DNA from: Cellulosimicrobium protaetiae
GTDB taxonomy: Bacteria; Actinomycetota; Actinomycetes; Actinomycetales; Cellulomonadaceae
DNA: 64,000 nt
Direction: 5' to 3'
Assembly: GCF_009708005.2 (NCBI RefSeq)
Contig: NZ_CP052757.1
Coordinates: forward strand, 1,054,001 to 1,118,000
Part shown: one piece after another, positions 1 to 64,000 of the stretch
How positions within the stretch are numbered: the stretch's first letter is position 1
Layout of the letters: each line of letters begins with the position of its first letter
Translations under genes and position numbers: made by a program
Notes under the pieces: model-generated
The model's database searches: none
What the model saw: only the letters and a program-made list of their open reading frames with translations
Told to the model about the DNA's origin: nothing

Positions 1-25
1 CCCCAGCCCCGAGCAGACCGCTCCC

Positions 26-727
26 GTGCGCCCTGCAGCCCTCGCCGAGGTGCTCGCCGTGGGCACGCACCTCCTCGTGGGGCAGTACCGCGTCGAGCTC
101 GGCACCGGGACGTGGTGGTGGTCGGACGAGGTGTACACGATGCACGGCTGGACGCCGGGCGACGTCGAGCCCAGCCTGGACGCCCTGCGCTCGCGCAAGC
201 ACCCCGACGACCGCGCCCGCGTGGTGCGGGTCGCGACGGAGGCGATCCGGTCCGGCCGGCCCTTCTCGTGCGCGCACCGCATCGTCGACGGGCACGGCAA
301 GGCCCGCTCCGTCGTCGTGACGGGTCAGGGACGCCGGGACGCGCGGGGACGCGTCGTCGAGATCGCGGGCTACGTCGTCGACGTCAGCCCGACCCACAAG
401 GAGGCGCTCGAGCGCGAGTCGCAGCGCGCCGTGACGCGCGCGTTCGTCAGCCAGGCTGCCGTCGAGCAGGTCAAGGGCGTGCTCATGGCCGTGCACGGCG
501 TCGACGACGTCGCGGCGGGCCAGCTCCTCGTCGAGGCCGCGGGCGAGGCGGGCGTCCCGGTCCAGGAGACCGCGGCGCAGGTCATGCGCGCGCTGAGCAA
601 GGCGGGCGGGGTCGGCCCGACGGCGGAGGCGACCGTCGCGGGTGCCCTCGCCGCCGTGCGCCCGGTCGCGCGCCCCCGCGCGCACGAGGCGCAGCTCGCG
701 CGACGCCGCGAGCCCGCGCGCTCCTGA
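26..727 (+). CDS. PAS-ANTAR signalling protein
   Basis: Predicted cytoplasmic regulator that senses a signal through a PAS fold and acts through an RNA-binding ANTAR domain (transcription antitermination). A PAS_3-like segment (residues about 20-130, with WWWSDEVYTMHG) is followed by an ANTAR helix bundle (about 145-205, with VEQVKGVLMAVHG). The protein is a paralogue of the one encoded at 2629-3369, sharing the WWWSDEVY block and the same domain order. The GTG at 26 is only the first start inside the window; the frame stays open to base 2, so the true start may lie upstream. No kinase or receiver domain is present, so input probably comes from ligand binding or partner proteins. Family assignment is fairly sure; the targets are unknown. 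Confidence 0.8.
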   Translation: MRPAALAEVLAVGTHLLVGQYRVELGTGTWWWSDEVYTMHGWTPGDVEPSLDALRSRKHPDDRARVVRVATEAIRSGRPFSCAHRIVDGHGKARSVVVTGQGRRDARGRVVEIAGYVVDVSPTHKEALERESQRAVTRAFVSQAAVEQVKGVLMAVHGVDDVAAGQLLVEAAGEAGVPVQETAAQVMRALSKAGGVGPTAEATVAGALAAVRPVARPRAHEAQLARRREPARS

Positions 728-768
728 GCGGGCGGCCTGCACGCACCACGACGAGAGGGAGGGACCAC

Positions 769-1629
769 ATGACGGACGAGACCGCGTTCCCGGCGCAGCA
801 GCAGGAGCCCCCCGGGCTCACCGCTCCCATGGACCCGCCGCCCGACCACGGGGAGGAGTCGTACCGAGGGACCGGGCGGCTCGAGGGCCTGCGGGCGCTC
901 GTGACGGGCGGCGACTCGGGCATCGGCCGCGCCGTCGCGATCGCGTTCGCGCGCGAGGGGGCCGACGTCGCGATCGGCTACCTGCCCGAGGAGCAGGAGG
1001 ACGCCGAGGAGACGGCGCGCTGGGTGCGCGAGGCGGGACGCACGTGCGCCCTGCTCCCCGGCGACATCACGGACGAGGCCACCGCGCGTGCCCTGCCGGG
1101 ACGCGCCGTCGCAGAGCTCGGCGGTCTCCACGTGCTCGTCAACAACGCCGGGTTCCAGATGGCGCGGCGCGAGTCGATCGAGGACGTCACGACGGACGAG
1201 ATCGACCGCGTCCTCAAGACGAACCTCTACGCGCTGCTCTGGGTCACGCAGTCGGCGCTCGAGCACCTGGGCGAGGGGGCGTCGATCGTCAACAACTCGT
1301 CGATCCAGGCGTACCAGCCCTCGACGTCGCTGCTCGACTACGCGTCGACCAAGGCCGCGATCAACAACCTCACGGTGAACTTGGCCGCGGAGCTCGGGCC
1401 GCGCGGCATCCGGGTGAACGCGGTGGCCCCCGGTCCCATCTGGACACCGCTCCAGCCGGCGACCCAGCCCGAGGAGAAGATCGAGAAGTTCGGGCAGGAC
1501 ACCCCGCTGGGGCGGGCCGGGCAGCCGGCGGAGGTCGCGCCGGCGTTCGTCTTCCTCGCCTCCCCGACGGACGCGAGCTACGTCTCCGGCACCGTGCTCG
1601 GGGTGACGGGGGGCAAGCCCGTCTTCTAG
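769..1629 (+). CDS. SDR family oxidoreductase (YhdG/stress-protein 39 type)
   Basis: NAD(P)-dependent short-chain dehydrogenase/reductase of 286 residues. The Rossmann motif TGGDSGIG lies near residue 45, NNAG near 125, and the catalytic Ser plus YASTK pair near 180-200. The N-terminal extension before the Rossmann fold, rich in Pro and Gln and ending in a DHGEESYRG-type stretch, is typical of the general-stress SDR group (B. subtilis YhdF/YhxC-like). The start was chosen at 769 because a GAGAGGGAGGG ribosome-binding site precedes it. It follows the PAS-ANTAR gene in the same direction across a 41-bp gap, so the two may be cotranscribed. The substrate cannot be read from sequence. Confidence 0.85.
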   Translation: MTDETAFPAQQQEPPGLTAPMDPPPDHGEESYRGTGRLEGLRALVTGGDSGIGRAVAIAFAREGADVAIGYLPEEQEDAEETARWVREAGRTCALLPGDITDEATARALPGRAVAELGGLHVLVNNAGFQMARRESIEDVTTDEIDRVLKTNLYALLWVTQSALEHLGEGASIVNNSSIQAYQPSTSLLDYASTKAAINNLTVNLAAELGPRGIRVNAVAPGPIWTPLQPATQPEEKIEKFGQDTPLGRAGQPAEVAPAFVFLASPTDASYVSGTVLGVTGGKPVF

Positions 1630-1632
1630 CCC

Positions 1633-1684
1633 GTCGCAGGCCTCGCCCGCGCCGACCGCGGACGGGACGGGCGAGGCCTGCGAC
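1633..1684. terminator. Strong hairpin terminator
   Basis: A perfect 17-bp GC-rich stem (1633-1649 pairs with 1668-1684) with an 18-nt loop lies just after the SDR stop codon. There is no long T-run, as is common in high-GC actinobacteria. It separates the SDR gene from the GAF-ANTAR gene. Confidence 0.7.
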
Positions 1685-1745
1685 CCGGCTACCGGCAGCC
1701 GCGCGCGCGATCTACCCTGGGGCCGGAAGCCGTGAGGAGGCCGAG

Positions 1746-2561
1746 ATGACGAGCATCGAGCAGAGCGTCGAGCAGGGCACCGTCGGGATGCCCGCAGGCC
1801 CTGGCGCCACCGTTCCCGCGCCGCAGGCCGAGATCGTCGCCGGGGTGCCGGAGATCGTGGGCGGTGCCGACGAGCAGAGCATCGCCGGCCTCGTGGCCGA
1901 CGCCGCGCGGGCTCTCGCCGACGAGCCGACCCTCCAGCAGACCCTCGACCGCGTCGTCGAGCTCGCCGTGTCGATGGTGGACGGGTGCGAGTCCGCGGGC
2001 ATCTCGCTCGTCACGCGGGGACGCATCGAGAGCCCCGCCGTCTCCGACCCGCTCGTCGCGCGCGGGGACGAGCTCCAGTACGAGCTCCGGGAGGGCCCGT
2101 GCCTCGACGCCGTGCACGACCACGCGCTCGTCGAGTCGGGCGACATCGAGACCGACGCGCGCTGGCCGTCGTGGGCGCCCGCCGTCGCGCGCGAGCTCGG
2201 GGTCCGGTCGATGCTGTGCGTGCAGCTCTACACGTCGGAGAACGCGCACGGCGCGCTCAACATGTACTCCACGAGCCACGACGCGTTCGACGCCGACGCC
2301 CACCACCTCGCGTCGACGTTCGCCGCCGTCGCGGCGGCCGCGATCTCGGCCGCGCGCACCGAGGAGCAGCTCCAGTCGGCCGTCCAGACCCGCACCCTCA
2401 TCGGGCAGGCCCAGGGCATCGTCATGGAGCGCTACTCGCTCACCGCCGGGCGCGCGTTCGCGGTCCTGAGCCGCGTGTCCCAGGACGCGAACATCAAGCT
2501 CGTCGACATCGCGCGCCAGGTCGTCGAGACGCGGCGCATCCCCGGCGTCGGGGCGGACTGA
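1746..2561 (+). CDS. GAF-ANTAR regulator
   Basis: Cytoplasmic antitermination-type regulator of 271 residues. A GAF domain (about residues 60-205, with the EGPCLDAV motif typical of actinobacterial GAF-ANTAR proteins) is followed by an ANTAR domain (about 210-265, GQAQGIVMERYSLTAGRAF). The first 45 residues look disordered. The ATG at 1746 has a GAGGAGG-like site about 8 nt upstream. It stands alone between a terminator and a convergent PAS-ANTAR gene. Three ANTAR genes within 3.4 kb suggest a local signalling cluster. The ligand is unknown. Confidence 0.85.
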   Translation: MTSIEQSVEQGTVGMPAGPGATVPAPQAEIVAGVPEIVGGADEQSIAGLVADAARALADEPTLQQTLDRVVELAVSMVDGCESAGISLVTRGRIESPAVSDPLVARGDELQYELREGPCLDAVHDHALVESGDIETDARWPSWAPAVARELGVRSMLCVQLYTSENAHGALNMYSTSHDAFDADAHHLASTFAAVAAAAISAARTEEQLQSAVQTRTLIGQAQGIVMERYSLTAGRAFAVLSRVSQDANIKLVDIARQVVETRRIPGVGAD

Positions 2562-2628
2562 CGCGGGACGCCGCGTCGACGCGCTGCGCCGTCGCGCGCC
2601 GCGGCCGGGCGGTCGGGCCCCGGGCGGG

Positions 2629-3369
2629 TCAGTCGGGCGTGCGCCGGGGCCTCTCGTCGGCCTCGCCGACCGACCCGAGGAGCAGGTCGATGCGACGACG
2701 GGTGTCGTCGTCCACGACGCCGGCGCCCGTGACCGACCTGTCGACGACACCCGCGACCAGTCGGCGCGCGAGATCGCGCACGGGCACGTTCGCGTCGTTC
2801 GAGCGTCGGCGGAGCACCTCGAACGCGTCGTCCGGACCGATCGCGAACGCCGTCATCAGGACGCCCTTCGCCTGCTCGATCGCCGAGCGGGACGCGTCGG
2901 CCGCGCGGATCGACGCCGTCGCCTCACGACGCGCCGCCTCCTCGTGCGCGGTCGTCAGGTCCACGAAGTACCCCACGACCGCCGCCCACGGCGCCCCGCC
3001 GTCGAGGCGGCGGCCCTGCGCCGCCACGGCGAGCGTGCGAGTCCGGCCCGTCGCGTCCACGATGCGGTGCATGGAACCGAACGGCTCCCCGGTGCGCGCC
3101 GCCTGCGCGAGCTCGCTCGCGACGCGGTCGCGGTCCTCGGGGTGCTTGTGCGACAGGACGAGCGCCGTCGTCGGCACGACCTCGCCGGGCGCGAACCCGT
3201 GCATCTCGTACACCTCGTCCGACCACCACCACGTGTCCGTGGCGACGTCGACGCGGAAGCGGCCGACCGGCTGCGGGTCGCCCGGGCCGAGCGCGGCGAG
3301 GAGGTCGGCGAGAGCCGGAGGGACGACGTCGTCAGGTTCCGCGACGTCGGAGGGCAGGGCAGCGTCCAT
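2629..3369 (-). CDS. PAS-ANTAR signalling protein, paralogue of 26-727
   Basis: A 246-residue PAS (about 30-145, with WWWSDEVYEMHG) plus ANTAR (about 160-215, IEQAKGVLMTAFAIG) protein. It matches the first gene of the window in domain order and in several invariant blocks such as SHKHPEDRDRV, so the two arose by duplication. It is convergent with the GAF-ANTAR gene and divergent from the small membrane protein at 3462. It probably binds RNA hairpins through ANTAR when the PAS domain is occupied; neither signal nor target RNA is known. Confidence 0.82.
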   Translation of the reverse strand: MDAALPSDVAEPDDVVPPALADLLAALGPGDPQPVGRFRVDVATDTWWWSDEVYEMHGFAPGEVVPTTALVLSHKHPEDRDRVASELAQAARTGEPFGSMHRIVDATGRTRTLAVAAQGRRLDGGAPWAAVVGYFVDLTTAHEEAARREATASIRAADASRSAIEQAKGVLMTAFAIGPDDAFEVLRRRSNDANVPVRDLARRLVAGVVDRSVTGAGVVDDDTRRRIDLLLGSVGEADERPRRTPD

Positions 3370-3461
3370 CGATGGGGGTCCCCGGGGATCGATCAGGACG
3401 GAGCCGATTCCTGACCCCAGCAGGAGGAAGATTATCCCAGCGGCGGCACGAGGGAGGACCC

Positions 3462-3953
3462 ATGACCTCGCAGGTCAGCGACGGGCGTGACGAGTCGGCC
3501 GACGAGCGCTCGGACCGCAACTGGTCGGAGCTGCTCCAGGAGCTGCGCGTCATGCAGATGGGCGTGCAGATCCTCACGGGGTTCCTGCTCACGCTGCCGT
3601 TCCAGCAGCGCTTCGGCGACCTCGACGCGTTCCAGACCGGCGTCTACCTCACCCTGGTGGCGCTCGCCGTGCTGTCCACCGGCCTGTTCGTCACGCCCGT
3701 GAGCCTGCACCGCGCGCTGTTCCGCAAGCACCGCAAGACGGCGCTCGTCACGATGAGCGACCGCATCGCCCGCGTCGGCGTGCTCGTCCTCGCGTTCGTC
3801 GTCACCGGCACGGTCCTGCTCGTGGTCGACGTCGTCGTGAACCGCACCGCGGCCCTGTGGTCGAGCGCCTGCGCGCTCGTCCTGCTCGTCGGCCTCTGGT
3901 TCCTCCTCCCACGCCTCGTCGCCCGCGGCCCGGCCTCTCCCGCGTCCCCCTGA
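3462..3953 (+). CDS. DUF6328 family membrane protein
   Basis: A 163-residue integral membrane protein with a charged cytoplasmic N-terminus (about 20 residues) and four predicted hydrophobic spans (about 45-62, 68-88, 108-128, 135-153). The motif ELRVMQMGVQILTGFLLTLPF before the first span is characteristic of the DUF6328 family, common in actinobacteria and of unknown function. An AGGGAGG ribosome-binding site precedes the ATG at 3462. The repeat hairpin at 3978-4077 follows directly and lies between this gene and the convergent transporter gene. Confidence 0.72.
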   Translation: MTSQVSDGRDESADERSDRNWSELLQELRVMQMGVQILTGFLLTLPFQQRFGDLDAFQTGVYLTLVALAVLSTGLFVTPVSLHRALFRKHRKTALVTMSDRIARVGVLVLAFVVTGTVLLVVDVVVNRTAALWSSACALVLLVGLWFLLPRLVARGPASPASP

Positions 3954-3977
3954 CCTCGCGAGCGAAAGCCCTCTACG

Positions 3978-4077
3978 CGAGGTAGAACCGTGGTCGCGCG
4001 AGGTAGAACCCTGGTCCCACCAGGGTTCTACCTCGCGGGACCAGGGTTCGACCTCGGCAGACCGGGGTCTCCTTCGG
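3978..4077. repeat. 21-bp phased repeat, locus I (inverted arrays)
   Basis: Two forward units of consensus CGAGGTAGAACCSTGGTC start at 3978 and 3999. Three reverse units start at 4018, 4039 and 4060, the last one degenerate. All same-strand neighbours are exactly 21 bp apart. The innermost opposed units form a perfect 19-bp stem (3997-4015 with 4019-4037) with a 3-nt CCC loop. The locus lies between the converging genes ending at 3953 and 4101, so it could act as a bidirectional terminator. Four further loci of the same family occur in the window. Confidence 0.9.
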
Positions 4078-4100
4078 CACCGACGGGCGTGTTCGGGGGA

Positions 4101-5345
4101 TCAGGTCGAGGCGGAGGCGCGGGCCTGGACGCCGCGGCGGACGGGTCCGAGGGTGAACAGCAGGGTGAGGAGCGCGGTGAGGGCGAGGAGCGCGAAGCCG
4201 AGGCCGTAGGTGCCCTCGAGCTGGTAGACGGCACCCATGAGCAGCGGCGGGATGAAGCCGCCGAGGCCGCCGGCCGCGCCCACCAGCCCGGTGACGGCGC
4301 CGACCTTCTCGACCGGCGCGACCTTGGCGACGAGCGCGAACGTCGCGCCCGACGACGCGCCGAGCGCGGCGGCGAGACCGAGGAACGCGATGGTGCCGAC
4401 GGGCACGAGCGACGGCTGGAACGCGACGACCGCCGCGAGCGCCGTCACGACGGCGAAGCACGCGACCGACACGGGGACGCCGCCGAACCGGTCGGACAGC
4501 GCCCCGCCGACAGGCCGCATGACGACGGCGAGCACGACGAACCCCGCGGTGCGGGCGGCGGCGTCGGAGGCGGTGAGGTCGTAGGCGTTGACGAGGAACG
4601 TGGGCAGGTAGACGGAGAACGCGACGAACCCGCCGAAGCCGACGGCGTAGAGCCACGAGAGCTGGAGGGTCGCGGGCAGGCGGAACGTGGCCCACGTGCG
4701 GGACCAGAAGCCGCCGGCGGGGGCGGTCGCGCGGCCGGGCGGGACGCGCAGCAGGAGCCACGCCACGACGGCGAACACGGCGAGGACGGCGGCGACGAGG
4801 AGGAACGGCGCGGCGTCGCCCCACGCGTCGCGGATGCGGACCGTCGTGAACGCGGAGATCGCGGTGCCGCCCATGCCCATGCCGAAGATCCCGATGGCGG
4901 TGCCACGGCGGGCGGGCGGGTACCAGGCGTTGACGAACGGGACGCCGACGGCGAACGCGGTGCCGCCGAGGCCGAGGAAGAAGCCGCCGACGAGCAACGC
5001 GACGAAGCTGTCCGCGACGAGCCCGACGAAGAGCACGGGCAGGATCGTCAGCGCGCTGACCAGGGGGAACATGACGCGTGCGCCGTACCGGTCGGTCAGC
5101 GCGCCCACGGGGATGCGCCCGAGGGACCCGACGACGACGGGGACGGCGACGAGGACGGAGACCTGCACGTCCGTGAGGTCGTAGAGCTGCCCGTACGCCG
5201 CGCCCAGCGGGCTGATGAGCGCCCACGCCCAGAAATTTACGGCGAACCCGATCGTCGCGAGGGCGAGCATGAGGGTCGGGGATGCGGACGGGGACGTCGT
5301 CGTCGGGGCGGGGCCGGTGGTCCCGCTCGCGTCCTGCTGCGCCAT
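4101..5345 (-). CDS. MFS transporter, nitrate/nitrite (NarK-like) type
   Basis: A 414-residue inner-membrane major facilitator with about 12 hydrophobic spans. It carries the nitrate/nitrite porter-like signature GVPFVNAWYPPARRG and a glycine-rich GIFGMGMGGTAIS segment in TM5, plus the loop motif GALTDRYGARVMF. The start was set at 5345 (MAQQDASG) because AGGAG lies 7 nt upstream; an in-frame ATG at 5381 lacks a site. It probably exchanges or imports nitrate/nitrite. No nitrate reductase gene is in view, so the substrate remains inferred. Confidence 0.8.
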   Translation of the reverse strand: MAQQDASGTTGPAPTTTSPSASPTLMLALATIGFAVNFWAWALISPLGAAYGQLYDLTDVQVSVLVAVPVVVGSLGRIPVGALTDRYGARVMFPLVSALTILPVLFVGLVADSFVALLVGGFFLGLGGTAFAVGVPFVNAWYPPARRGTAIGIFGMGMGGTAISAFTTVRIRDAWGDAAPFLLVAAVLAVFAVVAWLLLRVPPGRATAPAGGFWSRTWATFRLPATLQLSWLYAVGFGGFVAFSVYLPTFLVNAYDLTASDAAARTAGFVVLAVVMRPVGGALSDRFGGVPVSVACFAVVTALAAVVAFQPSLVPVGTIAFLGLAAALGASSGATFALVAKVAPVEKVGAVTGLVGAAGGLGGFIPPLLMGAVYQLEGTYGLGFALLALTALLTLLFTLGPVRRGVQARASAST

Positions 5346-5461
5346 GGCGACTCCTGGTGGGAGGTGCCCGTCGCCGGGCACGGGAGGTCGTTGCGTCGAG
5401 CGACTCCACGCTAACGACGCTCGTCGCGCCGCGCGCGGCGAACCCCCCGTACCGTGGGGGC

Positions 5462-6166
5462 GTGCTCGACTGGCTCTTCGGGGGCGTGGCCCTGCTCAAC
5501 GTGTATGCGCTCGCCCTCGTGGTGCTGCGCGCCCCGCTGTACCGCACGCGCCTGTACCGGCCGATGCTGCTCAACATCGGGCTGTCGATCGCGCCGGTGA
5601 TCGTCCTGGGACTGGTCGTCGTCGTCGACGCGGTGCTCATCGCGGGCGGGGCGCCGCCGTGGGCGATCCTCACGTGCGCGGTCCTCGGGTTCGGCGTCTG
5701 GCTCCTGCTCCTGCCGAACGCGGGGTACCTCGTCACGGAGCTCAACTACAGCCACCGCCAGGAGGGCGAGGACGTCCCGCTCTGGTACGACATCGTCGCG
5801 GTGCTCACGCTCGCGATGTCGGGCGTCATGAACACGCTCGTGAACGTGTTCCTCGCCCAGGCGCTGCTCGCGCTCGTGCTCTACCCGAACGACGACGCGC
5901 CGTTCCGCCGCCCGGTCTCGTGGATCGCCGTCCTGGTCGTGCTCGCTCTGGTGTCGGTCGGGATCTACCTCGGCCGGTACGTGCGCTTCAACAGCTGGGA
6001 CCTGGCCCACCCCGTGCAGTTCGTGCGCAAGCTCGCGCGCCACTTCCGCGCCCGTGGCGCCGTCCGGGACGCGCTGCTGTTCGTCCTGCTGCACACGTTG
6101 TTCTTCGCGTTCATGTACCTCATCGTCATGGGGCCGGTCACCGCGCTGCTCGTCCGCGGGGCCTGA
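5462..6166 (+). CDS. DUF1361 domain-containing membrane protein
   Basis: A 234-residue polytopic membrane protein with about six hydrophobic spans. It contains the DUF1361 hallmarks LLLPNAGYLVTEL, WYDI...GVMNT and RYVRFNSWDL. The GTG at 5462 was chosen because it precedes the first membrane span and lies about 10 nt after a TACCGT -10-like box, suggesting a leaderless or near-leaderless transcript. The gene is divergent from the NarK-like transporter. DUF1361 has no established function. Confidence 0.72.
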   Translation: MLDWLFGGVALLNVYALALVVLRAPLYRTRLYRPMLLNIGLSIAPVIVLGLVVVVDAVLIAGGAPPWAILTCAVLGFGVWLLLLPNAGYLVTELNYSHRQEGEDVPLWYDIVAVLTLAMSGVMNTLVNVFLAQALLALVLYPNDDAPFRRPVSWIAVLVVLALVSVGIYLGRYVRFNSWDLAHPVQFVRKLARHFRARGAVRDALLFVLLHTLFFAFMYLIVMGPVTALLVRGA

Positions 6167-6190
6167 CGCCGGGTCGGCGGTCCCCGTAGG

Positions 6191-6898
6191 ATGCCCGCCG
6201 TGACGTCGACCGCGCCGAGGGCCGCCCGCAGCGTCCCCCTGCTGCGCGCCGTCGTCGGCACGTGGCCGCGCCGCATCGCGCTGGGGGTCGTGCTCGGGCT
6301 CGTCGTCGGCACGACGGCGGCCGGCGGGTTCGCGCAGCACGTCGCCGCCGACGCGGGGCCGACCCGCGCCGCCGCGGGCGAGCCGGTCCCGACGGGCCCG
6401 TTCGACCTCACGGTGCGCTCGTGGTCCGTCACGGACACCGTGCAGGTCTCCTCGCTCGAGGACTCCGGCGCCGATGCGTGGCTCGTCGTGGTCGTCGGCG
6501 CGCTCGACACGGACCGGGAGCCGCGCCGTCTGGACCGTACCGCCGTGACGCTCCCGGACGAGCTGCCGGGCGGCCTGGCTCTGGCGGGCGACGCGGAGCC
6601 GGACCGCCCGGACCCGACGCTGCTCGTGCGCGACGCCTCGGTCTACCCCGTGCTCCAGCCGGGCCTGCCCGAGGACGTCGCGCTGCTGTGGCCGGTGACG
6701 GTCCCGGAGGGCGGCGCCACGTCCGCCGCCCCGGCCGAGCCGCTCACCGTCACCCTCCCGATGTTCCGCTACCGGGACATGACGGTCGGAGGCGGGCGCC
6801 GCTGGGCCGAGACGGGTGCCGTGGTGCTCGTGGACGCCCCGCCCGGGGACGTCCCGCCGGAGATCGTGGACCCGCCCGAGGACGAGGAGGCGTGGTGA
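6191..6898 (+). CDS. Membrane-anchored protein of unknown function (cluster gene 1)
   Basis: A 235-residue protein. A positively charged N-terminus leads into one hydrophobic span (about residues 30-50, LGVVLGLVVGTTAAGGFAQ), followed by an extracytoplasmic region of about 185 residues rich in beta-type sequence and acidic at the C-terminus. The next gene overlaps it by 4 bp (GTGA), and the third overlaps in turn, so the three form one transcriptional unit. All three share the plan of a single N-terminal anchor plus an exported domain. I do not recognise the family; this could be an envelope accessory complex. Confidence 0.65.
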   Translation: MPAVTSTAPRAARSVPLLRAVVGTWPRRIALGVVLGLVVGTTAAGGFAQHVAADAGPTRAAAGEPVPTGPFDLTVRSWSVTDTVQVSSLEDSGADAWLVVVVGALDTDREPRRLDRTAVTLPDELPGGLALAGDAEPDRPDPTLLVRDASVYPVLQPGLPEDVALLWPVTVPEGGATSAAPAEPLTVTLPMFRYRDMTVGGGRRWAETGAVVLVDAPPGDVPPEIVDPPEDEEAW

Positions 6899-7575
6899 CC
6901 GAGCCCACCGTGGAACCGACGACCACGACCGCGACCGCGACCGCCGGCGAGCCTGCCCGGACGGCCGGTGAGCCCGCCGCAGCCGCGCGCCCTCGTCGGG
7001 CGGACGTGGTCGTGACCGTGGTCCTGCTCGTCCTTGCGGTGGGGGTCGGGGCCGCGGTGTCGCGCGTCGACTCGTGGTGGCCCACGCTCACGGCGACGAC
7101 GTCGCGCGGCGACGTGGGTGAGGTCGTGACCGCGGGCCCGTTGCGCGTGCGCGTCGATGACGTGCGCACCGGCGCGGTGCTCGAGGACGGGTTCGACACC
7201 CTGACGACCGACGGCGTCTGGGTCGCCGTCGACCTCGCGGTGTCCGGCACGACGGTTGAGGCGGGCCTCGAGGTGCTCGAGCTGCGCGATGCGGACGGTC
7301 GCGACTACGGGGCCTCGCACCGCGCGAGCAACGCGATGATGAGCACGTTCGTGGACCCGGACGTCCCCGAGGCCGGGACGGTCGTCGTCGAGGTGCCCGC
7401 GCGGGCGCTCGAGGGCGACGTCGTGCTGAGGGTCCTCACGGAGCACGACGACGCGGACATCGACCGCCCGCAAGCGGTCGCCGAGATCGACCTCGGCCGC
7501 CTCGCTGTGCCCGAGGCCGGGACCGTCGTCGAGGTCGTCCCGCCCGCGCTCGTCCCGGGCGGGTGGGACGCATGA
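6895..7575 (+). CDS. Membrane-anchored protein with DUF4352-like exported domain (cluster gene 2)
   Basis: A 226-residue protein. A Thr/Ala-rich cytoplasmic N-terminus (about 1-40) precedes one hydrophobic span (about 42-60, VVVTVVLLVLAVGVGAAVS) and an outer domain. The outer domain pattern (GPLRVRVDDVRTG..., GVWVAVDLAVSGT, ELRDADGRDYG) resembles the immunoglobulin-like DUF4352 fold often found in actinobacterial surface proteins. The GTG at 6895 overlaps the previous stop as GTGA. It is translationally coupled to both neighbours. No enzymatic residues are apparent; a binding or structural role is more likely, but this is inference. Confidence 0.65.
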   Translation: MTEPTVEPTTTTATATAGEPARTAGEPAAAARPRRADVVVTVVLLVLAVGVGAAVSRVDSWWPTLTATTSRGDVGEVVTAGPLRVRVDDVRTGAVLEDGFDTLTTDGVWVAVDLAVSGTTVEAGLEVLELRDADGRDYGASHRASNAMMSTFVDPDVPEAGTVVVEVPARALEGDVVLRVLTEHDDADIDRPQAVAEIDLGRLAVPEAGTVVEVVPPALVPGGWDA

Positions 7576-8141
7576 GCGGCGGACCGAGCGTGGGATGGTG
7601 GCGCGCCAACCGCTGGTGGCTGGTCGTGCTCGTGGGCGCGCTCGCGGCGCTCGGGGCGCTCACCTGGCGTTCCGACACCGTGCAGGGGTGGTGGACGTCG
7701 GAACCACGCCAGGCTCCCGCGGCGGACGCCGACGGCTGGGCGCAGGTCGGCGACGTCCATGCGCGGCTCGCCGGGCTGGAGCGGGTCGACTGGCTCGACG
7801 ACGGGTACGGCGACCGGATCGAGGCGCCCGAGGGGTACACGCTCTGGGCCGCCGACGTGTCGCTGCGCTCGGACGCGCCCGACGCCCCGGCGAGCGCGGA
7901 GGAGACGTACTCGGCGTGCGAGGTCGTGCTGCTGGACACGACCGGGCGTGAATTCACCGCGGGAGCGTCGGCGCTCCCGGGCATGCCCTACCCCGAGGCC
8001 CCGGTCTGCACGGGCGCCGTCTCGACCCGCAGCACGCAGTACTTCCTCACGCCCGACGACGCAGAGCCGGCCGAGGTGCGCCTCGTCGAGCCGGAACTGC
8101 TCCCCGCCTACTGGTCGCTGCCCGCCCCCGACGCCGCCTGA
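7572..8141 (+). CDS. Membrane-anchored protein of unknown function (cluster gene 3)
   Basis: A 189-residue protein. A short N-terminus (WWRANRWWLVVLVG) begins a single membrane span (about 12-32), followed by an exported domain with two cysteines (near residues 117 and 141) that could form a disulphide. The ATG at 7572 overlaps the previous stop (ATGA). Its 3' end overlaps the convergent membrane-protein gene by 34 bp. The shared architecture and coupling with the two preceding genes suggest one complex. No family was recognised. Confidence 0.62.
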   Translation: MSGGPSVGWWRANRWWLVVLVGALAALGALTWRSDTVQGWWTSEPRQAPAADADGWAQVGDVHARLAGLERVDWLDDGYGDRIEAPEGYTLWAADVSLRSDAPDAPASAEETYSACEVVLLDTTGREFTAGASALPGMPYPEAPVCTGAVSTRSTQYFLTPDDAEPAEVRLVEPELLPAYWSLPAPDAA

Positions 8142-9478
8142 CGGCGCCTCGTGCGCAGCGCGGACGGCAGGCCGAGGCTCGCGAGCAGCGCGTCCGCCGC
8201 GGCGGCGAGCAGCACGGTGGTGAGCACCTGCACGACGACCGTCCCGACGATCTCGAGGGGGCCGACGAGCGCGCGCCAGGCGACGATGCCCGGCTGACCG
8301 ACGACGCCCTGGGCCGCCGTGTAGACGACCTGCTCGCCGAGCGTCAGGAGGGCGAACGCGACGCAGAAGAGCAGCACGGCGCTCCACCGGCTGCGCCAGA
8401 GCATGCCGAGGGCGCCCACGAGGCCGCCGAACCGTCGGCCGGGGTCGAGCATGAGCTCCCAGGCCTTGCGTGCGCCGCTCTCGCCCAGCGTCCTGTTGAA
8501 CCGGTCGACGACGCGCGTCGCACGGCCCGCGGGCTCGTCGCCGCCCTGCGTCGCGTGCGCCGGGTCGACGACGTCGATCGCCTCGACGCCGTAGACGATC
8601 GTGCCGAGGGTGAGCCAGGCGAGCGGCACGACGAGGCCGGTGACGACGCCCGCAAGGAGGAGGGACGTCGTCGGGCCCAGGGCGTCGACGAGCGGCTTGA
8701 GCACGTCGACGCGCGCGACGACGCCGTCCCACCAGGTCGTGGTCTCGACGACGACCACGCGCGTCGTCCACCACTCGCGCACCCGGCCGACGACGGCGGT
8801 GACGGTGAACGCGCCCACGACGATCCACACGACCTCGCAGTAGCCCGCGGCGATGCGGACGGCGGCCGATCGCGCGCTGCGCCGAGCGTCGCCGCCCGCG
8901 GTGGACACGCCCCGGTCGAGGCGCTTGGCGAGGCGCTCGAGGAGCGTCCGGGCGAGCAGCGCGCCCGCGACGACGAGCACGACGGTGAGGCCGAACCCCT
9001 CGGGGACCGGGCTGGCGGTCTCGATCCCCGCCCCGGCGGCGAACGCGTGGTCGAGGGCGGCGGAGTCGATGTACGTCTGCCAGTCGGACGACAGGCCGCC
9101 GTAGAACTCGTAGATGACGAGGTAGGGGACGAGGACCGACGCGATCGAGCCGAGCAGGGCCCGGACCTCGAGCCGGTCGCGCTCGGTGCGCGGCTCGCGG
9201 CGCAGGACGTGCAGCATGACCACGATGCCGACGACGGTCGCGAGCGGCGAGAAGCACAGCACGAGCAGTCCGAGCACCCCGGACGACGGGGCGACGGCGA
9301 GCGCCGCGCGCAGCGCGAGCTCGTGGACGACCTCGGCGAGGACGGCGATCGCGACGAGCGCGGGCCAGTGCCGGGACAGCAGGCGGCCTGCGTCGGCGAG
9401 GACGCGCACGCCCGATCGCAGGACCGGGTCCTGGGGAGCCGTCGTCGCGCTCGCGGGGGTCGCCGGTAGGGCCGTCAC
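8108..9478 (-). CDS. Polytopic membrane protein of unknown function
   Basis: A 456-residue protein with roughly six to eight hydrophobic spans separated by basic loops, including a long arginine-rich cytoplasmic segment (about residues 170-190) and a second soluble stretch (about 315-370). The GTG at 9478 starts VTALPATPAS, shortly before the first span. The gene converges on and overlaps the three-gene unit at 6191-8141. No conserved motif was recognised, and no function is proposed. Confidence 0.6.
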   Translation of the reverse strand: MTALPATPASATTAPQDPVLRSGVRVLADAGRLLSRHWPALVAIAVLAEVVHELALRAALAVAPSSGVLGLLVLCFSPLATVVGIVVMLHVLRREPRTERDRLEVRALLGSIASVLVPYLVIYEFYGGLSSDWQTYIDSAALDHAFAAGAGIETASPVPEGFGLTVVLVVAGALLARTLLERLAKRLDRGVSTAGGDARRSARSAAVRIAAGYCEVVWIVVGAFTVTAVVGRVREWWTTRVVVVETTTWWDGVVARVDVLKPLVDALGPTTSLLLAGVVTGLVVPLAWLTLGTIVYGVEAIDVVDPAHATQGGDEPAGRATRVVDRFNRTLGESGARKAWELMLDPGRRFGGLVGALGMLWRSRWSAVLLFCVAFALLTLGEQVVYTAAQGVVGQPGIVAWRALVGPLEIVGTVVVQVLTTVLLAAAADALLASLGLPSALRTRRRQAASGAGSDQ

Positions 9479-9551
9479 GCGCGCCAGGGTACCGGGGCGG
9501 GCGTGCCGGGCGCCGCCGGTCCACGAGCCCTGCGGCTGCGGTTGGCGGTGT

Positions 9552-10151
9552 TCACCTGGTCGGGGCGGAGGGGCGCGCTCCCAGCGTTCCCTGCACGATC
9601 GCGCGGGCGAGGCGGCGGGTCGTCTCGCGGTCGACGTCCCGCGTGGCGCTGACCAGGGAGAACAGCGCGCCGCCGTAGAGGGTGACGAGCGTGGGGACCG
9701 CGTCGGGCGGGACGTCGAGCCCCAGCGCTGCGTGCTCGTCGGCGGTGAACGCGGTCGCGACCGAGCCGAACCGAGCCAGCGCCGCGCCGAGCGCCGGGCG
9801 ACGGCGCGCCTCGAGCTGGAGCTCGAAGATCGCGAGGTACCGCTCACGCGACGTCGTGACGGCGTCCTCGAGGGACGCGGCGAGGAGATCGGTCAGCGGT
9901 TCCAGGGAGCCGGAGACGTCGAGCGTCCGGTCGATCCGCCGCATGGCCGCGAGGTGCAGCTCGACGACTCGATCGGCCGCGGCGACGAGCAGCTCCTCCC
10001 GGGTGCGGACGTAGTTGGCCGCGGTGCCCGTCGGGAGCCCCGCGGCGCGCTCGACCGTGCGGTGGGTGACGCCGTGCACGCCGTCCGTGGCGAGGAGGGC
10101 GACGGCGGCGTCCGCGAGCGCGGTCCGCCGCTCGGGGTTGGTTCGCGGCAT
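9552..10151 (-). CDS. TetR family transcriptional regulator
   Basis: A 199-residue repressor. The N-terminal helix-turn-helix (about residues 10-55, with GVHGVTHRTVERAAGLPTG) is followed by an all-helical ligand domain. The start at 10151 (MPRTNPERR) fits the usual distance to the TetR domain; an upstream in-frame ATG at 10187 would add 12 atypical residues and overlap the promoter. It is divergent from the FAD monooxygenase gene with an 89-bp shared intergenic region holding an inverted repeat, so it very likely represses that gene and itself. The effector is unknown. Confidence 0.86.
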   Translation of the reverse strand: MPRTNPERRTALADAAVALLATDGVHGVTHRTVERAAGLPTGTAANYVRTREELLVAAADRVVELHLAAMRRIDRTLDVSGSLEPLTDLLAASLEDAVTTSRERYLAIFELQLEARRRPALGAALARFGSVATAFTADEHAALGLDVPPDAVPTLVTLYGGALFSLVSATRDVDRETTRRLARAIVQGTLGARPSAPTR

Positions 10152-10175
10152 GGCTGCCAGTATGGCAACCTCGGT

Positions 10176-10192
10176 ACTACAACGCACGTAGT
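10176..10192. promoter_or_regulatory. Candidate TetR operator
   Basis: Inverted repeat ACTAC-N7-GTAGT in the 89-bp region between the divergent TetR gene and the FAD monooxygenase gene. Its central position fits joint control of both promoters. The arms are short, so this is a candidate only. Confidence 0.45.
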
Positions 10193-10240
10193 GGTATGCC
10201 CGGACGGGCGGACCATCCTCTCGACCCTGGGAGCGTCACC

Positions 10241-11416
10241 ATGACCCGTACCGCTATTGTCGTCGGGGCCGGGATCGCCGGCCTGTCGTCCGCGATCTCG
10301 CTCGCCCGGACCGGCTGGGGCGTCACCGTCGTCGAGCGCTCGCCCGCGCTCGGCGAGGTCGGGGCGGGCTTCGCGATGTCCCGCAACGCGGTCGCGGCGT
10401 TGCGCGGCCTCGGGTTCGACGACGACGCCGTCGCCCGGCTCGGGTACGCGACGTGGGCGGGCGGGACGTGGGACCTCCACGGCGACCCGATCCTCACGCT
10501 GCCGGACACCCCCGAGGTGCGTGCGTCCGTCGGGCTGATCGGCGTCCACCGGCGCCGGCTCCACGAGACGCTGCACCGCCGGGCGGTCGACCTGGGCGTC
10601 GAGGTCGTCACGGGGACATCGGTCACCACCCTGGATCCCGGGGACCCGGACGGAGCGCCCGCCGTCGTCGCGGGCCGCGAGGCGGACCTCGTCGTCGGCG
10701 CGGACGGGATGCGCAGCGCTGTCCGCGCGACCCTGTTCCCGGCGAACGTGCCGGTGTACAGCGGCTACTCGAGCTGGCGCGCGATCACGCCCGGCGCCTG
10801 GGGCGCGGAGGCCCTCACGCAGTACTGGGGGGCGCACGCGGAGTTCGGCCTGCTGCGCACCGCCGCGGACGAGACCTACTGGTACGGGTACGTCGCGATG
10901 CCCGAGCGGACACGGCTCGACGACGAGCTGGGCGCGGCCCGCGAGCGGTTCGCCGGGTGGGCGCCGCCGGTGCAGGAGGTCCTCGCCGCGACGGCACCGG
11001 ACGCCGTCCTGCGACACGACGTGCACCATCTGCCCGGCGGGCTCCCGCACTACGCGACGGGCCGCGTCGTCATGGTCGGCGACGCCGCGCACGGCACGCT
11101 CCCGACGATGGGGCAGGGCGCGGCGACGGCGCTGGAGGACGGGCTGTGCGTCGGCCTCCTGGTCGGGTCGCCCGTCGCGGCGGGCGGTCGGCTCGCGCCG
11201 GCGCTAGCGGGGTACGACGCCGCGCGCCGGCCCCGGTGCCGGGCGCTCGCCCGGGCGTCGGTCGCGTCGGGGCGGTTCGGTTCACACCTGGGCGGCGGCT
11301 GGCGGCAGACGGTCCGGAACAGGATCATGCGCCTGACCCCGGCCTCCGCGATCGCGCGCGGCTCGCAGGCCGCGATGGGCTGGACCCCGCCCGAGCCCGC
11401 GGCCCCGGTGCGCTGA
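10241..11416 (+). CDS. FAD-dependent monooxygenase
   Basis: A 391-residue single-component flavoprotein of the aromatic hydroxylase group. Visible motifs are the N-terminal dinucleotide fold (IVVGAGIAGLSSAI), the DG motif (LVVGADGMRSAVR) near residue 155, and the GD motif (MVGDAAHGTLPTMGQG) near residue 280. It probably uses NAD(P)H and oxygen to hydroxylate a small aromatic or polyketide-like compound. The divergent TetR gene is the likely regulator. The ATG at 10241 directly precedes the fold; an in-frame ATG at 10196 lies in the operator region and was rejected. Confidence 0.83.
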   Translation: MTRTAIVVGAGIAGLSSAISLARTGWGVTVVERSPALGEVGAGFAMSRNAVAALRGLGFDDDAVARLGYATWAGGTWDLHGDPILTLPDTPEVRASVGLIGVHRRRLHETLHRRAVDLGVEVVTGTSVTTLDPGDPDGAPAVVAGREADLVVGADGMRSAVRATLFPANVPVYSGYSSWRAITPGAWGAEALTQYWGAHAEFGLLRTAADETYWYGYVAMPERTRLDDELGAARERFAGWAPPVQEVLAATAPDAVLRHDVHHLPGGLPHYATGRVVMVGDAAHGTLPTMGQGAATALEDGLCVGLLVGSPVAAGGRLAPALAGYDAARRPRCRALARASVASGRFGSHLGGGWRQTVRNRIMRLTPASAIARGSQAAMGWTPPEPAAPVR

Positions 11417-11506
11417 CGCTGGCGGACGCTCGCCGTCAGGCGCGCACAGAGCCCGGGTTCTTCGTCGACACGACCGTGAGGGACGATCCCGCGTTCGAAC
11501 GGTGGG

Positions 11507-11785
11507 TCACGACGCGCGCGACGCGAGGCGGGAGACGAACCGCTTGGCCTCCTTGCCGGCGAACCGGCGTGCGAGGACGCCGACGCCGGCGGCGACGGCG
11601 GCGAACGTGACGGCGGAGACGATGCCGACCTCCTCGTCGTCGAGGTCCTTCGGGGCGTCGTGACCGGTGACCTTCGCCCAGATGAACGTGACGAGCTTCT
11701 GCGCGGCCCAGCCTGCCGCGAAGGTGAGGGCGACGGTCCCGACCTTGAGGGCCAGGGTCTGCTCGGTCTCGTTCGTGTCGGCCAC
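11507..11785 (-). CDS. DUF4235 domain-containing protein
   Basis: A 92-residue small membrane-associated protein with two hydrophobic helices (about 18-35 and 55-75) around an acidic loop (DAPKDLDDEE). It matches the DUF4235 pattern common in actinobacteria, function unknown. A second DUF4235 gene occurs at 19858-20178. It is convergent with the monooxygenase gene. Confidence 0.75.
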   Translation of the reverse strand: MADTNETEQTLALKVGTVALTFAAGWAAQKLVTFIWAKVTGHDAPKDLDDEEVGIVSAVTFAAVAAGVGVLARRFAGKEAKRFVSRLASRAS

Positions 11786-11853
11786 GAGGGGTCCTCCGTC
11801 GGTCGGGGCGCCGGTCGGCGCGGGCGTGCTCCCACCGTAGTGCGAACCGTCGA

Positions 11854-11891
11854 CCCCTCGCCCGCCCGGCGCGCGTCGGGCGGGCGAGGGG
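11854..11891. terminator. Hairpin terminator after the ABC permease gene
   Basis: A perfect 15-bp GC stem (11854-11868 with 11877-11891) with an 8-nt loop lies directly after the stop codon of the minus-strand permease gene. Confidence 0.7.
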
Positions 11892-11896
11892 ATCGG

Positions 11897-14434
11897 TCAC
11901 TCCTGGCTCACCGCGTCGAGCACGGGCAGCCGGGCCGCGCGCGTTGCGGGCCAGACCGCCGCGACGACCCCGACGACGGCCGCGAGCGCGAGCATCGCCC
12001 CGAGCTGCGCCCAGGGCACGGCGAGGGTCGTGAAGCCCTCGTCCGCGAGGACGGACGGGAGCGCGGCGGCCAGGCCCGTCCCCACGACCAGCCCGACGGC
12101 CGTCCCGAACACGGCGACGAGCACGGACTCGATGACGATCGTCGCCGAGAGCTGCGCCCGGCCGAGGCCTACGGCGCGCAGGAGCCCGATCTCGCGCGTG
12201 CGTTCCACGACGGACAGCGCGAGCGTGTTGACGATACCGAGGACGGCGACGAGGAGGGACAGGCCGAGCAGCGCGTAGACGATCGCGAGGATCGACTCGA
12301 CCTGGGACGCGACCTCCCCGGCGAACTCGTCGGCGTCGAGCACGCTCGCCACGACGTACGGCGCGACGGCGTCCGCCACCCCGTCGCGGACGGACGCGAG
12401 GTCGGCACCGGGCTCGGCGTCGAGGAACAGCATCTCGGGGGTCGTCGCGCCCACCTCGGAGGCGACGTCCGGCGGCAGCAGCATGTCGACCGAGAACGCG
12501 TGGGAGTCGATCACCGCCCCGATGCGGACGTCCTGTGCCGGGAGGTCGGGCCGGGCGGGGTCGGCGATCGTCACGACGTCGCCGAGCGCCCAGCCGTGCT
12601 CGTCGAGCGCGTCCTCCATCACGGCCGCCTCCCCGCGGGCGTACGCGTCGAGGTCGCCCTCGACGGCCGTCGTGCGGACCGAGCGGCCGAAGCCCTCGGC
12701 GGGGAACCCCACGACGAGCTGCGGCTCGTCGTCGACGACGACCTGCCCGTACGTCGTGAGGTCGGCGGACGCGACGCCGGGCACGGCGCGGACGTCGGTC
12801 GCCACCCCCTCGGGGAGGTACGGGGTCGCGGACCGGACCACGAGGTCGGCGGCCGTCTCCTCGTCGACGATGCCGGTCACGGACTCGCGTGCCGAGAGCG
12901 CGAGGACCGACGTCGTCGACACGAGCGCCATCCCGACGACGAGCGCCCCGGCGGTCGCGGCCGTGCGCCGCGGCTGGCGCGTGACGTTGCCGCGCGCGAG
13001 CCCGCCGAGGGGTCGGACCAGCGCGACGAACGGCGCGGCGAGGACGCCCAGCACGGGGCCGACGGCGAGCGGGGAGAGCAGCAGCACGCCCGCGATCACC
13101 CCGACCGCACCGAGGCCGAGGAGCGGCGCCCCGCCGCTCCCGACCGCCGCGGCGCCCACCACGAGACCGGTGCCTGCGAGCAGGATCAGCGTCCCCGCGG
13201 CGACCCGGGCCACGCCGGGGCCGGCGGGCCGCACGACGTCGGCCCGCATGGCCTCCACAGGCCGCACGAGCGCAGCGTGCCGCGCGGGCAGGGCCGCCGC
13301 GACGACGGACACCACGACCCCGACGACGAGGGGGACCACGATCCCGGCGGTCGTCACGGGCAGCGACCCGGCGAGCTCCATGCCGACCGCGCCCAGCCCG
13401 GCCCGCGCGAGCTCGGCGAGCCCGAACCCGGCCGCGACGCCCAGCACCGCGCCGACGACCCCCACGACCGCGGCCTGTCCCAGGACCGAGGCGAACACCT
13501 GGGCCGGTGACACCCCGACGGCCCGCAGGAGCGCGAGCTCGCGCGTGCGGCGGCGCACGTGCATCGCGAACGTGTTGGTGATGATGAACGTGCCGACGAA
13601 CAGCGCGAGCGCGGCGAACACGAGCAGGAACGTCGAGACGAAGCCGAGCTGGTCGGCGATGGCGGTGCTCGTCTCGTCGCGCAGGTCGGCCCCCGTCACG
13701 GCCTCCGCACCGTCGGGGAGCGACGTCGCGACGGCGTCGCGCAGCTCCTCCGGCGAGACGCCGTCGGCCGCGTACAGGGCGACCGACGGCACCAGGCCGT
13801 CCGGAGCGTACGTCGCGGCGGCCGTCCCGGCGTCGAGCAGGACGATCGTCGCGCCCGCCATCGGCGCGGACAGCGAGAGCTCGCCGACGACGCGCACGGG
13901 CCGCACCTCGTCGCCGAGCACGACGTCGGTCGTGTCGCCCACCGCGAGCCCGGACGCCTCGAGCGTCGCGGACTCGAGCGCGACCTCGTCGCCGTCCTCC
14001 GGCGCACGGCCGTCCACGACGCGCGGCCCGGGGTCGCGCGGGTCGTAGCCGACCGCCATGCTCGGCGCCTGCGTGCTGAGCACCGCGGTGCCGTCGGCGC
14101 CCACGAGGACGGCGGGGCCGCTCACCTCGGCGAGCGCGAGGCCGACGTCGTCGCGCGCGTCGAGCGTGCCGGCCAGGTCCGCCGGGACGAGGCTGCGGGC
14201 CCCGCCGAGCTGCGCGGACGAGGACTCGAGCGCGGACCCGGCGGCGGCGGCGCCGCGCACGTACGCGTCGGCCTGGATCGACGACGCGACGATGCCGTCG
14301 AACGTCGACTCCAGCATGGCGCGCAGCGCGAACGTGCCGGTGACGAACGCGACGCCGATCGTCACCGCGAGCACGGACAGCACGAGCTGCGCGCCGTGCG
14401 CGCGCACGCCGCGCAGCGCGATCCGGCCCATCAT
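11897..14434 (-). CDS. ABC transporter permease, FtsX/MacB type
   Basis: An 845-residue membrane protein with an N-terminal span (about 15-35), a large extracytoplasmic MacB-like domain, a first FtsX block (about 255-385), a second extracytoplasmic domain, and a second FtsX block near the C-terminus (about 725-840). The two blocks share the pattern RRRTRELALLRAVGVSPAQV / VERTREIGLLRAVGLGRAQL, the coupling helix that contacts the ATPase. The ATG at 14434 overlaps the ATPase stop (ATGA). With that gene it forms an exporter or mechanotransmission system, typically for lipoproteins, peptides or antimicrobials. Substrate unknown. Confidence 0.87.
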   Translation of the reverse strand: MMGRIALRGVRAHGAQLVLSVLAVTIGVAFVTGTFALRAMLESTFDGIVASSIQADAYVRGAAAAGSALESSSAQLGGARSLVPADLAGTLDARDDVGLALAEVSGPAVLVGADGTAVLSTQAPSMAVGYDPRDPGPRVVDGRAPEDGDEVALESATLEASGLAVGDTTDVVLGDEVRPVRVVGELSLSAPMAGATIVLLDAGTAAATYAPDGLVPSVALYAADGVSPEELRDAVATSLPDGAEAVTGADLRDETSTAIADQLGFVSTFLLVFAALALFVGTFIITNTFAMHVRRRTRELALLRAVGVSPAQVFASVLGQAAVVGVVGAVLGVAAGFGLAELARAGLGAVGMELAGSLPVTTAGIVVPLVVGVVVSVVAAALPARHAALVRPVEAMRADVVRPAGPGVARVAAGTLILLAGTGLVVGAAAVGSGGAPLLGLGAVGVIAGVLLLSPLAVGPVLGVLAAPFVALVRPLGGLARGNVTRQPRRTAATAGALVVGMALVSTTSVLALSARESVTGIVDEETAADLVVRSATPYLPEGVATDVRAVPGVASADLTTYGQVVVDDEPQLVVGFPAEGFGRSVRTTAVEGDLDAYARGEAAVMEDALDEHGWALGDVVTIADPARPDLPAQDVRIGAVIDSHAFSVDMLLPPDVASEVGATTPEMLFLDAEPGADLASVRDGVADAVAPYVVASVLDADEFAGEVASQVESILAIVYALLGLSLLVAVLGIVNTLALSVVERTREIGLLRAVGLGRAQLSATIVIESVLVAVFGTAVGLVVGTGLAAALPSVLADEGFTTLAVPWAQLGAMLALAAVVGVVAAVWPATRAARLPVLDAVSQE

Positions 14435-15312
14435 CGGACGCCCGCCGGTTCGTGCGCCGGGTCGGCGGGGTGCGCGCCCGCGGATGCCGCCGGCGTGAGG
14501 GCCCCGAGCGTGTCGAGGACGGCCTGCGGGGTCGGGTCGCGCAGCTCGGTCACCAGGCGGCCGTCCGCGAGGAACAGGACGCGGTGCGCGTACGACGCCG
14601 CCGTCGGGTCGTGCGTGACCATGGCGACGGACTGGCCGAGGTCGTCCACCGAGGAGCGCAGGAAGCCGAGCACCTCCGCGGCGGCGCGCGAGTCGAGGTT
14701 GCCCGTCGGCTCGTCCGCGAACACGACGGCCGGGCGGGACACGAGCGCCCGCGCGCACGCGACGCGCTGCTGCTGCCCGCCCGAGAGCTCCGCCGGGCGG
14801 TGCCCGAGGCGCGGGCGCAGCCCCACGGCGTCGACCACGCGGTCGAACCACTCGCGGTCCACGGGCCGGCGCGCGACGGCGAGCGGGAGCACGATGTTCT
14901 CCTCCGCCGTGAGCGTCGGGACCAGGTTGAACGACTGGAACACGAACCCGATGCGCGTGCGGCGCAGCCGCGTCAGGCGCCGCTCGCTCATCGCGGAGAC
15001 CGTCTCGCCGTCGACGACGACGGTCCCCACCGTGGGGGAGTCCAGTCCGGCGAGGCAGTGCATGAGGGTCGACTTTCCCGACCCCGAGGGGCCCATGATC
15101 GCGGTCAGACGCCCCCGCTCGAGGTCGACGTCCACGCCGTCGAGCGCGCGGACCGTCGCCTCGCCGCGCCCGTAGGTCTTGACGAGGCCGCGCGCGGTGG
15201 CGATCACGGGACGCTCCGGCGTGGTTCCGGAGGCTCCTGCGGCCCCCGTGGCGTGCTCTGCGGACGCGGCGACGGTCGTCGTCGCACCCGTCGTCCCAGG
15301 TCTGCTGCTCAT
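14431..15312 (-). CDS. ABC transporter ATP-binding protein (MacB/LolD type)
   Basis: A 293-residue ATPase that powers the adjacent FtsX-type permease. Walker A is GPSGSGKST (about residue 73), the Q-loop lies in FVFQSFNLVP, the signature is LSGGQQQR, Walker B is VVFADEPTGNLDS, and the switch His is in VTHD. FADEPTGNLDS is typical of the MacB/LolD/FtsE subgroup. An Ala/Thr-rich N-terminal extension of about 38 residues is unusual but follows a good site (GGAGGGGAAGGA). It is the first gene of the two-gene operon. Confidence 0.9.
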   Translation of the reverse strand: MSSRPGTTGATTTVAASAEHATGAAGASGTTPERPVIATARGLVKTYGRGEATVRALDGVDVDLERGRLTAIMGPSGSGKSTLMHCLAGLDSPTVGTVVVDGETVSAMSERRLTRLRRTRIGFVFQSFNLVPTLTAEENIVLPLAVARRPVDREWFDRVVDAVGLRPRLGHRPAELSGGQQQRVACARALVSRPAVVFADEPTGNLDSRAAAEVLGFLRSSVDDLGQSVAMVTHDPTAASYAHRVLFLADGRLVTELRDPTPQAVLDTLGALTPAASAGAHPADPAHEPAGVR

Positions 15313-15496
15313 CGGTCCTTCCCCTCCTGCGGTCGTCGGCCGGGGCTCCCGGTCCGGTCGTCACGACCCTCCCGCGGGGGCGTACCCCCGGGCATCGGGG
15401 ACCGGCCCGGACCCTTCCCTGGTCGCCGCAGGGCCGCTCTCAGGGTTCTCTCAGGGGGATTCCCGAGGGGCGGCCCGGTGTAGGCTCGACGTGAAC

Positions 15497-15580
15497 GACA
15501 GGGGAGCTCCTGGAGGAGCTGAGAGTGCGGACCACCGCAGACCCTCGAACCTGACCCGGTTAGCACCGGTGGAGGAAGTC
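15497..15580 (+). promoter_or_regulatory. TPP riboswitch (THI element)
   Basis: The segment carries the conserved THI-box blocks in order: a GGGGAGC-type 5' strand, GCTGAGAGT, ACCCTCGAACCTGACCCGGTTAG, and a final GGAGGAAGTC that closes P1 by pairing with the 5' GAC. It lies about 95 bp upstream of thiB, after a TAGGCT -10-like box at 15481-15486. Thiamine pyrophosphate binding normally reduces expression of the downstream genes, by hiding the ribosome-binding site or by termination. Its presence is the best evidence that the downstream transporter carries thiamine or a precursor. Confidence 0.93.
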
Positions 15581-15676
15581 GGGAATCTCGATCACCTGCT
15601 CGTGCGGTCGTCCGCGCTCGTCGCAGCGTCGGTCGCGCGGGCCGGTGGACCCCTCCTGAACGTCCTGGGAGGACAC

Positions 15677-16777
15677 ATGCAACGCACGACCGCCCGCACC
15701 CGCCGGGCCCGGTCCCTCGTCACCGGCGCGGGGACGACCCTCGCCCTCCTCGCGCTCGCCGCGTGCAGCGGCGGCGACGACGCGACGTCAGGCTCGGGGG
15801 GCGACGACGCGTCGGGCACCGGCGACACCGTCACCCTCGTGACGCACGACTCCTTCGCCGTGAGCGACGAGGTCCTCGCGGCGTTCGAGGAGGAGAGCGG
15901 GCTCACCGTCGAGCAGGTCGCGCCCGGCGACGGCGGCGCGCTCGTCAACCAGCTGATCCTCACGAAGGACTCGCCGCTGGGCGACGTCGTGTTCGGGATC
16001 GACAACACGTTCGCGTCCCGCGCGATCGACGAGGGCGTGCTCGCGCCCTACGTGCCGGAGGGCCTGTCCGACTCGGCGGCCTCGTACGCCGTCGGCGACG
16101 GCGACGAGCTCACGGCGGTCGACCTCGGCGACGTCTGCGTCAACGTCGACCACGCGTGGTTCGCCGACGCCGGGATCCCGGAGCCCGTCTCGCTCGAGGA
16201 CCTCGCGAAGCCGGAGTACGAGGACCTCCTCGTCGTGACCAACCCCGCGACCTCGTCGCCGGGTCTCGCGTTCCTCCTCGCGACCGTCGGGGCGTTCGGC
16301 GAGGACGGCTGGGAGGACTACTGGGCCGACCTGCGCGCCAACGGCGTGAAGGTCGTCGACGGCTGGTCTGACGCCTACTACGTCGACTTCTCCGGCTCCG
16401 AGGGCGCGGGGCCGCGCCCGCTCGTGCTGTCGTACTCGACGTCGCCCGCGTTCACGCTCACCGAGGACGGCTCCGCGTCCACGACCGGGGCTCTGCTCGA
16501 CACGTGCTTCCGCCAGGTCGAGTACGCGGGCGTGCTCGCGAACGCGAAGAACCCCGAGGGCGCGCAGCAGCTCGTCGACTTCCTCGTGAGCGAGGCGTTC
16601 CAGGCCGACGTGCCCGGCCAGATGTACATGTACCCCGCCGACGACTCCGTCGCGCTCCCCGACGGCTGGGCCGAGTTCGCGCCGCTCGCCGACGAGCCCT
16701 TCGAGGTCGCGCCCGCCGACATCTCGGCGCACCGCGACGAGTGGATCAAGGCATGGACGGCGACGGTCGTCGACTGA
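15677..16777 (+). CDS. thiB: Thiamine ABC transporter substrate-binding lipoprotein
   Basis: A 366-residue exported lipoprotein. The signal peptide (MQRTTARTRRARS... LLALAAC) ends at a lipobox cysteine near residue 30, followed by a Gly/Ser/Asp linker and a periplasmic-binding fold of the ThiB/iron(III) class (VTHDSFAVSDEVLAAFEEESG, then DVVFGIDNTFASRA). The WADLRANGVKVVDGWSDAYY segment fits ThiB. The TPP riboswitch directly upstream supports thiamine, TPP or a precursor as ligand. It is followed by a repeat hairpin and then the permease and ATPase genes. Confidence 0.88.
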   Translation: MQRTTARTRRARSLVTGAGTTLALLALAACSGGDDATSGSGGDDASGTGDTVTLVTHDSFAVSDEVLAAFEEESGLTVEQVAPGDGGALVNQLILTKDSPLGDVVFGIDNTFASRAIDEGVLAPYVPEGLSDSAASYAVGDGDELTAVDLGDVCVNVDHAWFADAGIPEPVSLEDLAKPEYEDLLVVTNPATSSPGLAFLLATVGAFGEDGWEDYWADLRANGVKVVDGWSDAYYVDFSGSEGAGPRPLVLSYSTSPAFTLTEDGSASTTGALLDTCFRQVEYAGVLANAKNPEGAQQLVDFLVSEAFQADVPGQMYMYPADDSVALPDGWAEFAPLADEPFEVAPADISAHRDEWIKAWTATVVD

Positions 16778-16793
16778 CGCCCGGTCCACGCGT

Positions 16794-16892
16794 GACCACG
16801 GTTCTACCTCGCGAGATAGAACCGTGGTCACGCGAGGTAGAGCCCTGGTCCCGCGAGGTAGAACCGTGGTCGGCCGAGGGAGAACCGTGGTG
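16794..16892. repeat. 21-bp phased repeat, locus II (inside the thiamine operon)
   Basis: One reverse unit (16794-16811) abuts four forward units starting at 16812, 16833, 16854 and 16875, spaced exactly 21 bp. The first two units form a 17-bp perfect stem (16789-16805 with 16818-16834) around a 12-nt loop. Unlike the other loci, the reverse unit comes first. It lies between thiB and thiP, and the last unit supplies the likely ribosome-binding site and GTG start of thiP. Confidence 0.9.
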
Positions 16893-18602
16893 AGGGCGCG
16901 GGCACCCTGGCGGGGTCGCCTCGGGCGCGGGGCGGCCTGGGGGCTGGCGGCGGCGGTGCCGCTGGTGTTCCTCGGGGTGTTCTTCGCGTGGCCGGTGGTC
17001 ACGCTCGTGGCGCGCGGGTTCGTCGGGGACGACGGCGGCCTGGACCTGTCCGGGTTCGCGGAGGTCTTCTCCCAGCCGCGGACGTGGCGCATCCTCGGGC
17101 TCACGCTGTGGCAGGCCGTGCTCGGCACGGCGTTCTCCGTGCTGCTCGGCGTGCCCGGTGCGTACGTGCTGTACCGGTGCCGGTTCCCCGGGCGGCGGGT
17201 CGTGCGCGCGCTCGTCACGGTGCCGTTCGTGCTCCCGACCGTCGTCGTCGGCGTCGCCTTCCGGTCGCTGCTCGTGCAGGGCGGCCCGCTCGGGTTCCTG
17301 AGGCTCGACGAGACGTTCGCGGCGATCGTCGTCGCGCTCGTGTTCTTCAACTACTCCGTGGTGGTGCGTACGGTCGGCGGGCTGTGGGAGCACCTCGACC
17401 CCCGCGCCGAGCAGGCCGCGCGGGCGCTGGGCGCGACGCCGTGGCGCGCGTTCCGCACCGTCACGCTCCCCGCGCTGACGCCGGCGATAGCGAGCGCCGC
17501 GTCGATCGTCTTCCTCTTCTGCGCGACGGCGTTCGGCGTCGTCCTCGTCCTGGGCGGCATCCGCTACGGGACGATCGAGACGGAGATCTGGATCCAGACC
17601 ACCCAGTTCCTCGACCTGCGCACCGCCGCCGTGCTGTCGGTGGTCCAGCTCGTCGTCGTGGCCGCGGCCCTCATGGTCGCGAACCGCACGCGGGCCAAGC
17701 GCGAGCGCGCGCTGAACCTCTCGTCGTCGGCCTCGTCGGCCCACCCGCTGCGCCTGTGGCGCGACGGCCGCCCGACCGGCGACCTCGCGCCCGCTGCGCT
17801 CACCGCGGTCGTGGTCGTCGTGCTCGTCGGGCTCCCGCTCGGCACGCTCGTCGTGCGGTCGTTCCGCGTCCCGGGCGGCGGCTGGGGGCTCGACAACTAC
17901 GCGAACCTCGGCACGACGGGAGGGCGCAACGCGCTGTCCGTCACCGTGTGGGAGGCGGCGGGCAACTCGCTACGGACGGCGGCGCTCGCGACCGTGCTCG
18001 CCGTCGTGATCGGCGGCCTCGTCGCGCTCGTCGTGTCCCGGCGCCCGCGCTCGCGCGGCGGGCGGCGCGCGATCTCCGTGCTGGACTCGGTGTTCATGCT
18101 CCCGCTCGGGGTCTCCGCGGTGACGGTCGGCTTCGGATTCCTCCTCACGCTCGACCGGCCGCTCGGGCTCGACGTCGACCTGCGCACGTCCGGGTTGCTC
18201 GTGCCGATCGCGCAGGCGGTCGTCGCGATCCCGCTCGTCGTGCGCACGGTCCTGCCGACGCTGCGCGCGATCGACCCGCGCCTGCGCGAGGCCGCCGCGA
18301 CCCTCGGCGCCGCCCCCGGGCGCGTGTTCCGCACCGTCGACGGGCCGATCGCCGCGCGGTCGCTCGGGCTCGCCGTCGGGTTCGCGTTCGCCGTCTCGCT
18401 CGGGGAGTTCGGCGCGACGTCGTTCCTCGCCCGCCCCGACAGCGCCACGCTGCCCGTCGTGATCTTCCGGCTCATCGGGCGTCCCGGGGCCGAGAACTAC
18501 GGCATGGCGCTCGCGGCGAGCGTCGTGCTCGCGCTGCTCACCGCGGCCGTCATGCTGCTCGCCGAGCGGTTGCGCGGCGACCGACCCGGAGGAGAGTTCT
18601 GA
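16887..18602 (+). CDS. thiP: Thiamine ABC transporter permease (fused two-domain)
   Basis: A 571-residue permease with two binding-protein-dependent transport domains in one chain, as in ThiP/FbpB. The first EAA-like loop is EQAARALGATPWRAF (about residue 180), the second REAAATLGAAPGRVF (about 470), with about 12 spans. The start is uncertain: GTG codons at 16887 and 16890 follow GAGGGAGA, all of it repeat sequence. An in-frame GTG at 16824 would translate the repeat array into an N-terminal RGRxLV heptad and was rejected. The TGATG overlap with thiQ indicates coupling. Confidence 0.87.
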   Translation: MVRARAPWRGRLGRGAAWGLAAAVPLVFLGVFFAWPVVTLVARGFVGDDGGLDLSGFAEVFSQPRTWRILGLTLWQAVLGTAFSVLLGVPGAYVLYRCRFPGRRVVRALVTVPFVLPTVVVGVAFRSLLVQGGPLGFLRLDETFAAIVVALVFFNYSVVVRTVGGLWEHLDPRAEQAARALGATPWRAFRTVTLPALTPAIASAASIVFLFCATAFGVVLVLGGIRYGTIETEIWIQTTQFLDLRTAAVLSVVQLVVVAAALMVANRTRAKRERALNLSSSASSAHPLRLWRDGRPTGDLAPAALTAVVVVVLVGLPLGTLVVRSFRVPGGGWGLDNYANLGTTGGRNALSVTVWEAAGNSLRTAALATVLAVVIGGLVALVVSRRPRSRGGRRAISVLDSVFMLPLGVSAVTVGFGFLLTLDRPLGLDVDLRTSGLLVPIAQAVVAIPLVVRTVLPTLRAIDPRLREAAATLGAAPGRVFRTVDGPIAARSLGLAVGFAFAVSLGEFGATSFLARPDSATLPVVIFRLIGRPGAENYGMALAASVVLALLTAAVMLLAERLRGDRPGGEF

Positions 18603-19798
18603 TGGTGCAGATCGACCCCGCTCCCGCGCGTGCGGGCGCGCCGGAGCCGCCGCGCCCCGGCCCCGGCACCGGGGAGGCCGCCGGGCTCGCGGTGCGCGAC
18701 GTCGTCGTGCGGTACGGCGGGCGTGGCGCCGGGGGAGCGCGCACGGACCCCGGCACGACGGCGGTCGCGGGCGTCACGCTCGACGTCGCGCCGGGGGAGA
18801 TCCTCGCCCTGCTCGGACCGAGCGGGTGCGGCAAGTCGAGCCTGCTGCGCGCGGTCGCCGGGCTCGAGCCCGTGGCGTCGGGCGCGGTCGCGTGGGACGG
18901 GCGCGACCTCGCGGGCGTCCCCGTGCACCGCCGCGGGTTCGGGCTCATGTTCCAGGAGGGCCAGCTCTTCCCGCACCGCGACGTCGCGGGCAACGTCGCC
19001 TACGGGCTCGCGGGCCTGCCCCGCGCGGAACGGGACGCGCGCGTGACCGAGCTGCTCGACGTCGTCGGGCTCGCCGGGTACGAGCGGCGCGCGGTCGCGA
19101 CGCTCAGCGGGGGCGAGCGCCAGCGCGTCGCGCTCGCGCGGTCCCTCGCGCCGCGGCCCCGGCTGCTGCTGCTCGACGAGCCGCTGTCCGCGCTGGACCG
19201 CGGGCTGCGCGAGCGCCTCGCGCTCGACCTGCGCGAGGCGCTGCGGGCCACCGGCACGACCGCCGTCTTCGTCACCCACGACCACGACGAGGCGTTCACC
19301 GTCGCCGACCGCGTCGCCGTCATGGACGCCGGTCGGCTCCTCCAGGTCGCGCCGCCGGAGGACCTGTGGCGAGCCCCGGCGTCGCGCCGCGTCGCGGAGT
19401 TCCTCGGCTACCAGGCGTTCGTCCCCACCGAGCCGTCAGCGGCAGGCCGGGCCATGGACCGACGAGGCCCGGACGACGATGCGCCCGGCGCGTCGGGCGG
19501 GTTGCTCGCGATCGGGCCGCGCGGGCTACGCATGGTCGGCTCGCCGGGTTCCGACGCCGAGAGCGGTTCGTCGTCGGGTCTCGGCACCTGGGCCGCGACC
19601 GTCGTGGGCAGCGTGTTCCGCCGCGGTGCGGTCGAGGTCACCGTCGACGTCGACCTCCCCGGGACCGACGAGGGCGCGCCCGCCCGACTCGTGGCGCTCG
19701 CGTCCGGTGCGGGTGGTGCCGACGCGCCCGGTCCGGGGCCGGGCGAGCGCGTGCGGGTCGTGGTCGACCCGGCGGGGTGCGCGGTCGTCGCCACCTGA
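18602..19798 (+). CDS. thiQ: Thiamine ABC transporter ATP-binding protein
   Basis: A 398-residue ATPase. Walker A GPSGCGKSS (about residue 75), Q-loop in LMFQEGQLFPHRDV, signature LSGGERQR, Walker B LLLLDEPLSALD and switch VTHDHDEA are all intact. After the ATPase core (to about 265) comes a long tail with a Gly/Ser/Asp-rich linker and a beta-rich TOBE-like segment (about 330-398), longer than E. coli ThiQ and closer to PotA/FbpC architecture. Membership in the TPP-riboswitch operon supports the thiamine role; an iron(III) or polyamine importer would be the alternative from protein sequence alone. Confidence 0.82.
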   Translation: MVQIDPAPARAGAPEPPRPGPGTGEAAGLAVRDVVVRYGGRGAGGARTDPGTTAVAGVTLDVAPGEILALLGPSGCGKSSLLRAVAGLEPVASGAVAWDGRDLAGVPVHRRGFGLMFQEGQLFPHRDVAGNVAYGLAGLPRAERDARVTELLDVVGLAGYERRAVATLSGGERQRVALARSLAPRPRLLLLDEPLSALDRGLRERLALDLREALRATGTTAVFVTHDHDEAFTVADRVAVMDAGRLLQVAPPEDLWRAPASRRVAEFLGYQAFVPTEPSAAGRAMDRRGPDDDAPGASGGLLAIGPRGLRMVGSPGSDAESGSSSGLGTWAATVVGSVFRRGAVEVTVDVDLPGTDEGAPARLVALASGAGGADAPGPGPGERVRVVVDPAGCAVVAT

Positions 19799-19857
19799 CC
19801 CGGGCCGTCGTGGTCGTGCGGCGAGCGAGAGCGCCGCACCCGACCTAGCGTCGGAGG

Positions 19858-20178
19858 ATGGACGACGTGACGACCGGTGACCACCCCCCGGAGAAGAACG
19901 GCAGCAAGTCCGCGAAGATCCTGTACCGCCCCGTCGGGATCGTCAGCTCGATCGTGGGCGGTCTCGTCGCGGGGCAGGTGTTCAAGCAGATCTACAAGCG
20001 GGTGTCGCCGGGCCACCGCAAGGACGCGCCGACACCGCTGCAGTCGGAGTACCCGCTCAAGGAGATCGTGCTCGCCGCGCTCCTGCAGGGCGCGGTCTAC
20101 GCCGTGGTGAAGGCGCTCATCGACCGCGGCGGGGCCCGCGCGTTCGAGCGCTGGACGGGGGAGTGGCCGGGCGACTGA
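19858..20178 (+). CDS. DUF4235 domain-containing protein
   Basis: A 106-residue protein with an N-terminal charged segment, a first hydrophobic helix (about 28-45, GIVSSIVGGLVAGQVFKQIYK) and a second helix (about 70-90). It is a family relative of the protein at 11507-11785; function unknown. The ATG at 19858 directly follows GGAGG, too close for normal initiation, while a TAGCGT box lies about 12 nt upstream, so a leaderless transcript is possible. It is convergent with the response regulator gene. Confidence 0.75.
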   Translation: MDDVTTGDHPPEKNGSKSAKILYRPVGIVSSIVGGLVAGQVFKQIYKRVSPGHRKDAPTPLQSEYPLKEIVLAALLQGAVYAVVKALIDRGGARAFERWTGEWPGD

Positions 20179-20193
20179 CCTCACCCCTCGGGC

Positions 20194-20248
20194 CGAGCAC
20201 GACATGAGGGTCGTCATCGGGGCCAGGACGACCGCCAGGTCGTGCTCG
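20194..20248. terminator. Stem-loop between convergent genes
   Basis: A perfect 10-bp outer stem (20194-20203 with 20239-20248) encloses an inner GGTCGT/ACGACC stem. It lies between the DUF4235 gene and the response regulator gene, so it can serve both strands as a terminator. Confidence 0.5.
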
Positions 20249-20292
20249 ACGGCGGGCCACGACGTGCTCGACCACGGGCGGGAGCGTGGCCG

Positions 20293-21018
20293 TCAGTCCA
20301 GGCCGGCGGCGTGGACGAGCAGGGCGACCTGGGTCCGGTTCTCCAGGCCGAGCTTGAGCAGCACGTTCGACACGTGGGCCTTGACCGTCGGGACGCTGAG
20401 GAACAGGCGCGCGGCGATGTCCGCGTTCGTCGCGCCGCGGCCCAGCTCGACCGCGACGTCGTGCTCTCGCCCGGTGAGCGCGTCGAGCGCCGCCCGGGCG
20501 CGGTCGCGCTCGCCGCCCGCGTCCGCGACCGAGGTCATGAGGCGCCGCGCGATCCCCGGCGACAGGACCGGCTCGCCCGTGGCCGCCGCGCGCACGGCCG
20601 CCACGATCCGCTCGGGCGGCATGTCCTTGAGCAGGTAGCCCGAGGCCCCGGCGTGGAGGGCACCGACGACCTCCTCGTCGCTGTCGAACGTCGTGAGCAC
20701 GACGACGGCCGGTGCGTCCGTCCGCGACCGCACCCGTCGTGTGGCCTCGATCCCGTCGACGCGCGGCATGCGCAGGTCCATGAGCACGACGTCGGTCGGG
20801 TGGGCGTCGAGCACGGCCGTGACCTCGGCGCCGTCCGCGGCCTCGCCGACGACCTCGATCCCGTGCGCGCCGTCGAGCATGAGACGCAGCCCGGCGCGGA
20901 CGAGCGCGTCGTCGTCGACGATCACGAGCCGGGTCCGCGACACGTCGCGCGGCGTCCCGCCGTCGTCGTGCCGGTCGCTCGTGCGCGCGCCGCCCCCGCG
21001 GCCACCCTGGTCGCTCAC
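20293..21018 (-). CDS. NarL/FixJ-type response regulator
   Basis: A 241-residue transcription factor. The receiver domain (about 25-140) has the acidic pocket VIVDDD, the phospho-acceptor Asp in VVLMDLRMP, Thr in VVLTTFDSDE and Lys in YLLKDMPP. The C-terminal LuxR-type helix-turn-helix (about 170-230) reads LTGREHDVAVELGRGATNADIAARLFLS. The GTG at 21018 was preferred because it overlaps the kinase stop as GTGA; a GTG at 21027 is an alternative. It is paired with the adjacent histidine kinase. Confidence 0.9.
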   Translation of the reverse strand: MSDQGGRGGGARTSDRHDDGGTPRDVSRTRLVIVDDDALVRAGLRLMLDGAHGIEVVGEAADGAEVTAVLDAHPTDVVLMDLRMPRVDGIEATRRVRSRTDAPAVVVLTTFDSDEEVVGALHAGASGYLLKDMPPERIVAAVRAAATGEPVLSPGIARRLMTSVADAGGERDRARAALDALTGREHDVAVELGRGATNADIAARLFLSVPTVKAHVSNVLLKLGLENRTQVALLVHAAGLD

Positions 21019-22247
21019 GCGTCCCACGGTAGCCGGACGTCCAGGACGAACCCGTCGTCGCGGGCCCCGACGTCGAGGGTCCCGCCGAGCAGGTCGACGC
21101 GCTCGCGCAGGCCGACGAGCCCGGTGCCGGTCCCCTCGCCGCCCCGCTCCCCGGTGCCGCGCCCGGCGGTGACGAGCCGCGGGCCGGCGTCGGACACCGT
21201 GACGCGCACCTCGCCCGCCCGGGCGGCGACCCGCAGGACGACGGGGCTGCCCGCCGCGTGGCGGCGGGCGTTCGTCAGCCCCTCCTGCGCGACGCGGAAC
21301 GCCGCGACCTCGACGGTCCGCGGCACGTCCGCGGACCCCGACCGCTCGTAGGTCACGTCGCCGCCCGCCTCGCGCGCCTCGGCGACGAGGCGGTCGACGC
21401 CGTCGAGCGTCGGCTGGGGCGCGGGTGCGCCACCGTCGACGGGGTCGGCGCGCAGCACCCGCACGACGTCACGCAGGTCGCCGAGAGCGGAGCTCACCCC
21501 GGCCCGGACCAGGCCCGCGGCGCGCGCGAGCTGCGCCGGGTCGGCGTCGGGACGGTACTCGAGCGCTCCGGCCGTCGCGGCGAGGAGCGAGAGCCGGTGG
21601 GCGAGGGTGTCGTGCATCTCGCGGGCGATCCGGGTGCGCTCCGCGACCCGCGCTTCCGCGACGTGGCGCTCCTGCTCGCGCTCGGCGCGCCGGGCGCGGT
21701 CGCGCAGCGACCACACCAGCTGGGCCCGCGCCTGCCAGTACATGCCCCAGCCGAGCAGGGCGGCGTGCACCGCGAGGTCGCACAGGAGCCACCAGCCGAG
21801 CGGCAGGGCCTGCGGTCGCCACAGCGCCTGCACGGCGTGGCCGAGGAAGCCGGCGACCGCGACCGGGACCGCGGTGCGTGCCGGGTACCAGCGCGCGACC
21901 TGGAGGGTCGCGACCGTCGAGGCGGGGGTCGCCGCACCGGAGTACGCGGAGAGCGACGCGAGGACCAGCGCGCCGAGCACGGGGGCGTTGCGCGGCGACC
22001 GCGACCACAGGAGCGGGAGGGCTGCGAGCGCCAGCACCGCGACGGCGACGTCGATCGCGGGCTGCGCGCCCGGGTCGTCCTGACCGACGATCCCGGCCGT
22101 CGCGAGCACGGTGAGCGCCGCGACCGCGCCCCACGCGACGGCGAACGTCCACCACGGGACGAGCGAGCGGGTCCCGTCCCGGCGGGCGGCGGCCGTCGCG
22201 AGGACGGGAGGTCCGGCGAGCGGGGGGCAGTCGGTCGGCGTGGTCAT
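21015..22247 (-). CDS. Sensor histidine kinase (HisKA_3 type)
   Basis: A 410-residue membrane kinase. About five or six hydrophobic spans (residues 28-175) precede a short coiled region, a HisKA_3 dimerisation domain with the phospho-accepting His in IAREMHDTLAHRLSLL (about 220), and a HATPase_c domain with N-box VAQEGLTNARRHA and a GLVGLRERV G-box. The membrane part has no large outer loop, so it probably senses within the membrane. It phosphorylates the coupled NarL-type regulator encoded downstream. Confidence 0.9.
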   Translation of the reverse strand: MTTPTDCPPLAGPPVLATAAARRDGTRSLVPWWTFAVAWGAVAALTVLATAGIVGQDDPGAQPAIDVAVAVLALAALPLLWSRSPRNAPVLGALVLASLSAYSGAATPASTVATLQVARWYPARTAVPVAVAGFLGHAVQALWRPQALPLGWWLLCDLAVHAALLGWGMYWQARAQLVWSLRDRARRAEREQERHVAEARVAERTRIAREMHDTLAHRLSLLAATAGALEYRPDADPAQLARAAGLVRAGVSSALGDLRDVVRVLRADPVDGGAPAPQPTLDGVDRLVAEAREAGGDVTYERSGSADVPRTVEVAAFRVAQEGLTNARRHAAGSPVVLRVAARAGEVRVTVSDAGPRLVTAGRGTGERGGEGTGTGLVGLRERVDLLGGTLDVGARDDGFVLDVRLPWDA

Positions 22248-22470
22248 GCTCCGGACGCTAGGGCGCGGCGCCCCGGGCGACCACCGACCAAGGTCGGGGG
22301 TCGGGGTCCGGCGGGAGGGTCCGGGGGCGACGCCGGTCGGGTCGCCCGTCGACGTCCGGCCGGTCCGCGGGTGCCGCGCCGCCGTGAGGGTGGACGACGT
22401 CGGCACCCCGCCGGCCGCGGCCCCGGCCGCGAGATCGCGCGGCACGGTCGCGCGACGAAGGAGGAACGAC

Positions 22471-22992
22471 ATGCCCACGACGCCGACCACCTCGAACGGT
22501 GCCCCGCAGGACGCCCGGAACGGCGCCACGCGTGGCACCTCGGGCGCCCCCCGGCACCCCGCCACGTCGGCGCCCGCCGCCTCGGGCGCACGACCCGGGA
22601 CCGCGGTCGTCCCGGTCCGACGGCGCGTACCCCGCTGGTCCGTCCCGCTCGTCGCGGCGGTGCTCGCCGCGGTGGTGCTGCTGGTCGGGACGGCGCTGGG
22701 CGTCGACCCGGAGGTACGTACCGCGACCGGCACCCAGGACGTCGGCGTCGTCGCCGCGGTCGTCACGGCGCTCGTCGTCGGGTTCGCCGCGTGGGGCGTG
22801 CGCGCACTGCTCGGCCGACTCCTCTCCCGTCGTCCCCGCCGGGGCGAGGTCGCCTGGCTCGTGACGTGCGTCCTCGTGCTGCTGGTGTCGCTGCTCGGCC
22901 CCCTCGCCGCGGTGACGGCGGGAGCGGTGGCGCTCCTCGTCGTCGAGCACGTCGCGGTGGGCGCGACCCTCGCCCTCGGCCTGCGCCGCTGA
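22471..22992 (+). CDS. DUF6069-like small membrane protein
   Basis: A 173-residue protein with a disordered Pro/Ala/Thr-rich N-terminus (about 1-50) and four hydrophobic spans (about 57-78, 90-110, 128-148, 150-170). The layout and the GxxxxTGTQDVGVVAAVVTALVVG-type segment resemble DUF6069 family proteins found near two-component systems in actinobacteria; I am not certain of the family. GAAGGAGG precedes the ATG at 22471. It is divergent from the histidine kinase and may be one of its targets. Confidence 0.6.
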   Translation: MPTTPTTSNGAPQDARNGATRGTSGAPRHPATSAPAASGARPGTAVVPVRRRVPRWSVPLVAAVLAAVVLLVGTALGVDPEVRTATGTQDVGVVAAVVTALVVGFAAWGVRALLGRLLSRRPRRGEVAWLVTCVLVLLVSLLGPLAAVTAGAVALLVVEHVAVGATLALGLRR

Positions 22993-23104
22993 CCCGCTGC
23001 CGACCGCGCGTGAGGTCGTGCCCGGCGGGACGATGAGTTCGCGCGGGTGCGACGGTCTGACCCGACATCGACCATCCCGGACGCCGCAGACCGAAAGGCA
23101 CCCC

Positions 23105-23725
23105 ATGACCGCCACGCTCGTGTCCACCCTGTTCCTCTCGCTCGACGGCGTCGCCGAGATCGACCCCGCCTGGCACTTCCCGTACTTCGACGACAACATG
23201 GCGGCCGCCGTCGACGAGGACTACCAGGACGTCGACGCGCTGCTCCTCGGGCGGGTCACCTACGACAGCTTCGCCGGCGCGTGGCCCGAGCGGGAGACCG
23301 CCGGGGGCGAGGACGCGTCGTTCGCGGCGCGGCTCGGCGACATGCGCAAGATCGTCGCGACGCGCGGCGACCAGGAGCTCGGGTGGCGGCACGTCGAGCG
23401 GGTCGACGGCGACCTCGTCGAGGCCGTGCGCGCGCTCAAGGAGGAGCCCGGCCTGGGCAAGGTGCTCGTCGCCGGGTCGATCTCGGTGGTGCGCCAGCTC
23501 CTCGCCGCCGGGCTGCTCGACGAGCTGCGCCTGCTCGTCCACCCCGTCGCGGCGCGCACGGGCGAGCGGCTCTTCGACGAGGGCGAGCCGTACTACCCGC
23601 TCACGCTCCTGCGGTCCGAGACCTACCCGACCGGGGTCGTGCGCCTGGTCTACGCGCCGGCCGAGCCGCCGGCGGAGGTCACCTACGACGACGTCGCGGA
23701 CAAGGTGCCGTCCGGCGACGCCTGA
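23105..23725 (+). CDS. Dihydrofolate reductase-like (RibD C-terminal) family protein
   Basis: A 206-residue protein of the DHFR-like/RibD_C superfamily. Typical features are the N-terminal TLFLSLDGVAE strand-loop, LLLGRVTYDSFAGAWP near residue 50, and VLVAGSISVVRQLLAAGLLDELRLLVHPV near 120-150. Members bind NADPH and reduce small heterocycles, but many are uncharacterised. It converges with the receiver-PP2C gene, with a 43-bp 3' overlap. Confidence 0.8.
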   Translation: MTATLVSTLFLSLDGVAEIDPAWHFPYFDDNMAAAVDEDYQDVDALLLGRVTYDSFAGAWPERETAGGEDASFAARLGDMRKIVATRGDQELGWRHVERVDGDLVEAVRALKEEPGLGKVLVAGSISVVRQLLAAGLLDELRLLVHPVAARTGERLFDEGEPYYPLTLLRSETYPTGVVRLVYAPAEPPAEVTYDDVADKVPSGDA

Positions 23726-25293
23726 CGCGCGACCGCCACCACGGCCACGTCGTCCTCGCGCCCGGGGTCGTCGAACGCGGCGACGAGGCGGTCGCACATC
23801 GCCTCGGGGCCGATCCCCGCGCTCTGCCCGGCGACCTGCGACAGACGGTCGAGCGCCTCGACGAGCGACCCGCCCCGGCGTTCGACGAGCCCGTCGGTCA
23901 CGAGCACGAGGAGGTCGCCGGGCTCCAGGACCTCGTGGTGGGTGGGCCGCTCGTCGGGACTCGGCACGCCGAGGAGGCGGGAACCCGACTTCGCCCGGTC
24001 GACGGTCCCGTCGGTGCGGACGAGGAACGCGGGCAGGTGCCCGGCGTCGGTGAGCTCGAGGGCGCCGGTCGCCGGGTCGAGCACGCACACGCAGACCGTC
24101 GCGAACTCCGGGTGGTCGTCGCGCAGCGAGGCGTTGAGGAGGTCCAGCGCGGAGGCCGCGTCGTGGCCCTCGCGCAGGTAGGCGCGCAGCGTCATGCGCA
24201 CCTCGGCCATCACGGTGGCGGCGCGCAGGGAGTGGCCCTGCACGTCGCCGATGACGACGGCCACCCGCCCGTCCGGGAGGTCGAACGCGTCGTAGAAGTC
24301 GCCGCCGACGTCGAGGCGTGCGTCCGACGCCTCGTACCGTGCGGCGACCTCGACGCCGCCCCGCACGTGCAGATCGGCCGGGAGGAACGCGCGCTGGAGC
24401 GCGAGCGCGATGCGGTGCTCCTCGGTGAAGGTGCGGAGGTTCGCCAGGGCGACCGTCGCCGCCTCCACGAAGCGCCCGGCGGCCTCGCGCTCCTCGTCGG
24501 ACAGCGCCTCGTCGCCGACCTCGATGCCCAGCCCCCCGACGAGCGCGCCCGCGCCGTCGACGAGCCAGAAGGTGAACCACGCCGACGGCCCCACGCCGGC
24601 CTCGGCGAGGAGCGGGCGCCAGGGCGCGGGCACGTCGTCGGGGCCGAACACCGCGGTCGTCGCGCCGGTCGGCGGCAGGACCGCCGTCGGGCCCCGGCCG
24701 CGCACCAGCGCGGCACCCTCCGTGGCGCACACCGAGCGCAGCACCACGCCGGCCTCGGCGACGACCATCGAGACGACCGCGCGGCCGAGGACCGCGCACG
24801 CGCCGCGCGCCGCGTGGTCGGCCACGGCCTCCGGCGACCGGGCCTCGTGGAGCGGGACGAGCGCGTCGGTGAGCGCCTCGAGCCGCCGCGCCGTCCGGCC
24901 CGCGCCGCGCTGCGCGTCCACGCGCCGGCACAGGGCGCTGATGGTCGCCAGGAACTCGTCGCGGTCGAGCGGCTCCGGCAGGTAGGCGTCCGCCCCGCCC
25001 TCGAGGCCGGCGGTGCGCGCCGCCGCGTCGACGTCCGTCGCCGACACGTGCAGGACCGGGACGTGGGCCGTCGCCGGGTCGGCCTTGAGCCGGCTGCACA
25101 CCTCGCGGCCCGGGATGTCCGGAAGGTTGACGTCGAGGACGACCGCGTCGACGTGCGCCGACGCCTGGGCCAGCGCCTCGCTCCCGGTCCCGGCCTCGAC
25201 GACGTCGAACCCGGCGCGGCGGAGCCAGCTCGCCATGACGTAACGGTGCGCGTGCGTGTCGTCGACCACGAGCACGGTGCGTTCGGCGCTCAT
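23683..25293 (-). CDS. Receiver-GAF-PP2C (SpoIIE/RsbU-like) phosphatase
   Basis: A 536-residue stress-signalling phosphatase. An N-terminal receiver domain (about 1-125; VDDTHAHRYV, acceptor Asp in VVLDVNLPD) precedes a GAF-like region (about 135-290) and a SpoIIE-type PP2C domain (about 300-525) with metal-binding motifs DVGGDFYDAF, VIGDVQGHS and a final GREDDVAVV. It probably dephosphorylates an anti-sigma-factor antagonist when its receiver is phosphorylated. It is the last gene of the rsbR-S-T operon, overlapping the hybrid kinase gene by 4 bp. Confidence 0.86.
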   Translation of the reverse strand: MSAERTVLVVDDTHAHRYVMASWLRRAGFDVVEAGTGSEALAQASAHVDAVVLDVNLPDIPGREVCSRLKADPATAHVPVLHVSATDVDAAARTAGLEGGADAYLPEPLDRDEFLATISALCRRVDAQRGAGRTARRLEALTDALVPLHEARSPEAVADHAARGACAVLGRAVVSMVVAEAGVVLRSVCATEGAALVRGRGPTAVLPPTGATTAVFGPDDVPAPWRPLLAEAGVGPSAWFTFWLVDGAGALVGGLGIEVGDEALSDEEREAAGRFVEAATVALANLRTFTEEHRIALALQRAFLPADLHVRGGVEVAARYEASDARLDVGGDFYDAFDLPDGRVAVVIGDVQGHSLRAATVMAEVRMTLRAYLREGHDAASALDLLNASLRDDHPEFATVCVCVLDPATGALELTDAGHLPAFLVRTDGTVDRAKSGSRLLGVPSPDERPTHHEVLEPGDLLVLVTDGLVERRGGSLVEALDRLSQVAGQSAGIGPEAMCDRLVAAFDDPGREDDVAVVAVARQASPDGTLSATSS

Positions 25294-27017
25294 CGAGCGC
25301 TCACCTCCCGTCGCAGGGTCGCGACGAGGCGGTCGCGGTCGATGCCCGACTTCGCGAGGAACGGGGCGTCCCCGATCCCCGCGGGGGCAGGCGCGCTCGA
25401 CATGAGCACCGTCGCCGTCGCGGGGTAGAGGCTCTGGATCGTCGACCGGAGGGCCAGCCCGTCCGTCCCCGGGAGGCACACGTCGAGGAGCGCGACGTCG
25501 GCCGCGCCGTCGTGCAGGAGCGCCAGGGCGTGCGACGCGTCGTGCGCGACGCTGACCCGCGCCGCGTCGTCGCGGAGCATCGAGGAGACGACCGAGGCGT
25601 AGGCCCGGTCGTCGTCGACGACGAGCACGTGCCCGAGGCCGCCGTCCGCCTCGTCGGGCTCGGGCCGCGCGTCCTGCGGGACCGCGTCGTCGACGGACAG
25701 CGACGGGAGCCGGAGCGTGAACACGCTCCCCTCCCCGGGGCGCGACGTCGCGACGAGCGTCCCCCCGAGCGCCTCGGAGGTCCGGCGCGCGTACGGCAGC
25801 CCGAGGCCCGTGCCCCGCACGGTCGGCTGGAGGCGGTTGGGGACCTGGACGAACTCCTCGAACACGGCGTCGAGCTGGTCCGCGGGGATGCCGAGACCGG
25901 TGTCGTGGACGTCGAACCGCACGACCTCCCCGTCGGCCTCGGCACGGAGCACGACCTCACCGTGGTCCGTGAACTTCACGGCGTTCGTGAGCAGGTTGCG
26001 CAGCACGCGGGACAGCAGCCGGCGGTCGGTGACGAGCACGAGGCCGGTTGCGGCGACGGTCCGCAGCGCGACGCCGGGGCGCACCACGGGAAGAGTCGTC
26101 CCGCGCAGCTCGTCGAGCAGCTCCGCCACGTCCACCCGGCTGGGCGCGACGTCCTCGTGCCCGGCCTCGGCGCGCGCGAGGTCGAGCAGCTCGTCGACGA
26201 GGGTGAGGAGCGTCGCCGCGCTCTCCCGGAGGAACCCCACCTGCTGGGTCTGCTCGCCGTCGAGGTGGGAGTCGACGAGCAGCGAGGTCAGCCCGAGGAT
26301 CGAGTTCACGGGCGAGCGGAGCTCGTGGCTCACGTTGCGCAGGAAGCGCGTCTTCGCCTCGTTCGCGGCGGCGAGCTCGCGACCGCGCTCGTCGAGCTCG
26401 GCATAGAGCGCGACGACGCCGGTGTTCGTCTCCTCGAGCTCCGAGGAGAGCTGGTCGTACATCGCGAGGACGCCCCGGTTCGTCTCCTCCAGCTCCACGT
26501 TGAGGCGCCGCTGCTCCTCCTGCTGGCGGGTGAGCTCGTCGAGGGTGCGGACCAGCTCCGCGTTCTGGACACGCAGCTCGTCGACCGCGTCGGCCACGTG
26601 CGCGGCCGCGGTGGACCGCCGCACGGCCGCGAGCGTCGCCTCGTCGGTCCGCGCGGTCGCGGGGAGCGACTTGGTGAGCAGGACGCGCGTCCCGGTCGGG
26701 TCGACCTCGAGGCCACGGACGAGCCGGCGCGCCGCGGGGATGCCGCCGTCGCTCGAGTCGCCCTCGACGAGGAACGGCGTGCCGGCCACGATCTCGGCGC
26801 GCAGCGTCGCCTGGGGAAGACCAGGCAGGACCCCGACGACCACGTCCGCGGTGCCGGAGGCGACGGCGGACCGGCCGATCTCGGACAGCGCGGTCGCGAC
26901 GCGCACCTGGTCCTGGGTGTCGAGCCCGAGCCGGTGGCAGATCTCCCGGCCTGCCCGGCGCAGCGCGATGACGTCGGAGTCGGAGCGGAGCTGGGTGACG
27001 AGCAGCGTCGTGCTCAT
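25290..27017 (-). CDS. Hybrid histidine kinase with RsbT-like N-terminus
   Basis: A 575-residue cytoplasmic kinase. An N-terminal GHKL/RsbT-like segment (about 1-125) leads into a long coiled coil (about 140-215, many Glu/Leu and two similar ELEETN repeats), a HisKA domain with RNVSHELRSPVNSIL (about 225), a HATPase_c domain (NAVKFTDHGE, DTGLGIP, GTGLGL), and a C-terminal receiver (about 455-575; VVDDDRAY, DVALLDVCLP). No membrane span is present, so the input is intracellular, probably through the neighbouring Rsb proteins. It may phosphorylate the receiver of the downstream PP2C protein. Confidence 0.85.
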   Translation of the reverse strand: MSTTLLVTQLRSDSDVIALRRAGREICHRLGLDTQDQVRVATALSEIGRSAVASGTADVVVGVLPGLPQATLRAEIVAGTPFLVEGDSSDGGIPAARRLVRGLEVDPTGTRVLLTKSLPATARTDEATLAAVRRSTAAAHVADAVDELRVQNAELVRTLDELTRQQEEQRRLNVELEETNRGVLAMYDQLSSELEETNTGVVALYAELDERGRELAAANEAKTRFLRNVSHELRSPVNSILGLTSLLVDSHLDGEQTQQVGFLRESAATLLTLVDELLDLARAEAGHEDVAPSRVDVAELLDELRGTTLPVVRPGVALRTVAATGLVLVTDRRLLSRVLRNLLTNAVKFTDHGEVVLRAEADGEVVRFDVHDTGLGIPADQLDAVFEEFVQVPNRLQPTVRGTGLGLPYARRTSEALGGTLVATSRPGEGSVFTLRLPSLSVDDAVPQDARPEPDEADGGLGHVLVVDDDRAYASVVSSMLRDDAARVSVAHDASHALALLHDGAADVALLDVCLPGTDGLALRSTIQSLYPATATVLMSSAPAPAGIGDAPFLAKSGIDRDRLVATLRREVSAR

Positions 27018-28054
27018 GCCGCCTCCCGGCCGATCGGGAGCACCGCCACGCACGAGTCGTCCCGGCGCACCGCGTGGTCGCGCAGGACGACGCCCGCGAC
27101 GACGAGCGGCGAGCGGGTCGCGAGCCCCGGGTAGTCGGCGAGCGACCACCGGGCGGTCAGCCCGTCGCTGTGCAGCACGACGACGTCCCCGGCCTCGACC
27201 GGGTAGGTGGTCTCGCGCAGCGGGCGTCCTCGGGTGCCGGCGATGCCGGGATAGCTCACGAGCCCGCGCGCCCGGTCGCCGTGGACGGCCCCGGCGATGT
27301 TGCCCAGGCCCGCGTACCGCAGCACACCGCCCCCGGCTGCCTGGGCGACGGCGACGGCGGCGCCGCGCGTGCCGCCGAGCGCCGCGTGCACGCGCTCGAG
27401 GAGGGCGACGGCCGACCCGGCCGGCGCGTCGAGGAACGCCCGCACGGCGGCGCCCGACGCCGCGGCGGCGAGCGGGCCGTGCCCCAGGCCGTCGGCGACG
27501 AGGAGGCTGGGGACGCCGTCGTCGTGGCGCACCGCGAGCGCGTCCCCGCACACCGACTGGCCCGTCATCGGCCGCGTGACGCCCGTGGGCTCGGCGAGCC
27601 CCACCACCGCCCCGTGCGCGGCGAACGTCGCCGCGATGACCGTCCCGCGGCCCGGCGACGTCCACGCGTCCCACGACGACGCGAGCCGCGGCAGCGTGCC
27701 CAGGCCGATGCCGAGCGTGCCGCGGCTCGAGACGCCGTCGCGCATGGCGGCGCCGATGTCCCGCATGCCCGGGCCGGAGTCGACCGCGAGCACCTCGAGC
27801 GCGGTGTCGTCGCCGGTGCGTCGCACGCGGACCAGCATCGAGCCGGACCCGGCGTGGCGGCACTGGTTGGTCGCGAGCTCCGAGACCACGAGCCCGATCT
27901 CGGCCGCGCGGTCGTCGTCGAGGCCGAGGCTCCGGGCCACGGTGCTCGCGCCGCGGCGCACGCTCCCGACCGCCGACGGGTGGTCGACGGTGTACCAGGT
28001 GCCGTCCTCGACGACGCTGCGGCGCTCGTCGGGACGGTCGGGGGCCGGGATCAT
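27014..28054 (-). CDS. ATP-binding SpoIIE phosphatase (RsbX-like)
   Basis: A 346-residue protein combining an N-terminal HATPase_c_2 domain (about 20-145; ELATNQCRHAG N-box, DSGPGMRD) with a C-terminal PP2C/SpoIIE domain (about 160-340; LLVADGLGHG, VLHSDGLTARW, RRDDSCVAV). In stressosome operons this position is held by RsbX, which resets phosphorylated RsbR/RsbS. Here a kinase-like module is fused to it, a known actinobacterial arrangement. 4-bp overlaps couple it to both neighbours. Confidence 0.84.
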   Translation of the reverse strand: MIPAPDRPDERRSVVEDGTWYTVDHPSAVGSVRRGASTVARSLGLDDDRAAEIGLVVSELATNQCRHAGSGSMLVRVRRTGDDTALEVLAVDSGPGMRDIGAAMRDGVSSRGTLGIGLGTLPRLASSWDAWTSPGRGTVIAATFAAHGAVVGLAEPTGVTRPMTGQSVCGDALAVRHDDGVPSLLVADGLGHGPLAAAASGAAVRAFLDAPAGSAVALLERVHAALGGTRGAAVAVAQAAGGGVLRYAGLGNIAGAVHGDRARGLVSYPGIAGTRGRPLRETTYPVEAGDVVVLHSDGLTARWSLADYPGLATRSPLVVAGVVLRDHAVRRDDSCVAVLPIGREAA

Positions 28055-28473
28055 CGGGACCAGGTCGCGATCTCGACGCGGGTGCCCGCGCCCGGTGCCG
28101 TGTCGATCGCGAAGTGCTGGACGAGCCGGCGCGAGCCCGACAGACCCAGGCCGAGCCCGCTCCCGCTGGTCCAGCCGTCCGTGAGCGCGAGGTCGAGGTC
28201 CGGGATGCCCGGGCCTTCGTCCGAGAAGACGGCGCGCACGCCGGTCCGCGCACCCTCGGTGACGAGCTGGACCTCGGCCTCGCCGCCCCCGCCGTAGACG
28301 AGCGTGTTGCGCGCGAGCTCGCTGGCCGCGGTGACGAGCTTGGTCTGGTCGACGAGCGACAGGCGTGCCTGCTGCGCGAGCGTGCGGACGAGCTGGCGGA
28401 CCCGGACGACGTCGGAGTCGGTGCGCACGGGCACGCGCTCGGCCGTCGCGGCCGGCGGGGTCGTCGTCGTCAT
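28051..28473 (-). CDS. rsbT: Stressosome switch kinase RsbT
   Basis: A 140-residue serine/threonine kinase of the GHKL superfamily. The N-box is TAASELARNTLVYGGGG, the G1 box DEGPGIPDLD, and the G2 box GLGLGLSGSRRLVQ. In known systems RsbT is held by the RsbR-RsbS stressosome, phosphorylates both on stress, is released and activates a PP2C phosphatase. The ATG at 28473 overlaps the rsbS stop (ATGA). Size matches B. subtilis RsbT. Confidence 0.9.
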   Translation of the reverse strand: MTTTTPPAATAERVPVRTDSDVVRVRQLVRTLAQQARLSLVDQTKLVTAASELARNTLVYGGGGEAEVQLVTEGARTGVRAVFSDEGPGIPDLDLALTDGWTSGSGLGLGLSGSRRLVQHFAIDTAPGAGTRVEIATWSR

Positions 28474-28874
28474 CTCTCCTCGCGCTCGGCGGCGGCGAGG
28501 AGCACGTCCTCGGCGGACCGCTCCTCGGGCGCGAGGAGCGCGAGGCCGCGCTCGACGTCGAGAGCCGTGCGGACGTCGCCGAGCGACAGCCCGAGCTCGA
28601 CCATGGTGATCGCGACGGCGGGGCGCATCCCGACGACGACGGTCGTCGCGTCGAGCACGTGGGAGATGCCCGCGACGGACGCGAGCATGCGCCCGATGAA
28701 GGAGTCGACGATCTCCAGCCCGGAGATGTCGATGATCACGCCCCGCGCTCCGGTGTCCGTGATCCGCTGGGCGAGGTCCTCCTGGAGCCGCAGGGCGGTG
28801 TCGTCCTGGAGGTCGACCTGGATCGAGACGAGGAGCGTGGAGCCGATCTTGAGGATGGGGACGGCGTCGGTCAT
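28470..28874 (-). CDS. rsbS: Stressosome scaffold protein RsbS
   Basis: A 134-residue single STAS-domain protein. The phosphorylatable Ser sits in VIIDISGLEIVDSFIGR (about residue 50), closely matching the RsbS site, and the second conserved loop is VVVGMRPAVAITMVELGL. It should co-assemble with RsbR into the stressosome and hold RsbT. The start at 28874 (MTDAVPIL) gives the family length and overlaps rsbR by 4 bp. Confidence 0.92.
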   Translation of the reverse strand: MTDAVPILKIGSTLLVSIQVDLQDDTALRLQEDLAQRITDTGARGVIIDISGLEIVDSFIGRMLASVAGISHVLDATTVVVGMRPAVAITMVELGLSLGDVRTALDVERGLALLAPEERSAEDVLLAAAEREER

Positions 28875-29710
28875 GCCGGGAGCCCGGTCCGCCGGGTGTC
28901 GCGGCCGGCGCGCAGCGCGTCCACGAGCGCGTCCGCGAGGCTCGCGCGCGTGCGGATGTCGCCGAACTCGATGCCGAGCGCGACGATCGTCTGGGCGATC
29001 TGCGGGCGGATGCCGCTGATCGTGCACTCGGCGCCCATGAGGCGTGCGGCGACGACCGTCTTGAGCAGGTGCTGCGCGACCTGGGTGTCCACCGCGGGGA
29101 CACCCGTGATGTCGATGATCGCGTGCTCGCTGCCCGTGTCGACGAGCGTGTTGAGCAGCTTCTCCATGACGACCTGCGTGCGCGCCGAGTCGAGCGTGCC
29201 GACGAGCGGCACCGCGACGATGCCCTCCCAGAGCTTCACGACGGGCGTCGAGAGCTCGAGGAGCTGCTCGGCCTGCTCGGCGATGATCGCCTCGCGCGCC
29301 GCGGCGAACGTCTCGAACGTGAAGAGGCCGAGCTGGTCGACCAGGCGCAGGAGCGGGGTGACGTCGGTGTCGGCGTCCGTCGCCGCGGCGAGCCGGTACA
29401 GGCCCTCCTTGAGCGCGAACACGCCGATCGCCGTCTCGCGCGGGGTGAACCCGAGGCGGGCGCGCGCGGAGGAGACGTCGGCGAGGATGCCGCGGAGCTG
29501 GTCGAACGCGGCGTCGGACAGGCTGACGCCGCCCGAGCGCAGGCCGTCGAGGAGCGCGTCGAGGATCTCGCCCTGCTCCCGCTCGAGCTCGCCGCGCGAG
29601 GTGCGGCCGTGCAGCTCGTGCGCGGCGGCCTCGAGCCAGGCGCTGCGCACGTCGTCGGCGTGCTCCGTCAGGAGGTGGGCAAGGGTCTCGGGTGTGGCGG
29701 CGTCGGCCAT
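28871..29710 (-). CDS. rsbR: Stressosome sensor RsbR
   Basis: A 279-residue protein with an N-terminal globin-like helical sensor domain (about 1-150), a linker helix and a C-terminal STAS domain (about 160-272). The STAS phospho-site region reads AIIDITGVPAVDTQVAQHLL and the second SGIRPQIAQTIVALGI, as in B. subtilis RsbR paralogues. The start at 29710 has GGAAGGA upstream; an in-frame ATG at 29788 falls in the pgi terminator region. First gene of the six-gene stressosome operon. Confidence 0.9.
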   Translation of the reverse strand: MADAATPETLAHLLTEHADDVRSAWLEAAAHELHGRTSRGELEREQGEILDALLDGLRSGGVSLSDAAFDQLRGILADVSSARARLGFTPRETAIGVFALKEGLYRLAAATDADTDVTPLLRLVDQLGLFTFETFAAAREAIIAEQAEQLLELSTPVVKLWEGIVAVPLVGTLDSARTQVVMEKLLNTLVDTGSEHAIIDITGVPAVDTQVAQHLLKTVVAARLMGAECTISGIRPQIAQTIVALGIEFGDIRTRASLADALVDALRAGRDTRRTGLPA

Positions 29711-29790
29711 CGGTGTCCTTCCGGGTTGAACGACGCCGAACGGGCTCGCGGCTGTCGCGCCGTCAGTGTACGCAGGGCGCGCGCACACGC

Positions 29791-29841
29791 AGCACGGCCG
29801 GAGGTCCGTCGTCCCGTGGACGACGGACCTCCGGCCGTGCT
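29791..29841. terminator. Very strong hairpin terminator of pgi
   Basis: A perfect 24-bp stem (29791-29814 with 29818-29841) closed by a 3-nt CGT loop lies 15 bp past the pgi stop codon. It ends pgi transcription before the downstream rsbR operon. Confidence 0.85.
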
Positions 29842-29855
29842 CGACGGGAGGCGGG

Positions 29856-31583
29856 TCAGCTGCGCAGGTCGAGGTACCGGTCGATGAGGGCCGCGGTGGA
29901 CGGGTCCTGCGCCGCGAGGGCGTCCTCGTCGCCCGCGACGGCCGGCGCGATCTCGAGCGCGAGCTTCTTGCCGAGCTCGACGCCCCACTGGTCGAAGCTG
30001 TCGATGCCCCACACGACGCCCTGGACGAACGTGATGTGCTCGTAGAGCGCGATGAGCTGGCCCAGCACCGACGGCGTCAGCGCGGGGGCGAGGATCGACG
30101 TCGTCGGGCGGTTGCCCGGGAAGGTGCGGGCGCTCACGAGCTCCTCCGCCGTCCCCTCCGCGCGGACCTCGTCCGCCGTCTTGCCGAAGGCGAGCGCCTT
30201 GGTCTGCGCGAAGAAGTTCGCGAGGAACAGCCCGTGGACGTCCGCGCCGGGCTGGACCGCTCCGCCGTCGCCCACGTCGTCCGTCAGCGGGTGCGCGGGG
30301 TTCGCGACGGCGATGAAGTCCGCCGGGATGAGCCGCGTGCCCTGGTGGATGAGCTGGTAGAACGCGTGCTGGCCGTTGGTGCCGGGCTCGCCCCAGAAGA
30401 TCTCGCCCGTCTCGGTCGTCACGGGCGAGCCGTCCCAGCGCACGCGCTTGCCGTTGGACTCCATCGTGAGCTGCTGGAGGTAGGCCGGGAACCGGTGCAG
30501 GTACTGCGCGTAGGGGAGCACCGCGTGCGTGTGGGCGTCGAGGAAGTTGACGTACCAGACGTTGAGCAGGCCCAGGAGGACCGGCACGTTGCGCTCGAAC
30601 GGCGTGCGGCGCACGTGCTCGTCGATCGCGTGGAAGCCCGCGAGCAGCTCGGCGAACCGGTCCGGGCCGATCGCGATGGCGAGCGACGTCCCGATCGCCG
30701 AGTCCACGGAGTAGCGACCGCCGACCCAGTCCCAGAACCCGAACGCGTTCGCCGGGTCGATGCCGAACGCCGCGACCTTGTCGAGCGCGGTCGAGACGGC
30801 GACGAAGTGCTGCGCGACGGCGGCCTGGCGCGCCTCGTCCGTGTCGTCGAGAGCGCCCACCGCGGCGAGCTCCGTCCACAGCCAGTCGCGCGCGAGGCGC
30901 GCGTTCGTCAGGGTCTCGAGCGTGCCGAACGTCTTGGACGCGACGATGAACAGCGTCGTGCGCGGGTCGAGGCCCGCCGTCTTCTCCGCGACGTCCGTCG
31001 GGTCGATGTTGGAGACGAACCGGACCTCGATGTCCTGGTGCTTGTAGGGCAGCAGCGCCTCGTACGCCATGACCGGGCCGAGGTCGGAGCCGCCGATGCC
31101 GATGTTCACGACCGTGCGCACGCGCTCGCCCGTGACGCCCGTCCACTCGCCCGAGCGGACCTTGTCCGCGAACGCGTAGACCTTCGCGAGCTCGGCGTGC
31201 ACGTCCGCGTCGACGTCCTGGCCGTCGACCACGAGGTGCTCGTCGGCGCCCAGCGGGGTCGGCCGGCGCAGGGCGGTGTGCAGGACGGCGCGGTCCTCGG
31301 TGACGTTGATGTGCTCGCCCGTGAACATCGCCTCGAGCCGGTCGTCGAGGTGCACCTCCTCGGCCAGGCGCACGAGCAGCTCGAGCGTCTCGTCCGTGAC
31401 GAGGTTCTTCGACAGGTCGACCGTGAGGTCGGCGGCCTGGTGGGTGAGGCGGCGGGCGCGGTCCGGGTCGGCCGCGAACCAGGTGCGCAGGTCCGGCTCC
31501 ACGGTGTCGCGGTGCACGGTCAGCGCGGTCCAGGACGGTGTGGTGGTGGGGTCGATCGGCGGCGGCACGGGCTGCGAGGTCAT
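29856..31583 (-). CDS. pgi: Glucose-6-phosphate isomerase
   Basis: Interconverts glucose 6-phosphate and fructose 6-phosphate in glycolysis and gluconeogenesis. At 575 residues it is slightly longer than the usual ~550 because of a Pro-rich N-terminus. PGI signatures are visible: [11 protein letters not shown] (about 150), the active-site [18 protein letters not shown] block (about 380-395, with catalytic Glu and His), and the C-terminal GVELGKKLA with the catalytic Lys. A strong terminator follows. Confidence 0.97.
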
Positions 31584-31653
31584 GCCCCCAAACTACTGAC
31601 CGACGTCGTCACGCGCCCGCCCCGACCGTCCCCCGGTCGATGGTCCGGTGGCC

Positions 31654-32580
31654 TCACGAACCGGCGTCCTCGGTCCCTGGCGAGGACGCGCCGGGGTGCT
31701 CCGGGCGGCTCGCCTCGTGCCGGTCGAGGAAGTCGTGGACGACCGGCAGGACGCGGTCCGGCAGCTGCCACAGCACGCCGTGCCCGCCGCCGGGCACGAT
31801 CGCGACCTCGGCGCGCGGCACGTGGTCGAGCACGCGCCGCGCCGCGGCCCGGGGGTCGCCGAGCCGGGTCTCGGCGCCGAAGACAGCGAGCGTCGGGGTG
31901 GTGATCGCCGCGAGCGCGGCGTCGTCGAGCGGGCTGGGCCAGGGTGTGCGACGGCGGTATCGCATCGCCGCACGGGCGAGCGCCCGGTCCTCGTCGGTGG
32001 GGTCCGCACCAGGGCTGAGCCAGGAGTCGAGGCGCGCGAACGCCCGCTCCGTGGGCCACAGCGAGGCGCCCACCATCCGCGCGACGACCCTCGGGGACGG
32101 CTTGACGAGCGTGGTGATCCCCTCGCCGAGCGTGAGGCTCGCCAGGCGCTCGGGCGCACGACCGCCGAGGAGGGCGCCGAACCACGCGCCCTCCGAGTAG
32201 CCGAGGACGTGCGCGCGCTCGATCCCGAGCCCGTCGAGCAGCTGCTCGCCCCAGGCGCCGTAGTCGGACGGACGGGTCAGGGGGGCGGTCTGCACGCTCG
32301 CGCCCGCGGTCCCCACGACGTCGGGTGCGTGGACCACGCGGTCCGCGGCGAAGCGCCCGACGACGGCGTGCCAGCTCAGGCCGGTGCCGTTGAGCCCGTG
32401 CAGGAGGACGAGCGGCGTGCGCGTCCCGGCGCCGGACGTGCGCACGCGGGTGGGGCCGAACGTGGTCTCGACCGTCGTCACGGTGGACGGCAGCGGCCAG
32501 CGGGCGGCCAGGTCGTCGTACGCGCGCTCGTACGCGAGCCGTGCCGCGTCGTCCCGGAACGCACCGATCGGGTCCGTCAT
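31654..32580 (-). CDS. Alpha/beta-fold hydrolase
   Basis: A 308-residue hydrolase. The oxyanion-hole motif is VLLHGLNGTG (about 60), the nucleophile elbow GYSEGAW (about 130), and the likely catalytic His GGGHGVLW (about 280). The ATG at 32580 was chosen; an in-frame ATG at 32628 lies inside the palindromic operator. It is divergent from a TetR gene across a perfect inverted repeat, so its expression is almost surely TetR-controlled. Substrate unknown; ester, epoxide or haloalkane hydrolysis are possible. Confidence 0.85.
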   Translation of the reverse strand: MTDPIGAFRDDAARLAYERAYDDLAARWPLPSTVTTVETTFGPTRVRTSGAGTRTPLVLLHGLNGTGLSWHAVVGRFAADRVVHAPDVVGTAGASVQTAPLTRPSDYGAWGEQLLDGLGIERAHVLGYSEGAWFGALLGGRAPERLASLTLGEGITTLVKPSPRVVARMVGASLWPTERAFARLDSWLSPGADPTDEDRALARAAMRYRRRTPWPSPLDDAALAAITTPTLAVFGAETRLGDPRAAARRVLDHVPRAEVAIVPGGGHGVLWQLPDRVLPVVHDFLDRHEASRPEHPGASSPGTEDAGS

Positions 32581-32589
32581 GAGGCCTCC

Positions 32590-32637
32590 CTTGATGATAT
32601 GCCCGTACCATAACGGTGGTACGGGCATATCATCAAG
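32590..32637. promoter_or_regulatory. Perfect palindromic TetR operator
   Basis: Two perfect 21-bp arms (32590-32610 and 32617-32637) are separated by the 6-bp spacer TAACGG. The repeat begins 10 bp before the hydrolase start and 47 bp before the TetR start. It is far longer than a typical TetR site and could hold two dimers or overlapping sites. It is AT-richer than its surroundings, so it may also include -10 elements. Confidence 0.85.
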
Positions 32638-32684
32638 CCCGTGGCGGCCCCGGGAGAGGACGGGAGCGCCGGAGGGGAGCAGGG

Positions 32685-33317
32685 ATGCCGCGGCTGGTCG
32701 ACCACGCGGAACGACGAGCGCAGATCACCGACGCCGCACGGCGGGTCATCGGCCGCGAGGGCCTCGAGGCAGCGACGTTCCAGGCCGTCGCGACCGAGGC
32801 CGGTGTCTCGGTTCGCCTCGTCCAGTACTACTTCGGCAACAAGGACGGGCTGCTCGCGGCGACGCACCGCGCGGTCGTCGACGCGTCGGCGGCGCGGTTC
32901 GGCGCCGGCGGGCCCGCGCCCCGCACGCCTCCGACGCCGTACGACGTGCTGCGCGGGGTCGTCGTGGCGCTCCTGCCGCTCGACGCGGAACGCCGGGCCG
33001 ACGCGGTCGTGCTCGCCGCCTTCCACGCGGCCGCGCTGACCCGGGGCCCCGCCGCCCAGGAGGCGCTGCTGCCCGCGCCGCGGGCGCTCGTCGACGTCGT
33101 CGCCGAGCAGCTCGACCGGGCGCGGGGCGTCGTCGGCCCCGGCGAGCGCGCCGCCGACACCACGAAGGACGCCGAGCTCGCGCTCGCGGCCCTCGCGGGA
33201 CTCACCCAGTCCGTCGTCGCGCGCCACCTGGAGCCCGCCGAGGCGCTCGCCGTGGCCGAACGGCTGCTCGAGCACCTCCTCGGCGCGCCGCCCGGCCGGT
33301 CCGCGCCGTCGTCGTGA
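32685..33317 (+). CDS. TetR family transcriptional regulator
   Basis: A 210-residue repressor with helix-turn-helix at about 10-55 (TFQAVATEAGVSVRLVQYYFGNKDGLL), the strongest TetR signature in the window, followed by a helical ligand-binding domain. GGAGGGGAG precedes the ATG at 32685. It probably represses the divergent hydrolase gene through the 48-bp palindromic site. Effector unknown. Confidence 0.9.
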   Translation: MPRLVDHAERRAQITDAARRVIGREGLEAATFQAVATEAGVSVRLVQYYFGNKDGLLAATHRAVVDASAARFGAGGPAPRTPPTPYDVLRGVVVALLPLDAERRADAVVLAAFHAAALTRGPAAQEALLPAPRALVDVVAEQLDRARGVVGPGERAADTTKDAELALAALAGLTQSVVARHLEPAEALAVAERLLEHLLGAPPGRSAPSS

Positions 33318-33432
33318 TCCGGGGCCGGGCGGCGAACGTGGGTGGTGGGGGCCAGGATGGGCGCGTGCGCCGTCAGGCGCGTGCCGACGGCGACGCCGCC
33401 GTCGGGCCACGAGGACGGACGGAGGAGGGGCC

Positions 33433-34011
33433 ATGGCCGAGGTCGTGCTGTTCCACCACGTGCAGGGGCTGACCGAGGGCGTGCGGACGATCGCGGAGAC
33501 GCTGCGCCGCGCGGGGAACGTCGTGCACACACCGGACCTGCTCGAGGGGCGCACGTTCGCGACCCTCGACGAGGGCATGGCGCACGTGCAGGAGCTCGGC
33601 TTCGGCACCGTGCTGGAGCGCGGTCGTGCTCTGGCCGACGGGTACGACGCGGGCGTCGTGTACGCGGGGATCTCGCTCGGCGTGCTGCCCGCCCAGATGC
33701 TCGCGCAGACGCGCACCGGCGCCAAGGGTGCGGTGCTGCTGGAGGCGTGCGTGCCGGTGTCGGAGTTCGGCGACGCGTGGCCCGACGCCGTCCCCGTGCA
33801 GGTGCACGGCATGGACGCCGACCCGTCGTTCGCAGGGGAGGGCGACCTCGACGCGGCGCGCGAGCTCGTGGACTCCACGCCCGACGCCGAGCTGTTCGTC
33901 TACCCGGGCGACCGGCACCTGTTCACCGACCCGAGCCTGCCGTCGTACGAGCCGGAGGCTGCCGCGCTCGTCACCGAGCGCGTGATCCGCTTCCTCGACG
34001 GCATCCGCTGA
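33433..34011 (+). CDS. Dienelactone hydrolase family protein
   Basis: A 192-residue alpha/beta hydrolase. Family-like features are VVLFHHVQGLTEGVRTIAE at the N-terminus, the elbow YAGISLGVLPAQM (about 77), a helix-strand core ending VPVQVHGMDADPSF, and the C-terminal His in YPGDRHLFTDPSLPSY. Classical dienelactone hydrolases have Cys in the elbow; here Ser occupies it, so it may act on ordinary esters. GGAGGAGG precedes the ATG. Confidence 0.78.
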   Translation: MAEVVLFHHVQGLTEGVRTIAETLRRAGNVVHTPDLLEGRTFATLDEGMAHVQELGFGTVLERGRALADGYDAGVVYAGISLGVLPAQMLAQTRTGAKGAVLLEACVPVSEFGDAWPDAVPVQVHGMDADPSFAGEGDLDAARELVDSTPDAELFVYPGDRHLFTDPSLPSYEPEAAALVTERVIRFLDGIR

Positions 34012-34035
34012 GCGGCCGACGACGCGGCTCCGGGG

Positions 34036-35226
34036 TCAGGTGGTCGCGCCGGGCTGTCCGGGCCCTTCGCCCGGTGCGACGTCGAGCACGAGCTGCCACT
34101 CGGCGTCGACGCTCCCCGGCGCGAAGCCGAGCGCGACGTTGATCGCGAGCATGTGCGCGTTCTCCTGCGCGTTCCACGTGTGCACGCGGCGCGACGACGG
34201 CCGGGCCCGCGCGAGCTCGTCGAGCACCGCCACCTTGACGAGCATCCCGAGGCTTCGGCCACGGTGCTCGCGGAGCACGAGCGTGTCGTACTGGAACACG
34301 ACCGCGGGCCGGTCGTGCGGGTACGAGACCATCGAGAACGCCGCGAGCGTGCCCGACTCGGCGTGCTCTGCCGCCGCGACGACGTAGCCCTGGCCACGGT
34401 CGAGGATCTCCTGGGACGTCGTGCGGACGCGCTCCGCGTCCCACGGGTCCTCCTCCAGGTCGAGCCCGCCGTTCGGGGCGTCGGTGCTCATGCGCGTCTC
34501 GAGCACCGCGAACTGGTCGATCCACTCCTCGGGCACCTCGTCCGTCCACACGTGGACCCGGTAGCCGTCGGAGCGCTCGGTGGCCGCCGCACGCAGCGGG
34601 TCGAGCACCTCGGGCGCGACCGGGAGGTCGAGCACCGAGTGGCGCATCACCTGCTCCAGGGTGAACCCGCGGTGCAGCGCGAAGGCGGTCGCGTCGTCGT
34701 GCGCCGGGACGCGACCGCTGCCCGTCGGTGCCTCGAGCGCGCCCGGGCCGGGCGGCGGCTCCGGCGCGAACGACGAGTCGGACTGGACCACGCGCCGACC
34801 CTCCGCGCGTGCGACCTCCAGAGCCGCGTCCCACAGCGCGGAGCCGACGCCCCGGCGCCGGTGCGCGGGGTCCACGCCGACGTAGACGACCGCCACGTGC
34901 GTGTTGCCCTGCTGCGGGAGTGCCACCATCGACCGCCCGACGACGGCCTCGGGCCGGGGCGCCGTCTCGTGCGGGGCGTCGTCGCGCACCGCGACCCAGC
35001 GCAGCACGCGGCGGTAGCCGGCGCTCGCCACCGTGCCCGCGACGGTCGCCGCGTCCAGGGCGAGGTCGGTGTGGCCGTGGATCGCGCGGTCGATCGCGTC
35101 GCCGACCCGAACCGTGCCGTGGACGGCCCAGGCGTCCGGCGCGTCGAGGCTCCCCGGGACGGGCTCGATGCGCACGCGCACGGCGCGCGCGGTGGTGGTG
35201 GTCGGTCCTGCCTGCGCTGCGGTCAC
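34036..35226 (-). CDS. Twin-domain GNAT N-acetyltransferase
   Basis: A 396-residue protein with two GNAT folds. The first acetyl-CoA loop is VDPAHRRRGVGSALWDAAL (about 110); the second is REHRGRSLGMLVKVAVLDEL (about 325). Most of the C-terminal half aligns with the neighbouring gene (HTWNAQENxHMLAINVALGF in both), so the pair is a tandem duplication. The GTG at 35226 overlaps the upstream stop as GTGA. The twin-GNAT layout resembles mycothiol synthase, but similarity is not clear enough to assign it; substrate unknown. Confidence 0.8.
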   Translation of the reverse strand: MTAAQAGPTTTTARAVRVRIEPVPGSLDAPDAWAVHGTVRVGDAIDRAIHGHTDLALDAATVAGTVASAGYRRVLRWVAVRDDAPHETAPRPEAVVGRSMVALPQQGNTHVAVVYVGVDPAHRRRGVGSALWDAALEVARAEGRRVVQSDSSFAPEPPPGPGALEAPTGSGRVPAHDDATAFALHRGFTLEQVMRHSVLDLPVAPEVLDPLRAAATERSDGYRVHVWTDEVPEEWIDQFAVLETRMSTDAPNGGLDLEEDPWDAERVRTTSQEILDRGQGYVVAAAEHAESGTLAAFSMVSYPHDRPAVVFQYDTLVLREHRGRSLGMLVKVAVLDELARARPSSRRVHTWNAQENAHMLAINVALGFAPGSVDAEWQLVLDVAPGEGPGQPGATT

Positions 35227-36407
35227 TCGCCGTCCTTCGGGGTCGTCCTGCGCTGCCACGCGGCCCACACGCCCGCGGGCCGGAACCCGAGGGCGACGTT
35301 GATCGCGAGCATGTGGTCGTTCTCCTGCGCGTTCCACGTGTGGACGCGCCGGGTCGTGGGTCGCTCGGCGGCCAGCGCGTCGAGGTTCGCCACCTTCACG
35401 AGCATCCCGAGGCGGCGCCCGCGGTGCTCACGGAGCACGAGGGTGTCCTCCTGGAACGCGAAGTCGTCGTGGTCGTGCGGGTACAGGAAGACCGTGAACG
35501 CGGCGAGGGTGCCGGTCGGCGCGTGCTCCGCGGCGCTCAGGAGGAAGCCGTTCCGCTTCTCGGACTGCTCGTCGACCCACGTGCGCACGCGGCGCGCGTC
35601 CCACGGGTCCTCGCCGTACTCGACTCCACCGATCGGCGGGTCGGTGCTCATGCGGGTGAACAGCACGGCCACCTGGTCGTGCCAGACGTCGGGGACCTCG
35701 TCGGTCCAGGTGTGCACCCGGTAGTCGACCCCGGCGTGCTCGCGGGCGTCGTCGCGGTGCGCGCCGAGGGTCTCGGGAGCCACCGGGAGGTCGAGCACCG
35801 AGTGGCGCTCGACCTGCTCCAGGGCGTACCCGCGCGCGCCGAGGAAGCGCGGGCCGGGGGCATCGGCGGGGACGCGGCCGGCGCCGGTGGTGGCGACGAG
35901 AGCGCCCGGGCCCGGCGGAGGCTCCTCGCCGTGCGACGTGGAGGAGAGGGCCACGGTGCGCCCGGCCTCCGCGCCGAGACGCTCGGCGAGCGCGAGCAGC
36001 GCGGTCCCGATGCCGCGCCCGCGCTCGGACGGGCGGACGAGCACGAACGACTCGCCGAGGCGCTCGTTGCTCGTGGTGGGGTGGAGCACGAACAGGTGCG
36101 CGACGACGTCGGGCACCGAGGGCGGGCCACCCTCGGCGATCAGGGTGCGGGCAGCCGCGGACCGCACCACGACGAACCGGCGCTTGGTCGCGTACTCCTG
36201 GTGGTCCATGCCCGAGAGCACGTCTCGGGCACGGAGCGCGAGGTCGTCGTAGCCGTGGACCTCGAGCTCGTGCTCGCGCTCGAGGTCCGCGACGGCGTGG
36301 TACGCCCACGCGCCGGGGTCGTCGAGCGACGCGGGGTGCGGGGCCTCGACGAGCGTGTACCCCAGCGGGAGGGGCACCTCGAGGGCGGCGTGGGCGGCGG
36401 TGCTCAT
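35223..36407 (-). CDS. Twin-domain GNAT N-acetyltransferase (tandem paralogue)
   Basis: A 394-residue paralogue of the next gene. The first acetyl-CoA loop is VRPSERGRGIGTALLALAERL (about 125), the second REHRGRRLGMLVKVANLDAL (about 320). Both proteins share VHTWTDEVP, RMSTD and the C-terminal HTWNAQEN block. It is first of the two-gene unit. Divergence in the N-terminal substrate half versus conservation in the C-terminal half suggests changed substrates after duplication. Confidence 0.8.
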   Translation of the reverse strand: MSTAAHAALEVPLPLGYTLVEAPHPASLDDPGAWAYHAVADLEREHELEVHGYDDLALRARDVLSGMDHQEYATKRRFVVVRSAAARTLIAEGGPPSVPDVVAHLFVLHPTTSNERLGESFVLVRPSERGRGIGTALLALAERLGAEAGRTVALSSTSHGEEPPPGPGALVATTGAGRVPADAPGPRFLGARGYALEQVERHSVLDLPVAPETLGAHRDDAREHAGVDYRVHTWTDEVPDVWHDQVAVLFTRMSTDPPIGGVEYGEDPWDARRVRTWVDEQSEKRNGFLLSAAEHAPTGTLAAFTVFLYPHDHDDFAFQEDTLVLREHRGRRLGMLVKVANLDALAAERPTTRRVHTWNAQENDHMLAINVALGFRPAGVWAAWQRRTTPKDGE

Positions 36408-36493
36408 GCGTCCAGCGTGATCGCGGTGCGTCCGCGGTGTCCACGCCTTTTGGCCGGGCGGGCGCGGGCGATCGTCCGGCGGCGGACGACGAC

Positions 36494-36519
36494 GGCCCGG
36501 ACCCCGCAGGGTCCGGGCC
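36494..36519. terminator. Hairpin terminator of the GlsB-like gene
   Basis: A perfect 11-bp GC stem (36494-36504 with 36509-36519) and 4-nt loop lie downstream of the minus-strand gene ending at 36554. Confidence 0.7.
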
Positions 36520-36553
36520 GGGTGCGCCGTCGGTGCGGGACGGCGTCCGCTGC

Positions 36554-36823
36554 CTACTTCTTCGCCGAGCGTCCCGCGATCGCGCCCCAGACGAGCAGCA
36601 CGAGCAGGGAGCCGACGAAGGCCCAGAACCAGGTGGTGAGCGAGAAGAACTCGTCGTTGGCGTTCGCCCCGAACAGCGCGCCTCCGATCCAGCCGCCGAG
36701 GAGAGCTCCCAGCACACCCACGATCAGCGTGACGACCCAGCCTCCCGCTGCCTTGCCCGGCAGGACGGCGCGCGCGATCGCGCCCATGATGAGGCCGATG
36801 AGGATCCACCCGATGAAGCCCAT
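36554..36823 (-). CDS. GlsB/YeaQ/YmgE family stress membrane protein
   Basis: An 89-residue membrane protein with three hydrophobic helices. It shows the family signature GWILIGLIMGAIARAVLPGK at the N-terminus and a glycine-rich second helix (VGVLGALLGGWIGG). Family members (transglycosylase-associated in Pfam naming) are induced by envelope or acid stress in other bacteria; function is not settled. Confidence 0.88.
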   Translation of the reverse strand: MGFIGWILIGLIMGAIARAVLPGKAAGGWVVTLIVGVLGALLGGWIGGALFGANANDEFFSLTTWFWAFVGSLLVLLVWGAIAGRSAKK

Positions 36824-36955
36824 GCCTGTCTCCGATCCGTAGGGGACGACAGAGGCGATACGCGGCCAAGTGCCCCGTATGCCTCTTCTTCACGGTGGCA
36901 CGGGTGCGAGGCGCTCGCACCCCGGGCCGGCGTCGACGCTCGTTAGGCTCGGGGG

Positions 36956-37336
36956 GTGGCGACGACCGAGGCGACGAGCGCGCGCGTGGACAGCTGGCTG
37001 TGGGCCGTCCGCGTGTTCAAGAGCCGCTCCCAGGCGACGGCCGCGGTCAAGGCCGGGCACGTGCGCGTGAACGGCGAGCGCGCGAAGCCCGCGACGAACG
37101 TCAAGGTCGGAGACCGGGTCGTCGTGCGCGGCGGGCCGGCCGAACGGATCCTCGTCGTCGAGAAGGTCATCGTGAAGCGGGTCTCGGCGACCCTCGCCGC
37201 GCAGGCCGTCGTCGACCAGAGCCCGCCCCCGCCGCCCCGGGAACTCACGGTGCGCGTCGCGGTCCGTGACCGTGGCGCCGGTCGGCCGACCAAGCGCGAG
37301 CGCCGCGACCTCGACCGTCTCCGGGGTCGCGGCTGA
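36956..37336 (+). CDS. RNA-binding S4 domain protein (Hsp15-like)
   Basis: A 126-residue protein with an N-terminal S4 fold (about 10-70; RVDSWLWAVRVFKSRSQATAAVKAGHVRVNG) and a basic C-terminal tail (KRERRDLDRLRGRG). Hsp15-type proteins bind 50S subunits carrying stalled nascent chains. The GTG at 36956 lies 12 nt after the first base of a TAGGCT -10 box at 36944-36949 and has no ribosome-binding site, so it is probably leaderless. Confidence 0.87.
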   Translation: MATTEATSARVDSWLWAVRVFKSRSQATAAVKAGHVRVNGERAKPATNVKVGDRVVVRGGPAERILVVEKVIVKRVSATLAAQAVVDQSPPPPPRELTVRVAVRDRGAGRPTKRERRDLDRLRGRG

Positions 37337-37380
37337 CCCTGGCCCGGCGCGCCCGTGCCTGCCTCTCGTGCGACGCGCGA

Positions 37381-37417
37381 ACGGCCGGGAGGCACCCGCA
37401 GGTGCGCTCCCGGCCGT
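37381..37417. terminator. Bidirectional terminator
   Basis: An 11-bp perfect outer stem (37381-37391 with 37407-37417) continues as an inner GCACC/GGTGC stem with one bulge. It lies between the converging S4 gene and the first LPMO gene. Confidence 0.75.
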
Positions 37418-37442
37418 ACGGACAGGGTCGGTCGTGGTCAGG

Positions 37443-38162
37443 TCAGCAGTTTCCGAGGTCCTTCCAGACGCCCCACTGACCGCTCTGCGACGGGTTCTCG
37501 CCCGTCGTCCACCACTTGGCCTCGTACGTCTTGCCGCCCTGGGAGACGCGCGCGCCGCCCGTGTAGACGCCGCTCGCGGACCAGGCCGGTGCGGTGCAGA
37601 CGCCAGGGTCCGGGTCCGGGTCCGGGTTGCCCGGGTCGGTCCCGCCGTTGCCGATCGTCAGGTCGACGCAGTTGTAGAACGCCATGGGCGTGTTCGACAC
37701 GTTCCAGCGCGCGAGGATCGTGTGGTTGCCCTGGGGCAGGCCCGTCAGCGTGTGGGAGATGTTGCTCGGCGGCTGCGCGCCGTTCTGGTTGAACGTCTTG
37801 AACAGCACGCCGTCGACGAAGTACTCCCACGTGCTCGTGTTGTGCGCTGCGGTGAGCTTCCACTGGAACGTGACCGAGGTGCCGGTCTGCGTCCGCGGCC
37901 ACGGCTTGCTCGAGTCGTCGAGGATGCTGAACCCGCTGCCGCCCGAACACTGCATCGAGCCCTTGGGCGCCTCGACGGACTGCGGCTCGTACTTGATCGA
38001 GCCGCAGTCGAAGGACGTGGTGCCCTTCGCGCAGTGGTCCTGCCGGCTCGGTGGTGACGTGATCCAGCCGTGGGCGCTCGCGCTGGGCGCGACCGCCACG
38101 GGGGCGATGATCGCGACCGCCCCGACGACGGCCGCCAGGAGTACCGCTCTCAGTCTTCGCAT
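37443..38162 (-). CDS. AA10 lytic polysaccharide monooxygenase with CBM5/12-type domain
   Basis: A 239-residue secreted copper enzyme that oxidatively cleaves crystalline chitin (or cellulose). The signal peptide ends ...PSASA, leaving HGWITSPPSRQ with the copper-binding His1. The second histidine brace residue is in LTAAHNTSTWEYF and the axial Phe in AFYNCVDL. A short Asp/Pro linker (DPDPDPG) leads to a C-terminal CBM5/12-like domain (WSASGVYTGGARVS... YEAKWWTTGENP). The start at 38162 (MRRLRAV) begins the signal peptide. Chitin is the more likely substrate, given the CBM type and the ChbG operon nearby. Confidence 0.93.
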   Translation of the reverse strand: MRRLRAVLLAAVVGAVAIIAPVAVAPSASAHGWITSPPSRQDHCAKGTTSFDCGSIKYEPQSVEAPKGSMQCSGGSGFSILDDSSKPWPRTQTGTSVTFQWKLTAAHNTSTWEYFVDGVLFKTFNQNGAQPPSNISHTLTGLPQGNHTILARWNVSNTPMAFYNCVDLTIGNGGTDPGNPDPDPDPGVCTAPAWSASGVYTGGARVSQGGKTYEAKWWTTGENPSQSGQWGVWKDLGNC

Positions 38163-38342
38163 GAGATGTCTCGCTCTCCATCCGGTGGTGCTGGGTCCTG
38201 CGGCGCGCGTCGTCGCGGGCCGCTCTTCGGATCGGGCACTTTCGACGCTACGAAACGTGAGGAGTGCGGACAATTGGGCAAAGCCCGTACGTGCTTCCGC
38301 GTACCCGCTCCGCGCTCCCACCGGAGCGCCTACGCGAACGCA

Positions 38343-38388
38343 CGACGGCGGGTGGCCGCGCCCGTCCGGACGCGACCACCCGCCGTCG
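38343..38388. terminator. Hairpin terminator after the second LPMO gene
   Basis: A perfect 13-bp stem (38343-38355 with 38376-38388) encloses a 20-nt loop with its own GTCCGGAC palindrome. It lies 15 bp past the stop codon of the minus-strand LPMO gene at 38403. Confidence 0.75.
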
Positions 38389-38402
38389 CGGGGTTCAGCA
38401 GG

Positions 38403-39152
38403 TCAGCAGGCGCCGATCAGCTTCCAGGGGCCCCACTGCTCGGCGCCGGGGACGTTGTTCTGCGTCCACCACTTCGCCTCGAAGATGTTCCCGTTGTGCG
38501 AGACCTTCGCGCCACCCGTGTAGGTCGCGGTCGAGGACCACGCCGCGTCGGTGCACTCGCCCGGCGTGCCGCCGCCGTTGTCGCCGCCGCCGTTGTCGCC
38601 GCCACCGTTGTCGCCGCCACCCGGGTTGGTGCCGTCCGCGGTGACCGTGAGGTCGACGCAGTTGTAGAACGCGTTCACCGTGTCCGCGACGCTCCAGCGC
38701 GCGAGGATCGTGTGGTTGCCGAGCGGCAGGCCCTTCAGGGTGTGCGAGATGTCCTTGGGGGGCTGCACGCCGCCGCCGTCGAACGACGCGAAGAGCTGGC
38801 CGTCGACGAAGTACTCCCACACGCTCGTGGCGTGGTTCGCGGTGAGCTTCCACTGGAAGGTCACGTCACGACCGGTGGTCGTGCGGGGCCACGGCTTCGA
38901 CTCGTCGTCGAGGATCGTGTAACCGCTGCCGCCGGAGCACTGCATCGAGCCCTTGACGGCCTCGACGGACTGCGGCTCGTACTTGAGCCCGCCGCAGTCG
39001 AAGGACGTGGCGCCCGTGGCGCACTGGTCCTGCCGGCTCGGGGGGGACGTGATCCAGCCGTGCGCCGAGGCGCTGGGGGCGATCGCGATCGGGGCGATGA
39101 TCGCGGTCGCGCCCACGACGGCGGCGAGGAGCGCCGCGCGAAGTCGCTTCAT
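38403..39152 (-). CDS. AA10 lytic polysaccharide monooxygenase with CBM5/12-type domain (paralogue)
   Basis: A 249-residue secreted LPMO, tandem paralogue of the preceding enzyme. The signal peptide ends PSASA before HGWITSPPSRQ; the second copper His is in LTANHATSVWEYF and the axial Phe in AFYNCVDL. The linker differs: a (NGGGD)-type repeat, GGGDNGGGDNGGGDNGGG, replaces the Asp/Pro linker. The CBM-like domain keeps the AKWWT motif. A terminator separates the two genes, so they are transcribed separately. Confidence 0.93.
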   Translation of the reverse strand: MKRLRAALLAAVVGATAIIAPIAIAPSASAHGWITSPPSRQDQCATGATSFDCGGLKYEPQSVEAVKGSMQCSGGSGYTILDDESKPWPRTTTGRDVTFQWKLTANHATSVWEYFVDGQLFASFDGGGVQPPKDISHTLKGLPLGNHTILARWSVADTVNAFYNCVDLTVTADGTNPGGGDNGGGDNGGGDNGGGTPGECTDAAWSSTATYTGGAKVSHNGNIFEAKWWTQNNVPGAEQWGPWKLIGAC

Positions 39153-39466
39153 GGGGGACTCGCTTCCTGTGTCGGGGAGGGCCGACGCCGTGCGGAGCCC
39201 GCACCGTCGGCCGTGACGGGGTGGACCGTAGGCAGCCGGGCGACGTCCGCTCAACGACTACGCACGGGCGCCGAGAGGTACGGGATCTCCCGTACCCGGC
39301 CGTGTCGATTCGCCGGGATCATGCGAGTTCTCCGGTGTCCCGAACAGCCCCGACGGGCCTGGGAAGGGCGAGGCGAGCGGGTGAAACGTGTGGGGATCAC
39401 GTAGGTGCGCGCGGCGGGCCGGGCCGCGAGGCTCGGAGCGACGCAGGACTGCGTGCGGCTGCCGGG
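39153..39466. other. Intergenic region upstream of the second LPMO gene
   Basis: No gene is apparent in these 314 bp. The region should hold the promoter of the minus-strand LPMO gene and includes an inverted repeat at 39278-39295. Nothing else was recognised. Confidence 0.4.
39278..39295. promoter_or_regulatory. Candidate operator GTACGGGA-TC-TCCCGTAC
   Basis: A perfect 8-bp inverted repeat with a 2-bp spacer, 126 bp upstream of the second LPMO start. It could be a site for a sugar-responsive repressor. No identical copy was seen upstream of the first LPMO. Confidence 0.4.
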
Positions 39467-40045
39467 TCAGGCGGCCGCGTCCTCCTCGCGCAGCCGCGGC
39501 TCGGTGCGCAGCTCCGGGCGGACGCCGGACTTGTCGGCGTAGAACGCGCGCACGACGTCCATGTCGGCGCGGACGTCGCCCGTGAGCTCGATCGTCGGGC
39601 CGAGGCCCGCCGCCATGGTCGTGCGGTCGACGTAGCCGAGCGTCACGGGCAGGTGGGCCTCGCGCGCGATGCGGTAGAAGCCCGACTTCCAGTACGACCC
39701 CGCGCCGCGCGTGCCCTCGGGTGTCACGACGAGCGAGAACACCTCGCCGGCCTGGATGCGCGCGACGACGTCGGCCACGACCCGGCCGGGGTCGCGACGG
39801 TCGACGGGGATGCCTCCGAGCGCCCGCATGAGCGGCCCGGCGGGCCCGGCGAACAGTGTGTGCTTGCCGAGCCAGCGCACGTGGATGCCCGTGCTCCACG
39901 CGATCGCGAGCATGAGCACGAAGTCCCAGTTCGACGTGTGCGGGGCGCCGACGAGGAGCGTCGGGCGGCGCGTGTCGTACGGCTCGGAGCGCAGCGACCA
40001 CCGGCTGGTCGCCCAGTAGGCGCGGGCGAGGGCTCGGCGGATCAC
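39467..40045 (-). CDS. 1-acyl-sn-glycerol-3-phosphate acyltransferase-like (PlsC family)
   Basis: A 192-residue acyltransferase. The catalytic HX4D motif is HTSNWD (about 38), followed by GGIPVDRRD and the PEGTRG phosphate-binding block. It may transfer fatty acyl chains to lysophosphatidate or a related acceptor at the membrane. The GTG at 40045 is preferred because a TACCGT box lies just upstream and the upstream frame runs into the operator region of the ROK gene; a start further upstream is possible. Divergent from the ROK regulator. Confidence 0.78.
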   Translation of the reverse strand: MIRRALARAYWATSRWSLRSEPYDTRRPTLLVGAPHTSNWDFVLMLAIAWSTGIHVRWLGKHTLFAGPAGPLMRALGGIPVDRRDPGRVVADVVARIQAGEVFSLVVTPEGTRGAGSYWKSGFYRIAREAHLPVTLGYVDRTTMAAGLGPTIELTGDVRADMDVVRAFYADKSGVRPELRTEPRLREEDAAA

Positions 40046-40119
40046 GACGCCACGGTACAGGCCGTCCACGGGGAGACCGGTTGCCGTCGACAACCACAGG
40101 GACCCCGGATAGTCTCCGA

Positions 40120-40148
40120 GCGGGTAGGGAACTTCCCGCCCTACCCGC
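40120..40148. promoter_or_regulatory. Nested palindromes upstream of the ROK regulator gene
   Basis: A 10-bp perfect inverted repeat (40120-40129 with 40139-40148, 9-bp spacer) contains a second palindrome GGGAACTTCCC at 40127-40137. It lies 50 bp before the ROK start, fitting an autoregulatory operator. Confidence 0.55.
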
Positions 40149-40197
40149 ACCGCCCGGACTTTTCTGCTCGACCCACCCACTGTTCGACGGAGACCAG

Positions 40198-41409
40198 ATG
40201 GACACCACTCCCGCCGGTACGCCCGCCCTCCTGCGCACGCTCAACGCCCGAGCCGTGCTCGACGTGCTCGGCACGGGTGCCCAGGTCGCACGACCCGACG
40301 TGGTCGCTGCGACCGGGCTCTCCAAGACGACGGTCGCGCAGACGCTGCGCGCGCTCGAGGCGACGGGCGTCGTCACGGAGGCGGGTCTCGACCGCGACCG
40401 CCGGGGACCGGCCGCGACGCTGTACCGCGTCGACCCGGACTACGCGTTCGGGCTCGGCCTCGACGTCGCGCGGGACCGGGTGCGTGTCGCGCTCGTCGAC
40501 GTCACGGGCGCGATCCGGGCCCGGGCGGAGCGTCGTGACGTCAAGCCGACGACGACGGCGCGCGCCCGGGTCGCCGCCGACCTCGCCCGCGCGTGCGTGA
40601 GCGACGTCCTGGCGCGACGCCCGGAGGGGTCGACGATCGAGGTGACGCGCGCCGTCGCGGCGGTCCCGCTGATCGTCGGCTCGGACCTGCGGACCATCCG
40701 CCGCGTCCCGGGCTTCGAGAAGGGCGGGACCGACCTGACGGAGGCGCTCGAGGACGCCCTCGGGTGCTCGGTGACGCTGGAGAACGACCTCAACCTCGCG
40801 GCGCTCGCCGAGCAGCGCGACGGTGTCGCCGCCGGGGTGCGCTCGTTCGTCGTGCTCGGGCTCGGCGACGGGTTCGGGGCCGGGCTGGTGCTCGACGGGA
40901 AGCTCCACCGCGGCTTCGCGGGCGGTGCGGGCGAGGTCTCGTTCCTGCCGCACCCGGGACGCGCGCTGGGGTCCGAGGCGCTGGGCGCGTCCTCGCTCTC
41001 GGCCCTCGCGAAGGAGCACGGGCTGCCCGACGACGTGACCGTCAAGGACGTCGTGGACCGGGCCGAGCACGGCGACGGTGCCTCGAACGACGTGCTCGAC
41101 GAGGTCGCCGAGCGCATCGGGGTCGTCGCGGCGTCGGTCGCTCTCGTGGTCGAGCCGGAGCTCTTCGTCCTCACCAACCAGGCGGCGCGCGCGCCGATCG
41201 CCGACCGCGTGACGCGCTTCCTGGCGGAGAAGATCGCGGTGCTCCCCGTCCGGGTCGTCTCCTCCGACCTCACGTGCGACGCCGTCGTCGTCGGCGCCGC
41301 GCGCTCGGCGAGCGACGCCCTGCGCGACGAGGTGTTCCGCTCCGCCGCCGCCCACCCCGCACCGGGTGACGGCGACGCCGCGGACGAGCGTGAGGAGGCG
41401 GCGTCGTGA
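40198..41409 (+). CDS. ROK family transcriptional regulator (NagC/Mlc-like)
   Basis: A 403-residue sugar-responsive regulator. The N-terminal winged helix-turn-helix (about 20-70; RPDVVAATGLSKTTVAQTLRALEATGVV) is followed by the ROK sugar-kinase-like fold with a glycine-rich GLGDGFGAGLVLDG segment. The zinc-binding Cys cluster of catalytic ROK kinases is not apparent, consistent with a regulator. It is first in the operon with the ChbG deacetylase (4-bp GTGA overlap) and transporter, so it probably senses a chitin-derived sugar. Confidence 0.88.
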   Translation: MDTTPAGTPALLRTLNARAVLDVLGTGAQVARPDVVAATGLSKTTVAQTLRALEATGVVTEAGLDRDRRGPAATLYRVDPDYAFGLGLDVARDRVRVALVDVTGAIRARAERRDVKPTTTARARVAADLARACVSDVLARRPEGSTIEVTRAVAAVPLIVGSDLRTIRRVPGFEKGGTDLTEALEDALGCSVTLENDLNLAALAEQRDGVAAGVRSFVVLGLGDGFGAGLVLDGKLHRGFAGGAGEVSFLPHPGRALGSEALGASSLSALAKEHGLPDDVTVKDVVDRAEHGDGASNDVLDEVAERIGVVAASVALVVEPELFVLTNQAARAPIADRVTRFLAEKIAVLPVRVVSSDLTCDAVVVGAARSASDALRDEVFRSAAAHPAPGDGDAADEREEAAS

Positions 41410-42356
41410 CCGCAGCCGCGCCCGGCGCGGGAGCTCCGCCGTCGGACCTGGTGTCCCGGCTGGGCCTCGCCGCCGACGCGCGCGCGATCATCCTCAACGC
41501 CGACGACTTCGGGATGTGCCGGGCCGCGAACCGCGCGATCACCGACCTGCTCCTCGCGGGTCACCTCGACTCCGCGACCGTCATGGTCCCGTGCGGGTGG
41601 GCGCCGGACGGGCTCGCGTTCGCGGCCACGCACCCCGTCGACGTCGGCGTGCACCTCGTCCTGACGAGCGAGTGGACGCGCTACCGGTGGCGCCCGCTCA
41701 CGGGGACGGGCACGTCCCTGGTCGACGACGCGGGCTACTTCCCGCGCGACGTCCTCACGGTCGAGCGGCAGGCCCGCGTCGAGGACGTCGCCGCCGAGCT
41801 CGCGGCCCAGCTCGACGCGGCGCTCGCCGCCGGGGTCGACGTCTCGCACCTCGATAACCACATGGGCTCGGTCTACGGGCTCGAGACGGGGCGCTCGTTC
41901 CTCCCGCAGGTCTTCGAGCTCGCCGCCCGGCACCGCCTGCCCTTCCGGCTGCCGCGGACCACGGACGGGATGGACCTGCCCCCGGGCGACTTCCAGCCCC
42001 TCCTCGACGAGGCGACCGCCGCCGCGGACGCGCTCGGCGTCGTCCTGGTCGACCGGCTCTGGACCCACCCCTTCGAGCTCGACGGTGCCGGCACGGTCGA
42101 GGAGGACGGCTACGAGGACGTCCGCGCGGACTTCCTCGACCTGCTGCGTCGCGTCCCCGCCGGGGTGACCGAGATCTACCTGCACCCCATGCTCGACGAC
42201 GACGAGCTCGGCGACGTCGCCGACTACGGCGTCCCCAAGCGCGGGTTCGAGCACCGCCTGCTCGCCGACCCCGCCGTGGCCGCCGTGATCGCCGAGGAAG
42301 GTCTCGTCCGCGTCGGCTGGCGCGACCTGCGCGCGGTGCAGCGGGGCGAGCGGTGA
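41406..42356 (+). CDS. ChbG/HpnK (YdjC) family carbohydrate deacetylase
   Basis: A 316-residue metal-dependent deacetylase that removes one acetyl group from chitooligosaccharides in characterised members. The metal-binding Asp is in LNADDFGMC (about 33) and His in HLDNHMGSVYG (about 145); a later HPFELDG and the LHPMLDD segment complete the active-site region. GTG at 41406 overlaps the ROK stop, and its own stop overlaps the next GTG, so the three genes are coupled. Together with two LPMO genes 2-4 kb upstream, this suggests a chitin-use locus. Confidence 0.88.
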   Translation: MTAAAPGAGAPPSDLVSRLGLAADARAIILNADDFGMCRAANRAITDLLLAGHLDSATVMVPCGWAPDGLAFAATHPVDVGVHLVLTSEWTRYRWRPLTGTGTSLVDDAGYFPRDVLTVERQARVEDVAAELAAQLDAALAAGVDVSHLDNHMGSVYGLETGRSFLPQVFELAARHRLPFRLPRTTDGMDLPPGDFQPLLDEATAAADALGVVLVDRLWTHPFELDGAGTVEEDGYEDVRADFLDLLRRVPAGVTEIYLHPMLDDDELGDVADYGVPKRGFEHRLLADPAVAAVIAEEGLVRVGWRDLRAVQRGER

Positions 42357-43801
42357 GCGCCGGGCACCCGGCGCCGTCGGGCAGCGGGCCGACGGCGGGC
42401 GGCGGGCTGCTCGCCCGCGTCCGGGACCGGCGGCTCGTCGGCACGCCCTCGCGCGCACGGACGATCGCCTACGGCGCGTCCGCGTTCCCCTCGAACCTGC
42501 TGATGCAGACGTTCTCCGCGTTCGTCGTCTACTTCTACGTCGACCACCTCGGGGTCCGCGCCGGCTGGGTCGCCGGCGCGATGGTCGCGCACGGCATCCT
42601 CAACGCCCTGCTCAACCCGCTCGTCGGCGCGGCCTCCGACCGTCGCCGGACTCGCTGGGGCCGGCGCGTCCCCTGGATCGTGCTCGGGATCGTCCCGCTC
42701 GTCGTCGCGTTCGCGCTCGTGTGGATGCCGCCCGCCGTCGGCCCGACCGGGCTCGTCGTGTGGTTCCTCGTCGTCGTCGCGCTGTTCGACGTCGCGTACG
42801 TCGTGGTCGCGCTCAACGTCTCGGCGCTCTTCCCCGAGATCTTCCGCACGACGGCCGAGCGCGCTCGCGGCAACACGCCGCGCCAGATCTTCGGCCTCGT
42901 CGGGATGATCCTCGGCACCGCGGGCGCGCCGCTGCTGTACGGCACGCTCGGCTGGACCTGGATGGCGCTGCTGCTCGCGGTCGTGAGCCTCGCGTTCTTC
43001 GTGTGGTCGCTCGCCGGGATGGTCGAGCGCCCCGTCGACGTCGAGGCGGTGCGCTCGCGCGAGGCCGCCGTCGGGCTGGGAGACCAGCTCCGCTACACCT
43101 TCGCCAACCGCGCGTTCGTCACCTACGTGCTCGGGTCGCTGCTGCTGCAGAGCACGACGGCGATCGTGCTCGCCGCCATCCCGTTCTACGTGCGGTACAC
43201 CGTCGGAGGGGCGGAGGCCGACGCGACGTTCCTCCTCGCGCCGATCTTCGTCGCCGCGATCCCGTCGATCGTCGGGTGGTCGTGGGTCGTGCGGAAGATC
43301 GGCCCGCGCTCCGCGATGCTGTGGGTCGTCACGGTGTACGGGCTCGCGACGTGTCTCTACCTGATCCCGTCCACCGTGCTCGGCGCCGCGCTCGCGGGCC
43401 TCGCCGTGGGCGTGGGTGTCGCCGGCCTCATGCAGGTGCTCGAGGTCGCGCTCGCGCAGGTCATCGACGACGACGAGCGTCGCACCGGCCTGCGCCGCGA
43501 GGGCATGTACTTCGGCGCCAACGGGTTCGTCGTGCGCGGGTCCGTCATCGTGCAGGCCGTGCTCGTCGCGGGCGTGCTGTCGGCGAGCGGGTACGTCGAG
43601 GGCGCGGGCGACGTCGCGCAGCCGGACACCGTCGCGACCGGCGTGCGCCTCCTCCTCGGCGGCGTCCCCGTGGTCCTCGCCGCGCTCGCGTTCGTCTGCT
43701 TCTGGTTCTACCCCCTCCGCGGTCGCGACCCCGACGACACCGACGCCGCCCTCGCCGAGGCCGACGCCTCCCCGACGGCGGCAGACCCCCTCCCGAGGTA
43801 G
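42353..43801 (+). CDS. GPH-family sugar:cation symporter (MFS)
   Basis: A 482-residue inner-membrane transporter with about 12 spans. The GPH/MelB-like features are the N-terminal AFPSNLLMQTFSAFVVYFYVDHLG, the loop PLVGAASDRRRTRWGRRVPW, and the conserved ALNVSALFPEI region. It probably imports a disaccharide or chitooligosaccharide for the co-encoded deacetylase. The coding frame ends CCG-AGG-TAG: the Arg codon and stop codon are the first bases of a 21-bp repeat unit. Confidence 0.85.
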   Translation: MSAGHPAPSGSGPTAGGGLLARVRDRRLVGTPSRARTIAYGASAFPSNLLMQTFSAFVVYFYVDHLGVRAGWVAGAMVAHGILNALLNPLVGAASDRRRTRWGRRVPWIVLGIVPLVVAFALVWMPPAVGPTGLVVWFLVVVALFDVAYVVVALNVSALFPEIFRTTAERARGNTPRQIFGLVGMILGTAGAPLLYGTLGWTWMALLLAVVSLAFFVWSLAGMVERPVDVEAVRSREAAVGLGDQLRYTFANRAFVTYVLGSLLLQSTTAIVLAAIPFYVRYTVGGAEADATFLLAPIFVAAIPSIVGWSWVVRKIGPRSAMLWVVTVYGLATCLYLIPSTVLGAALAGLAVGVGVAGLMQVLEVALAQVIDDDERRTGLRREGMYFGANGFVVRGSVIVQAVLVAGVLSASGYVEGAGDVAQPDTVATGVRLLLGGVPVVLAALAFVCFWFYPLRGRDPDDTDAALAEADASPTAADPLPR

Positions 43802-43916
43802 AACCCCGGTCGCGCGAGAGAGAACCCTGGTAGCCCGAGGTAGAACCGTGGTCGCGCGATATAGAACCGTGGTCGGCCGAGTGAGAACCGTGGTCGGTCG
43901 AAGTAGAACCCTGGTC
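43794..43916 (+). repeat. 21-bp phased repeat, locus III, forward array
   Basis: Six forward units start at 43794, 43815, 43836, 43857, 43878 and 43899, exactly 21 bp apart. The 18-bp core (CGAGGTAGAACCSTGGTC) varies most at positions 4-6; the 3-bp spacers vary freely. The first unit supplies the stop codon of the sugar transporter gene. It is the left arm of a composite module that continues to 44399. Confidence 0.93.
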
Positions 43917-43951
43917 TTTGAGCCCGACGGCGTGTGGCTGGGTTGGGTGGT

Positions 43952-44044
43952 CGGGGTGGGTGGTGGTGCCGCGTCTACCATCCGCCGCTCGTTCCTCGCG
44001 GCTCCCGCCGGGCCCGCCACGACGCGGCACCACCACCCATCCCG
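43952..44044. other. Module A central stem-loop
   Basis: A 24-bp stem with one G-T wobble (43952-43975 with 44021-44044) closes a 45-nt loop (43976-44020). The loop matches the second copy at 59310-59354 in 44 of 45 positions. No coding potential is evident. It may be a structured RNA or a DNA recognition structure. Confidence 0.8.
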
Positions 44045-44141
44045 CCCGGCTTCGCCCCGCCCTGGTCTGTGCGCACCCGGACCACCTGCCCGCGCGGTTC
44101 CGTCTCGTACGCGCCGCGCCGTCGCGCCGCGTCTTCGTGTC

Positions 44142-44195
44142 GAGCAGGTGGTCCGGGCGCGTCCTGGTCGCCTGACGCGCCCGGATCTCCTGCTC
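44142..44195. other. Module A second stem-loop
   Basis: Outer stem GAGCAGG/CCTGCTC (44142-44148 with 44189-44195) encloses an inner perfect 11-bp stem (44153-44163 with 44174-44184) and a 10-nt loop. The same 54-nt layout recurs at 59447-59500. A further CCTGCTCGAC copy at 44211-44220 offers an alternative partner for the 5' strand. Confidence 0.7.
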
Positions 44196-44318
44196 GGCCA
44201 ACCAGGATCGCCTGCTCGACCTGCCGGGTCACGTGATCGGCCGAGAACCGGCGATGGCGGCAGCCCCGAGCACCGAGACCACCCCTACCGCGGACCCGAC
44301 CCCGCGGGCCTGAGACCT

Positions 44319-44399
44319 GACCACGGTTCTACCTCGCGCGACCACGGTTCTACCTCGACCGACCGCGGTTCTACCTCGGCGGAGTGGGGTTCACTCTCG
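44319..44399 (-). repeat. 21-bp phased repeat, locus III, reverse array
   Basis: Four reverse units start at 44319, 44340, 44361 and 44382, exactly 21 bp apart; the last is degenerate. They overlap the 3' end of the minus-strand MarR gene, whose stop TAG and final Arg codon come from the unit at 44361-44378. Confidence 0.9.
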
Positions 44400-44928
44400 G
44401 CGAGGTGGTGTCCCGGAGGGCGTGCTCGACGACGGTGCAGGGGTCGGTGGTGGCGTCGACGTCGCGGAGGTCGCACGCGACACGGCGCATGAGCGTGCGG
44501 AAGGCGCTGCGCTCGTCGGGCGAGAGCATGGCGAGGAGCTGCTCCTCGGCGTCGTGCACGGCCGTGGCCCACCCGGCGAGCCGACGGCGGCCCTCGGGCG
44601 TCGCGACGACGCGGCGTGCGCGGCGGTCGGCGGGGTTCTGCTGCCGCTCCCCGAGGCCCGCGGCGACGAGGTCGTCGACGAGGTACGTCATGACGGTCCG
44701 GTCGATGCCGTGGTGCTCGGCGAGGGCGAGCTGGGTGGGGTGGTCGCCCTGCGCGACGGTGACGAGGACCTGGTAGCCACGGGTGCCGTGCGGGACGTCG
44801 TCGAGCGCCTGCTCGACCGTCGCACGGTAGGCGCGCAGCAGCACGCCGAGGTGCCAGCCGAGGTCCTCGAGGCGGCCGGGGAGCTCGGCGGGGCCGGTCG
44901 TGGGAGCGGTCGTCGTGCTCGTGCTCAT
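44371..44928 (-). CDS. MarR family transcriptional regulator
   Basis: A 185-residue winged-helix regulator. The DNA-binding region (about 60-125) reads TQLALAEHHGIDRTVMTYLVDDLVAAGL and the wing QNPADRRARRVVATPEG. It is divergent from the LLM oxidoreductase gene across a 91-bp region with a good inverted repeat, so it probably represses that operon. Its C-terminus (NPTPPR) is read from repeat sequence: the coding frame enters a 21-bp unit and stops on its TAG. Confidence 0.87.
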   Translation of the reverse strand: MSTSTTTAPTTGPAELPGRLEDLGWHLGVLLRAYRATVEQALDDVPHGTRGYQVLVTVAQGDHPTQLALAEHHGIDRTVMTYLVDDLVAAGLGERQQNPADRRARRVVATPEGRRRLAGWATAVHDAEEQLLAMLSPDERSAFRTLMRRVACDLRDVDATTDPCTVVEHALRDTTSPRVNPTPPR

Positions 44929-44974
44929 CCGCCCACCCTACCGCCGGGAATGTGGTTGCACCACCTTTCTGTTG

Positions 44975-45003
44975 AAGATATGTTCTGTACAGCAACGTAT
45001 CTT
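44975..45003. promoter_or_regulatory. Candidate MarR operator
   Basis: Inverted repeat AAGATATGTT-N9-AACGTATCTT with 9 of 10 arm positions matching, between the divergent MarR gene and the LLM oxidoreductase gene. It is AT-rich against a GC-rich background and ends 16 bp before the LLM start. Confidence 0.7.
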
Positions 45004-45019
45004 GAGATCGCGAGGAGCC

Positions 45020-45967
45020 ATGCCCGACTACGGCCACGACCTGCGCTTCGGGTCCTTCGTCACACCCACCGCCGCGGCACCGCAGCAGGCGGTCGCGCTC
45101 GCGCAGCTCTCGGAGGAGGTGGGCCTCGACCTCGTGACGTTCCAGGACCATCCGTACCAGGCGGCCTTCCTCGACACGTGGACGCTGATGTCCTGGGTCG
45201 CCGCGCGCACCGAGCGCATCCGGATCGCGGGCAACGTGCTCAACCTGCCGCTGCGCCCACCGGCCGTGCTCGCGCGCGCCGTGGCGAGCCTCGACCGGCT
45301 CTCGGGCGGTCGCGTCGAGCTGGGGCTCGGCGCGGGCGGGTTCTGGGACCCGATCGTCGCGATGGGCGGCGAGCGACTGACGCCGGGGGAGTCGGTCGAC
45401 GCGCTCTCCGAGGGCATCGACGTCGTCCGCGGGCTGTGGGACACGTCGACCCGTGACCGCCTCGTCGCGGGCGGGGCGCACCACCACGTCGACGGTGCCA
45501 AGCGCGGGCCCGCACCCGCGCACGACGTCGAGATCTGGGTCGGCGCGCTCAAGCCCCGCATGCTGCGCCTCGTCGGGGCGAAGGCCGACGGCTGGCTCCC
45601 GTCGCTCGCGTACCTCCAGAGCTTCGAGGCGCTCGCGAAGGGCAACGCGACGATCGACGCCGCCGCCGAGGACGCGGGCCGCGACCCGCGCGCCGTCCGG
45701 CGCCTGCTCAACGTCGGTGGCCGGTTCACGGCGGACGGTGGCGCCGGGTTCCTCCAGGGCTCGCCCAGCCAGTGGGCCGAGCAGGTCGCGGAGGTGACGC
45801 TCGAGCACGGCGTCTCCACGTGGATCGTCGCGGGCGACGACCCGACGACCCTGGCCGTCGTCGGGCAGGAGGTCGCCCCCGCCGCGCGCGAGCTCGTCAC
45901 GGCGGAGCGCGGCACGGCCGACGTCCAAGCGACGGGAGCCGTCACGGACGGCGAGGCCCGCGCATGA
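45020..45967 (+). CDS. LLM class flavin/F420-dependent oxidoreductase
   Basis: A 315-residue luciferase-like TIM-barrel enzyme. Typical blocks are LAQLSEEVGLDLVTFQDHPYQ, RIRIAGNVLNLPLRPPAVLARAVASLD, GRVELGLGAGGFWD and VGALKPRMLRLVGAKADGWLPS. Reduced FMN or F420 is the likely cofactor. It is a close paralogue of the N-terminal half of the next protein (TFQDHPYQ and GRVxLxLGAGxFWD shared). CGAGGAG precedes the ATG; the next gene overlaps its stop by 4 bp. Confidence 0.87.
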   Translation: MPDYGHDLRFGSFVTPTAAAPQQAVALAQLSEEVGLDLVTFQDHPYQAAFLDTWTLMSWVAARTERIRIAGNVLNLPLRPPAVLARAVASLDRLSGGRVELGLGAGGFWDPIVAMGGERLTPGESVDALSEGIDVVRGLWDTSTRDRLVAGGAHHHVDGAKRGPAPAHDVEIWVGALKPRMLRLVGAKADGWLPSLAYLQSFEALAKGNATIDAAAEDAGRDPRAVRRLLNVGGRFTADGGAGFLQGSPSQWAEQVAEVTLEHGVSTWIVAGDDPTTLAVVGQEVAPAARELVTAERGTADVQATGAVTDGEARA

Positions 45968-48300
45968 CCGACTACGGCCACCCGCTCCGGTTCGGCACGT
46001 TCGTCACGCCGTCGGCGCAGGACCCCGAGACGACGGTCGGGCTCGCCCGCCTCGCCGAGGACCTCGGCTACGACCTCGTGACGTTCCAGGACCACCCGTA
46101 CCAGCCGCGCTTCCTCGACACGTGGACGCTGCTGTCGTACGTCGCGTCCGCGACGGAGCGCATCCACGTCGCGCCCGACGTCGTCAACGTCCCCATGCGC
46201 CAGCCCGCCGTGCTCGCGCGCGCGGCGGCGAGCCTCGACCTGCTGTCCGACGGGCGCGTCGACCTCGCGCTCGGCGCCGGCGCGTTCTGGGACGCCATGG
46301 TCTCGATGGGCGTCGAGCGCCTCACCCCGGGCGAGTCCGTCGACGCGCTCGCCGAGGCGGTCGACGTGATCCGGGCGATCTGGGGCGAGGACGGCGACGG
46401 CGAGCTGTTCGTCCCCGGCCGCCACCACCGGCTCGACGGCGCGACCGCCGGACCGGCGACCACGCGCCGCATCCCGCTGTGGCTGGGCGCGCTCGGCCCG
46501 CGCATGCTGCGTCTCGTCGGCGAGAAGGCCGACGGCTGGCTCCCGTCCCTGGGCCGCGTCGGCCTGGACGGGCTGCGCGCGGGGAACGCGCGCATCGACG
46601 AGGCCGCGACCGCCGTCGGGCGCGACGCGCGCGAGGTCACGCGCCTGCTCAACGTGTCGGGTACGTTCGATGCCGCCCCCGCGGCGTCCGGCCTCGGGGG
46701 CGCCCCGGATCTCGTCGGCCCGCCCGAGGCCTGGGTCGAGCGGCTCCTGCCGCTCGTCCTGGAGGAGGGCGTCTCGACGCTCATCCTCGCGACAGACGAC
46801 GAGCGCACCACCCGCCGGTTCGCGGAGGACGTCGCGCCCGCGCTGCGGGACGCCGTCGCCGCGGGACGTGCGGCGAGCGGGACGGACACGTCCCGCGTCG
46901 TGCCCCTCGCGGTCCGGGCCGCGCGCCGCGACGGCATCGCCTACGGCGACGTCCCCGCCTCCCTCGCGGAGCGAGCGGTCGAGCCGGGCGACGCCGCGTA
47001 CGGGGGCGTGCGCTCGAACTACCTGCGCGGCGGCTCGCCGGGGCTCGTGCTCCGCCCGCGCGACACCGCGGAGGTCGTCGAGGCGCTCGCGTTCGCGCGC
47101 GCCCAGCCGATCACGCGGACCGTGCCGCTGTCCGTCCGCTCGGGCGGCCACGGCATCAGCGGGCGCTCGACGAACGACGGCGGGATCGTCCTCGACCTGG
47201 GCGCGCTCGACGCGATCGAGGTGCTCGACGACGACGCGCGCCTCGTGCGCGTCGGCCCGGGTGCGCGCTGGGGCGGGGTCGCGGCGGCGCTCGCTCCCCG
47301 GGGCTGGGCGATCACGTCGGGCGACTCCGGCGGCGTCGGGGTGGGCGGTCTCGCGACGGCGGGCGGCATCGGCTTCCTCGGCCGGGCGCACGGTCTGACG
47401 ATCGACCACGTGCACGCGGTCGAGGTCGTCCTCGCGGACGGCTCGGTCGTGCGCGCGAGCGCGGACGAGAACCCGGACCTGTTCTGGGCGGTGCGCGGCG
47501 CGGGGTCGCAGGTCGGCATCGTGACGTCGTTCGAGCTCGTCGCGGACGAGGTGTCGGCGGTCGGGTTCGCGCAGATGGTGCATGATGCGTCCGACCTCGC
47601 CGGGTTCCTCGAGCGCTGGGGCGCGACCGTCGAGACGTCGCCGCGAGACACGACGAGCTTCCTCATCGTGGGTCGCCCGCGGCCGGGCCAGCCGGTCGTC
47701 GCGCAGTCCATGACGATGGTCGACTCCGCCGACCCGGACACCGTCCTTGCGCGGCTCCAGCCGTTCGCGGCGATCTCGCCGCTGCTCGCGCAGGCGACGG
47801 CGCAGATCGTGCCGTACGACGCCGTCGTCTCCGCCCCCGCCCCGGGCCCGCACGGAGGCCAGGGCGAGCCCGTCTCGCGGTCCGGCCTGCTGGAGCACCT
47901 CACGCCCGAGGCGTCCGCCCGGCTCGCGGGGCTCGTCGCGAGCGGCGACACGTACTTCTTCCAGATCCGCTCGACGGGGGGAGCGGCGTCGGACGTCCCG
48001 GTCGAGGCCACGGCGTACGCGCACCGCTCGGCGAACTTCTCCGTCGTGGCGATGGGGGCGAGCCGCTCACGGCTCGACGCGCGCTGGGACGCGCTGGCGG
48101 ACGTGTTCGAGGGCATGTACCTGAGCTTCGACACGGACCGCCGCCCCGAGCGCGTGTCGGACGCGTTCCCGCCCGCGACCTTGGAGCGGCTGCGGGAGGT
48201 CAAGCGCCGGGTCGACCCGACGAACGTCTTCCGTGACAACCTGCCGATCCTCGGGCCGGACCCGGTGGACGAGCCCGTGGAGGCCGTCCCCGCGAGGTAG
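45964..48300 (+). CDS. Fusion of LLM oxidoreductase and BBE-type FAD oxidase
   Basis: A 778-residue two-enzyme fusion. Residues 1 to about 295 form a complete LLM domain, a paralogue of the preceding gene product. After a short linker, residues about 325-770 form a vanillyl-alcohol-oxidase/BBE-like flavoprotein: FAD-binding PCMH region with SVRSGGHGISGRSTNDGGIV (His for covalent flavin attachment), GVGVGGLATAGGIGFLGRAHG, and a C-terminal BBE motif VDPTNVFRDNLPI. The second Cys of bicovalent oxidases is absent. Open reading is continuous with no frameshift. The frame ends GCG-AGG-TAG in a repeat unit. It probably performs two sequential oxidations on one substrate. Confidence 0.85.
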   Translation: MTDYGHPLRFGTFVTPSAQDPETTVGLARLAEDLGYDLVTFQDHPYQPRFLDTWTLLSYVASATERIHVAPDVVNVPMRQPAVLARAAASLDLLSDGRVDLALGAGAFWDAMVSMGVERLTPGESVDALAEAVDVIRAIWGEDGDGELFVPGRHHRLDGATAGPATTRRIPLWLGALGPRMLRLVGEKADGWLPSLGRVGLDGLRAGNARIDEAATAVGRDAREVTRLLNVSGTFDAAPAASGLGGAPDLVGPPEAWVERLLPLVLEEGVSTLILATDDERTTRRFAEDVAPALRDAVAAGRAASGTDTSRVVPLAVRAARRDGIAYGDVPASLAERAVEPGDAAYGGVRSNYLRGGSPGLVLRPRDTAEVVEALAFARAQPITRTVPLSVRSGGHGISGRSTNDGGIVLDLGALDAIEVLDDDARLVRVGPGARWGGVAAALAPRGWAITSGDSGGVGVGGLATAGGIGFLGRAHGLTIDHVHAVEVVLADGSVVRASADENPDLFWAVRGAGSQVGIVTSFELVADEVSAVGFAQMVHDASDLAGFLERWGATVETSPRDTTSFLIVGRPRPGQPVVAQSMTMVDSADPDTVLARLQPFAAISPLLAQATAQIVPYDAVVSAPAPGPHGGQGEPVSRSGLLEHLTPEASARLAGLVASGDTYFFQIRSTGGAASDVPVEATAYAHRSANFSVVAMGASRSRLDARWDALADVFEGMYLSFDTDRRPERVSDAFPPATLERLREVKRRVDPTNVFRDNLPILGPDPVDEPVEAVPAR

Positions 48301-48388
48301 AGCCCTGCCGAGGTAGACCCCTGGTAGCGCGAGGTAGAACCCTGGTCAGGACCACGGTTCTACCTCGCGCTACCGGACCTCTACCTCG
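48293..48388. repeat. 21-bp phased repeat, locus IV (inverted arrays)
   Basis: Forward units at 48293 (shortened, 16 bp to the next), 48309 and 48330; reverse units at 48350 and 48371, 21 bp apart. The inner units form a 24-bp stem with one mismatch and a 4-nt loop (48323-48346 with 48351-48374, approximate ends). The locus lies between genes converging from both sides and supplies the stop codons of both: TAG in the first unit for the fusion oxidase and a TAG within the reverse array for the BenE gene. Confidence 0.9.
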
Positions 48389-49605
48389 CGGGGCGGGGTG
48401 CCCGTCGGCGTCCCGGTCTCGCTCGCCGGGTCGGGTGCCCGACGGCGCACGGTGAGGACCGCGTGGACGGTCAGCCCGGCGAGGATCGCCCAGAACGCGG
48501 CGGCGATGCCGGCCACGACGACGCCGCTCGCGGCGACGAGGAACGTCACGACGGCTGCCTCGCGCCCGCGCGGCTCGGCGACCGCACCGGCGACGGCGGC
48601 GCCGAGCGTGCCGACGAGCGCGAGCCCGGCGGCCGCCTCGACGAGGCCCGCGGGCGCGGCGGCGACGAGCGCGGCGAGCCCGGCCGACCCGACGGCGAGC
48701 ACGAGGTATGCCCACCCGGCGGTGTGCGCGGCGAGCCAGCGGCGCCGGGCGTCGGGGTGGGCCTCGGGCCCCGCGGCGAGCGCGGCGGAGATCGCCGCGA
48801 GGTTGATCGCGTGGCCGCCCGCGGTCGCGCCGGCGAGCGTCGCGAGCCCGGTGACGGTCATGGTCTCGCGCCATGGCACGCGGTACCCGAACGACGCCAT
48901 GACGGCGACGCCGGGCACGTTCTGCGACGCCATCGTCACGACGTAGAGCGGGACGGCGAGCCCGACCACGGCCTGCCACGAGAGCGTGGGGGCGGTGAGG
49001 TCGAGGCGGGGGACGGCGTCGGACCACGCGAGCGTGCCGCCGTGCACGGCCTCGTACCCGACGATCGCGAGCGTCACCGCGAGCGCCGCGGGCGCCGCCC
49101 AGCGCGGCGCGACGCGCAGGAGCACGAGCCACACGAGAACCACCGGCGCGACGAGCAGCGGCGTCGCGACGACCGCGCGCACCGGTGCGAGGCACAGCGT
49201 GAGGAGCACGCCGGCGAGCATCGCCTGCGCGATCGGGGTCGGGATCGCGGCGACGAGGTCGCCGAGTCGCGGCCAGAGCGCGGTGAGCAGCACGAGGCCG
49301 CCGACGACGCAGAACGCCCCGACCGCCGCGGGCCACCCGCCCGCGACGGCGCCCGTGCTCACGAGCAGCGCGGCGCCGGGCGTGGACCACGCGAGCGTGA
49401 GCGGGGTGCGGTGGCGGGTGGTGAGCCAGAAGATGCCGACGGCCTGCGTGACGCAGAGCGCGAGGAGCCCGGACGCGGCCTGGTCGGGCGTGGCGCCGAC
49501 GGCGCGCAGCCCGGCGAGCACGACGGCGAACGAGCTCGTGAAGCCGACGAGGGCGGTCACGAGCCCGGCGAGGACGGGGCGCAGGCGGTCCGAGGCGGGG
49601 TCCAT
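48370..49605 (-). CDS. benE: BenE family benzoate:H+ symporter
   Basis: A 411-residue membrane transporter with about 12 hydrophobic spans and family motifs LVGFTSSFAVVLAG (TM1), LAWSTPGAALL and VPLYVVTMASQNVPGVAVM, plus ATAGGHAINLAAISAA in a later helix. BenE-type carriers import benzoate. The C-terminus REVEVR is read from repeat sequence at locus IV. The XRE-cupin regulator gene is divergent and probably controls it. No benzoate catabolic genes are visible here. Confidence 0.87.
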   Translation of the reverse strand: MDPASDRLRPVLAGLVTALVGFTSSFAVVLAGLRAVGATPDQAASGLLALCVTQAVGIFWLTTRHRTPLTLAWSTPGAALLVSTGAVAGGWPAAVGAFCVVGGLVLLTALWPRLGDLVAAIPTPIAQAMLAGVLLTLCLAPVRAVVATPLLVAPVVLVWLVLLRVAPRWAAPAALAVTLAIVGYEAVHGGTLAWSDAVPRLDLTAPTLSWQAVVGLAVPLYVVTMASQNVPGVAVMASFGYRVPWRETMTVTGLATLAGATAGGHAINLAAISAALAAGPEAHPDARRRWLAAHTAGWAYLVLAVGSAGLAALVAAAPAGLVEAAAGLALVGTLGAAVAGAVAEPRGREAAVVTFLVAASGVVVAGIAAAFWAILAGLTVHAVLTVRRRAPDPASETGTPTGTPPREVEVR

Positions 49606-49632
49606 GCTGCTCCTGGCGAGCTATGAGGGGAG

Positions 49633-49654
49633 AGCGTTCTGTTTGTGGAACGCT
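49633..49654. promoter_or_regulatory. Candidate operator of the XRE-cupin regulator
   Basis: Perfect inverted repeat AGCGTTC-N8-GAACGCT in the 90-bp region between the divergent benE and XRE-cupin genes. Confidence 0.6.
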
Positions 49655-49695
49655 ACCAGAGGCTCCGCAGCAGCCGCGCCGGTAGGCTGCGGCGC

Positions 49696-50328
49696 GTGAG
49701 CGACGGGGCAGGGCGCGCGAGGACTCGACCGGACGACGAGCCCGGGGGAGCGCCCGGACGCCCGTCGGGACGAGCAGAGGACGGGACGCTCGCGGCGGTC
49801 GCCGCGCAGCTCCGGGCGCTGCGCGCCGACCGTGGGCTCTCCCTGTCGGCCCTCGCCGCCGCGGCGGGCATCGGCAAGGGTTCGCTCTCCGAGATCGAGC
49901 ACGGCGCGCGCAACCCCACGCTCGCGACCCTCTACGCCCTGGCCGGCGCCCTCGGCGTCCCGCTCGCGACGCTGCTCGCCGAGCGGGCGGGGACGGAGGT
50001 CTCGTCCGAGGGTGTCACCGCGCGGCTGCTCGATGCGCACCACCTGCCCGGCGGCACGGCCGTCGAGGTCTACCACCTGCACCTCGAGCCCCACGCGGAC
50101 CGGACGTCACCGCCGCACGGACCGGGCGTCGTCGAGCACCTGCTCATCACGCGCGGCCGCCTGCGGGCCGGACGCCACGGGGCGGAGGCCGTCGTGACCG
50201 TGGGGGACGAGCTGCGGTGGGTGTCCGACGCCGACCACTCCTATCGCGCGCTCGACGGCGCCCCGGTCGACGCCGTGCTCGTCATCCGGACGCCGCCCCG
50301 GGGCGGACTCGGACAGGTGACCGGCTAG
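49696..50328 (+). CDS. XRE family regulator with cupin domain
   Basis: A 210-residue regulator. A helix-turn-helix (about 35-90; LSLSALAAAAGIGKGSLSEIEHGARNPTLATLYALA) is followed by a cupin-like ligand domain (about 110-200). The GTG at 49696 lies 13 nt after the first base of a TAGGCT -10 box (49683-49688) without a ribosome-binding site, so it is probably leaderless; an in-frame start at 49645 would lie inside the operator. It probably controls benE. The stop codon TAG overlaps the CTAG target duplication of the IS5 element. Confidence 0.82.
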   Translation: MSDGAGRARTRPDDEPGGAPGRPSGRAEDGTLAAVAAQLRALRADRGLSLSALAAAAGIGKGSLSEIEHGARNPTLATLYALAGALGVPLATLLAERAGTEVSSEGVTARLLDAHHLPGGTAVEVYHLHLEPHADRTSPPHGPGVVEHLLITRGRLRAGRHGAEAVVTVGDELRWVSDADHSYRALDGAPVDAVLVIRTPPRGGLGQVTG

Positions 50329-51315
50329 GGGGTGTCTCCTATATGCGGGTCCAGACGATGCAGGCGGACAGGATCACCGCTGAGCGGTAGGTGATGGCGA
50401 GCTTGTCATAGCGGGTCGCCAGGCCTCGCCACTGCTTGGTCAGTGAGAAGGAGCGTTCGACGACGTTGCGCTTCTTGTAGAGCTCGGTGTCCAGGGCGGG
50501 TGGTCTGCCGCCGGTCGAGCCCTTGCGTTTGCGCGCTGCGGCGGAGTCCTTCTTCTCGGGGATGACGGTCTTGATCCCCCGGCCGCGCAGGAGCGTGCGT
50601 GCCGGCCCGGTGGAGTACGCCCGGTCCGCCAGGACCGCGTCCGGGGTGGTGCGTGGGCGGCCCGGACCGAGCCGTGGTACGCGGATGTCGGCGAGGACCT
50701 CGGCCAGCATCGCCCCGTCGTTGCGCTGCCCGCCGGTGATGACCGCGGCCAGCGGCCGACCGTTGCCGTCCACGGCGTGGTGGATCTTGGTGCTCAGCCC
50801 GCCCCGTGAGCGCCCGATGCCGTGGCCTGCGGGTTCACGCTCTCCGCCGAGCGGGCTGTGGACGAACCCGTCAGGCAGCTTCGTGTGATTCGCCCGTGCC
50901 CCCTGTGTCCTGCTCGGGTCGCGTGGTGTTCGTACCGTGCTGGTGAGCACGGTTGATCGTGGCGTCCACCGACACGGTCCACTCGATCTTGCCCCGTGCG
51001 TCCGCGTACGCGAGCAACCCGGCCAGCACCTTGTCCCACGTGCCGTCCTCGGCGTATCGGCGATGGCGTTTCCACACCGTCTTCCACGACCCGTACACGT
51101 CCCTGGGCAGATCTCGTCACGCGATCCCGGTTCGATACCGGTAGATGATCCCCTCGACCACCCTGCGGTCGTCCCAGAACGGATGACCACGCTTGCCCAC
51201 GTTCGACGGCAGAAACGGAGCGATCTGCCCCCACTGGGCATCAGACAACGACTGGAACCGGGACGACGTCACCCGCAGATCATGCCGCGCACCCGCCCAC
51301 GGTAGGAGACACTCC
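50329..51315 (-). mobile_element. IS5-family insertion sequence (IS427-like), 987 bp
   Basis: Both ends carry the 13-bp terminal inverted repeat GGGGTGTCTCCTA (50329-50341) / TAGGAGACACTCC (51303-51315), matching at 12 of 13 positions. A 4-bp CTAG direct repeat flanks the element at 50325-50328 and 51316-51319, a typical IS5-group target. The transposase gene is interrupted, so the copy is probably inactive alone. Confidence 0.9.
50339..51272 (-). pseudogene. IS5-family transposase, interrupted
   Basis: The N-terminal part (VTSSRFQSLSDAQWGQIAPFLP) starts at a GTG at 51272. It meets an in-frame TGA at 51117-51119 where relatives have Trp (GIA-W-RDLP), then continues in the same frame with YGSWKTVWKRHRR and DATINRAHQHG to a stop at 50871. 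The C-terminal catalytic part (HGIGRSRGGLSTKIHHAVDG, ERSFSLTKQWRGLATRYDK) lies in the +1 frame and ends at 50339 inside the terminal repeat. Two-frame organisation is common in the IS427 group through programmed frameshifting, but the internal TGA is an extra lesion, so the gene is probably dead. Confidence 0.85.
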
Positions 51316-51600
51316 CTAGGCGCAATGCCCGCATGGGACGAGCGCACGCAGAAGGACACGGTCGTCTTCGCGGACAGTGTCGGGTCGTGTCGTGCGTTCT
51401 GCGCGTCGATGTGTCGTATGTGCGACCGTAGGCTTGGGTCCAACCCTCGCGGCGGTGCCAGGGTCGAGACCCGTCACGCCCACGGCACGGGCGGGGAGCG
51501 GACTCTCGCCGGCCGTGGACGAACGGGCGAGGAAGGTGCTCATGGCCGGCACGACGACGACGCCTGGTGACGGGCCCCGCGCCGCGGCAGAGGCGAGCGC

Positions 51601-52800
51601 ATGCGTCGCCTAGGACGCCGCCCGACCCACCGCATGCTGCGTGCCCGGCGCAGGCTCAGAGCGGGCCTTGCGCAGCTGATCTGTGCGGCAGCCGGGGCGG
51701 CGGCTGGTCTCCTGCTGCCACGGGTCGACGCCGGTCCGACGGTGGACGGCAGCAGGTTGGTGGAACCGATGTTCACGCTCGGCGTCGGCGTCATCGGGGT
51801 CGTCAGCATCGTCTTCTCGCTGCTCTTCGGTGTGGTCCAGTGGTCGGCGAGCAGCTTCACACCCCGGCTGGGACTGTTCCGCGCGGACCCGCTCGTCTGG
51901 CGCACCTTCGCGTTCGCGATCGGTGTGTTCGTGTACTGCGCGGTCGCGGCGCTGGCCAGCGCGGACCATCTGAGGGTGTCGGTCGTCGTCCCCGGCGCAG
52001 CGATTGTGGGCGTGCTCGCGGCGGTCGTCCTCTTGCGACGCCTGCAGACCAAGGCCTTCTTGTCGCTTCAGCTCGCCCACGTCCTGGAGGCGATCGTCGC
52101 CCGTGGCCGCGAGGTCGTCGCCGACCTGTACCCGCCGCTCGACTCGGCTCTGGAGCAACCGCGCGACGCTCAGCACGCGCAGCTGCCACCACGACGTCGA
52201 TCGGTCGCCTGGACGGGTCGCTCGGGTGTGGTGCAACAGCTCGAGCTGCGGCGGCTCGTCAGCGCCGCCACCGACTCCGACGTGGTGGTGGTGTTCCGGA
52301 TCGGAGTCGGCGACACCCTCCACGAGGGTGCGACTCTCGCTGACCTGCACGGCGGTGACCTGCAGGACGACGTCGTGCGGCGCGCCGTCGTGCGCGGCTC
52401 GGAGCGCTCCTTCGACCAGGACCCGCTGCTCGCGTTCCGGCTGCTCGCCGACATCGGGCTGCGGGCCCTGTCGCCCGCGATCAACGACCCGGCCACTGCG
52501 GTGGACACGATCGACGCCGTTGAAGGACTGCTCCTCGCCGTCGCGCGCCGTGACGTAGAGGTCGGGGACGTCCGCGACGAGGCCGGAGCGCTCAGGGCTC
52601 GGCTCGTGCTGCCGAGCTGGGAGGACTACCTGGAGACGAGCGTGAGCGACCTGGTGCCGGCGGCGAGCCCTTTCACGATGGTGCTCTCCCGGCTCCTGCG
52701 CCTGCTTGATGAACTGCTCCGGGTGGTGGCACCCGACCAGCGTCCGGCGCTCGAAAGGTTGGCCGCGGACGTGCGCGCGAGGCTCGCCGCCGGCCGCTAG
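51601..52800 (+). CDS. DUF2254 family membrane protein
   Basis: A 399-residue protein with N-terminal membrane spans (about 20-40, 58-82, 98-118, 128-148) and a large C-terminal soluble part. DUF2254 hallmarks are SLLFGVVQWSASSFTPRLGLFRADP, the acidic DPLLAFRLLADIGLRALSPAINDPATAVDTID block and a C-terminal helical region. Function is unknown. It stands between the IS5 element and the sulfatase operon; no promoter was identified with confidence in the 280 bp upstream. Confidence 0.83.
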   Translation: MRRLGRRPTHRMLRARRRLRAGLAQLICAAAGAAAGLLLPRVDAGPTVDGSRLVEPMFTLGVGVIGVVSIVFSLLFGVVQWSASSFTPRLGLFRADPLVWRTFAFAIGVFVYCAVAALASADHLRVSVVVPGAAIVGVLAAVVLLRRLQTKAFLSLQLAHVLEAIVARGREVVADLYPPLDSALEQPRDAQHAQLPPRRRSVAWTGRSGVVQQLELRRLVSAATDSDVVVVFRIGVGDTLHEGATLADLHGGDLQDDVVRRAVVRGSERSFDQDPLLAFRLLADIGLRALSPAINDPATAVDTIDAVEGLLLAVARRDVEVGDVRDEAGALRARLVLPSWEDYLETSVSDLVPAASPFTMVLSRLLRLLDELLRVVAPDQRPALERLAADVRARLAAGR

Positions 52801-52886
52801 AGGTGAGCGAGCCGGGTGCGTTGTCGAGGGCCGAGGAACGGCGACCACGAGTCCTCAGGTCCCTGACGTCCGCTGGAATCGTGCAG

Positions 52887-52903
52887 TCACCCATTCTGGG
52901 TGA
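52887..52903. promoter_or_regulatory. Inverted repeat upstream of the sulfatase operon
   Basis: TCACCCA-TTC-TGGGTGA, perfect 7-bp arms, lies 80 bp before the sulfatase start. It could be an operator or part of the leader. Confidence 0.45.
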
Positions 52904-52983
52904 TGCGATGCTGACGGGTGGGCGCCAGCCTCGAGAGAGGATGCGGCGTGTCACGTCGTAGGCGCACCGAGGGTGGGGTCGTG

Positions 52984-54495
52984 ATGGCGGAGACGGGACC
53001 GAACGTCTTGATCATCTTGGCCGATGATGTCGGGTGGTCCGACGCTAGCTGCTACCACGACGGGTTGATGGGGACCACGACGCCGAACATCGACCGGATC
53101 GCTGACGAAGGCGCCCGTCTGACGGACTGCTACGCCCAGGCCAGCTGCACCGCGGGACGCGCCGCGCTGATCACCGGTCAGCTTCCCATGCGCACGGGCT
53201 TGACGACGGTCGGCCTGCCCGGAGCGGAGCAGGGCCTGCAGCCCGAGGACCCGACCCTGGCCGAGCTCGTCAAGCCGCTGGGTTACGCGACCGCACAGAT
53301 CGGGAAGAACCATCTCGGGGACCGCAACGAGTTCTTGCCGACCGTCCACGGCTTCGACGAGTTCTACGGCAACCTGTACCACCTCAACGCCGAGGAGGAG
53401 CCGGAGCAGCCGGACTACCCGAGGGACCACCCCGCGTTCCAGCGGTTCTTCGCTCCTCGGGGCGTCCTGGACTGCCGGGCGAGCGAGGTCGACGACGACT
53501 CGGTCGACGAGCGCTTCGGCCGGGTCGGCAAGCAGACCATCCACGACAGCGGACCGCTGACCCGGGAACGGATGGAGACCATCGAGGACGACCTCCTGAA
53601 CCACTCGATCGACTTCATCCGCCGTTCTCACGAGGCCGGAGAGCCATTCCTGGTGTGGCACAACACCACCCGCATGCATGTTTGGACCCGTTTGTCGGAA
53701 CGGTGGCGGGACAAGACAGGATTCGGCGTCTACGCCGACGGCATGCAGGAGCTGGACTGGGTCGTGGGCGAGCTCCTCGGCACACTCGACGAGCTCGGCA
53801 TCGCCGACGACACGATCGTGATCTTCACCTCGGACAACGGCGCCGAGAAGTTCACCTGGCCCGACGGCGGGACCTCCCCGTTCCGCGGGGAGAAGGGTCT
53901 GGGCTGGGAAGGAGGCTTCCGCGCACCGTTCCTGATCCGCTGGCCAGGACACATCCCGGCAGCACAGGTGCTCAACGGGATCTTCTCGCTCGAGGACGTC
54001 GTCCCCACCATCCTGGCCGCGGCCGGGGTCGGCGACATCAAGGAACGACTGCTCGCGGGCCACCAGGCAGGCGACAAGCACTTCCGCGTCCACCTGGACG
54101 GGTACAACCAGCTGCCCTACCTGACAGGACAGAGCCCCGAGTCCGCCCGCGACGAGTTCTTCTACTACGGCGAGCACGACCTGTTCGCCATCCGCTACCG
54201 CAACTGGAAGATCCACTTCCAGACCAAGGACGACTGGTTCGGAGGGCAGCTCGAGCGCCCGACCGTGCCGCTGCCCGTCAATCTGCGGGCCGACCCCTTC
54301 GAGCAGCACATGAGCGCACCGTCGTACCCGATCTACGTCGGCGAGAAGCTCTGGACCGTCATGCCGGCGGGATACATCCTGCAACAGCACGCCCAGACGT
54401 TCGCACAGTTCCCGCCCCGGCAGGCCCCACCGGACTTCAACCCCAGCCAGATGCTCGCCGCAGTGCTCAGCACGGTCGCGAACGGGCTGGAATGA
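52984..54495 (+). CDS. Formylglycine-dependent sulfatase
   Basis: A 503-residue type I sulfatase. The N-terminal metal-binding pair is in ILADDVGWSD, and the active-site signature is CTAGRAALITGQLPMRTG (near residue 57), a C-x-A-x-R form whose Cys must be converted to formylglycine. The second metal site is TSDNGAEK (about 283). No signal peptide is present, so it acts in the cytoplasm, which implies import of the sulfated substrate. The next gene overlaps by 4 bp and encodes the matching activating enzyme. Substrate unknown: a sulfate ester of an aryl, steroid or sugar. Confidence 0.9.
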   Translation: MAETGPNVLIILADDVGWSDASCYHDGLMGTTTPNIDRIADEGARLTDCYAQASCTAGRAALITGQLPMRTGLTTVGLPGAEQGLQPEDPTLAELVKPLGYATAQIGKNHLGDRNEFLPTVHGFDEFYGNLYHLNAEEEPEQPDYPRDHPAFQRFFAPRGVLDCRASEVDDDSVDERFGRVGKQTIHDSGPLTRERMETIEDDLLNHSIDFIRRSHEAGEPFLVWHNTTRMHVWTRLSERWRDKTGFGVYADGMQELDWVVGELLGTLDELGIADDTIVIFTSDNGAEKFTWPDGGTSPFRGEKGLGWEGGFRAPFLIRWPGHIPAAQVLNGIFSLEDVVPTILAAAGVGDIKERLLAGHQAGDKHFRVHLDGYNQLPYLTGQSPESARDEFFYYGEHDLFAIRYRNWKIHFQTKDDWFGGQLERPTVPLPVNLRADPFEQHMSAPSYPIYVGEKLWTVMPAGYILQQHAQTFAQFPPRQAPPDFNPSQMLAAVLSTVANGLE

Positions 54496-55529
54496 CACAC
54501 CCGACAGGACCCGCCGAGACACACCGCCTCCAGCGCGAGGAACGACACACGAGCACCGCGCCGTCCTCGCCAACAGCACCCGCGGGAATGGTCTGGATCC
54601 CGGGCGGGGAGTTCGCCATGGGATCCGAGGAGTTCTACCCCGAAGAGCGCCCCGTCCGACGGGTCGCGGTCGACGGGTTCTGGATGGACGAGCACCCCGT
54701 GACCGTCCAGGAGTTCTCACGGTTCGTCCGAGCCACCGGGTACGTCACGGTCGCCGAACGCCCGCTCGACCCCACCCAGTACCCCGGCGCGGACCCCGAC
54801 CTGCTCGCCCCCGGCTCGCTCGTGTTCCGCAAGACGACCGGCCCGGTCGACCTGCGCGACAACCGGCTGTGGTGGCAGTACGTCCTCGGAGCGTCCTGGC
54901 GGCACCCCGAAGGCACCGACGCCGACGCACTGCAGCGCGCCGACCATCCCGTCGTGCACGTGGCGTGGGAGGACGTGAACGCCTACGCCCGCTGGGCCGG
55001 TAAGGAGATCGCGACCGAAGCCGAGTGGGAGTTCGCCGCGCGTGGCGGCCTGGACGGCGCGAGGTTCGCCTGGGGCGACGAGCACTTCCCGGCCGGGCGT
55101 GCGATGGCGAACACCTGGCAAGGGCAGTTCCCCTGGCAGAACCTCGTGCTCGACGGATACGAGGGGACCTCGCCCGTCGGTCGTTTCCCTCCCAACGGCT
55201 TCGGCCTCGCGGACGTCACCGGGAACGTCTGGGAATGGACCAGCGACTACTACAGGACCTCCCACGACGCCGTGGCTCATCACGCGTGCTGCGTGCCACG
55301 AAACCCACACGTACTCACACCCGAGCAGTCCTTCGGCGCACCCGACGAACCGGGCTCGCAGATCCCCCGCAGGGTCATCAAGGGCGGCTCCCACCTGTGC
55401 GCGCCGAACTACTGCCTGCGCTACCGACCAGCCGCTCGGCAAGCACAGATGATCGACACCGGAACGGCCCACCTCGGCTTCCGGTGCATCACACGACCGC
55501 ACCCGCACCAGATCCCCTCGACAGCCTGA
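54492..55529 (+). CDS. Formylglycine-generating enzyme (SUMF1/FGE family)
   Basis: A 345-residue copper-dependent oxidase that converts the sulfatase active-site Cys to formylglycine. FGE signatures run throughout: MVWIPGGEFAMGSEEFYPEE (about 35), VTVQEFSRFV, ATEAEWEFAARGG (about 175), NVWEWTSDYY (about 245), and the active-site pair GGSHLCAPNYCLRYRPAAR (about 300) with both copper-binding cysteines. Overlap ATGA with the sulfatase stop shows coupling. It most likely serves the neighbouring sulfatase. Confidence 0.94.
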   Translation: MTHPTGPAETHRLQREERHTSTAPSSPTAPAGMVWIPGGEFAMGSEEFYPEERPVRRVAVDGFWMDEHPVTVQEFSRFVRATGYVTVAERPLDPTQYPGADPDLLAPGSLVFRKTTGPVDLRDNRLWWQYVLGASWRHPEGTDADALQRADHPVVHVAWEDVNAYARWAGKEIATEAEWEFAARGGLDGARFAWGDEHFPAGRAMANTWQGQFPWQNLVLDGYEGTSPVGRFPPNGFGLADVTGNVWEWTSDYYRTSHDAVAHHACCVPRNPHVLTPEQSFGAPDEPGSQIPRRVIKGGSHLCAPNYCLRYRPAARQAQMIDTGTAHLGFRCITRPHPHQIPSTA

Positions 55530-55862
55530 CGCGACGAACCAGCCCAAGCCCTGCGCCCAACCTCGGCAACGCGGCGGACGACCGGGACACGACGAAGTTC
55601 CGCTCAGTCCGGAGAAGCCGTTGTCGCGGCGCCGGGCCGAATGGGACGATCCCGAGGCTCCCGACCGACCCACCGCCGAGCACAACGTCCGGCTGCGAGA
55701 CCTCGCCCACCGTGCCGTCCACGAAGGCACCTCATCCGAGCCGAACGGCGCGCGGCCAGAATCGCAGCACTGCTCCGAAAGCCCGCACCCCGGAAGTACC
55801 AGGACGGCCCGGGGTGCCGGACCTGCTTCCAGCAGCCTCACGGCAGAGGCGGGAGACACGCC
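55530..55862. other. Intergenic region after the sulfatase operon
   Basis: No supported gene in these 333 bp. A short forward frame (from a TTG at 55621, 81 codons) has low-complexity composition and no ribosome-binding site, and was not called. No clear terminator was seen. Confidence 0.4.
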
Positions 55863-57161
55863 CTAGTACGCGCCCTGCCCGGGAGCCCACGCGTCGGACG
55901 TGAAGCCGGACGGCGCGCCCGGCGACCACGGTGCGGGCGGCGGCTGCGGCGTCCGGACGAGGAACGCCTGGCGTGCGGTCAGCATGAGCTGCAGCAGCGC
56001 GCGGCGCTGCCCCTCGACCCGCCACGCCTCGACCGCGCCTCGCGCGACGCGGTCGTGGAGCAGCGCGAGCTCGGTCGCCGCCTGCTGGTAGTCGCGCATC
56101 GCGTGCGCAGCGCCGGTGCCACCCGTGCGGCGGGCCCAGTCGCGCGCCTGGCGCCGGGCCTTGAGCGTCGAGAGCATCGTGAGGTCGGCGGGCGTGACCA
56201 GCCCCGTGGGGACGTACGGGACGAGCTGGCGCTGGATCGTCGCGACCGTGCGGCGACGGTCCCGGACGAGCAGCACGATCAGCGTGACGAGGACGCCGAG
56301 CCCCGCGAGGTACGCGACCCCGAGCGCGAGCGTGCCGAAGCCGGTCGAGGCGTTCCACAGCATGTGGAGCGCGATGGCGGCGGCGAGGCCGCCGAGGGGG
56401 GCGAGGACGCGCCGCGGTCCGGGCGGGCTCGTGGCCGCGCTCGCGACGCCCAGCCCCGTGAGCGCGGTGCACAGCGGGTGCAGCAGCGGCGTGACGAGCG
56501 CGCGCAGGACGAACGTCGGCCCGAGCGTGCCGTCCTGCGCCGCCATGATGAAGTACGTGACGTTCTCGACCGCCGCGAAACCGAGCGCGACCATCGCCGC
56601 GTAGATGACGCCGTCGGTCCAGCCGTCGATCTCGTGCCGGCGGAACCACAGCATGCCGAACAGCACCGCACCCTTGAGGATCTCCTCGACGAACGGCGCC
56701 CCGAACGACGCGACGACGTACCAGCCGACCTCCTCGCCGAACAGCGGCGCGGTGAGCAGCTCGAGCCCGAGCGTGTTGAGGATCCCCGCGACGAGCGTCG
56801 CGATCCCGGCCCCCCACAGGAACGCCACGACGAGCGCGCTCGGCGGCTCCGGCTCCAGCCGGTCGAGCGCGAGGACCACCGGCAGCCAGATGCCGAGCGG
56901 CACGAGCGCGAGGAGGAGTCCGACGGTGAACGTCCCGACGCCCGACAGCGCCGCGAGCACGAGACCCACGAGCAGGCACAGGCTCGCGACGGCGATGGTC
57001 ACGATGACGCCGACGCGCGCCCGGCCCGGGGGGCGACCCTCCAGGACCGCGCGCGGGTCGAGCGGCACCGCGATGCCCGCAGGACCCTGCGGGTGCGGGG
57101 GCACCGGCGTCGGCTGCGGGTGCGGCGGAGGGACGGCAGGGCCGTGCGGCGGGTACGTCAC
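55863..57161 (-). CDS. PrsW family intramembrane metalloprotease
   Basis: A 432-residue membrane protease with about eight or nine spans. The first catalytic motif is APFVEEILKG (about 155), the second GFAAVENVTYF (about 195), and the third the His pair region TPLLHPLCTAL and ALHMLWNAS. In B. subtilis PrsW performs site-1 cleavage of the anti-sigma factor RsiW; actinobacterial roles vary. The GTG at 57161 lies just after a TAGCCT -10-like box without a ribosome-binding site, suggesting a leaderless transcript. The Pro-rich N-terminus (about 1-35) and a long basic C-terminal tail are likely disordered. Confidence 0.87.
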   Translation of the reverse strand: MTYPPHGPAVPPPHPQPTPVPPHPQGPAGIAVPLDPRAVLEGRPPGRARVGVIVTIAVASLCLLVGLVLAALSGVGTFTVGLLLALVPLGIWLPVVLALDRLEPEPPSALVVAFLWGAGIATLVAGILNTLGLELLTAPLFGEEVGWYVVASFGAPFVEEILKGAVLFGMLWFRRHEIDGWTDGVIYAAMVALGFAAVENVTYFIMAAQDGTLGPTFVLRALVTPLLHPLCTALTGLGVASAATSPPGPRRVLAPLGGLAAAIALHMLWNASTGFGTLALGVAYLAGLGVLVTLIVLLVRDRRRTVATIQRQLVPYVPTGLVTPADLTMLSTLKARRQARDWARRTGGTGAAHAMRDYQQAATELALLHDRVARGAVEAWRVEGQRRALLQLMLTARQAFLVRTPQPPPAPWSPGAPSGFTSDAWAPGQGAY

Positions 57162-57341
57162 GGGCGGTAAGGCTACGCACCCGGGCGCCGCGGGGGAAAG
57201 GTGTCCGCCGGTGGTGGCGCCGACCCCGGGGTTGCGGGCGAGGCGGTCGCCGAACCCGGGATGCCGCCGGGCTCGGCGCGAGACGTGCCGACGACCCCGG
57301 GGTCGTCGGCCGTGAGCGGGGTCTGAAGGCTGTGGTGGTTC

Positions 57342-57761
57342 CTAGGCGGCGACGTCGTAGCCGGACCGGACGCCGCCCCGGCGGCGCACGGTGGCGTCGT
57401 CGGGCACGATCTCGTCCGGCGGGACGACGGCGCCCGGCTCCACGAGGACGCGGCGCCCGACGCGCGCGCCGCTGCCCACGCGGGCGCGGTCGCCGACCCG
57501 GGTCTCGGGGGAGAGGCGCACGTTGTCGCCGACGCGGACGTCACGCCCGAGGACGACGTCCCGGTCGATCCAGCTCCCTTCGCCGAGCTCGCAGCCGTGC
57601 CCGATGACGGCCCCCTTCTCGACGTACGTGCCCGACCCGACGGGGACGGACTCGGGGACGCGCGCGTGCGGCGACACGAGGCCGCCGCCGGTGTGGCGCT
57701 CGTAGTGCATGATCTCGCCGTAGTCGTTCTCGACCTGGACACGGCGTGCGAGGCGGGCCAT
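57342..57761 (-). CDS. Hexapeptide-repeat (left-handed beta-helix) protein
   Basis: A 139-residue protein. Residues about 30-120 form imperfect hexapeptide repeats with a small aliphatic residue every sixth position (VPVGSG, TYVEKG, AVIGHG, VVLGRD, VRVGDN, ARVGSG, VLVEPG), giving a left-handed beta-helix. Known folds of this type are acyltransferases or gamma-carbonic anhydrase-like proteins, but no catalytic domain or His-metal triad is evident. Role unknown; a scaffold or a small acyltransferase is possible. Confidence 0.72.
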   Translation of the reverse strand: MARLARRVQVENDYGEIMHYERHTGGGLVSPHARVPESVPVGSGTYVEKGAVIGHGCELGEGSWIDRDVVLGRDVRVGDNVRLSPETRVGDRARVGSGARVGRRVLVEPGAVVPPDEIVPDDATVRRRGGVRSGYDVAA

Positions 57762-57862
57762 CTGACCTCCTCAGGGTCTGTCGGCGGTGTTCTGCTGACA
57801 TAACGTCGGAGCGCTGCCCAGGATTCCACCGCGGTCGGGTGGTAGCGCAGAACCCGGTCCGC

Positions 57863-57874
57863 CGAGGTAGAACC
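57863..57874 (+). repeat. 21-bp phased repeat, locus V, left part interrupted by IS30
   Basis: The first 12 bases of a forward unit (CGAGGTAGAACC) stop at the IS30 boundary. The rest of the unit continues at 59181 after a duplicated AACC. A degenerate unit (AGAACCCGGTC at 57849-57859) may precede it. Confidence 0.8.
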
Positions 57875-59176
57875 TTGGTCTCAACCGGTCATCGCAACAT
57901 CGGGTTGGTCAGGTTGGTGAGAGTAGCGCGGCGAGCTTCTCGGCGGGGGTGGCCCAGCCGAGGGTTTGGCGGGGTCGGGTGTTGAGGGCGTCTGCGACGT
58001 CTTCGAGGTCGGATGCGGGGTGCACGGACAGGTCGGTGCCTTTGGGGTAGTACTGGCGTAGGAGCCCGTTGGTGTTCTCGTTGCTGCCGCGCTGCCAGGG
58101 TGCGTGCGGGTCGCAGAAGAACAGGTCGATGGGATCGGTGAATCCGATGTCGATGCCGACGTTCGGTGTCATCTCTCGGCCCCGGTCCCAGGTGAGGGTG
58201 CGTCGTAGGTGCTCGGGCAGGGCCCGGATCTTGGTCCGCATCGCTTCTGCGACCTGCTCGGCGGCGTAGCCGTGCGGCAGGTGCAGCAGCATCACGAACC
58301 GGGTGCTGCGCTCGACCAGGGTCCCGATCGCGGACTTGTTGCCGGCACCGATGATCAGATCGCCCTCCCAGTGGCCCGGCACGGCGCGGTCGGCGATCTC
58401 GGCCGGGCGTTCGCTGATCAGGACATCGGGCGGTAGCAGGCGTTGCCCCTGACGCTTGGTGCGGGCCTGGGCCCGAGGGCGGCGGCGGGCGCGTCCGGTC
58501 CGCAGCGCGGTGTGCAGCTCGGCGCGCAGCCCGCCACGGCCCTGGACATACAACGCCTGATAGATCGCCTCGTGACTGATCCGCATCGACTCATCATCGG
58601 GGAAGTCGACCGGGAGGCGGTTCGCGATCTGCTGCGGGCTCCACACCCGTGCGCGGCGGCTGTCCGGTCGCACGGTGCCGTCCAGCCGGTCGCAGACATA
58701 GCCCGCCAGGCGCGGGTCGAGCGCGAGCTTGCGCCGATCCTGTTTGGGACGCGCGGCCTGCCGGTCGCGGTGGGCCTGCGCGACCGAGGGCACATACCGA
58801 CCATCGCTCGCCCGCCGGCCCGGGTTGGTCAACTCACGCCAGATCGTCGAGCGTGGACGGCCCAGCCGCCGCCCGATCGCCGCGTACGAATGACCCTCGG
58901 CACGCAGCAACGCCATCCGCTCGCGTTCTTCGAACGACACGAACCGGCCCGTGGGCGCGGCGAGATCGATATCAGGCACCCCGCCAGACTCAGCGATCCA
59001 GGCCTGCACCGTGCGGGTCGACACGCCCACCCCCGCGGCCGCCGCGACCACAGGCACGCCATCGACGAACGCCCGCCAGAACTCCCGCCGCCACTGCCGC
59101 GGCACCGACACCCCACCACGCACCATCCGAAAACACCCCTCGAATCAGGATGTTGCGATGACCAGTTGAGACCGCC
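57875..59176 (-). mobile_element. IS30-family insertion sequence, 1302 bp
   Basis: Terminal inverted repeats pair 57877-57901 with 59149-59173 (24 of 25 positions). The flanking AACC at 57871-57874 and 59177-59180 fits a target duplication. Deleting the element with one AACC restores an intact repeat unit in exact 21-bp phase with its neighbours. The transposase is intact, so this may be a recent or active copy. Confidence 0.88.
57909..59126 (-). CDS. IS30 family transposase
   Basis: A 405-residue DDE transposase. The N-terminal helix-turn-helix regions (about 20-110; GVGVSTRTVQAWI and GHSYAAIGRRLGRPRSTIWRE) bind the ends. The catalytic triad is visible as Asp in GHWEGDLIIG (about 235), Asp in LTWDRGREM (about 290) and Glu in NENTNGLLRQYYPKG (about 335). 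Length and motifs match IS30 transposases, and the frame is uninterrupted. Confidence 0.95.
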   Translation of the reverse strand: MVRGGVSVPRQWRREFWRAFVDGVPVVAAAAGVGVSTRTVQAWIAESGGVPDIDLAAPTGRFVSFEERERMALLRAEGHSYAAIGRRLGRPRSTIWRELTNPGRRASDGRYVPSVAQAHRDRQAARPKQDRRKLALDPRLAGYVCDRLDGTVRPDSRRARVWSPQQIANRLPVDFPDDESMRISHEAIYQALYVQGRGGLRAELHTALRTGRARRRPRAQARTKRQGQRLLPPDVLISERPAEIADRAVPGHWEGDLIIGAGNKSAIGTLVERSTRFVMLLHLPHGYAAEQVAEAMRTKIRALPEHLRRTLTWDRGREMTPNVGIDIGFTDPIDLFFCDPHAPWQRGSNENTNGLLRQYYPKGTDLSVHPASDLEDVADALNTRPRQTLGWATPAEKLAALLSPT

Positions 59177-59249
59177 AACCCTGGTCTGCCGAGATAGAAC
59201 CGTGGTCGCGCGAGGTAGAACCGTGGTTGGCCGAGGTAGAGCCCTGGTT
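59177..59249 (+). repeat. 21-bp phased repeat, locus V, forward array continued
   Basis: The interrupted unit resumes at 59181; intact forward units start at 59190, 59211 and 59232, exactly 21 bp apart. Together with the left fragment this made at least four forward units before the IS30 insertion. Confidence 0.9.
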
Positions 59250-59283
59250 CTCGTGCCCGACGGCGGTCTGGTCGCCTTGGGTG

Positions 59284-59380
59284 GGCGGGGTGGGTGGTGG
59301 TGCCGCGTCTACCATCCGCCGCTCGTTCCTCGCGGCTCCCGCCAGGCCCGCCACGACGCGGCACCACCACCCACCCCGCC
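59284..59380. other. Module B central stem-loop
   Basis: A perfect 26-bp stem (59284-59309 with 59355-59380) closes a 45-nt loop that matches module A (43976-44020) at 44 of 45 positions. Both copies follow a forward repeat array and a short CCCGACGGC motif. No coding potential is evident. Confidence 0.85.
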
Positions 59381-59443
59381 CGGTATCGCCTCACCCTGGT
59401 CGCCGCTCACCTCAGGCGACCGCCCGCGCGCCGGGCCCCCGCC

Positions 59444-59503
59444 GTCGAGCAGGTGGTCTGGGCGCGTCGTGCTCTTCTGACGCACCCGGATCGCCTGCTC
59501 GAC
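59444..59503. other. Module B second stem-loop
   Basis: A 10-bp perfect outer stem (59444-59453 with 59494-59503) encloses an inner imperfect stem. The outer arms and the 54-nt core spacing match module A (44142-44195), while intervening sequence differs, so the pairing is better conserved than the sequence. Confidence 0.7.
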
Positions 59504-59654
59504 CTGCCAGGACCGCCTGGTCGACCATGTCAGGTGACTCGGTCGCGGTGAGCGGCCGACCGTCGTCGGACACGACGCGCCCATGGTGGGTGGCCCACCG
59601 GCGCCCGTACGAGCAAGACGGGCCCAGGCCCGACCCGCACTCCCGAGACCGAAC

Positions 59655-59743
59655 GACCGCTCTACCTGGCGTGACCACGGGTCTATCTCGCGTGACCACG
59701 GGTCTCTCTCGCGGGACCGCGGTTCTCTCTCGCGCGACCGGTG
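59655..59743 (-). repeat. 21-bp phased repeat, locus V, reverse array
   Basis: Reverse units start at 59673, 59694 and 59715, 21 bp apart, with a shortened unit at 59655 and a partial one at 59736. It closes module B 20 bp before the lacI-type gene. Confidence 0.82.
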
Positions 59744-59762
59744 ATCGGGTGATCGGGGGGGG

Positions 59763-60764
59763 TCAGAGGGGGCGGGTGGTGCCGCGGGTGACGAGGGTCG
59801 TGGGGAGGCGGACGTGGGGTTCGCGGGGGTTGCCCTCGACGAGGTCGACGATGAGGCGCAGGGCTTCGGCGCCCATGCGGTGGATCGGCTGGTCGACCGT
59901 CGTCAGGGGCGGGGTGGTGAGCGCCGACTCGGGGACGTTGTCGAACCCGACGACGGAGACGTCGTCGGGCACGCGCAGACCGAGCTCCGCGGCGACCTCC
60001 ATGGTGCGGATCGCGGAGAGGTCGTTGGCGGCGAAGATCGCGGTGGGGCGCTCGGGGAGCGAGAGCAGCTCGTGCGCGGGGGAGTCGGCGAGGTCGGGGC
60101 GGTAGCCGCCGACGCGGACGAGATCGGGGTCGAACGGGACGCCGGCGTCGGCGAGCGCCTCGCGGTAGCCCTGCTCGCGCAGGCGCGCGGACTCCAGGTC
60201 GGGGCGGCCGGCGAGGAACCCGATGCGCCGGTGGCCCAGCGACAGCAGGTGCTCGGTCGCGGCACGGGCGCCGGCGAGGTTGTCGGAGTCGACGGTCGGG
60301 GGGCCGGACGGGCCGCGGTGCGGGTCGACGGCGACGACGGGGACGGAGCTGCCCGGCGCGACGACGGTCGGTGTGACGAGGATGGCGCCGTCGATGAGCG
60401 TGCCGCCGAGCCGGGAGAGGTAGCGCTGCTCCCAGCCGACGCGGTCGTCGCGGCGCTGGCCGCCGGAGTAGGCGAGCAGCTCGTAGCCGGTGCCGTCGAC
60501 GGCCTCGGAGATGCCCTTGAGCAGCTCGGTGGAGAACGGCTCGAACTCGGCGACGAGGATGCCGATGACGTTGGTGCGGCTGCTGCGCAGGCTGCGCGCG
60601 ACGATCGACGACTCGTACCCGAGGCGGTCGATGACCTCCTGGACGTGGCGCGAGGTCTCGACGGCGACCCCGTACCGGCCGTTGATGACCTTGGAGACGG
60701 TCGCCACGGAGACGCCGGCGTCGCGTGCGACGTCACCGATCGTGACTCTTCCCGTGGGGCGCAT
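59763..60764 (-). CDS. LacI family transcriptional regulator
   Basis: A 333-residue repressor. The N-terminal LacI helix-turn-helix (about 6-55; TIGDVARDAGVSVATVSKVINGRYGV) and hinge helix are followed by a periplasmic-binding-like effector domain (GILVAEFEPFSTELLKGI, VVAVDPHRG, ATEHLLSLGHRRIGFLAG, AIFAANDLSAIRTM). It is divergent from the sugar ABC operon, with a perfect palindrome in between, so it probably represses that operon until a sugar binds. Confidence 0.92.
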   Translation of the reverse strand: MRPTGRVTIGDVARDAGVSVATVSKVINGRYGVAVETSRHVQEVIDRLGYESSIVARSLRSSRTNVIGILVAEFEPFSTELLKGISEAVDGTGYELLAYSGGQRRDDRVGWEQRYLSRLGGTLIDGAILVTPTVVAPGSSVPVVAVDPHRGPSGPPTVDSDNLAGARAATEHLLSLGHRRIGFLAGRPDLESARLREQGYREALADAGVPFDPDLVRVGGYRPDLADSPAHELLSLPERPTAIFAANDLSAIRTMEVAAELGLRVPDDVSVVGFDNVPESALTTPPLTTVDQPIHRMGAEALRLIVDLVEGNPREPHVRLPTTLVTRGTTRPL

Positions 60765-60836
60765 GGGGACGACAGTAGCCCGTGCCCCGGGGTGCGGGGC
60801 TCGTCGCCCGCCTCGTCCCACCCGTCGTGTGTAAAA

Positions 60837-60850
60837 CGTTATCGATAACG
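60837..60850. promoter_or_regulatory. LacI-family operator
   Basis: Perfect 14-bp palindrome CGTTATCGATAACG between the divergent lacI-type gene and the ABC operon, directly before a TTGACA -35-like hexamer at 60852-60857. The central CG and TA-rich arms fit LacI-family sites. Confidence 0.82.
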
Positions 60851-60965
60851 ATTGACACGACGACCCTCCGCCTGCGAGAGTCGCCGTGGCGGCCCCGACG
60901 CGGAGGCGGCCCGGCGCGCTCGAGGCAGCGTGCGCCCTGTGCGACTCGACGAAGAGGACGGAACG

Positions 60966-62252
60966 ATGAAGTCTCGAAAGCTCCTGGCGGCGACCGCCGT
61001 CGCGATGGCGAGCACGCTCGCGCTCTCGGCCTGCGGAGGCGGGGGCGACTCCGGCTCGGAGGACGGCTCGGTCTCGATGACCTTCTGGCACAACTCCACG
61101 ACCGGTGACGGCAAGGCGTACTGGGAGGACACGGTCGCGGCGTTCGAGGAGGCGAACCCCGGCGTCACGATCGAGATCCAGGCCATCCAGAACGAGGACA
61201 TGGACGGCAAGCTCCAGACGGCCCTCAACTCGGGCGACGCGCCCGACATCTTCATGGCTCGCGGCGGCGGCAAGCTCGCCGACGTCGTCGAGGCCGGCCA
61301 GGCCAAGGACCTCACCGACCTGATCGACCCGGCGGTGAAGGAGGCGGTCGGCGGCTCGCTGAGCGCCATGACCGTCGACGACAAGGTCTACGGCGTGCCC
61401 GTGTCGATCCTGCCGGGCGGCCTGTTCTACAGCGCGGACCTGTTCGAGGCGGCGGGCGTCACCGAGAACCCGGCGACGATCCCCGACCTGGAGGCCGCGA
61501 ACGAGAAGCTGCGCGCGAGCGGCGTCGCGCCCATCGCCCTCGGCGCCAAGGACGCGTGGCCGGCCGCGCACTGGTACTACTTCTTCGCCCTGCGCTACTG
61601 CTCTCAGGACACCATGAACGAGGCCGCCTCCACGCGGACGTTCGACGCCCCGTGCTGGACCGAGGCCGGCGAGGCGCTCGCGGACTTCGCCGCGACGGAG
61701 CCGTTCAACGAGGGCTTCCTCACGACCTCCGCGCAGCAGGGCGCCGGCTCGTCGGCCGGCCTGCTGGCGAACCACCAGGCCGCGATGGAGCTCATGGGCG
61801 CCTGGGACCCGGGCGTCATCGCCTCGCTCACGCCCGACGGCCAGCCGCTGCCCGACCTCCAGTGGTTCCCGTTCCCCGAGGTCGAGGACGGTGAGGGCGA
61901 GCCCGGCGCGATGATGGGCGGCGTCGACGGCTACTCGTGCTCCGCGGACGCCCCGGACGAGTGCGCCGACTTCCTCAACTTCGCGCTGTCGAAGGAGTCG
62001 CAGGAGGCCTACGCCGACGCGTTCCAGACGCTCCCCGCGAGCTCCGAGGCGCAGGGCGTCGTCACCGACCCGGCTCTCGTCTCGATCCTCGAGGCGTACA
62101 ACGAGGCGCCGTACGTCTCCGTCTGGCTCGACACGCTCTACGGCCAGAACATCGGCAACGCCCTGAACACGGCCGTCGTCAACCTGCTGGCCGGCCAGGG
62201 CAGCCCCGAGGACATCGTCCAGGCCGTCAACGACGCAGCGGCCAAGGAGTAG
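60966..62252 (+). CDS. Sugar ABC transporter substrate-binding lipoprotein
   Basis: A 428-residue exported lipoprotein of the family 1 extracellular solute-binding proteins. The signal peptide ends at lipobox LSAC (Cys near residue 19), followed by a Gly/Ser linker. Sugar-binding features include MTFWHNSTTGDGKAYWEDTVAAFEEANPG and ALNSGDAPDIFMARGGGKLADVVEAGQ. It heads an operon with two permease genes. An oligosaccharide is likely, but identity is not decided by sequence; no ATPase gene is in view, so a shared MsmK-type ATPase may be used. Confidence 0.9.
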   Translation: MKSRKLLAATAVAMASTLALSACGGGGDSGSEDGSVSMTFWHNSTTGDGKAYWEDTVAAFEEANPGVTIEIQAIQNEDMDGKLQTALNSGDAPDIFMARGGGKLADVVEAGQAKDLTDLIDPAVKEAVGGSLSAMTVDDKVYGVPVSILPGGLFYSADLFEAAGVTENPATIPDLEAANEKLRASGVAPIALGAKDAWPAAHWYYFFALRYCSQDTMNEAASTRTFDAPCWTEAGEALADFAATEPFNEGFLTTSAQQGAGSSAGLLANHQAAMELMGAWDPGVIASLTPDGQPLPDLQWFPFPEVEDGEGEPGAMMGGVDGYSCSADAPDECADFLNFALSKESQEAYADAFQTLPASSEAQGVVTDPALVSILEAYNEAPYVSVWLDTLYGQNIGNALNTAVVNLLAGQGSPEDIVQAVNDAAAKE

Positions 62253-62260
62253 CACCAGCC

Positions 62261-63286
62261 ATGAGCGTGTCCCAGGGCGAGACCTCGCCGAGCACGACGA
62301 CGCCCGAGGACCGGGCCGGGGGCGGCGCCGGCGCCGTGCAGCCGCCCCCGGCCGCCGCGGCGCGGGCCCACCGCCCGCGCCGCGGGCGCTGGGGGCAGCG
62401 GGCCGAGATCGCGGTGCTCGCCGGGCCCGCGCTCGTCGTCTTCCTGACCTTCGTCATCGTCCCCGTCGTGATGGCGGCGTACTACGGGTTCTTCAAGTGG
62501 AAGGGCTTCGGCCCGCCGACGGAGTTCGTCGGGTTCGACAACTACCTCATCATCTTCCGCGACCCCGAGTTCCTCGCGGCGCTGGGGCACAACGCGTTCA
62601 TCGTCATCATGTCGCTCGTGCTCCAGGGCCCGGTCGCCGTGGTCGTGGCGCTCATGCTCAACCGGCGCATCCGCGGCCGCTCGGTGATCCGCGTGCTCGT
62701 GTTCGTGCCGTACGTGGTGTCCGAGGTGATCGTCGGGACGGGCTTCAGCCTCATGCTCGCGACCACGGGCGCCGTGAACGACCTGCTCGACAAGATCGGT
62801 CTCGGGTTCCTCTCGGTCGACTGGCTCGCCGACCCCGACGTCGCGATCTGGACCCTGCTGCTCATCATCACGTGGAAGTACATCGGCTTCGCCGTGATCC
62901 TCTTCCTCGCGGGCCTGCAGGGCATCCCCGACGAGCTGGGGGAGGCCGCGGCGATCGACGGCGCGTCGTACTGGACGACGCAGCGCTACGTCACGCTCCC
63001 GCTGCTCGGCCCGACCGTCCGCATCTGGGCGTTCCTGTCGATCATCGGCTCGCTCCAGCTCTTCGACCTCGTCTACATCATCTGGGGCCAGTACGTGGCC
63101 TCGACGGCGGGGACGTCGACCATGGCGACCTACATGGTGGCGAACGGCCGCAACGCGGGGAACTACGGGTACGGCAGCGCGGTCGCCGTGGTGCTGTTCC
63201 TCATCTCGCTCGCGGTGGCGCTCGTCTACCAGCGGTACGTCCTGCGCCGTGACACCGAGGGCGCGATCACGGAAGGGAAGAAGTGA
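62261..63286 (+). CDS. Sugar ABC transporter permease (MalF/UgpA type)
   Basis: A 341-residue permease with six predicted spans after a disordered Pro/Ala/Arg N-terminus (about 1-45). The EAA loop is ELGEAAAIDGASYWTTQRYVTLPLLGP (about 225). It follows the binding-protein gene by 8 bp and overlaps the next permease as TGATG, forming the heterodimeric channel with that protein. Confidence 0.92.
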   Translation: MSVSQGETSPSTTTPEDRAGGGAGAVQPPPAAAARAHRPRRGRWGQRAEIAVLAGPALVVFLTFVIVPVVMAAYYGFFKWKGFGPPTEFVGFDNYLIIFRDPEFLAALGHNAFIVIMSLVLQGPVAVVVALMLNRRIRGRSVIRVLVFVPYVVSEVIVGTGFSLMLATTGAVNDLLDKIGLGFLSVDWLADPDVAIWTLLLIITWKYIGFAVILFLAGLQGIPDELGEAAAIDGASYWTTQRYVTLPLLGPTVRIWAFLSIIGSLQLFDLVYIIWGQYVASTAGTSTMATYMVANGRNAGNYGYGSAVAVVLFLISLAVALVYQRYVLRRDTEGAITEGKK

Positions 63287-64000
63287 TGGCCACCGTCACC
63301 GCGGCGCCCGCGCCCGAGCGTGCCCCCGGCGCCAAGCTCCCGAAGGAGCCGCGCGGCTCCGGCATCGGGCGGGGCGGCCCCCTGACCTACGTCGTCGCGT
63401 GGTTGCTCGTCGGCGTGTGCCTGGCCCCGATCGCGTACATCGTGGTCGGTGGGTTCCGCACGAACGCGCAGATCACGGCCGACCCGTCGGGCCTGCCCGA
63501 CCCGTGGCAGCTCGACAACTACGTCGGGGTCCTGACGAGCTCGCTGTTCTGGCAGCAGCTCGGGAACTCGCTCGTCGCCGCGCTGCTCACGACCCTCGGC
63601 GTCGTCGTCCTCGGCCTCATGGCGAGCTACGTCATCGCGCGCTACTCGTTCGCCGGGCGCGGGGCGCTGTACGCGCTGTTCGCCGCGGGCCTCATGTTCC
63701 CCATGACCGTCGCGATCACCCCGCTGTACATCATGATCCGCTCGCTCGGCCTGATGAACTCCGTGGGCGGGCTCGTGCTGCCGCAGATCGCTTTCGCCCT
63801 CCCGACGACCGTCATCATCCTCGTCCCGTTCCTGCGCGCGATCCCGCGCGAGATCGAGGAGGCGGCGTCGATCGACGGGGCCAGCCGGCTCGGGTTCTTC
63901 TTCCGCATGGTCGTGCCGCTGTCCCTGCCGGGCGTCATCACCGTGGGGATCCTCGCGTTCGTCGCGAGCTGGAACAGCTACATGCTCCCGCTCTTCATCC
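63286..64000 (+). CDS. Sugar ABC transporter permease (MalG/UgpE type), 3' end outside the window
   Basis: Partial: about 238 residues are visible before the window edge. The N-terminus (MATVTAAPAPERAPG) leads to a first span (about 35-55) and the MalG-type order of helices; the EAA loop is EIEEAASIDGASRLGFFFRMVVPLSLPG (about 190). About 40-60 residues should be missing. It is translationally coupled to the MalF-type gene. Confidence 0.9.
   Translation, partial: MATVTAAPAPERAPGAKLPKEPRGSGIGRGGPLTYVVAWLLVGVCLAPIAYIVVGGFRTNAQITADPSGLPDPWQLDNYVGVLTSSLFWQQLGNSLVAALLTTLGVVVLGLMASYVIARYSFAGRGALYALFAAGLMFPMTVAITPLYIMIRSLGLMNSVGGLVLPQIAFALPTTVIILVPFLRAIPREIEEAASIDGASRLGFFFRMVVPLSLPGVITVGILAFVASWNSYMLPLFI

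Follow-up and report, generated by a model that had tools for sequence, protein, structure and literature searches.

Short repeat units in the genome of Cellulosimicrobium protaetiae appear to be building blocks of REP-like elements that would act at the 3' ends of genes, either as U-less terminators or as exonuclease barriers, a reading to which we give a probability of about one half. The arrays that they form probably mark the ends of gene messages. By sequence, the tandem 21-bp arrays closely follow stop codons and in most cases have the sense of the preceding gene; between convergent genes, two arrays often face each other and together can form a long near-perfect hairpin, alone or around a core of hairpin modules (A, C, and B). 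The window is the whole 64,000-nt stretch that was analysed, positions 1054001-1118000 of contig C1 of this genome (G000).

The repeat unit and its arrays

We found 28 sites in the window within three mismatches of the 18-bp unit CGAGGTAGAACCSTGGTC, where shuffled sequences lead to an expectation of 0.06, and all lie at the loci named by a first-pass annotation of this DNA. A weight matrix at a threshold of 8 bits yields 31 units, and the roughly 34 copies claimed by that annotation were slightly high. A genome-wide search, which it had proposed, found 424 copies (219 + 205) at no more than two mismatches and none for the reversed control; at the same stringency there are 242 exact 21-bp tandem steps, again with none in the control. 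The annotation had listed a lack of excess over expectation, random spacing, and confinement to a single mobile element as outcomes that would count against its proposal, and we observed none of these.

Context was analysed in 844 kb of the genome, comprising an evenly spaced part, the window, and a region (L217) picked for its known matches. In this sample 122 of the 129 same-strand neighbours no more than 120 bp apart are separated by exactly 21 bp, bearing out the spacing first reported, and the remaining seven spacings are 16, 19, 22 (two), 41, 42, and 62 bp. Tandem units are joined by 3-bp linkers, most commonly GCG, ACG, GGC, and CGC, with no unique spacers of repeat length, and the family is not a CRISPR, as had been said. 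The dyad within the unit matrix spans 3 bp only (ACC-NN-GGT). GTAG is internal, at unit positions 5-8 (CGAGGTAG), and is preceded by CGAG; positions 4-6 vary somewhat. GTAG is present in the unit consensus of 11 species, a result that is partly built in because the search used GAGGTAG. The unit also holds GAGG and GTG seven bases apart, and 21 bp corresponds to seven codons, features that could hint at a link with translation.

Units build inverted arrays whose GTAG ends face outward, a layout that the first-pass annotation had missed. Some enclose a core of 170-670 bp made up of hairpin modules, and others have none. The occurrence of both orientations, claimed for each locus, extends to 19 clusters in the sample, of which 16 run plus then minus, two minus then plus, and one is mixed. 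Inner units are nearer to the consensus in 25 of 39 arrays and outer units in 11, with three ties (p = 0.04), too weak a signal for us to adopt an outward decay polarity from the core. We also rejected a mobile cassette with an internal gene, since BLAST between 12 sampled cores revealed shared hairpin modules, not a shared gene.

Five loci and their neighbouring genes

The features of the window are as follows.

3978-4077, no strand: inverted element of arrays alone (++ --), between convergent genes (gap 3954-4100)
16794-16892, no strand: inverted pair (- +), then plus units, with the solute-binding-protein gene 15677-16777 on one side and the ABC permease gene 16956-18602 on the other
43794-43916, plus: left array of six units; the TAG of the first unit (43799-43801) is the stop of the MFS gene 42353-43801
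43953-44043, plus: A hairpin with long stem and conserved core (R1 match, 100.5 bits)
44140-44199, no strand: C hairpin of the composite core (fold)
44238-44317, no strand: partial B module (BLAST between cores; B fold)
44319-44378, minus: right array of three units, with a degenerate fourth to about 44399 (unit matches)
48293-48388, no strand: array-only inverted element; the flanking genes 45964-48300 (plus) and 48370-49605 (minus) both end within it
57863-57880, plus: outer unit of locus 5, severed by an insertion sequence (unit match)
57881-59176, minus: insertion sequence, foreign to the element, with terminal inverted repeats of ~21 bp and an ORF that has an rve domain
59177-59249, plus: left array of composite 5, three units and a degenerate one (unit matches)
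59287-59377, plus: A hairpin of composite 5 (R1 match, 105.9 bits)
59444-59505, no strand: C hairpin of composite 5 (fold)
59652-59732, minus: right array of four units, 30 bp downstream of the LacI-type gene 59763-60764 (minus)

The five locations first proposed are retained, with the correction that the fifth is a single array interrupted by an insertion sequence of rve type (about 57881-59176), whose rve ORF, 57909-58793 as called, scores 32.5 for the domain with a cut-off of 32.6. Loci 43794-44399 and 59177-59743 are composites with mutually related cores of 402 bp. In the first of these, the outermost unit of the right array supplies the TAG that ends a MarR-type gene (44371-44928, minus). 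The genes at 16794 belong to a thiamine-type ABC operon behind a TPP riboswitch.

With genes taken from our own Markov caller and no annotation used, units are found in 15 of 124 convergent gaps versus 13 of 572 other gaps (Fisher p = 1.3e-5), the latter comprising 11 of 449 co-directional and 2 of 123 divergent gaps. When the sample is restricted to its evenly spaced part, at least two units are present in 9 of 109 convergent gaps versus 7 of 513 others (p = 4e-4). Once two arrays in predicted ORFs are left out of the 39, the array sense is that of the 5'-side gene in 31 of 37, two of the 31 relying on a gene 6 kb away, and in 21 of 26 when the window and L217 are omitted. Stop codons lie within units for 11 of 701 genes, all of them TAG on the same strand and at the same offset, where TAG stops overall number 82. 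Counting against a role at 3' ends, the majority of convergent gaps (109/124) have no units, six of the 37 arrays have no same-strand gene before them, and a divergent gap contains one array. Within the window, units are confined to intergenic gaps and gene ends, as claimed; in the sample, the midpoint of 25 of 190 units falls within a gene predicted by our simple caller (12 isolated, nine in two arrays, and four at a gene-end overlap).

Perfect hairpins of other sequence occupy the same niche as the arrays: among the gaps that lack arrays, hairpins with an arm of at least 11 and a loop of at most 20 are found in 30 of the 74 that are convergent, 48 of the 264 that are co-directional, and 7 of the 119 that are divergent. 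Mutual exclusion between the two is not significant, such hairpins being present in 3 of 12 array gaps versus 30 of 74 (p = 0.36), a further point against a role at 3' ends.

Hairpins within the elements and in relatives

The composite at 43780-44410 folds at -390.5 kcal/mol versus -303.8 for 20 shuffles (z -10.7), with its arrays paired as the outer stem. Within such cores the A hairpin is, by sequence comparison, a covarying motif whose stems are private to each locus and whose core, an internal loop, is nearly invariant (TACCATCC / TCGTTCCTC / TCCCGCCAGRCCCRCCACG). In other genera of the order, 55 of 64 resolved A hairpins lie behind a same-strand gene, 51 of them 13-58 nt past its stop; these derive from the best-listed 72 of at least 183 hairpins, the 72 covering 20 of the 34 genomes outside the genus with matches, after exclusion of two weak or overlapping rows and with eight hairpins lacking a resolved 5' gene. 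The multi-genome R1 counts are lower bounds, owing to stricter filters and the few candidates scored per genome. Among all 74 rows from other genera, the two weak or overlapping ones included, the following 12 nt have a longest T run of three in one row, two in 15, and at most one in 58. A classical intrinsic terminator, with a U-run behind the A hairpin, is thereby rejected, in agreement with the original remark that this is no ordinary terminator. A known RNA family was likewise set aside: Rfam assigned only the TPP riboswitch in the window, and the best match over five A-hairpin loci was a microRNA precursor (E 0.026, 32.9 bits versus a gathering score of 83).

Across 3186 cells of the A-hairpin stems, in a count that left out three rows, A-C mismatches outnumber G-U pairs by 49 to 30 (p = 0.04), and by 38 to 24 in the other genera alone (p = 0.10). 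Selection on the sense RNA would predict the reverse and is not favoured by this test, so that the near-perfect arms may be maintained by a DNA process.

Within the family searched, tandem arrays are found only in Cellulosimicrobium, and the matches listed for a 14-base pattern outside Cellulosimicrobium and Oerskovia are mostly single and likely due to chance. The 3978 gap holds a composite with an A hairpin in G006, decayed units in G004, and none in G015 and G016, G008 being excluded there, as is G016 at 43794. At the 16794 place, arrays are found in G004, G006, and G008 and are absent in G015 and G016, and the first hairpin folds in all four array-bearing species, most weakly in G008 (z -2.4). 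Unit-like inverted repeats are found at 48293 in all six species compared, with one short arm each in G016. The 48293 and 16794 gaps are occupied in 6/6 and 4/6 species while the units differ in sequence. The 48293 gap folds in 6/6 species (z -2.9 to -13.7; one of 200 shuffles equals the G016 fold), and we count this retention of a hairpin at one orthologous gap while the unit sequence changes in favour of the 3'-end reading. Where flanks can be placed, with the left flank of locus 5 only partly so in G004, G015, and G016, three of the five window loci have orthologous gaps both with and without the A-containing core.

We infer that the transcript, whichever side it comes from, would fold as a U-less ("I-shaped") hairpin, which would bring transcription to an end or trim it and would block 3'-to-5' exonucleases. 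An element in a convergent gap would act as a two-way boundary, and the 16794 array may make the solute-binding-protein message more abundant than that of the permease. DNA-level copying, through gene conversion, slippage, or template switching and with no RAYT, would spread and homogenise the elements within a genome. A wider scheme, which we consider doubtful, is an order-wide 3'-end system in which the A hairpin, 13-58 nt past stops on its locus-private stems, would be read by a dedicated RNA- or ssDNA-binding factor or act as an active RNA, and in Cellulosimicrobium would be wrapped in a genus-specific phased 21-bp GTAG code that shifts by species and has its own reader.

Competing explanations and known systems

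The repeats might instead be selfish non-autonomous mobile sequences (MITE- or REP-like) lodged at gene ends and in palindromes, with any effect on transcription incidental, which we consider less likely. Copy number of the exact 15-bp unit pattern swings from 0 to 108 across 17 genomes, the A core varies at three loci as described above, 59 matches in C. protaetiae to one 123-nt A-hairpin query reach 97-99% identity at best, and insertions are located in arrays. However, the Y1 transposase domain PF01797 has no match in the 17 genomes of this genus that were searched and was recovered from 5 of 14 control genomes, and at E values up to 10 it gave no match in C. protaetiae and matches in 10 of 14 controls; an unsystematic comparison of the five loci with five relatives revealed neither a clean empty site nor a target duplication; and the continued occupation of 48293 and 16794 with differing units is unlike random gain and loss. 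We consider it unlikely that the units are phased sites spaced by two helical turns, each 18-bp unit presenting a protein with one DNA face in a nucleoid, gyrase, insulator, or transposase-binding array. Tn7 and Mu have transposase-binding arrays at their element ends, and the array-core-inverted-array plan recalls transposon ends. Ends of that type have fixed outer termini and a target-site duplication; here array lengths vary between two and seven units, and the same unsystematic comparison of five loci with five relatives showed no clean empty site. The unit consensus differs among species, as if a factor's preference had shifted, with the 21-bp step kept (in G015 for 9 of 11 neighbours, in G007 for 17 of 19, unit counts in other species being biased where loci were fetched by a GAACC pattern). 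This constancy fits phasing and also array growth by slippage, for which 21 bp, the length of seven codons, could simply be the copying period, and the units are oriented relative to genes, which a simple DNA site does not need.

More improbable still is a functionless mutational by-product, in which minisatellites or quasi-palindromes are grown and corrected by slippage and template switching. The G008 arms at 48293 mirror each other in a private variant, and the slight excess of inner units near the consensus (25 versus 11 of 39 arrays, p = 0.04) points the same way. Such a process does not readily produce one word at hundreds of loci, sense-oriented, with TAG at one offset and a convergent bias, and transfer of the word between loci goes beyond local slippage.

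The 3'-end reading has parallels among dispersed intergenic repeats: the MIRU repeats of Mycobacterium and the DNA-uptake-sequence terminators of Neisseria touch stops or form inverted pairs at gene ends, and differ from our units in sequence, unit length, and tandem plan. Titles and abstract openings of the literature searched contain no description of the repeat or the A hairpin, which is not proof that they are unpublished.

Tagged REPs, according to Di Nocera et al. 2013 (PMC3733652), who treat GTAG-tagged REPs and BIMEs, are described predominantly from Proteobacteria, the GTAG kind alongside RAYT transposases; the main text mentions untagged REP-like sequences of M. tuberculosis and does not contain the string "Actinobacter". 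Compared with that account, our units share with GTAG REPs the motif, high copy number, positions behind genes in convergent and unidirectional gaps, predominant opposed pairs with GTAG outward, a tag that serves as the TAG stop of flanking ORFs, hairpins of opposed units, and a role as insertion-sequence targets. They differ in having a unit dyad of 3 bp (ACC/GGT) where the REP stem is 5-13 bp, in carrying GTAG inside the unit and not as a terminal tag, in forming direct tandems (122/129 at 21 bp) where head-tail tandems are rare in REPs, and in that no RAYT (Y1, IS200/605-type) was found in the 17 genomes. We therefore rejected membership of REPs proper or of a RAYT system, given no 5-bp stem per unit, the direct tandems, and PF01797 in 0/17 genomes. 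Their position and orientation, the TAG stops that they donate, and the hairpins that they can form lend support to the earlier suggestions of a REP-like element and a transcription boundary (compare PMC3733652). That a genus of actinobacteria in which no Y1 transposase was detected carries REP-like repeats so densely raises the question of how they spread and stay alike.

The 16794 element, with its predicted hairpin between the solute-binding-protein and permease genes of an ABC operon, resembles malE-malF, where 3' structure protects malE (PMC5927463). Streptomyces transcripts, according to PMC8269248, have ends without U-tracts and two-way ends, and hairpin terminators lie mostly within 80 bases of the stop according to PMC8355165. 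Like the U-less (I-shaped) actinobacterial terminators of these two sources, our elements have strong GC hairpins near stops, are candidates for two-way ends, and lack a U-run (A hairpins); unlike them, they consist of the same words dispersed and arrayed. The A hairpin, supported by covariation, with no Rfam match, and associated with the 3' ends of genes across several families in a single order, would offer a handle on how transcripts are ended or protected in GC-rich bacteria without U-tracts.

Units, arrays and cores

The repeat unit, which a weight matrix gives as CGA[GA][GA]TAGAACCSTGGTC, is present in 424 copies (at most two mismatches) in G000, the 4.78-Mb Cellulosimicrobium protaetiae genome in which the window occupies C1:1054001-1118000, and a whole-genome search with the reversed control returned 0. 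In an 844-kb sample made up of the window and 39 stretches, each 20 kb long, of which one was picked for known hits, 122 of 129 adjacent same-strand unit pairs are set at a 21-bp step; across the whole genome we count 242 such tandem steps at the same mismatch limit and 0 in the control. The third chromosome quarter (C1, ~2.3-3.5 Mb) is poor in units, with 4 in 9 sampled stretches, while the other quarters hold 36 in 9, 50 in 10 and 60 in 10.

The 39 arrays of at least two units contain 2-7 units each. In 16 of the 19 clusters containing both orientations the order is plus then minus, so that opposed clusters mostly have the GTAG end facing outward. Between opposed arrays there is either nearly nothing or a core, and the 12 cores read (174-667 bp) are mosaics of hairpin modules in which A adjoins one array, B the other and C lies in between, some cores having just one or two of the three. 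When folded as RNA, the composite of arrays and core at 43780-44410 gives -390.5 kcal/mol, a z-score of -10.7 relative to 20 shuffles, and the arrays form its outer stem.

Within the genus, 10 of 17 genomes have the tandem pattern, and a search of 204 other genomes of the family found it in 0; among the matches listed, the named records in which a stretch holds several units come from Cellulosimicrobium, plus one from Oerskovia. The preferred unit varies by species: of the 11 that have units, 7 favor AGCC over AACC, the relative G006 is mixed and G015 has TACC, and the 21-bp step is retained in species whose units differ. In a comparison of five orthologous gaps across five relatives, two comparisons of which were unreadable, arrays are retained, shortened or lost, cores are variably present, and the A module is present or absent depending on species at three of the five gaps. 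The 48293 gap has unit-like inverted repeats of differing unit sequence in 6/6 species (in G016, one short arm each) and folds better than shuffles in every one (z -2.9 to -13.7), with 1 of 200 shuffles equaling or outdoing the native G016 fold; in G008 both arms carry one private variant, mirrored.

In the window, an rve-type insertion sequence with ~21-bp inverted repeats (57881-59176) lies inside the locus 5 array, and the orthologous G008 gap holds a different insert of more than 1 kb. Several draft contigs of G006 (e.g. C2, C3, C4, C7, C18 and C23) and G002 start a few hundred bases or less from a unit, as if the repeat elements interrupted short-read assemblies of the relatives.

Placement at gene ends

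With genes as predicted by our own gene caller, units occupy 15/124 convergent, 11/449 co-directional and 2/123 divergent gaps (Fisher p = 1.3e-5); for at least two units in the evenly spaced sample alone, the counts are 9/109, 6/405 and 1/108. Array sense matches that of the preceding gene in 31/37 cases, two of those genes being 6 kb off; two further arrays, inside predicted ORFs (L208:18124-18225 and L186:19220-19300 in sampled stretches), stand outside this count and may be miscalls or true gene insertions. The unit's TAG is the stop codon of 11 genes, always on the same strand and at the same offset, and these make up 11/82 of all TAG stops.

At 16794 the array separates a solute-binding-protein gene from the gene of its permease, downstream of a riboswitch:

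Window 15490-15594: TPP riboswitch, upstream of a thiamine-type ABC operon with arrays in its first intergenic gap

According to PMC5927463, malE-malF has a protective structure in the equivalent solute-binding-protein/permease gap, the same placement as the 16794 array. The unit has a GAGG seven bases 5' of a GTG, and at 16875-16900 that GTG may be the permease-gene start; the gene caller places the start at 16956.

Other perfect hairpins of G000 (arm at least 11, loop at most 20) occur in 30/74 convergent, 48/264 co-directional and 7/119 divergent array-free gaps. They are unrelated in sequence to the units, and some are likewise dispersed families. Because such unrelated hairpins occupy the same kind of niche, the likeliest role of the arrays, judged from sequence, would be as U-less hairpin ends of genes.

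A second dispersed perfect palindrome family, TGAGTGCATGRAATAGTCGC...GCGACTATTYCATGCACTCA, also lies in gene-end gaps (12 half-sites in the 844-kb sample), and two further families contain GAGCACGACATG (12 occurrences) and CGAACCCGGGGT (10 occurrences), respectively.

Members of the TGAGTGCATGRAATAGTCGC...GCGACTATTYCATGCACTCA palindrome family in sampled stretches
L182:546-603
L191:17751-17809
L192:7381-7438
L206:18504-18560
L208:15712-15774
L212:376-438

The A hairpin within and beyond the genus

Among 20 A copies from the genus, compensatory changes are found at 25 of 30 pairs, and 88.8% of cells are paired versus 65.8% after shuffling. In 41 copies from other genera, none of which went into the model, 96.2% of cells are paired versus 58.2% shuffled, in an alignment fitted to the model and thus leaning towards it; 414 cells are changed on both sides, and two of five measures are no better than shuffles (pairs changed on both sides, 92/500; pair types, 126/500). 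Stems are locus-private in other genera, most G000 copies have one common stem, and the internal and apical loops are almost invariant.

R1, the search model of the A hairpin, matches 51/221 genomes and 12/25 genera of the family and, in an order sample, 28/396 genomes and 14/110 genera (G000 counted in both); at E <=1e-5 the one match in 396 genomes of a phylum sample is G000 itself. Of the 64 hairpins outside the genus with a resolved context, 55 lie 3' of a same-strand gene, 51 of them 13-58 nt past the stop, six are antisense and three are divergent; eight more have no resolved context. No U-run was found 3' of A hairpins, and no Rfam family resembles them at Rfam thresholds. Three tandem A-type matches occur at L376:1347-1590, in a genome from another family of the order.

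A stems contain 49 A-C mismatches versus 30 G-U pairs (p = 0.04), which counts against an RNA-only reading. Palindrome correction acting on DNA may be the larger cause of the near-perfect arms, and it would also account for the mirrored G008 variant. If confirmed as RNA, the A hairpin would be a new motif family.

Relation to GTAG REPs

Classification as GTAG REPs proper was rejected: the unit dyad is just 3 bp, the units form direct tandems, and the Y1 transposase was found in 0 of 17 genomes of the genus. By analogy, the unit elements would nonetheless work like the GTAG REPs described in PMC3733652, with which they share the GTAG motif, the donation of TAG to genes, a location in convergent and unidirectional gaps, and opposed pairs with GTAG facing out.
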